Made by a program: the position numbers and the translations under genes. Shown one piece after another: positions 1 to 37,635 of a stretch of 37,635 bases of DNA. A model generated the notes under the pieces. That model was not told the origin of the DNA, did not search any database, and was given only the letters and a program-made list of their open reading frames with translations. Position 1 is the stretch's first letter; each line of letters opens with the position of its first letter. The DNA comes from Acidobacteriaceae bacterium (GTDB lineage: Bacteria > Acidobacteriota > Terriglobia > Terriglobales > Acidobacteriaceae): positions 1 to 37,635 of the forward strand of contig JANXZM010000106.1 in NCBI GenBank assembly GCA_025355505.1, in the 5' to 3' direction.

Positions 1-59
1 CGCGTCTTCTTCGTGTACCGTTCAAACCCGCTCTGCGCCGCCAGTGTCCGCTGTTTCAT
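1..59 (-). CDS. IS5-family transposase, N-terminal start only (runs off window)
   Basis: Reading leftward from an ATG at 57-59 gives MKQRTLAAQSGFERYTKKT before the window ends. This matches the typical N-terminus of IS5-family DDE transposases, which begin with a 'TLA...GFE+Y.KKTRR' pattern. A strong ribosome binding site (GGAGGGG) lies about 8 bases upstream of the ATG. Only about 19 residues are visible, so whether the element is intact cannot be judged. Family assignment rests on this short conserved N-terminal motif and is an inference from recognition, not a search. Confidence 0.65.
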   Translation of the reverse strand, partial: MKQRTLAAQSGFERYTKKT

Positions 60-119
60 CCTCGCCACCCCTCCGATGCTCTCCCCTCAATCTATCCTGA
101 ACATCAGTGGAAAATGGAG

Positions 120-140
120 AACTTAATCAGAGTCTCCCTA
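120..140. repeat. 21-base near-direct repeat, copy 1 (possible IS terminus)
   Basis: The sequence from 120 to 140 is repeated at 342-362 with 18 of 21 positions identical and in the same orientation. This copy lies about 60 bases upstream of the IS5-type transposase start, where a terminal repeat of that element would be expected. It could therefore be the IS end, with the second copy a relic of an older insertion. The other end of the element is outside the window. Confidence 0.5.
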
Positions 141-195
141 AAGGCGCCCTCATAACACGGCACTTACGGTATGCCTGAAGCTGTAAAGTTCCACC

Positions 196-291
196 ACATC
201 CCTTACACAACGTTATCACCACATCCTTCTTGCCCTTGCTTCGCTCGGGCCGAGTGTAAAGCATGTCCTGATAACGTTGTGTAAAGGATGT
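196..291. repeat. Long inverted repeat (23-base arms, 50-base loop)
   Basis: Positions 196-218 and 269-291 are reverse complements with a single G/T-type mismatch, around the core TTACACAACGTTATCA. The loop holds a weaker GCCC/GGGC pairing. Neither arm is followed by a T tract, so it is unlikely to be a simple terminator. It sits between the two near-direct repeats at 120-140 and 342-362, which suggests the whole 120-362 segment is mobile-element debris rather than regulatory DNA of the next gene. Confidence 0.6.
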
Positions 292-341
292 CATGAGACT
301 GAACAGCTAAGGCCATGCGCTTTCAAAACTGGCCGGGAACC

Positions 342-362
342 AACTTGATCAGAGTTTCTCTA
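342..362. repeat. 21-base near-direct repeat, copy 2
   Basis: Second copy of the 120-140 sequence (18 of 21 identical, same orientation). No transposase lies next to it, so if it is an IS end it is a solo remnant. Confidence 0.45.
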
Positions 363-428
363 GTTAGGAATAAGCCACCAGCCCGCCCTGCGGAGGTGTA
401 GTCTCACAGCAGCGGATCCCAGTCGCCT

Positions 429-455
429 GTGACTTGGAGCCTTGATTCAAGTCAC
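429..455. promoter_or_regulatory. 8-base perfect inverted repeat upstream of the cNMP-binding gene
   Basis: GTGACTTG (429-436) and CAAGTCAC (448-455) are perfect reverse complements separated by 11 bases. The pair lies about 55 bases upstream of the GTG start at 510. The half-sites begin with TGTGA/TCAC, reminiscent of Crp/Fnr-type operators, but the 11-base gap is longer than the usual six. It could be an operator or a 5'-leader hairpin. Confidence 0.35.
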
Positions 456-509
456 GGTCCGCGGTTCCGGGTGTATGCAGGATAGGTCAAGGCAAGAGGG
501 AGTGACATT

Positions 510-974
510 GTGTCGTCGCAGCCTACGCCGGGCAAATTGAGTCCCGATCTGTTGCAAGCTCTTCACGGGATCAAAGCAGTTCAAATATTCCCCCAAGGCA
601 GCCTGTTGTTTCGGCAGGGTTCCGCGGTAATGGGCGTTTACCTGGTGGAGAGCGGCGAGGTTCGCGTGCTGCTGCCGACCGGTCAGAACGAAAAGCAGCT
701 GCTGGAGGTGGTCGGTCCTGGAACCATGCTCGGGCTAAGCGAGAGCATGAGCGGGGGAACGTATCGGATCACCGCTGAAGCCGGCGACCAGACGACAGCG
801 GTCTTCATCCCGCGTGAGGAGCTGCTGGAGTTTCTACGCGAGCACGGCGATTTCTGCATGCAGGTGGTGCGGCTCTTGAGCGAAGACTTGCACGCGCTTT
901 ACGACAAATTCCGCAGCATCAGTGCTCATCCAGGGCGTCCGCGGCACCGTCCTTTGAACGAGCAGTTGAATTAG
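510..974 (+). CDS. Cyclic nucleotide-binding domain protein without HTH
   Basis: The 154-residue protein is essentially one Crp/Fnr-type beta-barrel (about residues 20-135): 'LFRQGSAVMGVYLVESGEVRVLL' followed by the phosphate-binding-cassette region around 'GLSESMSGGTYRITAEA' and a C-helix ('LLSEDLHALYDKFRSI'). Crp-family regulators are normally 200-230 residues, with a winged helix after the C-helix. Here the chain ends after the C-helix with a basic tail, so it cannot bind DNA as Crp does. It is probably a ligand or redox sensor acting through a partner. The start is GTG at 510, preceded by GAGGGAG. It converges on the minus-strand TonB-type gene that follows. The ligand is unknown; the cassette lacks the clear arginine-serine pair expected for cAMP binding. 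Confidence 0.85.
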   Translation: MSSQPTPGKLSPDLLQALHGIKAVQIFPQGSLLFRQGSAVMGVYLVESGEVRVLLPTGQNEKQLLEVVGPGTMLGLSESMSGGTYRITAEAGDQTTAVFIPREELLEFLREHGDFCMQVVRLLSEDLHALYDKFRSISAHPGRPRHRPLNEQLN

Positions 975-1056
975 ATCCGGTCTCGGGTCTTTGATCGCAA
1001 GCCTTACGTGCATGTCTGCCTCCATGCTAAAGGCTGATAGTTGCGACCTGCCTTCC

Positions 1057-2886
1057 CTAGTTTGCTTTGAAGTTGATCGTGATCTGCGTCTGGATTTCGA
1101 CTGGATCGCCATCGAGGTAGTACGGCTTGTACCTCCATTGGCGCACAGCTTCCACCGCCGCGCGGGCAAGCACCGGATCTCCACTGAGCACTTTCGGGTT
1201 GATGACGTTGCCCTCTTTGTTGATGGTGGCTTCGATCTGCACTAAGCCCTGGACGCGAGCCGCGAGCGCGACTTGCGGATACTTTGGCTGTACCCGCTTG
1301 ATCAGAAGTCCCTGGGACACGCCTTGCGAAACTTTTAGGGTTGCCAGCGCGGGCCTGGGAAGATTTGACGATGCCGAAGACATCAGGCCGCTCAAGTTGC
1401 TATCGTTCGCGGATGCGGCAGCGAGCGTGCTCGGAAGCGGAAGCGCGGACTCCTCGGCTTGGGCCTGCGTTCTGGCGTCCGCGGGGGTTGACTTCACGAG
1501 TATGGGCGCCGAACCAGGTCTCTTCGCTGCCGGCTCAGGGTTAACGGCCATCCGAATCACCGGAGAATCGCCAGCGCCGGGCGAAGTTTTGTCGGGTGGT
1601 GCTGCTGTAGCCGTTTTGGGAGCTAAGGTTTGGGTTGCGGAACTCGCCCGGTCGGGCGTACGCGCGGAAGGTGCCGCCGCCGGCGAAGACATGGGCGCCA
1701 GAGCAGGAGCGGGCTGCCCCGAGTCCTGGGGCGCGCTTACGGCCCGCGGAGCTGGGGTTGTGCTGGACTTGCCAAGCTTCCCATAACCAAGGTAGCCGAG
1801 CGCGGCCAGAGCCAGGACAACCGCAGCCGCGATCATGATTTTCTTGCTGCCGCCCGATCCGCCGGAATCTTCTGCGCTCAGCAAAGTAAAAGACGGCGCA
1901 TCCGTAGTGCCTAGCAAACTTGACGCTGGCATTGGAGCGGCGTCCTGCGACAGATTGACGTGCGCTGGACTGGCGTGCAATGGATGGGCAGGCTCGGATT
2001 CAACCGTCGTGTTCTCTCTAGCTGGCGGAGCCGTTATTTCTTTCGCCGGAGCCGGTGCTGCGGCTGATCCCGGGGCAGACGTGAAAGCAAAGCCGGTATT
2101 TTGGGCAGGTGCCGACGCGGCGGAGATGTTTGCCCTTTCGTTTTTTACCACGTCATACTTGATTACGTCGTTCTCGATGAGACCAAGGGAAGCGGGCTGA
2201 GGTGCGTCCACTGCCGGTTCGGCCGCGATCGCAATCTTGGATTGTGCTACGGGCACGGGAACAACCGCTGGGTTCTCCTCAACTTTTGCCGACGCAGTCA
2301 TTGCAGGAAGCCCAGCCGGAAGGCGAGCCGGAATCGTTGCTGGGATGGGTAACGGCAACGGAGCTTCAAACTCAGGACTTTGGGGACGGTTTGGCGGTGG
2401 AGCGATCGCTGCCGCGCCTCGACTTGCCGGTTGGAGCGAACTGCCGGCGGATACAGGAGCTGTTGTTGCGGGGATTGCAGGAACGGCCGTGCTGCTACTG
2501 GCGCCGGCGGCATCGGAGTTTTTCCGCAGCAGTCCTCGCGCGACCCGAAGCGTTCCCTTTGCCTGCTCGATATTGATCGGCTTGGTGAGCACAAGGTTGG
2601 CGCCGATGCGGTAGGCCTTGGCGACGCCCGCTTGTCCCTCGACGACAGCGATGGCAAGCGAGCTCTGATTGGAGCTGGAATTTCTTGCGCTCTTGAAGAT
2701 CAGGGAAGCGTTCTGTTCGTTCTCGCAGTCCACGACGATGGCGTCATAACGCTGCGCCATCAACTTTTTTACCGCGGTAAACGGTTCTTGAACCGGTTCT
2801 ATCGTGAAGTCTAACTCGCTGAACACTTGACTTAGGACGCGAGCCAGTTTTTCATCGGGACAGAAAAGTAAAGCTTGGTAACCCAT
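1057..2886 (-). CDS. Receiver-like domain / TM / TonB C-terminal fusion protein (copy 1)
   Basis: This 609-residue protein has three parts. Residues 1-120 form a response-regulator receiver-like domain: acidic pair D11/E12, phospho-acceptor-like D53 in 'AIVVDCEN', and K102 in 'LTKPI'. The usual switch Ser/Thr is replaced by Val ('IAVVEG'). A long Ala/Pro/Ser-rich linker contains one transmembrane segment ('IMIAAAVVLALAALGYLGYG', roughly residues 345-370). The last 90 residues are a TonB C-terminal domain ('VQPKYPQVALAARVQGLVQ...AVRQWRYKPY'). TonB proteins transmit the inner-membrane proton gradient to outer-membrane receptors. They usually have a short cytoplasmic tail before the TM, so the cytoplasmic receiver-like head is unusual. 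A paralogue lies immediately upstream (3021-4586). No ExbB/ExbD genes are nearby. Function as a true energy transducer is likely but unproven. Confidence 0.88.
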   Translation of the reverse strand: MGYQALLFCPDEKLARVLSQVFSELDFTIEPVQEPFTAVKKLMAQRYDAIVVDCENEQNASLIFKSARNSSSNQSSLAIAVVEGQAGVAKAYRIGANLVLTKPINIEQAKGTLRVARGLLRKNSDAAGASSSTAVPAIPATTAPVSAGSSLQPASRGAAAIAPPPNRPQSPEFEAPLPLPIPATIPARLPAGLPAMTASAKVEENPAVVPVPVAQSKIAIAAEPAVDAPQPASLGLIENDVIKYDVVKNERANISAASAPAQNTGFAFTSAPGSAAAPAPAKEITAPPARENTTVESEPAHPLHASPAHVNLSQDAAPMPASSLLGTTDAPSFTLLSAEDSGGSGGSKKIMIAAAVVLALAALGYLGYGKLGKSSTTPAPRAVSAPQDSGQPAPALAPMSSPAAAPSARTPDRASSATQTLAPKTATAAPPDKTSPGAGDSPVIRMAVNPEPAAKRPGSAPILVKSTPADARTQAQAEESALPLPSTLAAASANDSNLSGLMSSASSNLPRPALATLKVSQGVSQGLLIKRVQPKYPQVALAARVQGLVQIEATINKEGNVINPKVLSGDPVLARAAVEAVRQWRYKPYYLDGDPVEIQTQITINFKAN

Positions 2887-2920
2887 AATGAGGCCATACT
2901 AAGGAATGCGGTGGGTACCA

Positions 2921-2937
2921 GCAAGTTACGTGGGTAA
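2921..2937 (-). promoter_or_regulatory. Conserved 17-base motif 35 bases upstream of TonB-fusion copy 1
   Basis: Read on the minus strand this is TTACCCACGTAACTTGC. The same motif with 15 of 17 positions identical lies at 4620-4636, at almost the same distance from the start codon of the paralogous gene. Conservation of both sequence and spacing suggests a shared promoter or activator site, or a leader kept after duplication. It does not match a standard -35/-10 pair or the sigma-54 GG/GC spacing. Confidence 0.45.
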
Positions 2938-2973
2938 TTATGCTGCTGTCGATTTGCCGGCGGATACCAAGTC

Positions 2974-2995
2974 CCACCCTGCTTGGGAAGGGTGG
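2974..2995 (-). terminator. Possible hairpin after TonB-fusion copy 2
   Basis: CCACCCT (2974-2980) pairs with AGGGTGG (2989-2995) across an 8-base loop, starting 26 bases beyond the stop of the minus-strand gene at 3021. It has no T tract, so it could slow or end transcription between the two paralogues only weakly, or merely stabilise the transcript end. Confidence 0.3.
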
Positions 2996-3020
2996 CTGTG
3001 AGCGCAAGTGTCGTCTGCGA

Positions 3021-4586
3021 TCAAGGCCGCTGGAAATCGATGATTACGACGGTCTGGAAGGGTTGAGCCTTGCCGCCGCGGACGTAGGGCCGATAGCGCC
3101 ATTGCTTCACCGCTTTGATGGCGGCGGTCGCCAGCGCGGCGTTTCCCTCCACCAGTCGCACGCTCTCAACTTTGCCGTTCTCATCGACGACCTCCTTGAG
3201 GACGACCGTTCCTTGCGCTTGGCCGGATCGCGCCTCCACGGGATATTTCGGCGGAACGCTGTGATCCAGCCGCTTTTCCGCACCCTTGGAAGAAAGAATA
3301 ATCGCGGTGCTCTCTTCCGGCAGTCGGGCGTCGGACGAAGTCGCAGCACTGGCGTCAGGCTTGCTGACAACCGGAGGAGGTGGCGTTGTAGTCACGGAAG
3401 TTGGCGGCGAAACTGCCGTGCCTGGGGCGGCTGCCGGTGGGACAGAAGCGGTAGCCGCGGCGGACGTGATTGGGGAACTTGTAGCGGAGCTGATTGCGGA
3501 ATCTGGGACCGTTGCTGGTGTCTTAGCGGGCAATTGCGGCGCCGGGGTTGTGGCCGGAGCTAACTGAGCCGAAGGCTTCGCGGCATTTGGCGCCGGAGCC
3601 GGGATTTGCGATCGGTGCGTAATTCCAGCCAGGTCCAGCACCCGATCAATTTGCGGTTGGGCGATGGCTCGGAATTCGGGCTGGTACATCCAGGCGGAAT
3701 AGAAGCCGCTGCCCGCCAGCCCGAGCATCAACAACGCGACTAGTGGTCCGCGTCTTTTCTGCTGGCCAGGCTGGTAGGATGAAAAGACGGGGCCGCCAAT
3801 TTCGGCTGCCGAGGTGTCCGCCGCTGTTTTTTCCAGTTTCGCACTCTTCCGTTCCGATTCTTCCATTTCCGTTCGTTCTAATTCCGCAAGCACCGGATCG
3901 TCGGAAAAATTAACGGGGCGCGCAGGTTCCGAACTTGGCAAAGCAGCTCGATCCGAAGATGGCTCCGACGCCGAAAAAAATACGGACTGCGAATTGAACT
4001 TTGGAGTAGCTGGTGGGGCAGCGATTGTGCCTACCGCCAAATTCATCTTGGTCGCGAGCGCTGGCGCGGAGAGCGTCGCGGTGGAAGCGGAGGCTGCAAC
4101 GAAGCTTGGAGCGGGCTCCGCAAAGCTTGTCAGTTGCGAAGAAACGGCTGCCGCCTGCGCTCGTTCTTCAGGCATGACCGCGCTCGCAGACTGCGCGGGA
4201 ACGCTCTCGTTTGTGTGGGCGTCTTTTCGCACCCGGCTGACCGCGGTGCGGATGGTGCTGCGGGCCTGGTCTTTCGCGACCGGCTTGGTCAGAATCAGTT
4301 CCGCTCCCAAACGAAAAGCAGTGGGCAGACCGGCGCGGCCATCGACGATAGCGATGGGGACAGGGTTGTGGCCGTTTTTTCCGCGACGGCAGACGTCAAA
4401 AATCAGCTTAGCCGCAGGCAGATTTTCACAGTCGACTAATACCAGGTCAAAACTTTGCGAATTAAGTTTTTGGGCAGCGGAGGCTCCATCCAGGGGCCGC
4501 TCGCAAGTCACTGACATTTCTTCTAAAACGCCAGTAATTGCGCTGACGGCCTGGTCATCCGGCGACAACAACAGAGCATGAGGCAT
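3021..4586 (-). CDS. Receiver-like domain / TM / TonB C-terminal fusion protein (copy 2)
   Basis: This 521-residue paralogue of the next gene downstream has the same architecture. The N-terminal receiver-like domain has D10/D11, D52 in 'LVLVDCEN' and K101 in 'LTKPV', and again no Ser/Thr at the switch position ('IAIVDG'). One TM segment ('LVALLMLGLAGSGFYSAWMY', about residues 280-300) is followed by a Pro/Ala/Thr-rich periplasmic spacer. The TonB C-terminal domain has 'VPPKYPVEARSGQAQGTVVL' and 'AVKQWRYRPY'. The shared acidic and Lys positions suggest the fold is under selection, while the missing switch residue argues against ordinary phospho-signalling. It may serve a different receptor set from copy 1, since the spacer and TonB tip differ. 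It probably arose by tandem duplication, as supported by the matching upstream motif. Confidence 0.88.
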   Translation of the reverse strand: MPHALLLSPDDQAVSAITGVLEEMSVTCERPLDGASAAQKLNSQSFDLVLVDCENLPAAKLIFDVCRRGKNGHNPVPIAIVDGRAGLPTAFRLGAELILTKPVAKDQARSTIRTAVSRVRKDAHTNESVPAQSASAVMPEERAQAAAVSSQLTSFAEPAPSFVAASASTATLSAPALATKMNLAVGTIAAPPATPKFNSQSVFFSASEPSSDRAALPSSEPARPVNFSDDPVLAELERTEMEESERKSAKLEKTAADTSAAEIGGPVFSSYQPGQQKRRGPLVALLMLGLAGSGFYSAWMYQPEFRAIAQPQIDRVLDLAGITHRSQIPAPAPNAAKPSAQLAPATTPAPQLPAKTPATVPDSAISSATSSPITSAAATASVPPAAAPGTAVSPPTSVTTTPPPPVVSKPDASAATSSDARLPEESTAIILSSKGAEKRLDHSVPPKYPVEARSGQAQGTVVLKEVVDENGKVESVRLVEGNAALATAAIKAVKQWRYRPYVRGGKAQPFQTVVIIDFQRP

Positions 4587-4619
4587 ACTGGGTCATGCTA
4601 GGAACCGCCGTCGAAACCC

Positions 4620-4636
4620 GCAAGTTACCGGGGTAA
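4620..4636 (-). promoter_or_regulatory. Conserved 17-base motif 34 bases upstream of TonB-fusion copy 2
   Basis: Minus-strand TTACCCCGGTAACTTGC, the partner of the motif at 2921-2937 (15 of 17 identical). The flanking bases down to the ATG are also partly similar, consistent with duplicated upstream regions. Confidence 0.45.
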
Positions 4637-4657
4637 GCGGGGCGTCTCTCCATAGTT

Positions 4658-6412
4658 TCAAGGAAGCTGCTGATTTTTTCCGATTGCCGACTCCGGCTGA
4701 GGATAAACAATCGAACCCCGAAACGCTGCCTTGTCGGCGGACGCAAAATCCGGGAAGGGCAGCTTATTTTGGTCGCGCCATTGCTGGACCTGCTGCTCGG
4801 CTGCCTGGCTTTTCTCCCGGTGCAGCCCGGAATCGCGGGTGATGTAGATGGTCTGGGAAGGAGCGGCGAAACCGCAGCCGGATTTCTCCACGATATCCAT
4901 GATGCGCAGTAAAACATCTTCGCGGATAGCCGCGAATTCCCCCATTTCGCGCGTCAGTATGTAGCTAAAAATCTCCAGGCTCAAGGCGCTGTTGTCGAAA
5001 CTGGCGAAACGGATGCGAGCCGAGTCGCTTTCGACCTTTGGGTGCTCGTACAACAAACGGCGAATTTCCGCCAGCAGATAGCGCAGTTGGTCCGCCGAGG
5101 TCTCGGATCGCATCACGAGGGTGGGATTGAACAGGAATTTGTCACGACGGGTGAAGTTCTCGATGTTCATGGTGGCGAGGGCGCCGTTGGGAATGGAAAG
5201 CTCGGTGCGTTCGAGGGTGCGAATACGGGTGGAGCGCAGGCTGATGTCTTCCACATTTCCGACGCGATCGCCGAAGCGGCAGAAGTCGCCGACGCGGATG
5301 ACTTCGTCGGCCAGAACGGAAATTCCACCGAAAAGATTCTCGAGTGTCTTCTGGGCCGCAAATGCAATGGCAATACCACCGATGCCGAGGCCGGCAAGCA
5401 CGGTGGTCAGGTTAAACCCCAAAATACCGAGTGTGGCCAAAATCGCGACGATCACGACCAGCGCTTTGATCAGCCGCTCGCCCAACGCCATCAGCGTGCC
5501 GGTGCCGGTGCGGCCCGCGCTGACGGCGCGCATGCGCATGCGTTGCATGGTGAGGCCTGCGGCGTGCAGCAGAAACCAGAAAAAACCAATGCTGACGAGA
5601 ACGCCGATGATGCGGTAGTAATAAACACGTGGCAGCAACGGCAGGCGGAGGTAGGCGCCAATCACGCGGTGAGTCAGCGCGCTGAATATGACCAGCAGGG
5701 GCCTCGACATGCGGCTGTAAGAGTGCAGGTTGGGGCGATGCCTGAACTTGAGCCAAAGCCGGCGCGGAATCGCCAGCAGCAGAACCACCGCCCATCCGAT
5801 CGCAAGCGCCAGTGGAATTGCGGCGAATAGCGCGAGCCATTGCCACAGCGGCATCCCGAGAAATACGTTTCGCACCAGGCTTTGCGGCAGTTTGTTTTCG
5901 ACCTGGTGAGCCTCCAGGTTGTCATACAGCTCGGGAACTTTGCTGAGTGTCTCGGAAGAAAAGAGCCAGATTTTTCCGGAATTCGGATTTCCGGCCGGGA
6001 CGAGGACAACGGGAACATCCGGATCGCCATTGGAAAACATTCCGATGGTTTGCTGATCGGGCGCGCCGGATTCCGGATTGCCTTCGGAAGTTGTGCTGAG
6101 CCGTCGCAGGCTGCCGACGAAGGTGCGGTCCATGAGCACCTTCAGCTTCTCGGCCAAATCCGCGCCCTGCGATTGCCGGCGCGCGGCGGTCATTTGCAGG
6201 TAATCGGCGGCAGTCTTGTAATTTCCAGCCTGCGCGGATTGCAGGAATCCAAGCACAGTCCCGGAAGGCGTATTGCGTCCCAGCGGATCGGCGGACGCGG
6301 AAGTTGGCTCCTGAGGCTGTGTCCCACCCTTCAGCAGGCTGGTTACGGACTGAGCCGTTAGCCCATGGAGAGAGATGGAAATGACGAGAACCAACAGCGC
6401 TAATTTTTTCAT
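4658..6412 (-). CDS. MscS-family mechanosensitive channel with large N-terminal domain
   Basis: The start is ATG at 6412 because it opens with a clear signal peptide (MKKLALLVLVISISLHGLTAQ). The reading frame continues upstream only through a repeat-bearing intergenic region. The 584-residue product has a periplasmic N-terminal region of about 160 residues and TM segments near 188-215 and onward. The MscS core follows: pore-helix-like 'TVLAGLGIGGIAIAFAAQKTLENLFGG', the beta domain 'VGDFCRFGDRVGNVEDISLRSTRIRT', and the C-terminal alpha/beta domain. MscS channels release solutes during hypo-osmotic shock. Proteins with extra N-terminal domains may have modified gating. It lies downstream of lpd on the same strand but 119 bases away across a REP-like palindrome, so it is probably a separate unit. 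Confidence 0.9.
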   Translation of the reverse strand: MKKLALLVLVISISLHGLTAQSVTSLLKGGTQPQEPTSASADPLGRNTPSGTVLGFLQSAQAGNYKTAADYLQMTAARRQSQGADLAEKLKVLMDRTFVGSLRRLSTTSEGNPESGAPDQQTIGMFSNGDPDVPVVLVPAGNPNSGKIWLFSSETLSKVPELYDNLEAHQVENKLPQSLVRNVFLGMPLWQWLALFAAIPLALAIGWAVVLLLAIPRRLWLKFRHRPNLHSYSRMSRPLLVIFSALTHRVIGAYLRLPLLPRVYYYRIIGVLVSIGFFWFLLHAAGLTMQRMRMRAVSAGRTGTGTLMALGERLIKALVVIVAILATLGILGFNLTTVLAGLGIGGIAIAFAAQKTLENLFGGISVLADEVIRVGDFCRFGDRVGNVEDISLRSTRIRTLERTELSIPNGALATMNIENFTRRDKFLFNPTLVMRSETSADQLRYLLAEIRRLLYEHPKVESDSARIRFASFDNSALSLEIFSYILTREMGEFAAIREDVLLRIMDIVEKSGCGFAAPSQTIYITRDSGLHREKSQAAEQQVQQWRDQNKLPFPDFASADKAAFRGSIVYPQPESAIGKNQQLP

Positions 6413-6487
6413 CGAGGTTCCGAGTAAGTGGAAAGCGTGGCGTCCCCGCCCGGCCACCGTGCTCGCAGCGACCGCCAAGTCCATCCG

Positions 6488-6506
6488 GACGGGCGAGACG
6501 CCCGTC
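6488..6506. repeat. REP-like G+C-rich palindrome, copy 1
   Basis: GACGGGCG-AGA-CGCCCGTC is a perfect 8-base stem with a 3-base loop, in the gap between lpd and the mscS-type gene. Nearly the same element, including the flanking GGAG-GACGGGCGTC context on the minus strand, recurs at 10138-10157. This is a dispersed intergenic palindrome of the genome, possibly acting as a transcript-end stabiliser. Confidence 0.7.
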
Positions 6507-6531
6507 GCTCCACTGGTTGATTCATCCCGCA

Positions 6532-7953
6532 CTACTTCTTCGGCCGATAAATGTCGGTGGCCTGTCCGTAGAATACTTCCGCGGATTCCATCATGGTCTC
6601 CGACAGCGTTGGATGGGGATGGATGGTCATGCCAACATCGGCCGCCAGGGCGCACATTTCGATGGCGAGCACGCCTTCGGCGATCAACTCGCCCGCGCCC
6701 GCGCCCACGATACCGACACCGAGCACGCGTTCCGTCTTAGGATCGATGAGCAGCTTGGTGAGGCCTTCGGGCCGGTCGATGGTGATGGCGCGCCCGGAAG
6801 CGGCCCACGGGAACTTGGCGACGGTGATCTCGCGTCCTTGTTCCTTGGCCTGGGTTTCCGTCAGTCCAGCCCAGGCGATTTCCGGATCGGTGAAGACGAC
6901 GGCGGGAATCGCGTTCGGTTCGAAAGCAACTTTGTGGCCGGCGATGGCTTCGACGGCGCAGCGGCCCTCGTGCATTGCCTTGTGGGCGAGCATGGGTTCG
7001 CCGGCAACGTCGCCGATGGCGTAGATGGTGGGATCGGCGGTCTGGCGCTGGGCATTGATTTCGATGAATCCCTTGGCGTTCACTTTGACTTTGGTCTGGT
7101 CGAGGCCGAAGATCTCGGAATTGGGACGGCGTCCCACCGACATCAGCACGCGGTCGAAGACTTGTTCTTTTTCTTTTACGTTGGGACCTTCGAGGGTTAC
7201 GCGGATGCCGGTCTTTTCGTCTTTGAGCGACTTGACTGTCGTGTTGAGCAGGATGGCGGAGAAAAACTTTTCCAGGCGCTTGTGCAGAGGCAGCACCAGG
7301 TCGCGGTCGGCTCCGGGCAGTAGGCCGGACATCATTTCTACGACGGTGACTTTTGTGCCGAGCGCGGCGTATACCGATCCGAGTTCGAGTCCGATGTAAC
7401 CGCCGCCGATGACGAGCAGCGTTTTCGGAATGTCGGGCAAGTCGAGAGCGCTGGTGGAGTCCATGAGGCGCGGGCTGTCGAGCTTGAGGCTGGGGACTAC
7501 GGTTGGACGCGATCCGGTGGCGATGATGATGCGGTCGAAAGTCAGAGTTTCTTCGCCGCCAGCGGTCTTCGTGACTTTCACTGTAGTGGAATTTACGAAA
7601 GCCGCTTTACCTTGCACGAACTGAACCGAGCGCTGCTTGGATAGCTGTCCGAGGCCGCCGGTCAGCTTCTTGACGATGCTCTCTTTCCATCCGCGAAGCT
7701 TGTTCAGGTCAACTTTGGGCTCGCCGAAATCGATGCCCCAGTTCTTCGCCTGCTCGGCTTCTTCGAGCAGCTTGGCCACGTGCAGCAGGGCCTTGGAAGG
7801 GATGCAGCCGCGATACAGACATACGCCGCCGGGGTTCGCTTCCGGATCGATCAGCGTAACTTTCATGCCCAGGTCGGCCGCCAGAAATGCGGAGGCATAT
7901 CCACCGGGACCACCGCCGATTACTGCCACACGAAGATTTGAAGTGTTCGTCAT
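6532..7953 (-). CDS. lpdA: Dihydrolipoyl dehydrogenase (E3)
   Basis: This is the 473-residue FAD disulfide oxidoreductase that reoxidises dihydrolipoamide on E2 and makes NADH. Visible features are the FAD-binding GGGPGG (residues 13-18), the redox-active disulfide C45/C50 in '[13 protein letters not shown]', the NAD-binding '[19 protein letters not shown]', the '[20 protein letters not shown]' FAD motif, and the C-terminal catalytic His-Glu in 'IHPHPTLSE'. Length and motifs are complete. It is the last component of the pyruvate dehydrogenase cluster, downstream of aceE and aceF on the same strand. The Shine-Dalgarno before the ATG is weak, so some translation may depend on readthrough from upstream. 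The same E3 may also serve other 2-oxoacid complexes. Confidence 0.97.
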
Positions 7954-7969
7954 GGTGTTATCAATACCC

Positions 7970-8317
7970 TCAAATTCTAAATTCTGCTATCGACCGACTC
8001 GGAGTGCTCGGGTCAACTCGCAATCCTACCTTCGCTCCGACCGGCAACCGAGCTGTAATCTTTTCGGTCTGTGATTCGACTGATGAGAAAGCGAAAAGCA
8101 GCCACTTCCTACACTCGCCCGAGAATCGCGTCCCATCAAATTCGTAACTGTAAAAAAGAACGAACCAGCCGTTCTGTCTTGCCATCAGCAGTTCGTAGCC
8201 TTCGATGGTACCAAGTACTTGGGACCATTGAGAAGATCTCTGCCTAGTCAACCATTGCCGAAACGACCAGAACAATTCTCCATAGCCGAGGGCATTTCTG
8301 GTCGGGAGTGTTTCCAT
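7970..8317 (-). CDS. Small DUF3592-like protein in the PDH cluster
   Basis: A 115-residue protein starting at ATG 8317 with AGGG six bases upstream; a GTG three bases earlier is possible. It has the usual layout of DUF3592 proteins: '[11 protein letters not shown]' near residue 35, a beta-rich '[18 protein letters not shown]' segment, and the terminal '[23 protein letters not shown]' matching the family's 'G..V.V.Y.P.nP..S' ending. The flanking membrane helices that many members carry are absent, so it would be a soluble single-domain form. It sits between aceF and lpd with 16 bases to lpd. DUF3592 has no established function and its place in this cluster may be incidental. It is G+C-poorer looking than its neighbours. 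Confidence 0.65.
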
Positions 8318-8378
8318 CACTATCCCTAGAAACCATCTATGAGACAGGCTCTAATCTGAACTTGCTGAACTTGATTTT

Positions 8379-10103
8379 TCATCCCTGCACCGAAAGCAGG
8401 AACGGCTGTTCGAAGGCTTCCGCGATCCAGCGCAGGAAACGCGCGGCGTCGGCGCCATCGATCAACCGGTGATCGTACGAGAGTGAGAGCGGCAGAATCA
8501 AGCGCGGCTCGAATTTGTTGCCCACCCACTCCGGCTCCATGCGCGAACGCGACAGCCCGAGGATTGCGACCTCGGGATGATTCACGATGGGAGAGAAGCC
8601 AGTGCCGCCGATTCCGCCGAGATTGGTGATGGTAAAGGTGCCGCCTTCCATCTCCTCGACAGTGAGCTTGCGGTCGCGCGCTTTTTTGGAGAGCTGCGTC
8701 ATCTCCGCCGCCAGCTCGACAATGTTTTTCTTGTCAACGTCGCGAATGACCGGCACCAGCAGTCCGCGATCGGTGTCCACCGCCACGCCGATGCTGATGT
8801 ACTGCTTGTAGATGATTTCTTCCTTCGCCATGTCAATGGAGGCATTGAACTGGGGAAAGACTTTGAGGGCCGAGGCGCAGACTTTCAGCGCGATCGCGGT
8901 TACGGTCATCTTGCCGCCGGCTTCTTCCGCGCGGGGCGCAAACTTGGCGCGCAGGTGTTCGAGTTCGGTGATGTCGGCGCGATCCTGCTGGGTGACATGC
9001 GGAATTGTGTTCCATGCCTGACGCAGGTGCTCCGCGGTCTTGCGCCGCACCCCGCGCATTGAAACGCGCTCCGTCTTGCCCCACTTGGCGAAGTCGGGCA
9101 GCGCGGGCTCGATGAAGATTGCGCGTGGAGTTTGTGCGGCGGCGGCGGCCGCAATTAAAGCATTCTTGGCGGACAGCTTGATGTCGTCTTCGCCGATGCG
9201 GCCGCCTGGGCCGCTGCCTTGCACGCTGTGAATATCAACGCCAATTTCGCGCGCCAGGCGTCGCACGTGGGGCGCGGCTGGAACCGGATCGCGGTCTGTG
9301 CCCGCAACCTTGCCCAGTTGCACGGGCATGCTGAACCCCTCTGCCAGGGTGTGCGGTTGATCCGGTGGAAGGGCCTGTTCTTCAGTTTTGCCCTCGGCGC
9401 GCATCGCTAACTGGAACGCGAGCCGCGCCGCTTGCTGTCCGGAGATATGTTCCACCGGTAGGTGCTTGCGAGCAGGCTCCGCTGCGACTACGCCGCCCTC
9501 CAGCGTAAAGATGACCTCACCGACCTTGACCTTCTGACCCTCTTTGACCTTGATCTCGCGCACTACACCGCTGACCGAGGAAGGAACTTCGACAACCGCT
9601 TTGTCGGTTTCGAGTTCCATGACCGGTTGGCCTTCAGAAACGCTCGCGCCCACCGAGATCATCAAGCGCACCAGATCGCCGGAGTCGATGTTCTCACCCA
9701 ATTCAGGCATCTTGAACTCGCTCGCCGTGGCGGCCGAAGCCGTGGGCGTGGCTCGCCGCTCCGGCTGAGGTATAGCTGCCGGGGCTGGCGTCGCGGAAAT
9801 TGGAACCAAGGGAATTACGCTGGGCTGCGCGGCGGTGTTCGAAGCGGGCGTTGTTCCAGTCCCGGTTCCGTTTTCCACGGTGAAGATGACCTGGCCCACG
9901 CGCAGTTTGTCGCCTTCTTTGACGCGAATTTCGCTGACGGTGCCAGTCACCGACGAAGGCACTTCCACAACCGCTTTATCGGTTTCGAGTTCCATGACCG
10001 GTTCGCCTTCGGTGATGCTGGCGCCGGGCTTGATCATCAAGCGGACCAAGTCGCCACTCTCGATATTTTCGCCCAGTTCGGGCAGCTTAAATTCCGTTGC
10101 CAT
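8379..10103 (-). CDS. aceF: Pyruvate dehydrogenase dihydrolipoyllysine acetyltransferase (E2)
   Basis: The 574-residue E2 core enzyme transfers acetyl from lipoyl-lysine to CoA. It has two N-terminal lipoyl domains (residues 2-77 and about 128-203), each with the lipoylation motif 'ETDKAVVEVPSS' (K43 and K168). A flexible Pro/Ala linker, a peripheral subunit-binding domain (about 277-310, 'APHVRRLAREIGVDIHSVQG') and the catalytic acyltransferase domain follow. The active-site 'SYDHRLIDGADAARFL' lies near the C-terminus. The two lipoyl domains are close copies of one another. The ATG is preceded by AAGGAA. It follows aceE after a 66-base gap that contains a REP-like palindrome, and all are on the minus strand. 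It assembles with AceE and LpdA in the cytoplasm. Confidence 0.97.
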   Translation of the reverse strand: MATEFKLPELGENIESGDLVRLMIKPGASITEGEPVMELETDKAVVEVPSSVTGTVSEIRVKEGDKLRVGQVIFTVENGTGTGTTPASNTAAQPSVIPLVPISATPAPAAIPQPERRATPTASAATASEFKMPELGENIDSGDLVRLMISVGASVSEGQPVMELETDKAVVEVPSSVSGVVREIKVKEGQKVKVGEVIFTLEGGVVAAEPARKHLPVEHISGQQAARLAFQLAMRAEGKTEEQALPPDQPHTLAEGFSMPVQLGKVAGTDRDPVPAAPHVRRLAREIGVDIHSVQGSGPGGRIGEDDIKLSAKNALIAAAAAAQTPRAIFIEPALPDFAKWGKTERVSMRGVRRKTAEHLRQAWNTIPHVTQQDRADITELEHLRAKFAPRAEEAGGKMTVTAIALKVCASALKVFPQFNASIDMAKEEIIYKQYISIGVAVDTDRGLLVPVIRDVDKKNIVELAAEMTQLSKKARDRKLTVEEMEGGTFTITNLGGIGGTGFSPIVNHPEVAILGLSRSRMEPEWVGNKFEPRLILPLSLSYDHRLIDGADAARFLRWIAEAFEQPFLLSVQG

Positions 10104-10137
10104 TCGTTCCTTTTTTTCTCAATCTTGCGCTGTGGCG

Positions 10138-10157
10138 GACGGGCGAGGACGCCCGTC
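10138..10157. repeat. REP-like G+C-rich palindrome, copy 2
   Basis: GACGGGCG-AGGA-CGCCCGTC, 8-base perfect stem with a 4-base loop, in the short gap between aceE and aceF. It is nearly identical to the element at 6488-6506. Being inside a likely operon it may act as a transcript-stability element that adjusts E1 to E2 ratios. Confidence 0.7.
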
Positions 10158-10169
10158 TCTCCATGCGCA

Positions 10170-12878
<2,709 letters not shown>

Positions 12879-12956
12879 TCTGACCTCACGAATAAGAATG
12901 CAATCTCTCATCATAAGCAATCGGGAGAAATTTTGCTGGACAGGCGGTTGGTGTGG

Positions 12957-12977
12957 GGACGTGCGCCTTGCCCGTCC
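12957..12977. repeat. Decayed REP-like palindrome, copy 3
   Basis: GGACG...CGTCC ends around a centre resembling the elements at 6488 and 10138 but with several changes. It lies in the gap between the DUF2062 gene and aceE. Confidence 0.35.
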
Positions 12978-13004
12978 AGGCCGAGGGTGGTTCGGCAGTT
13001 TTCT

Positions 13005-13508
13005 TCACAGAGTTTCGAAATCCTCGGCCTGATGGGCGCCGGAAAGTAAATGAATACGCGCCATGCGCCGGATCAACGGCGCCAGAATCACATAAAGCGC
13101 GATGATTCCGGGAGGTCCGATCAGCATCCAGGCCGCCGCCGCTCGCAGCGTGGTCAACCAGAGCACACTGACGGAATGCAGGAAATCAGCGTGCGCCAGC
13201 GCAAGCATCTGGCTGCCGGTCATCGCGAGTGGCGGGACTCGAAACAATCGTTCGCCTACTCGAACAAACGGAATCAACAGCGCGAACCAGAGCGGGTAGA
13301 CCAGAATGTTAACCAGCTGAAGGGCGGCCAGGTTGAGCCGAAAAAGCAGGGCCGCGATCAGGCAAAGCAGGGAAGTCGTCCCTATCACGGGAAAGACGCC
13401 AAGCATGATGCCAAATGCCAGGCTGAGCGCGATTTTTTCCGGCGTGATGCCCTGGGTGAGCAACCGCAGGATGGGGCGCACCAAACGTTTTTGCAGGGAA
13501 TCCTTCAT
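13005..13508 (-). CDS. DUF2062 membrane protein
   Basis: A 167-residue small integral membrane protein. The start is ATG at 13508 (MKDSLQKRLVRPILRLL); an upstream in-frame extension lacks support. It shows the DUF2062 pattern: a short basic N-terminal helix, 'GITPEKIALSLAFGIMLGVFPVIGTTSLLCL' with the conserved Gly/Pro-rich turn, then 'LNLAALQLVNILVYPLWFALLIPFVRVGERLF', and two further hydrophobic segments near residues 110-150. The biochemical role of the family is not established; members are often found near cell-envelope or glycan genes. Here it lies between the amino-sugar genes and aceE on the same strand. Confidence 0.85.
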   Translation of the reverse strand: MKDSLQKRLVRPILRLLTQGITPEKIALSLAFGIMLGVFPVIGTTSLLCLIAALLFRLNLAALQLVNILVYPLWFALLIPFVRVGERLFRVPPLAMTGSQMLALAHADFLHSVSVLWLTTLRAAAAWMLIGPPGIIALYVILAPLIRRMARIHLLSGAHQAEDFETL

Positions 13509-13572
13509 ACGGTGGTTAGTCGTTAGTCGCCGGCCGTCAATCAAAGCGTCTGCGATCGACCAACGACTGCCC

Positions 13573-14700
13573 TTATTCCAGGGTCACCGCTTTCACTAGA
13601 TTGCGCGGACGGTCCACATCGAGGCCGCGTTTGGCGGCAACATAATAGGCAAACAACTGCAGGGGAACGATCTCCAGAATCGGCGACAGGAGTTCCGGCG
13701 CGGCGGGAATAAAGACGGTGTGGTCCGCCAACTGCGGTACGGCTATGTCTCCTTCCGTTGCCAGCGCGATCACGGTTGCACCTTGCTTCTTGAACCCTTC
13801 CATGTTGCCCAGGTTCTTCTGGTAGCGCACGACGGAGCCCGCATGGTTGCGGTCGCAAGTCGCGATCATCAGCAGCGGCAAGCGAAAGTCAATCAGCGCG
13901 TTCGGCCCGTGCTTGGCTTCTCCGGTGGGATAGCCTTCGGCGTGAATGTACGAAACTTCTTTCAGCTTGAGAGCTCCATCCATCGCGATCGGGTAATGGA
14001 TGGCGCGGCCGAGAAACATGAAATCATCCACGCGATAGTAAAGGTCGGCCAGTTTCTCCACTTGATGGGCGGCCGCCAGGATGGTCTCCGTCTTTTGGGG
14101 TAGCGCAAGAAGTTCGCCGATATATTGCTGGGCCAGTTCTTTGGAAACCTCCTCCTTGATTTTGCCGAGATACAGCGCGAATAGAAACAAACAGGCCATC
14201 TGTCCGGTAAATGCCTTGGTCGAAGCGATGCTGATCTCGGGGCCAGCGTGGGTGTAGATGAAGCCGTCGGCTTCCCGCGCAATCGTCGAGCCTTCGACAT
14301 TCGAAATCGCGATGGTGCGCGACCCCTTCCGCCGGGCTTCGCGCTGCGACGCAATCGTGTCGGCGGTTTCTCCCGACTGAGTAATAAAGATGCTGAGTTC
14401 GCCCCGGCCAATCATCGGGTTGCGGTATTCAAACTCGCTGGCATAGTCCACATCGACCGGCACTCCGGCCAGTTCCTGCATCATGTACTGGCCCGTCATC
14501 CCCGCATGACGACTGGTCCCCGAAGCCACGATGTTCATCCGCCGCAGCGCGCGCAATTCCTCGCGCGAGATATGGATCTGGTCCAGGCAAACCCGCCCCT
14601 CGGCCAGCGAGACGCGAGGTGCAATGGTTCGCCGCAAGGCGTCGGGCTGTTCAAAAATTTCTCGAATCAGATGATGCGGAAACTTGCGGGTCTCAGCCAT
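13573..14700 (-). CDS. SIS-domain aldose-ketose isomerase, probable glucosamine-6-phosphate deaminase (NagB-II type)
   Basis: This 375-residue protein equals the isomerase half of GlmS with no glutaminase domain. Two SIS domains carry the GlmS sugar-phosphate motifs: 'VASGTSRHAG', 'TQSGETADTIASQREA', 'SIASTKAFTGQ', 'MDGALKLKEVSYIHAEGYPTGEAKHGPNALID', and the C-terminal 'DRPRNLVKAVTLE'. Without the N-terminal Cys glutaminase it cannot use glutamine. Such stand-alone proteins next to nagA act in known cases as the alternative deaminase converting GlcN-6-P to fructose-6-P and ammonia (NagB-II). The nagA gene is immediately upstream (127-base gap), supporting this. The start is ATG 14700, with AAGGGG about 11 bases upstream. 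A GlmS-like ammonia-dependent synthase role is the alternative. Confidence 0.85.
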   Translation of the reverse strand: MAETRKFPHHLIREIFEQPDALRRTIAPRVSLAEGRVCLDQIHISREELRALRRMNIVASGTSRHAGMTGQYMMQELAGVPVDVDYASEFEYRNPMIGRGELSIFITQSGETADTIASQREARRKGSRTIAISNVEGSTIAREADGFIYTHAGPEISIASTKAFTGQMACLFLFALYLGKIKEEVSKELAQQYIGELLALPQKTETILAAAHQVEKLADLYYRVDDFMFLGRAIHYPIAMDGALKLKEVSYIHAEGYPTGEAKHGPNALIDFRLPLLMIATCDRNHAGSVVRYQKNLGNMEGFKKQGATVIALATEGDIAVPQLADHTVFIPAAPELLSPILEIVPLQLFAYYVAAKRGLDVDRPRNLVKAVTLE

Positions 14701-14741
14701 CGCTCTTCGTCCCCTTGACATTCGCACGCTTTATCAACAGC

Positions 14742-14829
14742 AGTTCCCGGTTCTGAGTTCAACATAAGAATCCAGAGGAACGACCCAAACATAAACTCCT
14801 ATCGCTGAATCCTCGGGGAACTGGGAACT
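14742..14829. repeat. 12-base inverted repeat in the nagA-SIS gap
   Basis: AGTTCCCGGTTC (14742-14753) and GAACTGGGAACT (14818-14829) are inverted with one mismatch and a 64-base spacer. The second arm overlaps the nagA stop codon. It has no T tract, so it is probably an intergenic repeat or mRNA structure rather than a terminator. Confidence 0.4.
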
Positions 14830-16036
14830 AGCACGCAGAGAATTCCACGCCGCCGACAAAAGTCCGCAGCACTTGGCCTTCCGGGCTCAAGACCACGAAG
14901 TCCGCGTCGGCTCCCACAGCGAGCACGCCCTTATTAACGATACGCGCCACTCGCGCCGGATTTTGGCTGGCGGCAGCCACAGCCTGCGGCAAATTCCATT
15001 CCGCGAAACGCGCCAGATTGCGTACCGCACGGTCCATGGTCAAAACGCTTCCGGCCAGTTTGCCGTCCGACATGCACTTGCCATCGCGAACATCCACTTC
15101 GAAGGACCCCAGGCGATAGCGGCCATCCGGCATGCCGGTGGCGGAAATAGCATCGGTGATCAGCACGGTTAGCTCAGGGCCTTTAGCGCAAGCAAAGAGC
15201 TTCACGATTGCCGGATCAAGATGCACGCCGTCGGCGATGATGTCCGCGCTGAGGCGACGATCGGTAAGCACTGCGCCCAAAATTCCCGGACTGCGATGGT
15301 CGAGCGGGCGCATGGCATTGAAAGTATGTGTAGCGTGCCGCGCTCCCGCCGCGATTCCGCGTTCGGCTGCCGCGAAATCGGCGTCGGAATGTCCGAGGCT
15401 TACGCAAACCCCGCGCCGCGCGGCCTCGGAGATGACCTCTGGCGCTCCCCGCAATTCGGGAGCAATCGTCATCATGCGGATACGGCCGCGCGCGGCCTGC
15501 CAGAACCGCTCGAACAAGGCCAGCGTGGGAGCCAGTAAATTTTCCGGCGGATGCACCCCGCGCCGCGCATGGCTGATGAATGGCCCCTCAAGATGGATTC
15601 CGAGCGGGATGGCCCGACTCTTGCCATCAGCATGTTGTGGTTCGGGCTGTCGCTGGCGGGTTTGTGTGCACTCCAGTTCGCGCTTTTCAATCGTATCCGC
15701 CAGTCGTTCCAGCGCCCGTAAAGTCGTATCCATGGGAGCGGTGACGGTGGTTGGGAAATAAGCGGTGACCCCATGCCGCGCCAGCAATTGTTCGATTGCC
15801 GGCAGCGCCTCGGCGGTGTCGTCCATGACGTCATATCCGGCGCTGCCGTGAATGTGAAGATCAACGTAACCAGGCGCGATCACGCTATCCCCGAAGTCGG
15901 ACGTAGAAACTCCGGCGGGAACCTGCCCGCTGGTCCGAGGGGAAATTTCGAGGATGCGCCCCTGCTCGACAAGCAGGAGAGGATGCTCGACCGCGTCCGT
16001 CGGAGTCAACAGCCTTCCAGCAGTAAAAGCCAGCAT
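14828..16036 (-). CDS. nagA: N-acetylglucosamine-6-phosphate deacetylase
   Basis: The 402-residue amidohydrolase-superfamily enzyme removes acetate from GlcNAc-6-P to give GlcN-6-P during recycling or use of cell-wall or chitin amino sugar. Visible metal and catalytic residues are H61/H63 in 'DLHIHGSAG', E150 in 'GIHLEGPF', H216 in 'SLGHSDADF', H237 in 'HATHTFNAM', and catalytic D295 in 'VLITDAISATG'. A hydrophilic insertion near residues 122-140 (Gln/Pro-rich) interrupts the usual helix and appears lineage-specific. The downstream SIS protein would take its product to fructose-6-P, so the two form a compact GlcNAc-6-P catabolic pair. No transporter or kinase is adjacent. Confidence 0.95.
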   Translation of the reverse strand: MLAFTAGRLLTPTDAVEHPLLLVEQGRILEISPRTSGQVPAGVSTSDFGDSVIAPGYVDLHIHGSAGYDVMDDTAEALPAIEQLLARHGVTAYFPTTVTAPMDTTLRALERLADTIEKRELECTQTRQRQPEPQHADGKSRAIPLGIHLEGPFISHARRGVHPPENLLAPTLALFERFWQAARGRIRMMTIAPELRGAPEVISEAARRGVCVSLGHSDADFAAAERGIAAGARHATHTFNAMRPLDHRSPGILGAVLTDRRLSADIIADGVHLDPAIVKLFACAKGPELTVLITDAISATGMPDGRYRLGSFEVDVRDGKCMSDGKLAGSVLTMDRAVRNLARFAEWNLPQAVAAASQNPARVARIVNKGVLAVGADADFVVLSPEGQVLRTFVGGVEFSAC

Positions 16037-16175
16037 AGAAACGTTTTAATAGCGGTAAAAAGACGACTATGGCCAGGATTGTAGCAGCGATTGTAGCAGC
16101 CTTTGCACCCGCCAGCAGGGCGACGGGCGGCTCGCGAACTGACAAACCCTTGACGACCAGTAAACGTTCCAGGCA

Positions 16176-16194
16176 ACGCTACTGATGGTAGCGT
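16176..16194. other. Short perfect hairpin upstream of tRNA-Pro
   Basis: ACGCTAC (16176-16182) pairs with GTAGCGT (16188-16194) across a 5-base loop. There is no T tract on either side. It lies in the divergent region between nagA and tRNA-Pro; its role is unclear. Confidence 0.35.
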
Positions 16195-16201
16195 CAGAAA
16201 C

Positions 16202-16233
16202 TCGATACTTCTTGAAATCGATACTTCCTGAAA
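16202..16233. repeat. 16-base tandem repeat (two units)
   Basis: TCGATACTTCTTGAAA at 16202-16217 is followed directly by the same unit with one change at 16218-16233. It lies between nagA and the tRNA promoter. Confidence 0.6.
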
Positions 16234-16319
16234 TCAGTGTCCGCAATAAGAGCTTAGAGATTAGCGGCTGTTCCCGACAGCACCATGCAACCGAGGTAAA
16301 TCGCCAGACCGCAGAATGC

Positions 16320-16325
16320 TATACT
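16320..16325 (+). promoter_or_regulatory. Putative -10 element of tRNA-Pro
   Basis: TATACT at 16320-16325 is a strong -10 hexamer 55 bases before the tRNA. No good -35 is seen at the expected spacing, so this is tentative. Confidence 0.4.
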
Positions 16326-16379
16326 GTCTGAGTTCGAGTCGCCACGTCGTTCCCGTGGTGGCAGTCATCCAGTGTCAGT

Positions 16380-16464
<85 letters not shown>

Positions 16465-16674
16465 GGAATCAATCAATTACGGGCACAAGAAGCGTGATTT
16501 CGGTGCCTAGTTCGGTGGTTCTACGCCTCCACCTCTCCAGCAAGTGTTCGTGTGTAATCAATGACTTAGCAGCCACAATGAACCTCTGGGTGAAAACCAG
16601 GGGGTCAGGGCGAACGTTCAAAATCGCTTGGAGCAGAACAGTGAGTCCAATGAAAACTGGGTCGCGTTGATGAG
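16465..16674. other. Island left-end gap, nothing recognised
   Basis: About 210 bases between the attachment repeat and the IS3 fragment. Open frames here merely read through the tRNA or overlap transposase debris; no coding sequence, integrase remnant or clear terminator was identified. Confidence 0.5.
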
Positions 16675-16806
16675 ACCATACTTCACGCCCGCGGTCAGAA
16701 TCGCCTGCGCCAACTGATTTTCGTCCGTGCGCCGCAGCGGCAGATAGCGTAGTGTTCCTCGCCATTGCCTCACCACTCGGCACGACCGCTGCTCACTCGC
16801 TTTCAT
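16675..16806 (-). pseudogene. IS3-family transposase (OrfB) N-terminal fragment
   Basis: The minus-strand frame from ATG 16806 gives 44 residues, MKASEQRSCRVVRQWRGTLR then 'YLPLRRTDENQLAQAILTAGVKYG'. This resembles the start of IS3-family (IS51/IS407-like) OrfB, 'SERRACRV...R...R+R.DE..L...I..LA..YG', where the next residues would be a 'RYGYRR' segment. Homology stops abruptly at 'KYG', before the catalytic DDE core. No OrfA is seen upstream. It is therefore a truncated relic at the island's left end. Confidence 0.6.
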
Positions 16807-17025
16807 AACGCCTACCGCAGTGGCGACTACATTGGACGCTGGCTATGGTCAGGTCAATGGCTCGTTCGAAATGAATCAGACTACAGCGGGGAGGATCCCG
16901 ACACTGCTGAAGAAGGGGCGCCGCTGTCGTGTGATGAAATGTGCATTGGCCTCGGTGCGCATACCCACTATTGGGATCGGTCGGCCCCGGATGTCGCGGC
17001 TCGCCTTGATGCGCTGATCGCCTGA
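16807..17025 (+). pseudogene. C-terminal remnant of an unidentified gene (hydrolase-like?)
   Basis: A 72-residue open stretch starts at the IS3-fragment boundary and ends at TGA 17023-17025. It contains 'AYRSGDYIGRWLW' and a well-formed C-terminus 'CIGLGAHTHYWDRSAPDVAARLDALIA'. These resemble C-terminal segments of putative alpha/beta-hydrolase-like proteins, but I cannot name the family with confidence. The N-terminal part is missing and the frame meets the IS3 fragment, so it is probably a gene cut by IS insertion or deletion. The following 238 bases to 17263 hold nothing I recognise. Confidence 0.35.
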
Positions 17026-17263
17026 CTCAAAATTCGACACTTCCGCCGACGGTTGTTGGGTAGCCCGCCCGACGACGCTGTCACGTTCTTCTGGCGCTGT
17101 CCCTTGACCCGCTGACGGTTGGCAGTGTCAGATCTTTCCGTTCGATCCCGCTCGGCGACCTTCAGCAACAAAGGAACTGCTGAAGTTTCCCTGGTAGCTT
17201 CCAGGCCTGGGTAAGCCGGTCCTAAAACAGTGAAAGCTTTGAGAGAGCGATCGCTGTGACGAG

Positions 17264-18775
17264 CTACTGGCTGCCCTTCTGCCCCGCCTGGAACTTCGTC
17301 CACGGCCCTGCCTTCATGTCGCGAAGCAGTGGCTTCTGCCAGGAATATTCGGGATGCCGCTCCAGAAAGTCCGCCGCCACAAAATCCGCGCCACAAGGAT
17401 GGCCGGCGCGCGCCACGAAGCTCATATTTGCAGCCAGTTTGCTGTCCGTAGCTTTGCCCTGCACCGCTCCTCCGGGATTGTAAGCATCCCACTCCCACTC
17501 TTTCACGCCGCGCGATGAGGCATCGACGTGTCCGCAAACAGAGCGCTCGTTGGGCTGCTCTCTCTTCTCGAAGCTGTCAAAATGATCTCCCAGGAAACGC
17601 TCGGCCATCTCGACGTCAATCGTTCCCTTGGCCTGCTTCATCAATTCATCCGCGCGCGTATGCCGTGCGTTCATTGAAGATGATGTGTTATTGGGATCGA
17701 AGCCGCTGGTTTCCTCGCGGATAACCTTCGGATCGCGGGGAAAGTTTGAGCTCACGAAATATCCGTCGCTAGTGCGCCATAGCGGAGTATTCTTCAGACC
17801 GAGTTCGAGGTAGGCGATCTCGCCGGTCTTGCGGTCACCGATGAGCCAGTCGTTGGCGTAGCCCCCGTTGTTGCCATCCTTGATGATGCGCACGTAGTCG
17901 TCAATGTTCTGGGCATACTGCAGCGCCTTGCGCGAGCGCATGAATTCTGGCTTTCCGCTGGGGTCCCATCCCTCGAATTGCGTGATCGTGGTTTCCGTAA
18001 TCATGATTCCGGCCGAGTTCACCGCGAAGTCGTCGTCACTGGTGATCACTCCCGGAAACCCGTCCATGAGAATGCGCTGCCCGTTCTGTGGCACGATGTC
18101 GAAGATTGCCACCCAGCGTTCACCCGCCAGGTAGCTGGTCCAGTTGTTGTGCGCGATCACGATCTGGTGATCTTTGGTGTAGCTGCCGGTGGCGATGAAC
18201 GCGCTGCAATTGCCAGGCGCAGCTAGTTTAGGCGAGTTCGGTGACATCTCAGGTCCGTACATCACTTTCTCTTTAGCGGACTCCTTCTTCGATTTCTTGT
18301 TCAACCATGGCACGTAGTAATCCGGTACCTCCTCAAACGCATTGAGTGCCACGATGTCGTACACGTCGAGGTCCACGCCGTGAGCCTTTACACCTTCGGC
18401 GATTCCTCTCAACTCCTGCTGATATTCGGCGTCAATGTGGGGCCACAGCATCTCCCTCGCCGTCTTACGGAAGAACTCCCAGTCGCGCTGGGTTTGGCGG
18501 GTGTCGATCAAATTGATCGCTTCGAACGCGTCTTTGATCTCAGCTGCCAGCAAATATCCGTGCTGGAAGCCGATATCGGAAGGAGAGCCTTCCAGGTGAA
18601 CATACGTCCACCCGCCCTGCTGGAAGCGGTAGGCTTTTTGCAACCGCGGAACGGAAGAAGAAGTGGCGCTCTGCGGCTGCGTGGCGCACATCGATGCACC
18701 CAAGAGCACCGTAGCGAACCCTAGCGCAGCACCCGTCAACTTTGCCAAGACAAAAAAGGAACGCCAATTCATCAT
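17264..18775 (-). CDS. Secreted phospholipase B-like / C45-family Ntn hydrolase
   Basis: A 503-residue protein with an N-terminal signal (hydrophobic residues 8-28). After a propeptide-like region (40-188) comes 'APGNCSAFIATG' with the presumed nucleophile Cys190, then 'IAHNNWTSY' and 'DGFPGVITSDDDFAVNSAGIMITETT'. 'GGYANDWLIGDRKTGEIAYLELG' follows. This series matches the phospholipase B-like/PLBD fold, in which autocleavage frees an N-terminal Cys; the wider C45 group includes penicillin acyltransferase. Such enzymes cut or form linear amide or acyl bonds, so the substrate could be an N-acyl amino acid, a peptide-like amide or a lipid. The start ATG 18775 has GAGG six bases upstream; an in-frame ATG follows directly. 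It is the last gene of the minus arm, 189 bases after the FAD oxidoreductase. Confidence 0.85.
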   Translation of the reverse strand: MMNWRSFFVLAKLTGAALGFATVLLGASMCATQPQSATSSSVPRLQKAYRFQQGGWTYVHLEGSPSDIGFQHGYLLAAEIKDAFEAINLIDTRQTQRDWEFFRKTAREMLWPHIDAEYQQELRGIAEGVKAHGVDLDVYDIVALNAFEEVPDYYVPWLNKKSKKESAKEKVMYGPEMSPNSPKLAAPGNCSAFIATGSYTKDHQIVIAHNNWTSYLAGERWVAIFDIVPQNGQRILMDGFPGVITSDDDFAVNSAGIMITETTITQFEGWDPSGKPEFMRSRKALQYAQNIDDYVRIIKDGNNGGYANDWLIGDRKTGEIAYLELGLKNTPLWRTSDGYFVSSNFPRDPKVIREETSGFDPNNTSSSMNARHTRADELMKQAKGTIDVEMAERFLGDHFDSFEKREQPNERSVCGHVDASSRGVKEWEWDAYNPGGAVQGKATDSKLAANMSFVARAGHPCGADFVAADFLERHPEYSWQKPLLRDMKAGPWTKFQAGQKGSQ

Positions 18776-18964
18776 GGAATCCTCTCGATTCTAAATCCTT
18801 GCAACCACTGCCAGGCGCCATTCTAGACTAGTCTCGCATCCGCACTCGGCTCGATCCTTCCGGTCAGTTGAAAAAGAGGGTGTGCAACCGCCGATAGATT
18901 TCTTCCACTCTCGAAGCGACCGACCCCAGGCGAAACAACTGCTCTTGAAGAACTGGTCAAGACA

Positions 18965-20350
18965 CTAAGTTTGTGGCGGAATGTTTTGATTAAGCCGAAA
19001 GAAATTGCCCGGATCGTAGTGCGACTTAACCTTGACGAGGCGTGACCACCTTTCGCGGTAGGCCTCAGGGACACGGTCCTCTTCATCGCCGCTCATGAAG
19101 TTGACGTACACTCCCGGAGTCATTGAGGGTCGCAGTGATCCGAAGAGGCTACGGACCCAGGAGACGTTGGAGACATCTTCGGATACGTCCGACCAATTGC
19201 CGAGCAGATTAATCACGAACGGTGAACTGCGATCACCAAAGGCAGTGTCTGCTGCACCTACGCGTGCGGCTTCGCCGCCAAGATAGGCGAGTTCGATCTG
19301 AGTCATGGGAGAAGGAGCGCTGGAGAGGGACTGCACCATGACGTCGATTGTGTTGTCGTCGAGTGTCTTGCAGTAACCGGATTTCGTGTAATACCGGCGG
19401 CCGTGTGGGAACTCTTTATCTGCCATCGTCTGCAGGGTGAGAAAAGAGATGCTTCTTCTTGTTACTGCTCTTGGGTTGCAAAGGGAGAGGACGTGGTCGA
19501 GACAATGCCGGCCTTTTTCCATGTCACCAACCCAAACCGCCGCCTGAGTAACTACGGGACGTCCGCGTAATTCGATGGGGACAATTACAGTGTCGGGCGC
19601 AAGACGCAGGGACAGACTCCAGCGAAGATTGTCGGGCGATTCCGACATGAAATCGCGCCAACGCCGAACCAATGCCGGAATGTCATCCCCTGTGCACACC
19701 GCCTCGCCCAGCAGCACCGAGGTGACCGGATGCAGTTTTACTTCAAATTCCGTCACCACCCCAAAGTTGCCTCCACCTCCACGCAGGGCCCAAAACAAGT
19801 CTTCGTTTTCCCTCGCGTTTGCAAGAATCAGGGAGCCATTCGCGGTGACGATCGTGAATCCCTGCACGTTGTCCGAAGAGAGCCCGTAAAGGCGGGTCAG
19901 CCAACCAAACCCCCCGCCCAGGACCAATCCCGAAGCGCCGGTGTGAGAGACGACGCCGGCAGGGAAGGCGAGACCTTCTTTCTGCGTGGCAGTATCGACC
20001 GTTCCCAGCAGGCAACCGCCTGCGAAGCGACATCTTCGTGTATCCCGATCGACTCTGACTTGGCGCATGTTCGACAGATCGATCACCATTCCGTCCTCGC
20101 AAGTGCTGAACCCAGCGAGGCTGTGCCCTCCACAACGTACGGCTGTGAGGACTCCGGTGGTCGAAGCTGTCCGGACCGCAGCCTGCAGGTCGGCGACGTC
20201 AGCACAGCGGGCGATCAAGGCCGGGCGGCGGGCCACCATGTCGTTCCAGATGACTCGGGCGGGCTCGTACTGCGGATCATTGGGACGCAATAGATCGCCG
20301 CGGAATTGTTGTTGTAGGGCCCGGTAAACCTCGTTCGTCGATTCCTTCAT
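18965..20350 (-). CDS. FAD-binding oxidoreductase, berberine-bridge-enzyme type
   Basis: A 461-residue PCMH/VAO-type flavoenzyme with a C-terminal BBE segment. The FAD-binding part shows 'RCGGHSLAG' with H76, the expected 8-alpha-histidyl-FAD attachment, then 'GASGLVLGGGFGWLTRLYGLSSDNV' and 'DLFWALRGGGGNFGVVTEFEVKLHPV'. Double-linked members have a Cys in the segment before 'DNV', where this protein has Ser, so a single covalent His link is expected. The C-terminus 'YRERWSRLVKVKSHYDPGNFFRLNQNI' is the BBE signature. Members oxidise sugars, alcohols or amine-type substrates with O2. No signal peptide, so cytoplasmic. It lies 35 bases downstream of gntR and is probably co-transcribed. Its start lacks a strong ribosome binding site. 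Confidence 0.9.
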   Translation of the reverse strand: MKESTNEVYRALQQQFRGDLLRPNDPQYEPARVIWNDMVARRPALIARCADVADLQAAVRTASTTGVLTAVRCGGHSLAGFSTCEDGMVIDLSNMRQVRVDRDTRRCRFAGGCLLGTVDTATQKEGLAFPAGVVSHTGASGLVLGGGFGWLTRLYGLSSDNVQGFTIVTANGSLILANARENEDLFWALRGGGGNFGVVTEFEVKLHPVTSVLLGEAVCTGDDIPALVRRWRDFMSESPDNLRWSLSLRLAPDTVIVPIELRGRPVVTQAAVWVGDMEKGRHCLDHVLSLCNPRAVTRRSISFLTLQTMADKEFPHGRRYYTKSGYCKTLDDNTIDVMVQSLSSAPSPMTQIELAYLGGEAARVGAADTAFGDRSSPFVINLLGNWSDVSEDVSNVSWVRSLFGSLRPSMTPGVYVNFMSGDEEDRVPEAYRERWSRLVKVKSHYDPGNFFRLNQNIPPQT

Positions 20351-20385
20351 GGATTTATGCCCGGGGGAAACGCCACGCCGTGGCT

Positions 20386-21087
20386 TTAGGTTACGCCGGA
20401 GGATCCTGTCAGTCGGAGGACCTTACTCTTGGACTGAAGGATGTGATCGTTCATGTGCTTGCGTGCTGCATCGGGGTTATGCTCGACGATGGCTTTCATG
20501 ATCGCTCTATGCTCGCGGGTGGGCACTTCGCCAAAATAGTGGATATCGATCGCCGCGTACATGATGCGCTCCATTTGGCAACGTGCTTCATTGACGGCCC
20601 TGATCAGCATCTGATTGCGCGACAGACGTGCAATCCCGACATGGAAAACGGTATCGGCTTCAATAAATTGCATGTAGCTTTCAATGCTATCCGTCCGGTA
20701 AGACGTCTCGGCCAGCTCTACTAATTGCCGGAGCAGTTCTGTGTCCGTAGCCTTTCTGGCCGCCAGTTCAGCTGCCGCGCATTCAACCGCAGCGCGGTAT
20801 TCGTAGATATCAGTCAGTTCCTGTAGAGTAATCTGGCTCACGAAATAACCGCGGTTCGGCACGATACGGAGCAACCGATCCTCTTGCAGTCGCAGCGCGG
20901 CCTCGCGCACTGGCGTCCGGCTGGCCCTATATTTTTTCGCTAGATATTTCTCGGACAGAGGCTCACCCGCAGGGTGGACGCCCCGGACGATGTCCCGCTT
21001 CATCGCCTTATAGACTTTCACACTGAGTTTGTCACCAACGCCGGATGCCCGCGCGGTGCGAGTCCGCTTGCGACTTACAGCTTTCAC
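20386..21087 (-). CDS. GntR-family (FadR/FCD) transcriptional regulator
   Basis: A 233-residue regulator. The start is GTG 21087, chosen because GGAGG lies seven bases upstream; an ATG seven codons earlier lacks a site. Residues 20-85 form the winged helix: 'KLSVKVYKAMKRDIVRGVHPAGEPLSEKYLAKKYRASRTPVREAALRL' across the usual GntR consensus, with 'TPVREAL'-like core. Residues 90-220 are the FCD effector domain, with acidic and His residues (D145, H149, the 'TREHRAIM' His) that often hold a metal and a carboxylate ligand. FCD members usually sense small organic or amino acids. It sits inside the minus arm between the M61 peptidase and the FAD oxidoreductase, so it is the likely regulator of both arms. 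Confidence 0.92.
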   Translation of the reverse strand: MKAVSRKRTRTARASGVGDKLSVKVYKAMKRDIVRGVHPAGEPLSEKYLAKKYRASRTPVREAALRLQEDRLLRIVPNRGYFVSQITLQELTDIYEYRAAVECAAAELAARKATDTELLRQLVELAETSYRTDSIESYMQFIEADTVFHVGIARLSRNQMLIRAVNEARCQMERIMYAAIDIHYFGEVPTREHRAIMKAIVEHNPDAARKHMNDHILQSKSKVLRLTGSSGVT

Positions 21088-21167
21088 CACTATCCCTCCA
21101 CGTCCCATTTGCCATGGCCTATAGCTCGCCAGACTTTGAGAAAGTAGTTGTGCGAGCCGCTTCTGTC

Positions 21168-21182
21168 TGATTTATTAGATCA
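21168..21182. promoter_or_regulatory. Imperfect palindrome upstream of gntR
   Basis: TGATTTATTAGATCA is a 15-base imperfect palindrome in the 115-base gap between the M61 gene and gntR, about 80 bases before the GTG start. It could be an autoregulatory operator. A related GATCATGATC palindrome lies at 26722-26731, downstream of the plus-arm promoter. Similarity between the two is modest. Confidence 0.3.
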
Positions 21183-21202
21183 CATCCAAGCGCGTGCCCA
21201 GA

Positions 21203-23128
21203 CTACTCCGTCATACGGGGCTTTAGAATTTCATCAAGATAATCGCGCGCAGCTTCGTTCCGCACCAAATGCGGATAGCGGGGCCCGCCATGATAGTCAA
21301 TTTCGTGACTTTCAATGAACCCTGAGTTCGACACGAGCAAGATAGTCTTCCCAGTCTGCGTTTTTGATTCGGTAAGAGCTTTATTCAACTCTTCTATGGA
21401 GAATTGGTGACCGTTAACCGCCAAGACTCGAGTATAGGGGCCGACGCCGCTTTGATATGCCGGCATGCCGGGTATTGCGTCCTGTACGGTGCCGTCTGCC
21501 TTGATCAATAAACCGATCGAGGACGTATAGTCAACGGGCCCAGCGGTGGCTTGTGACGCCGCGATCATTTGGTTGGACTCGTCGTTGTAAGTCAATTGCC
21601 ATCCACCCCCACTAAGTCCTCCGAGTGGAGCATGGGAATCTACCGATTGCAGGCGTTCTACAAAAAAACTCCGCCAGTCATGAACGGCGACTTCATTCAT
21701 TGCCGCCACCAAGTCATCGAAGTTGTAGGTCTTAACAACCGGCATGACTTCGGACCCGCCGAGAAATGTTCGGCAGAAATCGTCCAACGAGCGGCGGCCT
21801 TGGGTGAGTTTCCGGATCGTTACATCTGCCTCAAGCCAGATCAGCACGCTTTCCGGATAAAAATCGGTTCCACGACGATAGGAGGTCCACTCCGAAGGTG
21901 CAAAGTACAGAATTTGGGCAGCACGGGAGGTGTTCTCCAGCGAACGCCAGGTTCTCCCCGCACGATGATCGAGGGTTGAAGCCAATAAGGCCAGGTGCTC
22001 GCGCGTTTGTTCGGCGTTCCACAAACCGCTGCGCGCAGCCAGCACCGTGCCAAGATATGTGGTTAGCCCCTCATAAACCCACAGCAGTTCGCCTCGCATG
22101 GGTTGTTGGAAGTCCGCAGTGGCTAGTCCCTCCGGTCGGCGGTACTGTCCGTTCCAGGAGTGAGTGAATTCATGGGGGAGCAAGTCGGCCCCAAGCAGAC
22201 GCTGGTTGGGGTCGGACAGAGCATTCGCAGGTACCCGATCGTCACTGCTCTCATGATGTTCCTGGCCCAGTCCCATGATGTTGTCGCTTAGCGTCAACAA
22301 AAAGTGATACTCACGGTAATGATGAGACTGATACAGAGCTTGAGCTTCCTCAACCAGGCGCTTGTAGTTCTTGATTACGGTCGGAGGAATGTCGAGAGCC
22401 GAGTTGCTGTCGGCCGCCACGTCGATTTCGTGCGGAGGATTATTACCGGGAGTCAGCGGAATCACCTTCGTGTACGCACCCGACTGCACGGGGGAGTCGA
22501 TCAACAGGTCCAGAGACACGGATTTGAACGTGATCGACTGTGACGATTGCTCCGCGATCGGGAGTGCCGTATGGAACGCCCATCCGCTTGGGACGGTGAG
22601 TTTGGGCTGGAACACGATCTGGCTGGCGGGCCAGCCACTCGGGTAAAGAACTACTTGATTCCACATGAGGACGAAAAGTCGTGGCGTCCCCGACGCGCTG
22701 AAATCGATCGTGGGTCCCGGCGCAGAGAGCAGGAAGTCGAGTTTGGCAGTCACTGCGTTCGTACCGGGAGGGACCTCCAGGTGGAAGGCGTACATGTCCA
22801 CGGAGTCCTGGCTCCATGGAATTTTTTGCCCCGCGGCGGAGAGTTGTAGACCGACTACGTTCCAGATCGGGCCATCTGGCGAGTGGTCGGCGGGCATCCA
22901 CTTTGGATAATACAGAGTCAGAGGTCCGGGCCTAGCCGGTATTGATAGCTCGGCATGCAGAACCTTTTGTGCGACCTCGGTTGCGTCCACCGAAATGCTG
23001 ATAGGGCCGGAAGGCTGCTTCGTCGTCTGACCCGAAGCCAGTACGCCTGAGACGAATACCATCCCAAAAATCAATCGCCGCGAACGAATCGCAAGCTGAG
23101 TGAGTGTGACCCCACGCAGTCCAGGCAT
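21203..23128 (-). CDS. M61-family metallopeptidase (glycyl-aminopeptidase type) with PDZ domain
   Basis: A 641-residue zinc peptidase with an N-terminal hydrophobic signal (about residues 18-32). An immunoglobulin-like N-terminal region is followed by the catalytic domain: HEFTH at 319-323 (HExxH) and the downstream Glu ligand in 'WVYEGLTTYLG' (E353). The C-terminal part has a PDZ-like unit ('GLLIKADGTVQDAIPGMPAYQSGVGPYTRVLAVNGHQF'). M61 enzymes remove N-terminal residues, notably glycine, from peptides. A start ATG with GGGGAGG about ten bases upstream is used. It lies 36 bases after the receptor gene, so co-transcription and joint work on imported peptides in the periplasm are likely. Confidence 0.92.
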   Translation of the reverse strand: MPGLRGVTLTQLAIRSRRLIFGMVFVSGVLASGQTTKQPSGPISISVDATEVAQKVLHAELSIPARPGPLTLYYPKWMPADHSPDGPIWNVVGLQLSAAGQKIPWSQDSVDMYAFHLEVPPGTNAVTAKLDFLLSAPGPTIDFSASGTPRLFVLMWNQVVLYPSGWPASQIVFQPKLTVPSGWAFHTALPIAEQSSQSITFKSVSLDLLIDSPVQSGAYTKVIPLTPGNNPPHEIDVAADSNSALDIPPTVIKNYKRLVEEAQALYQSHHYREYHFLLTLSDNIMGLGQEHHESSDDRVPANALSDPNQRLLGADLLPHEFTHSWNGQYRRPEGLATADFQQPMRGELLWVYEGLTTYLGTVLAARSGLWNAEQTREHLALLASTLDHRAGRTWRSLENTSRAAQILYFAPSEWTSYRRGTDFYPESVLIWLEADVTIRKLTQGRRSLDDFCRTFLGGSEVMPVVKTYNFDDLVAAMNEVAVHDWRSFFVERLQSVDSHAPLGGLSGGGWQLTYNDESNQMIAASQATAGPVDYTSSIGLLIKADGTVQDAIPGMPAYQSGVGPYTRVLAVNGHQFSIEELNKALTESKTQTGKTILLVSNSGFIESHEIDYHGGPRYPHLVRNEAARDYLDEILKPRMTE

Positions 23129-23164
23129 GAGTTAGAACCTCCCCGTCCAAACCTTAAGAATCCC

Positions 23165-26100
23165 TCACCACGTTAACTTGCCCATGAGCTGAATGTTGCG
23201 TGGTCCGCCGACACCAAAGTGAGAGTCGAAGCTGCCGTCATCGGCGGTGGCGCCGATCCGGGTGCTGATATCGGGTGAAGGCTCCGCGAAGTTCGGGTGA
23301 TTAAATGCGTTAAAGAAGCTGGTTCGGAACTGGAAAGCGAAGCGCTCTCCCATCTTGAAGGTTCTTTGGAAGGACACATCCCACGCATTCAAACCCGGAG
23401 CTACCAGGGGATTGCGCGGGCAATTGCCGAATGTCCCTGGGGCGGGGTCGGAGAAAGAACTGACAGACGCGTAGGGCTGAGTGAAGTCCCGTAACTGATA
23501 GTGAATCGGCCCGACGCAGTTGAATCGAGTGTGGAAGTTGCCAACTCCGCTCTCGTCGCCAAAAGTCAGAAGGGGGGTGGCCAGCCCAGCACGCAGCGTC
23601 GTCGTTCCCGAGAGTTGCCAGTCCTTGAGTGCATAGCCAAGTGCGTTGTTGGTCTTGGGGTGCGGGATGGCATAGACGTAAGTGATGATTAACGAGCGGC
23701 GCTGATCGAACTCCGAGTTACCGTAGCTACCCTTTAGGTTCGTCGAATCCTGCGGCACGTATCCGCTGGTGCCAAAGAAATCTTCGACCTCCGAGGCGGT
23801 GTCCATATTGTGGGACCAGGTAAATGAGATTTGCGTCGTCAAGCCGTGGAAGTCATTTGACTTCAAACTTGCCTGAAGCGAATGGTAGTGGGCGAACCCC
23901 GGCGTCGAAATCGTGTTGATCTGCGACAGCGTGGGGTACTTGGCGTTATATGGTCGGGCCGCCTGCTCGCAGTCAAAACTTGGAGGATTTATGCAGCCAG
24001 GGCCATATCCAGCTCCCAGAGACGGCTGATTGATATCCAGAAGCTGGAGCTGGTGAATGCTGTGATTTCCGACGTAGGCGATCTGAAAAACAAATCTCTG
24101 ACTCAGTTCCTGCTGAATGTTGACGTTCCATTCTTGTGAATTCGGCGTCTTGAGGTTGCGTTGGATGCTCACAATGTTGAAAGGAGGTTGAGGCGCGCCT
24201 GTGCCGAAAATCGGCACGGCGACGCCGAAGGGAATGGGAGCGTTCGGCACGATCGTAAACCCTGCGGTTGGACCGATCGGATTTTGCGCGAGCCCTTCTT
24301 CGAAGTTGGTAAGCGGAATTGTGTCGTAGTAGATACCGAAGCCTGCGCGGAACACCGTCTGGTGTCCCGGGATGAGGCTGGTTGTCGGTGCCCAAGCAAG
24401 AGAAACGCGCGGACCGAAATTGCCCTTCGGAGCGTTGTAGAGGTGCGAAGTCTGGACCAGGCCCTGGCTTGGATCGAAAACCGAGAAGCGGTGGCGCGAT
24501 TCGTTCACGGTGGTGAAGAAATCGTAGCGCAGGCCCGCGACCAGCGTAAGGCGTTGCGTAATCTTGTAGGTATCCATTGCGAAGCCGCTGATGATGTTCT
24601 GATCGATATTCGCGCGAGGGCTTCCGACCCGTGTGATTTGCGTGAGGCCGGAGCCCGGCGTCGGGAGGCCCGCGACCAAGTCGATGAGGCTGGCGAGCGC
24701 GCTGTCTGATGTGAGGCCGTCGCCAAGCTGCGAGCCCGTGAATGAGAAGATCCCACGCCCTCCGGCGAGAGTGTAATTGGAATAGTTGTGCAGAAAATTG
24801 AAGCCAAACCTCCAAGCGTGTGCGCCGCGGGTCCAATTAGCTTCGTCGGCGATCTGGTAGCTCGTTGCGACACGGCCTCCAGCGCCATATTGGAGGCCGA
24901 GATTCGAAAAGCCGTAGGTGTCGACCTCAGGAAGGCCATAGCTTTGCGGGCCCACGCCGGTATTGAATCCAATCGCGGCGGGGTTGACGTTTGCGTCTCG
25001 TCCTTTTTGGAACTGACTGAATCGGTTCCATCCCAGGCGGAGCGTGTTAATCAGGCCTGGACTGAACAGGTGAACTTCGCTGATCGCAAAGTTGTCGGCC
25101 ATCGTCGGCGTCACGCCAAACCAGGAACCCAACTGCGAGCCGCCACCCGGGCCCGGTCCGCCGCCAGGAAACTCGTCTTCGCCTACGCCATGGAGATATC
25201 GTGCGGAGAGCGAATCGGAGTTAGAGATCCTGTGATCAATTTTTAAGACGCCGCTATTCGGAGATTGTTGGCCGCGATTGTCGACAACGAATGGGCCTGA
25301 GAGCCCGAGCGAGGAATACAGGCCCACGATATTGAGCCCCAGCTGATTTGGCGTGATGCTTTGAGACTGAACCAGATTCGTGGCAGTTTGAATCTGCGCC
25401 GGAGACGGCGCGTTGCCGTTCAGCGTGGTGCCCAGCCGCAGACGGCTGCCGTCGTAGCCGGCAAAGAAGAAGGTGCGATTCCGGCCGTCGTAGAAATGCG
25501 GAATGTAGATCGGGCCGCCCACAGTTCCGCCGAATTCGTTCCATACGAAGTGGGCCTTTGGAACGCCACCGAGATTCTCAAAGAAATTTGCCGCATCGAG
25601 CGCGGCATTGCGATGTAGTTCGTAAACGGAACCATGGAAGTTGTTCGTTCCGCTGCGAATCGTGACGTTCATGACGCTGCCGGAATTCTGGCCGCTGTCC
25701 GCTCCCGCGTTCGCGGAGACGCTGACTTCTTCAATGGCGTCTAAAGGCAGACGCGTCGCTGCCGTCGCGGAATTGCCCCCTTCATTGATGGAGGGAAGAT
25801 ATGTGGACGGATCCGTGTCCGATGCACCATCGATATTGAACCCGTTCGATCGCGACCGTGAACCGTTGATCGTGTACTGCGCGAAGGCGAAATTGCTGTT
25901 TTGAGTTACGCCCGGGAGCACCAGCGCCAAACGCGTGTAGTCGCTATTGCCGATCGGCAGCGACTCGACTTGCACCTCGCTGAGTTGGCCGCCGGTAGAA
26001 TTCGTTTCCGTCTGGATGAGCGGCGGCGTGGATGTGACTTCGATTTGCGAGCTTACCGAGCCAACCGCCAAGACCGGGCTGATGTTATTGACCAGTCCCT

Positions 26101-26410
26101 GAGAGGTCGTGATATCGGTGACCACGGTTGTGCCGAACCCCTGTTTGGTGATGGTTAATCGGAAGGTGCCGAGCGCCAACTCCGGAAAATTGAAGTTTCC
26201 GGTGTTGTCCGTCGTGACAGTGCGCTCCAATCCCGTGGTTGGATTGGAAAGCTTGACCGTGGCGCCAGAAACAACCGCGCTTTGTGTGTCCCGTACCGTT
26301 CCGGAGATTCGGCCAGGGAAAAACTGCGCGACCGAACTTGCGGCGCAGAGAGTAATCATTACGACAAGCAACGAAGCGAAACGAAGAAACACGGTCCTGA
26401 GGCTAGCCAT
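23165..26410 (-). CDS. TonB-dependent receptor with carboxypeptidase-regulatory-like domain (minus arm)
   Basis: A 1081-residue outer-membrane protein. The start is ATG 26410 with AAGGAG five bases upstream, giving a signal peptide ending near 'SSVAQ'; a longer upstream frame is not needed. Residues 30-120 form a CarboxypepD_reg-like beta-sandwich ('GRISGTVRDTQSAVVSGATV'). A plug region ('SLPIGNSDYTRLALVLPGV', 'INGSRSRSNGFNIDGASD') and a long beta-barrel follow. The C-terminus ends in Trp after 'IQLMGKL', the aromatic end expected for BAM-inserted barrels. This Oar-like receptor type is greatly expanded in Acidobacteriota and imports oligomeric nutrients. It heads the minus arm, directly upstream of the M61 peptidase. 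Confidence 0.92.
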   Translation of the reverse strand: MASLRTVFLRFASLLVVMITLCAASSVAQFFPGRISGTVRDTQSAVVSGATVKLSNPTTGLERTVTTDNTGNFNFPELALGTFRLTITKQGFGTTVVTDITTSQGLVNNISPVLAVGSVSSQIEVTSTPPLIQTETNSTGGQLSEVQVESLPIGNSDYTRLALVLPGVTQNSNFAFAQYTINGSRSRSNGFNIDGASDTDPSTYLPSINEGGNSATAATRLPLDAIEEVSVSANAGADSGQNSGSVMNVTIRSGTNNFHGSVYELHRNAALDAANFFENLGGVPKAHFVWNEFGGTVGGPIYIPHFYDGRNRTFFFAGYDGSRLRLGTTLNGNAPSPAQIQTATNLVQSQSITPNQLGLNIVGLYSSLGLSGPFVVDNRGQQSPNSGVLKIDHRISNSDSLSARYLHGVGEDEFPGGGPGPGGGSQLGSWFGVTPTMADNFAISEVHLFSPGLINTLRLGWNRFSQFQKGRDANVNPAAIGFNTGVGPQSYGLPEVDTYGFSNLGLQYGAGGRVATSYQIADEANWTRGAHAWRFGFNFLHNYSNYTLAGGRGIFSFTGSQLGDGLTSDSALASLIDLVAGLPTPGSGLTQITRVGSPRANIDQNIISGFAMDTYKITQRLTLVAGLRYDFFTTVNESRHRFSVFDPSQGLVQTSHLYNAPKGNFGPRVSLAWAPTTSLIPGHQTVFRAGFGIYYDTIPLTNFEEGLAQNPIGPTAGFTIVPNAPIPFGVAVPIFGTGAPQPPFNIVSIQRNLKTPNSQEWNVNIQQELSQRFVFQIAYVGNHSIHQLQLLDINQPSLGAGYGPGCINPPSFDCEQAARPYNAKYPTLSQINTISTPGFAHYHSLQASLKSNDFHGLTTQISFTWSHNMDTASEVEDFFGTSGYVPQDSTNLKGSYGNSEFDQRRSLIITYVYAIPHPKTNNALGYALKDWQLSGTTTLRAGLATPLLTFGDESGVGNFHTRFNCVGPIHYQLRDFTQPYASVSSFSDPAPGTFGNCPRNPLVAPGLNAWDVSFQRTFKMGERFAFQFRTSFFNAFNHPNFAEPSPDISTRIGATADDGSFDSHFGVGGPRNIQLMGKLTW

Positions 26411-26441
26411 GGTTGCTCTCCTTGAACGAATGCGCGGGCCA

Positions 26442-26471
26442 AAAGTACCGCTCACCGGTTTGCTATGTCAA
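26442..26471 (-). promoter_or_regulatory. Putative promoter of the minus arm
   Basis: On the minus strand TTGACA (26471-26466) is followed after 18 bases by TACTTT (26447-26442), 31 bases before the receptor ATG. The -10 is embedded in GCGGTACTTTTG, identical to the 12-mer at the plus-arm promoter. The paired architecture supports both. Confidence 0.55.
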
Positions 26472-26675
26472 GAGAATTAAATGGATATACCCAAACGCCA
26501 TCAAAACATCGACACACGCGGTACATGTCGAGTTCATGTTGCTCGTGTCAGACGGACTGATCGGCGTCGTTTGTACGGTCGCAATGCTGTGGATATAGGG
26601 GTAGGAGAGATCCAATCGCTTTGCGCAAGCCGTAGCTTCACAATGCATACCGAGTGCATATCACTGAAAATCACC

Positions 26676-26704
26676 TTGACATTGCCGGCGGTCGGCGGTA
26701 CTTT
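26676..26704 (+). promoter_or_regulatory. Putative promoter of the plus arm
   Basis: TTGACA (26676-26681), 17-base spacer, TACTTT (26699-26704), inside GCGGTACTTTTG (26695-26706). The 5' leader to the GTG start would be about 70 bases and includes the palindrome GATCATGATC (26722-26731), a candidate operator. The rest of the 26411-26778 gap holds no gene. Confidence 0.55.
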
Positions 26705-26778
26705 TGCGCCCACTGAATGTGGATCATGATCGCTGGCGAAAGCGCGCCATCATAGCCACAAAAAGAGACGAGGGGTAC

Positions 26779-27948
26779 GTGACCCAGAGCATGGCTGATT
26801 TTCGCAAGCGCTTCCCAGTCCTGTCGGAGAAAATTTATCTCAATAGTTGTTCCCAAGGAGCACTTTCCCAGGACGTGGAAGAGGGCATGCTCGAATACCT
26901 GCGCAGTTGGCACCAACACGGTTCTCCCTGGGACCTGTGGGTCGATCAGTACGAGGCCGGGCGCCGTCACTTTGCAGAGTTAATCAACGCTGAACCGGAA
27001 GAGGTTGCTCTGGTTGCCAGCGCCTCGGCTGGCGTCAATGCGTTCGCCAGCGCCTTGTCGTTCAAGCAGCGGAACAAGGTCGTGCTTGGCGAATTTGAAT
27101 TTCCCACCATGGGGCACATCTGGCTGGCGCAGCGTCCCCGCGGAGCGGACGTGACCTTTGTTGGGGCGGAGAAGAACCGGATTGCGGTGGAAGCCTATGA
27201 CCGGCTTGTGGATCGTAATACCTTGGTCGTCCCTCTGACTCATATGTGCTTCATGAACGGTTTTCGTAGCCCGGTCGCCGAAATTACGAAAATTGCGCAT
27301 GATCGCGGCGCCATGGTGCTTCTGGATGACTACCAGGACAGCGGAACTCGCCCGATCGATGTGAAAGCCATGCAGGTGGACGCCTATGTGAGCGGGACTT
27401 TGAAGTATCTGCTTGGGCCGCCAGGCCTCGCCTTCATGTACGTGCGCAAATCGATCGCGGAATCGTTGGTGCCGACAGTCACCGGTTGGTTCGGTCAGAG
27501 GAATCCTTTTGCGTTCGACGTAAAACTCTTTGATCCTGCCCCGGGTACGCGGCGATTTGAGTCGGGGACACCTCCCATCCCGACTATTTATGGCGCGATC
27601 GCGGGAGTCAAACTCCTGCAGCAGTATGGGTTGCAAAATGTGGCAGACCAGATTCGCTCCCTAACGAATGCTCTGATCCGTGGTGCTTCCGAACTTGGGA
27701 TTCAGATGAAGACGCCACTCGATAGCGTGGGACCGCTGGTCGTCCTGCAATCCAAGGATGCCGATGGCCTGGTTCGCCTGTTCGCCGAGGATGGTGTGGT
27801 TTGTTCCAGTCGGCACGACGGCCTGCGGATTTCTTTTCACGCCTACAACACTCTGGATGATGTGAAGTTTGTGCTCCGCTTGTTACAACAGAACCTTAAG
27901 ATGCTGGTCACGGCGCCGGCTGAGACCGTTGCCGGAAGCGCGTCCTAA
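26779..27948 (+). CDS. Class V aminotransferase-fold PLP enzyme (first copy)
   Basis: A 389-residue fold-type I PLP protein related to the SufS/isopenicillin N epimerase/kynureninase group. Key positions from the GTG start are 'SASAGVNAF' (phosphate region near residue 81), the PLP aspartate in 'LLDDYQDSG' (D183/D184) and the Schiff-base lysine K209 in 'SGTLKYLLGPPGLAF'. The C-terminal 'LRISFHAYNT' is typical. Start choice: GTG 26779 has GAGG five bases upstream, while ATG 26791 is 17 bases away; the latter would lose four residues. There is no signal peptide, so it is cytoplasmic. It is the first gene of the plus arm, 25 bases before the amidohydrolase. Reaction (epimerase, lyase, aminotransferase) cannot be decided from sequence. 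Confidence 0.88.
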   Translation: MTQSMADFRKRFPVLSEKIYLNSCSQGALSQDVEEGMLEYLRSWHQHGSPWDLWVDQYEAGRRHFAELINAEPEEVALVASASAGVNAFASALSFKQRNKVVLGEFEFPTMGHIWLAQRPRGADVTFVGAEKNRIAVEAYDRLVDRNTLVVPLTHMCFMNGFRSPVAEITKIAHDRGAMVLLDDYQDSGTRPIDVKAMQVDAYVSGTLKYLLGPPGLAFMYVRKSIAESLVPTVTGWFGQRNPFAFDVKLFDPAPGTRRFESGTPPIPTIYGAIAGVKLLQQYGLQNVADQIRSLTNALIRGASELGIQMKTPLDSVGPLVVLQSKDADGLVRLFAEDGVVCSSRHDGLRISFHAYNTLDDVKFVLRLLQQNLKMLVTAPAETVAGSAS

Positions 27949-27973
27949 CAGCGGTAAGAACAGGAGGACGATC

Positions 27974-29338
27974 ATGGTCTTCGGCATCAGTTATCACGGA
28001 TGGTTTCGTAGAAGCCGCCGATCGGCTTGTACTCTGCTCCTTGTCATTGCAAGCTTTCTTACCCGAGAAGCCTTTGCCGAGGACGCGAAGCCAGGGCAGA
28101 CCGTGATCGTGCGGGCCGGGCAGCTTTTTGATCCGCTGGCCGGTCGCATGCTGGACCAGCCCGTGATTGTGATCGTTGGGAACAAGATTACTGCCGTCTC
28201 CAACGGAAACACACCTTCCATCTTGGGTGCCACGCTCATCGATCTCGGAGATGCGACGCTTCTTCCCGGATTCATCGATGTCCACACGCATCTGACGTCC
28301 GATGCAGGCGGCGGCGGATACGAGGGGCTGGGCATCTCTGCGCCTCGTGCCGCACTCATCGGCGCGAAAAACGCCCGGCGCACGCTGCTTGCCGGATTTA
28401 CCACGGTGCGCAATGTGGGTGCGGAAGGTTACTCGGATGTGGCTCTCCGCGACGCCATTAATGCCGGAGACGTGATGGGCCCGCGCATGCAGGTGTCAGG
28501 CCCTCCCCTGGGGATCACTGGTGGACACTGCGACAGCAGCCTATTGCCATTTGAATTTCATTATTCCGCCGAAGGCGTGGCAGATGGTCGCGAAGCGGTG
28601 ATGCATCGTGTGCGTGAGGTGATCAAGTACGGCGCCGATGTCATCAAGTTTTGCGCGTCCGGTGGCGTTTTTTCGAAAGGCGATAACCCGTTGCTCGAGC
28701 AGTATAGTCCCGAGGAAATGAGAGTCTTGGTCGAGGAGTCGCACCGGCTTGGTCGCAAAGTCGCGACTCATGCTCACTCTGCGATTTCAATCAAGGATGC
28801 GGTGCGTGCCGGTGTGGATTCGATTGAACACGGCATTTTCCTGGACGACGAAAGCATTGCCCTAATGAAAGAGCACAACACGTTTCTTGTGCCCACTTCT
28901 TACCCACTCTTCTGGTTCGAGGAACACGCGCCCCAGATGCATCTCCCGCCCTGGGTAATGGAAAAGTCCGCCATCATCATTCCCGCAGCCAAGAAGAACA
29001 TGGCGAAGGCCTTTCGCGCCGGTGTCCGCGTCGCTCTCGGAACCGATGCCGGTGTCTATCCACACGGTCTGAATGGCGGTGAGTTCTGGGCCATGGTCGA
29101 GCTTGGGTTGACTCCGACGCAGGCGCTGCAGAGCGGCACGGCGAATGCCGCGGAGTTAATGGGATGGTCCGATCGCATCGGAGCCATTCGCGAAGGCATG
29201 TTTGCCGACATGGTCGCAGTGAAGGGTGACCCGCTGCGGGACATTCAGCTGCTGCAAGATGTCCAATTTGTGATGAAGGATGGCGTTGTTTACAAGAACG
29301 AGATCTCGGGACCAAACCGAGCCACGCAAACGCATTGA
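27974..29338 (+). CDS. Secreted metal-dependent amidohydrolase (Xaa-Pro/Xaa-Arg dipeptidase-like)
   Basis: A 454-residue amidohydrolase-superfamily protein. The start is ATG 27974 with a perfect AGGAGG six bases upstream. Residues 15-35 form a signal peptide ending near 'EAFAEDA'. Metal and catalytic residues are H104/H106 in 'FIDVHTHLTSD', carbamylated-lysine candidate K225 in 'ADVIKFCASGG', H266/H268 in 'VATHAHSA', H286 in 'DSIEHGIF', and D358 in 'VALGTDAG'. The pattern matches the imidazolonepropionase-like/prolidase-like branch, including enzymes that cleave C-terminal Pro, Arg or other residues from dipeptides and N-acyl amino acids. It is 25 bases after the PLP gene and 70 before the receptor, in one apparent operon. 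It would act in the periplasm on imported substrate. Confidence 0.9.
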   Translation: MVFGISYHGWFRRSRRSACTLLLVIASFLTREAFAEDAKPGQTVIVRAGQLFDPLAGRMLDQPVIVIVGNKITAVSNGNTPSILGATLIDLGDATLLPGFIDVHTHLTSDAGGGGYEGLGISAPRAALIGAKNARRTLLAGFTTVRNVGAEGYSDVALRDAINAGDVMGPRMQVSGPPLGITGGHCDSSLLPFEFHYSAEGVADGREAVMHRVREVIKYGADVIKFCASGGVFSKGDNPLLEQYSPEEMRVLVEESHRLGRKVATHAHSAISIKDAVRAGVDSIEHGIFLDDESIALMKEHNTFLVPTSYPLFWFEEHAPQMHLPPWVMEKSAIIIPAAKKNMAKAFRAGVRVALGTDAGVYPHGLNGGEFWAMVELGLTPTQALQSGTANAAELMGWSDRIGAIREGMFADMVAVKGDPLRDIQLLQDVQFVMKDGVVYKNEISGPNRATQTH

Positions 29339-29408
29339 GGATCGGGATGGTGGCATAGTTGGCTCAAACGAAACGGCATCAGCAAAGAATCTCATCGAGG
29401 GGTGGAGT

Positions 29409-32400
29409 ATGTGGACATCCAAGTTGAACCGAGTGCTTTTCTTCGTCGTTGTGCTGCTCGTCAGCGAAGTTTCTGCACAAACCACGCAAGGCGGCATTGT
29501 CGGCGGAATTCGAGACCAAAAAGGCGCTCAAATCGTTGGTGCGAAAGTGACGGTGACCACTCCCTCCACCGGTCTGCAACGCGAGACCAGCACCGCCGAC
29601 AACGGAATCTACCGCGTCAATGCGCTCCCGATTGGGGTTTACCAGATCAAGGCGGAAGCGGCAGGTTTCGCCACCAGCACAATAACGGGCGTCGAAGTTG
29701 GCATCGACCAAGTCCGTACCGTCGATATTATGCTGCGTGTCGGGTCGAAAGCGGAGGTCGTCGAAGTACGGGCTGACGCAACATTGACCCAGACCGAAAC
29801 TTCCAAACTCGGAGAGATCATCGACAATCGTAAGGTCGAGGATTTGCCACTCAACGGGCGCGATTTCGCACAATTAGCGCGTCTGAACCCGGGAGTGGCC
29901 AGCTCCGGCGGCGGCGGAGGCCAGCAGGGTGGAGAGGGTGGAGTGTCGGGTTTCTCTTCCAATGGGCAGCGATCGACCGCCAATAACTTCCTGGTCGATG
30001 GCGTTGACAACAACGATTCCTTTGGCGGAACGTCAGCGCAGATACCCTCGATCGATTCCATTCAGGAGTTCGAAGTTCAAACCAACACTTTCTCGGCTGA
30101 ATATGGGCGAAACACCGGATCCGTTGTGAACCTGGTAACGAAGTCGGGATCCAATCGTTTGCATGGATCCGTTTATGAGTTCTTCCGCAACGATGTGTTG
30201 GACGCCAGAAACTTCTTCAATGAGTCGGACTTCGCCAAGTCGGCGTTGCACCTAAACCAGTTTGGTGGGACGCTGGGAGGGCCGATCGTTAAGAACAAAA
30301 CATTCTTCTTTTTGAATTACGAAGGTTTCCGACGCCAAGCGGGAATCACTCGAATCACGAATGTGCCTACTTTGGCGGAACGCCAGGGCCAATTCCTTGA
30401 CAACAATGGCGACCCGATCACGATCGCGGTCAATCCGGTAAGCGCCCAGATTTTTGACACCTTGTTTCCTCAACCTAATCTGACCGGTTCCTCGGGCAAC
30501 TTCGTTTCATCTCCCACCCAGCGCGACGCCACCGACCAATTCCTCGTGAAAGTGGACCACCACCTGCGAGGTTCCGACACGCTATCAGCGCGTTACAGCC
30601 GGACGCGGGTTGATATTTTCTTTCCTTTCACTCCGGGACAGAGCGGAACCAACATTCCCGGGTACGGAGTGAACGACAACGGAGCCAATCATCTTGTTGC
30701 TTTGTCGTACACCCGCGTAATCAGCCCAAGGACTCTGAATGAGGCGCGATTTGGATTTACGCGCTCCAACATCTTACTCGCCACCGAAGCCGGGCCACAG
30801 GCCGCGACTTTCGGCTTCAATACCGGCTGGCCGGCCAATTCAACCCTAAACCTGGGAAACATTCCGCAGGTGGCTTTCGCCGGAGGTTTTGTCGGGGGTG
30901 GTTCATCGATCACCAATCTGGGCGGAGGAATCGACCAGCCCAATCGTACCGCAACGAACACTTTCCAGTTGATCGACAATCTTTCGCACACCACCGCAAG
31001 ACACTCGTTCAAGGTCGGTGGCGATATTCGCTACCAGCAACTCAACCGCTTGTATGACCTCGCCTTCAGCGGGCAAATCACCTTCAGCGGATTGGATAAT
31101 CTCGCCGGAACCGACAGCGGTGGAGATCCGGTGAACATCCCGAATGCCCTGATCGACTTTGCGCAAGGTATTCCCGACGGCGCGCTGCAGTTCGTGGGTG
31201 ACTCTCATCGCAACTTCCGTAGCAGCAGCTACGGACTGTTCGCGCAAGACACCTTCAAGCTACGGCACAATGTAACGCTGAACTACGGCTTGCGCTACGA
31301 ACTAAACACGGTTTTGCATGAAGCCCACGGGCGGCTCAGTTCCTGGCGCCCGCAGAACTACACAACCTACTTGGATCCCACCAATCCGAATATCCAGAAT
31401 GACCTGGCGGCCCTGCAGGCGTCCGGGGTGGTCACACAGGGGCAGGTCGGTGGCATTTACGACGGCGACCACAATAACTTCGCTCCCCGCGTCGGAATAG
31501 CTTGGGACCCTTTCGGTAAGGGAAAAACGGTGCTGCGCACGGGCTACGGGTTGTTCTACGAAACCATTATCGGCAACATCCCAGGTAACGTGATGCTCAA
31601 CCCACCGTTCCTGCCTGACTTCTTCACTCCTTTTCCCTTTGCAAGCTGGCCAAACCCCTTCGGCCCCTCTGGATTTCCGGTACTCACGATCACGCAGCAG
31701 AAGCTGCGAACGCCGTACGCTCAGCACTTCAACTTCGGTGTCCAGCAGCAACTGCCTGGGCGCATGTTGCTGGACGTTGCTTACGTAGGAACAACTGGCA
31801 CCAAGTTGCCGCGTTTCGTGCAGATCGATCAGGCATACATCACGAAGCAGCAGATCGATACGCTGAAGCTGCCCGACGTGCCGGGAGTTCCTGCTGTGGT
31901 CGCGCGTATGGAACTCATCGGAATTCCTGCTGGGGTTGCGCAGTTCCTATACGACAACCAACTCTGGGGGGCCATGCCGAGCATTGTGCGAACGCCTTAT
32001 TTTGGTTTTGCTCAGTTGTTCCAGGCTCAGGACTCTGTGAGTTCGAATTACCATAGCCTCCAAGTAAAACTGGACAAAAGTTTCAGCAACGGACTTTCGT
32101 TCCTCGCGTCGTACACCTGGTCACATTCGATCGACGGAGCTTCCGTATTCTTCGGATCCGGGGCGAATGCCACCACCATTTTTCCGCAAAACAACTACAA
32201 TCTGGCGGCAGAGCGCGGCAACTCGGACTTCGACATCCGGCAGCGACTAAGTTGGAGCTTTAACTATGAACTACCCGTGCTCCGCAGCTTGCCCAAATTG
32301 ATCGGTCAAGGTTGGCAAGTGGGCGGTATCCTAACGCTACAGACCGGACAGCCCTTCTCGGTTCTGACTGGTAAGGGATTGAGCGGTACTGGACTTGGTA

Positions 32401-32777
32401 ACGACCGGCCGGACCTGATCAGCGATCCCAACACCGGTCCCCGCACCGTCCAAAAATGGTTCAACACGGCTGCATTCGTTGACAACCAGCCGCTTACCTT
32501 CGGCAACTCCGGACGAAACATCGTTCTTGGACCCGGCTATCGTGATTTCGATTTCTCGATCCTGAAGAACATGAAGTTTGCCGAGAAGTGCAACGCGCAG
32601 TTCCGTGCCGAGTTTTTCAACATTACCAACCATCCCAGCTTTGCTTTGCCCAGCAACATTTCCGCGGCACCCAATTTTGGAGCGCTCTTCACAACTCCTG
32701 ATGCCGCCCAAAATAACGTCGGTCTCGGATCAGGCGGACCAAGACTGATCCAGTTTGCGTTAAAGCTCAGTTTCTGA
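29409..32777 (+). CDS. TonB-dependent receptor with carboxypeptidase-regulatory-like domain (plus arm)
   Basis: A 1122-residue outer-membrane receptor of the same Oar-like type as the minus-arm one. The start is ATG 29409, giving 'MWTSKLNRVLFFVVVLLVSE' and a signal peptide ending near 'VSAQ'; GAGGGG lies six bases upstream. A CarboxypepD_reg domain ('GGIVGGIRDQKGAQIVGAKV'), a plug with 'DLPLNGRDFAQLARLNPGV' and 'NNFLVDGVDNNDSFGG', and the barrel follow. It ends in Phe after 'LIQFALKLS'. The two island receptors are clearly diverged in the barrel, so they may handle different parts or sizes of the substrate. The stop overlaps the next start by one base (TGATG), pointing to translational coupling with the MBL-fold hydrolase. 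Confidence 0.92.
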   Translation: MWTSKLNRVLFFVVVLLVSEVSAQTTQGGIVGGIRDQKGAQIVGAKVTVTTPSTGLQRETSTADNGIYRVNALPIGVYQIKAEAAGFATSTITGVEVGIDQVRTVDIMLRVGSKAEVVEVRADATLTQTETSKLGEIIDNRKVEDLPLNGRDFAQLARLNPGVASSGGGGGQQGGEGGVSGFSSNGQRSTANNFLVDGVDNNDSFGGTSAQIPSIDSIQEFEVQTNTFSAEYGRNTGSVVNLVTKSGSNRLHGSVYEFFRNDVLDARNFFNESDFAKSALHLNQFGGTLGGPIVKNKTFFFLNYEGFRRQAGITRITNVPTLAERQGQFLDNNGDPITIAVNPVSAQIFDTLFPQPNLTGSSGNFVSSPTQRDATDQFLVKVDHHLRGSDTLSARYSRTRVDIFFPFTPGQSGTNIPGYGVNDNGANHLVALSYTRVISPRTLNEARFGFTRSNILLATEAGPQAATFGFNTGWPANSTLNLGNIPQVAFAGGFVGGGSSITNLGGGIDQPNRTATNTFQLIDNLSHTTARHSFKVGGDIRYQQLNRLYDLAFSGQITFSGLDNLAGTDSGGDPVNIPNALIDFAQGIPDGALQFVGDSHRNFRSSSYGLFAQDTFKLRHNVTLNYGLRYELNTVLHEAHGRLSSWRPQNYTTYLDPTNPNIQNDLAALQASGVVTQGQVGGIYDGDHNNFAPRVGIAWDPFGKGKTVLRTGYGLFYETIIGNIPGNVMLNPPFLPDFFTPFPFASWPNPFGPSGFPVLTITQQKLRTPYAQHFNFGVQQQLPGRMLLDVAYVGTTGTKLPRFVQIDQAYITKQQIDTLKLPDVPGVPAVVARMELIGIPAGVAQFLYDNQLWGAMPSIVRTPYFGFAQLFQAQDSVSSNYHSLQVKLDKSFSNGLSFLASYTWSHSIDGASVFFGSGANATTIFPQNNYNLAAERGNSDFDIRQRLSWSFNYELPVLRSLPKLIGQGWQVGGILTLQTGQPFSVLTGKGLSGTGLGNDRPDLISDPNTGPRTVQKWFNTAAFVDNQPLTFGNSGRNIVLGPGYRDFDFSILKNMKFAEKCNAQFRAEFFNITNHPSFALPSNISAAPNFGALFTTPDAAQNNVGLGSGGPRLIQFALKLSF

Positions 32778-33652
32778 TGAGGGCGTATTTGCGAAACTTC
32801 AGATTTCTTGGCGTACTTCTTCCGTTGATCTGCTCTACGCTGGTTTCGGCTGAATCGGCGGTCACGCAGATTGGTAAGGGTCTTTACGCCTACATCTCCG
32901 ACAGCGATGCCAGCGCAAATTCCACTTTTCTTGTCGGCGACGCGGGCATCTTGGTGGTTGACACGGGGCTCAATGCAACTGAAGCCTCCAAATTGCTCGG
33001 AGCCATCCGGCGAATCTCGGCCTTGCCCGTGAAGTTTGTTGTGAACACGCACTATCATCCGGATCATCAAGGGGGGAACGCGGTGGTTGGGCCATCGGCG
33101 ACCGTAATCAGCACAGATTTCACCCGGGAACGTACGATGGCAATTCAAGGGAATCCAGGTATGACGTCCTTTCACTTTGAGCCTGCGAACCTGACTTTTC
33201 AGCAACAAATCACATTGCACCTCGAACCGTATACTGTCCAAATCTATTTTCCGGGCAAAGCGCATACCTCTGGAGACGCCCTGGTCCACTTCCCGGAACA
33301 GCGTGCGATTTCCATGGGAGATCTGTTCCTGAACCGCTCATCACCGGCCATGGACGACGGTAGCGTCGAAAGTTGGATTCATGCTCTGGACAATGTTCTG
33401 GAGTTGCCATTAGACAACGTCGTCCCGGGCCACTTTGAACTCGCGAAGAAATCGGAGTTAAAGCGGTTTCGCGATTACCTCAACGATCTGTACGAGCAGG
33501 TGCGGGTCTTGAAGCAAAAAAACGAAACTCTCGAACAGGTGCGGCACGACATTCATATGGAGAAGTACTCCGATTTCAGACAGAATGCGAAGTACGAAGC
33601 GACTTTTGCCGATAACGCCACCGTCATTTACCAGCAAATGCATGCGCATTAA
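32777..33652 (+). CDS. Secreted metallo-beta-lactamase-fold hydrolase
   Basis: A 291-residue MBL-fold protein with an N-terminal signal peptide (about residues 8-25, ending 'VSAES'). All metal ligands for a dinuclear site are present: H92, H94, D96 and H97 in 'NTHYHPDHQGG', H163 in 'GKAHTSGD', D182 in 'SMGDLF' and H219 in 'VPGHFE'. The fold covers beta-lactamases, thioesterases, lactonases and other hydrolases; the sequence alone does not say which. An extended C-terminal helix (about 225-290) is not in classical beta-lactamases. The ATG overlaps the receptor stop by one base and the gene ends two bases before the next start, so it is tightly coupled in the operon. Confidence 0.9.
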   Translation: MRAYLRNFRFLGVLLPLICSTLVSAESAVTQIGKGLYAYISDSDASANSTFLVGDAGILVVDTGLNATEASKLLGAIRRISALPVKFVVNTHYHPDHQGGNAVVGPSATVISTDFTRERTMAIQGNPGMTSFHFEPANLTFQQQITLHLEPYTVQIYFPGKAHTSGDALVHFPEQRAISMGDLFLNRSSPAMDDGSVESWIHALDNVLELPLDNVVPGHFELAKKSELKRFRDYLNDLYEQVRVLKQKNETLEQVRHDIHMEKYSDFRQNAKYEATFADNATVIYQQMHAH

Positions 33653-33654
33653 AA

Positions 33655-34905
33655 ATGCCAAACTCACATTTCCCAATCGATTCCATACGACAACTATTCC
33701 CGGCCTTGAATACTGGGGACCACTTTACATTCTTTGACAACGGTGCAGGAGCACAGATACCCCAGTCGGTGCTCGACGCGGTCAGCCATCACCTTGTGTC
33801 TTGTAATGTGCAGCGCGGCGGCCGCTATCGCCACAGTCGGGAAGTCGATGCGTCTATACAGCAAGCCCGGCAGAGCGTGGCCACATTGCTGAATGCGCGC
33901 GAACCATCTGAGGTGGCATTCGGCATGAACGCTACTTCATTTATTCGTATCGTCAGCCTGGCCGTCTCCGAGATTCTCGGGAAACGAAAAGAAATCATTG
34001 TGTCTGATCTGGACCATGAAGCGAACATCGCCACCTGGCTTGCGCTGCAGAGCAAAGGCGTGGATATCCGCTGGTGGAAGATGCGGGAAGATGGCACCCT
34101 CCACGTGGAAGACTTGGAACCTCTCCTAAGCTCTCGCACTCGTCTTGTGGCGTGTGCGGTAGCGTCCAACGCGTTAGGATCAATCGTCAACGTGAAAGAA
34201 GTCGCGCGCATGGTGCACGCGGCAGGAGCCGAGGTGTTTCTGGACGCGGTTCACTACGCTCCGCACGGCGTCATCGACGTGCAGGACTGGGATTGCGACT
34301 ACCTGGTCTGTTCAGGCTATAAAATCTTTGCGCCCCACATGGGGTTCCTTTGGGGCAAGCGCGAGCTTCTGGAAGCATTGCCAACCTTTCGCGAGGATTT
34401 CATACCCGACGAGATTCCCGGCAAGATCGAGGTAGGCACCTTCGTATATGAGAACGTGGCTGGTATGAATGCCGCTGTTGGCTATCTGGAAGAATTGGGT
34501 CGAGGCTTGCTTGCAGATTCGCTTTCCGCTTCTCCACGCGAACGCTTAGTGACTGCGATGGAGGCGATTCGGGGCTACGAAGCGACGTTGTCTACAGAAA
34601 TTCTGCGAGCCTTAGCGGGACTCGACGGTGTTGTCGTGTACGGAATTCGAGAGCCGAGTCAACTTGCGTATCGTGTGCCAACAATTTGTTTCAATCTGAA
34701 TGGAGTACCCGCTGCCCATGTGGCCGCTTTCTGCGCGGAAAACGGAATCGGCGTGCGGGATGGAAATATGTACTCACCACGTCTCCTGCGCCGCATGGGA
34801 ATCCCTTCAGAAACTGGAGCCGTTCGGGCATCGCTCGTCCACTACAACACCGTCGAGGAAATCGGCAAGTTTGTCGATGCATTGCGGCATGTCCCGCGCA
34901 ATTAG
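33655..34905 (+). CDS. Class V aminotransferase-fold, cysteine desulfurase-like protein (second copy)
   Basis: A 416-residue PLP protein of the cysteine-desulfurase-like group (the VC1184-type family). Features are 'FFDNGAGAQIPQSVLDAV' near the N-terminus, H121 in 'SDLDHEANIATW', the PLP aspartate D197 in 'VFLDAVHYAPHG', and the Schiff-base K223 in 'CSGYKIFAPHMG'. The C-terminus has 'VRASLVHYNTVEEI'. The mobile-loop Cys needed by true SufS/NifS desulfurases is absent: the corresponding stretch reads 'GIGVRDGNMYS'. It probably acts as an epimerase, lyase or aminotransferase rather than a sulfur donor. It starts two bases after the MBL gene and ends 39 bases before the permease. The two PLP enzymes of this operon are distinct subfamilies, suggesting successive steps. 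Confidence 0.88.
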   Translation: MPNSHFPIDSIRQLFPALNTGDHFTFFDNGAGAQIPQSVLDAVSHHLVSCNVQRGGRYRHSREVDASIQQARQSVATLLNAREPSEVAFGMNATSFIRIVSLAVSEILGKRKEIIVSDLDHEANIATWLALQSKGVDIRWWKMREDGTLHVEDLEPLLSSRTRLVACAVASNALGSIVNVKEVARMVHAAGAEVFLDAVHYAPHGVIDVQDWDCDYLVCSGYKIFAPHMGFLWGKRELLEALPTFREDFIPDEIPGKIEVGTFVYENVAGMNAAVGYLEELGRGLLADSLSASPRERLVTAMEAIRGYEATLSTEILRALAGLDGVVVYGIREPSQLAYRVPTICFNLNGVPAAHVAAFCAENGIGVRDGNMYSPRLLRRMGIPSETGAVRASLVHYNTVEEIGKFVDALRHVPRN

Positions 34906-34944
34906 TCGAAACGGATACTCGGGTCAAAGAAGGTCAGGTGCTGC

Positions 34945-36363
34945 TTGGACAAATCTTCAGCCGGTTCTGTGTCGCATCCAGATATGAGCACGGCCACTCC
35001 GCCAAAGGAATCCGGAGAACTCCAGCGCCGCCTGAATTCCCGACAGCTCACCATGATCGCCATCGGCGGAGCGATCGGTGTAGGCCTGTTCCTGGGCAGC
35101 AGCGTCACCATTGAGCTTGCGGGCCCAGGCATCATCATCAGTTATCTGATCGGCGCTCTGGTAGCGGTGGTGATGGCGTACGCACTCGCTGAAATGGCAG
35201 TTGTCCATCCGGTGGCTGGTTCGTTCGGCATCTACGCCGAGACCTACCTCAGTCCATGGGCAGGTTTTACCGTGAGAGCGACCTACGGGCTCGTGCAAAT
35301 CATAGCTATCGGTGCCGAAGTAACGGCTGTAGCCATCTATTTTGGATTCTGGTTTCCTCGTGTACCGGGTTGGGAATGGATATTTCTGGTGTCCGCCGCC
35401 CTGGTAACCATCAACGCCCTGCAGGTCGGCAATTTCGGTGAATTTGAGTATTGGTTTGCCCTCATTAAGGTTCTTGCCATTATTGTTTTTATCGCGGTCG
35501 GCCTACTACTCATCACCGGACTGGGCCCATGGCCCGCTGTGGGGCTGGCGAACCTCACCAGCCACGGGGGCTTTCTGCCTCATGGTTGGCGCGGAGTTTG
35601 GCTGGCGATGTCTCTAGTCATCACGAGTTACATGGGAGTGGAAGTAATCGCAGTGACTGCGGGTGAGGCTCAGAACCCGTCCGTGAGCATTCCCCGAGCA
35701 ATGCGCACGATCGTCTATCGGCTCATCATTTTCTATTTATTGGCCATCACGGTCATGCTGGCCATGACTCCATGGAACCGCACCGGAAGTGCGAGCATCG
35801 TCGGTAGTCCTTTTGTGCGCGCTTTCGAAACCGCAGGGATTCCGTTTGCCGCAGGCATCATGAACCTGGTTGTAATCACGGCAGCGCTTTCCAGTGCGAA
35901 CACAAACTTGTACCTTTCAACACGCATGTTGTTCTCGCTATCAAGGGGAAGCTATGCCCCGGGTTGGCTGGGTCGTCTTAGTACGAGGGGCGTTCCGCAC
36001 CGGGCTCTGGCAGTCTCGAGTGCAGGAATGGTGGCTGCCATTCTTCTGGCACTGTTGGCGCCAAAGAACGCTTTCCTCTTACTCTACGGCACGGCAGTCG
36101 CAGGCATGTTCTATGTGTGGGGCGTCATTCTGGTTACGCATTTGCGATTTCGCCAAAGGATCAGTTCCGAGGCCCTTTCTGCGCTTCCACTGCGACTACC
36201 TTTACATCCCTGGCCCACCGTGTTTGCAATTCTGGCGCTCTCCGGCATTGCGCTGAGCACGTTTTGGGTCAATGGGCTGGTATACACGATTCCCACATTC
36301 TTGCCGCTGTTGGCGGTGATGTCTTTGATTTATGGTGTTTATCGATCGAGACATCGAAGTTGA
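34945..36363 (+). CDS. APC-family amino-acid permease
   Basis: A 472-residue, about 12-TM transporter of the amino acid/polyamine/organocation superfamily (AAT-like, as in GABA, D-alanine/glycine or Arg permeases). TM1 carries the unwound-helix motif 'IGGAIGVGLFLGSS'; 'GIIISYLIGALVAVVMAYALAEMAVVHPVAGSFGIYAETYL' covers TM2 and the conserved following loop. Later segments show 'TAGEAQNPSVSIPRAMRT' after TM6. TTG 34945 is supported by an AGG-rich site; the alternative ATG 34984 gives a more usual N-terminus but has no ribosome binding site. It imports the released amino acid into the cytoplasm. It is the last gene of the plus arm. Confidence 0.92.
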   Translation: MDKSSAGSVSHPDMSTATPPKESGELQRRLNSRQLTMIAIGGAIGVGLFLGSSVTIELAGPGIIISYLIGALVAVVMAYALAEMAVVHPVAGSFGIYAETYLSPWAGFTVRATYGLVQIIAIGAEVTAVAIYFGFWFPRVPGWEWIFLVSAALVTINALQVGNFGEFEYWFALIKVLAIIVFIAVGLLLITGLGPWPAVGLANLTSHGGFLPHGWRGVWLAMSLVITSYMGVEVIAVTAGEAQNPSVSIPRAMRTIVYRLIIFYLLAITVMLAMTPWNRTGSASIVGSPFVRAFETAGIPFAAGIMNLVVITAALSSANTNLYLSTRMLFSLSRGSYAPGWLGRLSTRGVPHRALAVSSAGMVAAILLALLAPKNAFLLLYGTAVAGMFYVWGVILVTHLRFRQRISSEALSALPLRLPLHPWPTVFAILALSGIALSTFWVNGLVYTIPTFLPLLAVMSLIYGVYRSRHRS

Positions 36364-36679
36364 GATGTCCTCTATCCCTGTGACGGAGGGCTGGCAGGGT
36401 CTTGGAATGGAAGAGTGTTCGCGCAAACTGATCGCGGCGGGTTTTCTGCTCGTCCACAAAAGTATCAATGTGAAGTGGAAGCATCCCTCCGTTAAAGCTT
36501 TGAATGTTATGACGCCCCCATCCCAAGGAACCGACCAATCTGGGCACTTGATTCTCGTACGCTCCGGATACTTCTGGATTAGGTCGTGATGAAACGGCTT
36601 AGATATTAGGGGTTTGAAATGTTGGTCTCCGATTCGCTCGGGCCGAAAGTTCTCAACGAATGGTCGAGAGTCAGAAAAA
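36364..36679. other. Gap after the plus arm, nothing recognised
   Basis: About 320 bases with no convincing gene. Short frames have no recognisable domain. A weak 6-base hairpin (GACATC/GATGTC) overlaps the permease stop but has no T tract. Confidence 0.5.
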
Positions 36680-36705
36680 CGCGGAGCCCATGGTGAGGCT
36701 CCGCG
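36680..36705 (-). terminator. Rho-independent terminator of the excisionase-type gene
   Basis: CGCGGAGCC/GGCTCCGCG form a perfect 9-base stem with an 8-base loop. Reading on the minus strand the stem is followed by TTTTT (36679-36675). It lies 15 bases beyond the stop of the minus-strand gene at 36720, so it is well placed to end its transcript. Confidence 0.8.
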
Positions 36706-36719
36706 TTGTTAGCCGTTTC

Positions 36720-36934
36720 CTACGAGAGTGGCTTCCTGTTTGCGGTCATGCCTGAGGCGATCCAACGATCCAATTTGCTTACACGAAATCGCCACACCTT
36801 GCCCACCTTCACACACGGAAGTTGGCGGGCTCTAGCCATTCGCTGCAGCGTTGCCTGGTGTACGCCCAGAGCGTTGCTACCTCTCTGGCATCTAGTAATC
36901 GTTCGAAGACCTGCTTGCACGGATTGGCGTTCAT
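36720..36934 (-). pseudogene. Excisionase/MerR-type HTH protein, frameshifted
   Basis: The gene starts at ATG 36934 with GGAG seven bases upstream and reads MNANPCKQVFERLLDAREVA then TL. The frame then fails near 36868-36870. Continuing one frame over gives 'LGVHQATLQRMARARQLPCV' and 'KVGKVWRFRVSKLDRWIASG'. Joined, 'LLDAREVATL-LGVHQATLQRMARARQLPCVKVGKVWRF' is the complete excisionase-family DNA-binding motif (helix-turn-helix followed by wing). One missing base between the CTC and TGG codons explains the break. The shorter frame from GTG 36920 would lack the first helix. Such proteins direct excision by integrases. It is near the right attachment repeat, as expected for an island xis. A sequencing error cannot be excluded. 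Confidence 0.7.
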
Positions 36935-36982
36935 CTAATAGCTCCTCATCATCTTCTTGGTGAATGAAGCGTTGTTTATCGC

Positions 36983-37075
36983 GGGAGCCAATCGAAATGG
37001 GAGCATTTGCGTTTATCCTGCCTGCTCCCCTTCAGCTCCCAATGATCACCAACATGAAGGAATGATTCGGCTCCC
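36983..37075. repeat. Five GGGAGC motifs in 93 bases
   Basis: GGGAGC occurs at 36983-36988 and 36999-37004 on the plus strand, and as GCTCCC at 37024-37029, 37035-37040 and 37070-37075. The two orientations face each other just upstream of the xis-type gene and before the right attachment repeat. This arrangement resembles recombination-protein arm sites or an autoregulatory operator cluster. It is inferred from pattern only. Confidence 0.45.
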
Positions 37076-37249
37076 ACTACTGCCATCCGTGCTTGCAAGT
37101 CATTGAGTTTACGTAGTCTTTGCCGACTCATAAACCAAAGGCCAGTGGTTCACCGAAATCACCCTACGCGATCCATGAAACTTCGACTCCCTCCGACTAC
37201 CGAGACGAGCAACCTGTGCTGAATTCTCCCGACAATCGTCAATGGTTCT

Positions 37250-37270
37250 CGGTACAACTTCGGTACAACT
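37250..37270. repeat. CGGTACAACT tandem pair
   Basis: CGGTACAACT occurs at 37250-37259 and again at 37261-37270, an 11-base period, 74 bases before the right attachment repeat. It could be an integrase arm-type site. Otherwise 36935-37343 contains no recognisable gene. Confidence 0.45.
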
Positions 37271-37343
37271 GAGCGAGAGAAAGAATGGGTTTCTGACCCC
37301 TAAGCGACACCAGACAAAAGCACTTGGAGTTTATACTTTCATA

Positions 37344-37397
<54 letters not shown>

Positions 37398-37475
37398 CAA
37401 TCCCGTCATTGGATTAGCGAGCTTCCGGTTTTTGCAAATTCGACAACTTGAGTCAACTTGGGTCTGATAAGCACC

Positions 37476-37635
37476 TACATCGACTTCGAGCGGCTGTTTG
37501 TGCTGACGCTCAGCGCGGCGTTCTTCGTGGTGCGCACCAAGTCGAATGTGTTGCTGAAACGGCGCTACTCGCACGCGGTGGACCAGAGCTCGGGCGTGCG
37601 CTCGGACCAGACCGTCGTTCTGTCATCGTTCGCGT
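37476..37635 (+). pseudogene. IS4-family transposase fragment, 5'-truncated (runs off window)
   Basis: From 37476 the plus frame reads 'YIDFERLFVLTLSAAFFVVR' then 'TKSNVLLKRRYSHAVDQSSG', matching the central catalytic region of IS4-family transposases, where 'DRGYIDFERL' precedes a beta-strand-rich core. The normal residues before 'YIDF' are missing and a TGA lies 27 bases upstream, so the gene lacks its N-terminal half. It lies just outside the right attachment repeat, and the C-terminal part continues beyond the window. Confidence 0.75.

What the first reader, a model, noticed from the sequence alone, without database searches (positions are those of the whole stretch)
17264..36363. Two-arm receptor-hydrolase-PLP-permease locus: a candidate undescribed catabolic system
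Eleven genes form one divergent unit. It holds two TonB-dependent receptors, four secreted hydrolases of unrelated families (M61, amidohydrolase, MBL fold, PLB/C45), two different class V PLP enzymes, a BBE flavoenzyme, an amino-acid permease and an FCD regulator. This combination matches no standard pathway I know and follows an import, trim, import, convert logic for an amide- or peptide-linked amino compound.
Basis: inference. Interest (0 to 1): 0.7.

Follow-up and report, generated by a model that had tools for sequence, protein, structure and literature searches.

The report
Recurring acidobacterial amino-compound utilisation locus
An eleven-gene block in a mobile island of a soil acidobacterium belongs to a rearrangeable but recurring gene set, apparently under one shared control switch, that looks built to take up and break down an unidentified amino compound.

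Summary
They lie in a 20.9-kb island bounded by 54-bp copies of the tRNA-Pro end. The central claim holds: the set recurs elsewhere. Of 19 other loci with an ortholog of PLP enzyme J, all 19 have a K-type permease (18 within 1.3 kb), 8 have F, 7 B, 6 H and I, 5 C, 3 D, E and G, and none A. Of 20 loci with 37-44% paralogs of J, none has A-D, F, G, I or K. Both arms start with near-twin promoters; the operator-promoter motif occurs in 7 of 8 fetched loci with regulator C, 0 times in 1.40 Mb of other fetched loci and once in the 4.16-Mb genome, though the pattern was built from those sites.

Most likely: outer-membrane uptake, periplasmic peptide/amide hydrolysis, import by K, carbon-carbon cleavage by J and F, oxidation by EncM-like B. 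Substrate and chemistry are inferred. J lacks the cysteine-desulfurase cysteine; F resembles kynureninase but fails its cut-off; a tryptophan/kynurenine-type substrate is one option. I file it as a new variant of receptor-hydrolase-importer loci, not a new class.

The parts
16411..16464 (+). left 54-bp direct repeat, 3' end of tRNA-Pro(CGG) 16380-16456 (attL-like)
   Evidence: identity of the two copies rechecked
37344..37397 (+). right 54-bp direct repeat, exact copy of the tRNA end (attR-like)
17264..18775 (-). A: C45/phospholipase-B-type Ntn hydrolase (GNCSAF present); not found in other loci
   Evidence: 0 of 19; motif
18965..20350 (-). B: EncM-like covalent-flavin oxygenase/oxidase (FAD_binding_4 + BBE)
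   Evidence: in 7 of 19 other J loci
20386..21108 (-). C: GntR/FCD regulator, presumed regulator of both arms
   Evidence: in 5 of 19 other J loci, plus L091 and L094
21203..23128 (-). D: M61 peptidase (HEFTH)
   Evidence: 3 of 19, plus L094
23165..26410 (-). E: Oar-like outer-membrane receptor; listed ORF reaches 26455, start revised to 26410
26442..26491 (-). promoter of the E arm: half-operator GGTATATCC, -35 TTGACA (26471-26466), 18-bp spacer, -10-like TACTTT (26447-26442)
26645..26704 (+). operator-promoter of the F arm: GCATACC-N4-GCATAT, -35 TTGACA (26676-26681), 17-bp spacer, -10-like TACTTT (26699-26704)
26791..27948 (+). F: class V PLP enzyme, kynureninase-like pocket motif GWFG; listed ORF starts at 26704, start revised to 26791
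27869..29338 (+). G: amidohydrolase of the Xaa-Pro dipeptidase/arginine carboxypeptidase/ochratoxinase group; the first ATG is inside the listed ORF
29280..32777 (+). H: second Oar-like outer-membrane receptor
   Evidence: 6 of 19
32777..33652 (+). I: metallo-beta-lactamase-fold hydrolase (HYHPDH)
   Evidence: 6 of 19
33655..34905 (+). J: class V PLP enzyme of the TIGR01976 (VC1184) family, Tyr where desulfurases have the catalytic Cys
34945..36363 (+). K: amino-acid permease of the APC type
   Evidence: 19 of 19
36720..36920 (-). excisionase-like HTH_17 gene remnant of the island; its N-terminal part reads in another frame (36809-36934)

Best explanation
It is a horizontally mobile utilisation locus of Terriglobia (Acidobacteriota) for an amino compound that arrives bound in a peptide or amide. 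Two Oar-like receptors (E, H) bring the bound form across the outer membrane. Periplasmic hydrolases (D M61 peptidase, G amidohydrolase with carboxypeptidase/N-acyl-amino-acid type relatives, I metallo-hydrolase, here also A of the C45 type) release an unusual free amino acid. Permease K imports it. The cytosolic PLP enzymes J and F, which are not cysteine desulfurases, cleave the side chain next to the amino acid's beta carbon (Cbeta-Cgamma cleavage as in kynureninase and FGM3), giving alanine and a small aldehyde or acid. Flavoprotein B oxidises the side-chain part. Regulator C acts on near-twin promoters that start both arms. Shown: gene content, recurrence, the J+K core, the conserved operator-promoter, the tRNA island. 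Inferred: export of the hydrolases, direction of transport, bond cleaved, role of B, and C as the binder of the operator.
For: Families. J orthologs in 18 of 399 class genomes incl. own and one tree clade, 100/99. K next to J in 18 of 19 other loci within 1.3 kb and a 52% K-type permease 3.5 kb away in the 19th; other members in 3-8 of 19. Paralog control 0 of 20 for A-D, F, G, I, K. B orthologs (65-67%) were found in 2 of the 296 other phylum genomes and both carry J next to K. K at 64% or more in 16 other class genomes, 15 of which carry the J ortholog. Operator-promoter in 7 of 8 C loci, 0 in 1.40 Mb of other fetched loci, once in own genome. Tyr at the desulfurase Cys position in 19 of 19 J-ortholog rows with a letter there, Cys in both SufS-like rows. 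Nearest solved relative of J is FGM3, which PMC10367076 (passages) describes as a retro-aldol PLP enzyme; kynureninase is the second entry for F. G's nearest solved relatives are arginine carboxypeptidases and ochratoxinase-type amidohydrolases. B keeps EncM H78, L116, L117, V135, V136, H138, T139, L144.
Against: No substrate evidence. J aligns to FGM3 with Phe225 at the Tyr two residues after the PLP lysine, probably the base proposed for FGM3 (numbering differs by one), so its reaction may differ. F scores 59.6 bits against the kynureninase cut-off of 246.4, and its nearest solved entry is a cysteine desulfurase, 92 bits. The closest characterised relatives of B and J (EncM, FGM3, UstD) are biosynthetic. 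PMC6389888 (passages) reports that deleting fgm3 did not stop fusaoctaxin A production. The members are shuffled between genomes and only J+K is constant. The consensus scan found fewer sigma-70-like sites than shuffles (3 against 9.2) and did not list either proposed promoter, whose -10 TACTTT matches the consensus at 3 of 6. The operator pattern was derived from the sites it then found, and the E-side site shows only one clear half.
Confidence: 0.5

Rival explanations
1. A tryptophan/kynurenine-side branch: the imported compound is kynurenine or a related aryl-keto amino acid, F (and J) act as kynureninase-type enzymes and the flavoprotein oxidises the aromatic product.
For: In G391 a tryptophan 2,3-dioxygenase-like ORF ends within a few bases of F (PF03301, 95.5 bits). 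PF04199 cyclases, the fold of bacterial kynurenine formamidase, lie near J, F or K in L036, L068, L073, L078 and L089. F aligns with kynureninase 1qz9 and shares its GWFG stretch.
Against: F fails the kynureninase cut-off (59.6 of 246.4 bits); the cyclase scores 28.9 of 223 bits against arylformamidase and the dioxygenase-like ORF 119.5 of 390.7 against TIGR03036. The dioxygenase link is one genome of 15 with F. The own genome has a better kynureninase candidate on another contig (154 bits, also below cut-off). F has Leu where 1qz9 has Tyr before the PLP lysine.
Confidence: 0.2
2. A biosynthetic or tailoring cluster: J, F and B make or modify a noncanonical amino acid or small peptide and K exports it or a precursor.
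For: The nearest solved relatives of B (EncM) and of J (FGM3, with UstD lower in the list) come from natural-product pathways.
Against: No NRPS, PKS, ligase or carrier gene was seen in the window; two receptors, three to four hydrolases and an APC-type permease fit uptake; FCD regulators mostly control catabolism (recalled). Neighbours elsewhere include LLM oxygenase, molybdenum-hydroxylase subunits and a ThDP decarboxylase pair.
Confidence: 0.13
3. Several separate scavenging cassettes (receptor plus peptidase; permease plus PLP enzyme; regulator) that tend to sit together because they are co-mobilised, without one shared substrate.
For: Membership varies between loci; in G307 the C-E-D-F part and the J-K part lie on different contigs; F-K pairs occur without J in G562, G339, G332 and G454. 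Related tRNA-Pro site in the sibling genome carries unrelated cargo.
Against: Operator-promoter motif shared by loci with C, in front of F, G, a receptor gene, J or E; G589 and L032 keep 9-10 members together away from the tRNA.
Confidence: 0.12
4. A sulfur- or phosphonate-type route: J removes sulfite or a similar group from a cysteine-derived amino acid (cysteine-sulfinate-type chemistry needs no catalytic cysteine, recalled).
For: The ThDP pair near J in L036, L068 and L078 scores as sulfopyruvate/phosphonopyruvate decarboxylase-like (135.5 of 147.95 bits for alpha, 131.8-137.4 of 221.5 for beta); C's best NCBIfam hit is a phosphonate-associated regulator (95.6 of 271.5 bits).
Against: All these scores are below their cut-offs; the pair is absent from the window and seen in 3 loci.
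Confidence: 0.05

Closest known systems
TonB-dependent receptor-coupled utilisation loci (PUL-like, Oar/SusC-type)
   Same: outer-membrane receptors, exported hydrolases, inner-membrane importer, degradative enzymes and a regulator encoded together
   Different: peptidase/amidohydrolase set with an APC amino-acid permease, two class V PLP enzymes and an EncM-like flavoprotein; no glycoside hydrolases in the block
FGM3 / UstD (class V PLP lyases of fungal peptide biosynthesis)
   Same: J's best solved relative is FGM3 (201 bits); shared (Y/F)S-x-RL region where desulfurases have Cys
   Different: bacterial, permease-linked; Phe at the position of the proposed FGM3 base; forms its own clade within TIGR01976
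Kynureninase (KynU)
   Same: F aligns over about 300 residues with 1qz9 including GWFG
   Different: 59.6 bits against cut-off 246.4; Leu in place of the Tyr before the PLP lysine
EncM (enterocin FAD oxygenase, flavin N5-oxide)
   Same: 463 bits over 450 residues; flavin-linking His and O2-pocket residues kept
   Different: sits with an amino-acid permease and PLP enzyme, not with a polyketide pathway; N5-oxide not shown
Arginine carboxypeptidase Cc2672 / ochratoxinase-type amidohydrolases
   Same: G matches 3mtw at 334 bits and ochratoxinase-group entries at 159-288 bits
   Different: just under the NCBIfam Xaa-Pro dipeptidase cut-off (488.9 of 500); substrate untested

Membership tests
Cysteine desulfurase (SufS/CsdA/IscS), for J and F | catalytic Cys in the C-terminal loop; score above family cut-off | tested here: not met
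   J: Tyr in 19 of 19 ortholog rows with a letter there; J 246.9 of 475.1 and F 117.2 of 475.1 bits on TIGR01979. The Cys loop of F was not counted row by row.
TIGR01976 (VC1184, 'cysteine desulfurase-like'), for J | score above curated cut-off | tested here: met
   518.3 bits, cut-off 352.35. The family has no stated function; a search for its names found one unrelated paper.
Kynureninase, for F | TIGR01814 score above cut-off | tested here: not met
   59.6 of 246.4 bits; three other rows scanned gave 154.7 (own paralog), 76.2 and none listed at E<=1e-10
EncM-type flavin-N5-oxide enzyme, for B | flavin-linking His78 and dioxygen-pocket residues V135, V136, T139 (L116, L117, H138, L144) | tested here: met
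   alignment; residues named in PMC7662398 passages; kept in 8 of 8 rows that cover them, a ninth row being truncated
EncM-type flavin-N5-oxide enzyme, for B | formation of the N5-oxide and oxygenation | not testable with these tools
   needs spectroscopy of purified B
Receptor-coupled utilisation locus | receptor, exported hydrolase, importer, regulator in one recurring neighbourhood | tested here: met
   window, L032 and G589 hold all kinds together; G630 all with only a 52% permease; most of the 19 loci hold subsets
Receptor-coupled utilisation locus | growth on the substrate depends on the locus | not testable with these tools
   no cultured strain or substrate known
tRNA-integrated genomic island | direct repeat of the tRNA end at the far boundary | tested here: met
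   54-bp perfect repeat, 20,933 bp apart
tRNA-integrated genomic island | own integrase gene | tested here: not met
   no integrase among the ORFs of the island; only an HTH_17 excisionase-like remnant. The sibling's element has both.

The most novel reading that the evidence does not exclude
An undescribed bacterial pathway in which two class V PLP lyases that have lost desulfurase chemistry cleave the side chain of an imported noncanonical amino acid and an EncM-type flavin-N5-oxide enzyme, so far known from antibiotic biosynthesis, works in its catabolism, all under one FCD regulon that spreads between acidobacterial families on tRNA islands.
Probability: 0.22. Interest if true: 0.72.

Novelty: new variant of a known kind. 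Interest (0 to 1): 0.45.

Why it matters
Acidobacteria are abundant in soil and much of their receptor and PLP-enzyme repertoire has no assigned substrate. A recurring, apparently co-regulated set with a constant permease-PLP core gives a short list of enzymes to assay and an operator sequence to test. It would give a first functional handle on the TIGR01976 family and show whether EncM-type oxygen chemistry is used in catabolism.

Tried and rejected
Chance collection of island genes: rejected by J-K recurrence against the 0 of 20 paralog control. Some control contigs are short (L111, L122, L123), and weak receptor hits of 26-34% occur there, as they do widely.

Cysteine desulfurase for J: rejected on the missing Cys. 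Plain kynureninase for F: rejected as membership, kept as resemblance. Beta-lactam breakdown (C45 + MBL fold + epimerase-like PLP): considered; I scores under the class B cut-offs and A is not part of the recurring set.

Structure prediction of F and J from two-row alignments gave unusable models (mean pLDDT 31.9 and 35.4), so no fold search was run. The J search of viral contigs found no relative. The genome-contig scan with F gave L032 and three distant loci. Plasmid relatives of J and F are all under 60% identity; neighbours in the eight regions opened include amino-acid ABC transporters, a dihydropyrimidinase, D-amino-acid-dehydrogenase-like oxidoreductases and M24 peptidases, suggestive but not decisive. 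Paper searches listed no description of this gene set; one search returned nothing; the library is open-access only.

Dropped rows: the tree left out ORFs with internal stops or outside 340-470 aa (69 rows kept; F orthologs not a single clade because long-branched L084 falls inside; the 13-row Terriglobia F clade has 98/94). Identity limits were 40-55% by gene. Several of the 19 loci are cut by contig ends (L059 4.7 kb, L078 10.4 kb, L070 11.4 kb, L067 12.1 kb), so absences are upper limits on true absence. Some fetched loci overlap, so 1.40 Mb counts a little sequence twice.
Full report
What is there. The window is a whole contig of a 4.16-Mb, 119-contig genome. Eleven ORFs lie at 17264-36363 in two divergent arms: E-D-C-B-A on the minus strand, F-G-H-I-J-K on the plus strand. 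The set lies between two perfect 54-bp repeats, the first being the 3' end of tRNA-Pro(CGG), 20,933 bp apart. GC is 55.8% inside and 58.9% in the left flank. The island holds no integrase ORF; an HTH_17 excisionase-like remnant reads in two frames near 36720-36934. In the same-genus genome G500 the matching tRNA-Pro has a 48-bp repeat about 16.5 kb away and between them a different cargo: integrase, HTH_17 gene and a type I restriction-modification set. G500 had no J, K or F match at the limits. So the site is an integration site used by different elements.

Does the set recur? J orthologs (54% identity or more) occur in 18 of 399 class genomes including the own one, plus G229 (4.7-kb contig) from the phylum search and L032, a named Terriglobia MAG. 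J orthologs form one clade, 100/99. Around the 19 loci other than the window: K-type permease 19, of which 18 lie within 1.3 kb and one (G630) is a 52% homolog 3.5 kb away; F 8; B 7; H 6; I 6; C 5; D 3; E 3; G 3; A 0. L032 keeps C-D-E and F-G-H-I-J-K in the window's order and orientation. G589 keeps ten members (all but A) but with F behind E-D and B convergent with K. In G307 C-E-D-F and J-K are on different contigs. Control: 20 loci with J paralogs (37-44%) had none of A-D, F, G, I, K and only weak receptor hits. K at 64% or more was found in 16 other class genomes, 15 of them with the J ortholog; the exception G562 has F beside K. F at E<=1e-90 was found in 15 of 299 class genomes including the own one; a K-type permease stands beside F without J in G562, G339, G332 and G454. 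No tRNA was found in 11 of the fetched loci tested. In the phylum set B orthologs were found only in G084 and G257 besides the own genome at 65-67%, the next being 44% or less, and both have J and K beside it.

Shared control. Both arms begin with TTGACA and TACTTT in closely similar settings: plus strand 26676-26704 with a 17-bp spacer, minus strand 26471-26442 with 18 bp. In front of the F arm lies GCATACC-N4-GCATAT (26645-26661). A pattern of two such halves and TTGACA was found in 7 of 8 fetched loci with a C ortholog (all but L091), in front of F, G, a receptor, J or E; in 0 of 1,403,821 bases of the other loci; and 0.015 times per shuffle on average, at most once (200 shuffles). The looser pattern P1 gave 8 and 1. 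In the whole own genome it occurs once, at 26646. The pattern was built from these sites, so this is a test of specificity rather than an independent discovery. The general promoter scan did not list these promoters and found fewer sites than its shuffles. That C binds here is inference. The operator lies upstream of -35, which would suit activation.

What the enzymes may do. J belongs to TIGR01976 (518 bits, cut-off 352), but a Tyr replaces the desulfurase Cys in 19 of 19 ortholog rows with a letter there; two SufS-like rows have Cys. Its best solved relative is FGM3, described in PMC10367076 (passages) as a retro-aldol PLP enzyme; J has Phe at the likely position of the proposed base. F resembles kynureninase in a stretch with GWFG but scores 59.6 of 246.4 bits. 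B matches EncM at 463 bits and keeps the flavin-linking His and the pocket residues listed in PMC7662398 (passages) in 8 of 8 covering rows. G matches arginine carboxypeptidases and ochratoxinase-type amidohydrolases. These suggest release of a free amino acid outside the cytoplasm, import by K, Cbeta-Cgamma cleavage and oxidation of the side chain. The steps are inference.

Substrate hints. A tryptophan dioxygenase-like ORF precedes F in G391. PF04199 cyclases occur near J, F or K in five loci, and a split ThDP decarboxylase pair in three. LLM oxygenase and FCD genes flank J-K-B in G395 and F-K in G562, with molybdenum-hydroxylase subunits in G562 by Pfam and in G395 by eye. None reaches an equivalog cut-off that would name a pathway.

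Verdict. New variant of a known kind of locus.

Noticed in passing
window 1057-2886 and 3021-4586 (-): Two neighbouring paralogs join an N-terminal stretch that weakly matches a response-regulator receiver (21.2 and 19.8 bits, below cut-off 30.2) to a TonB C-terminal domain: an unusual TonB layout.
   Followed up: no
L109 (G500:C18:247500-266700): The same tRNA-Pro site in a same-genus genome carries an element with integrase, HTH_17 gene and type I restriction-modification genes.
   Followed up: partly
window 36720-36934 (-): Excisionase-like HTH_17 gene of the island reads in two frames, and no integrase ORF is present: the island looks immobile by itself.
   Followed up: partly
L063 1046-4204, L072 10820-13924, L073 2935-9370, L077 6097-9228, L091 11546-17850: Large BNR/Sortilin-type proteins of about 1040 aa recur between members of the module (Pfam on L063 and the first of L091; the rest by clustering or by eye).
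   Followed up: partly
L036, L068, L078: A PF04199 cyclase next to a split sulfopyruvate/phosphonopyruvate-decarboxylase-like ThDP pair beside the J core.
   Followed up: partly
L093 8019-8756: Short tryptophan 2,3-dioxygenase-like ORF directly before F in G391; the own genome has a similar short one on C59.
   Followed up: partly
L036 (G084) B gene: B has one in-frame TGA in G084, so it may be broken there or the read may be wrong.
   Followed up: no
L082, L084, L085 (plasmids): 35-40% relatives of F on plasmids stand near FAD oxidoreductases of the D-amino-acid-dehydrogenase kind; M24/Xaa-Pro peptidases are also near in L082 and L084.
   Followed up: no
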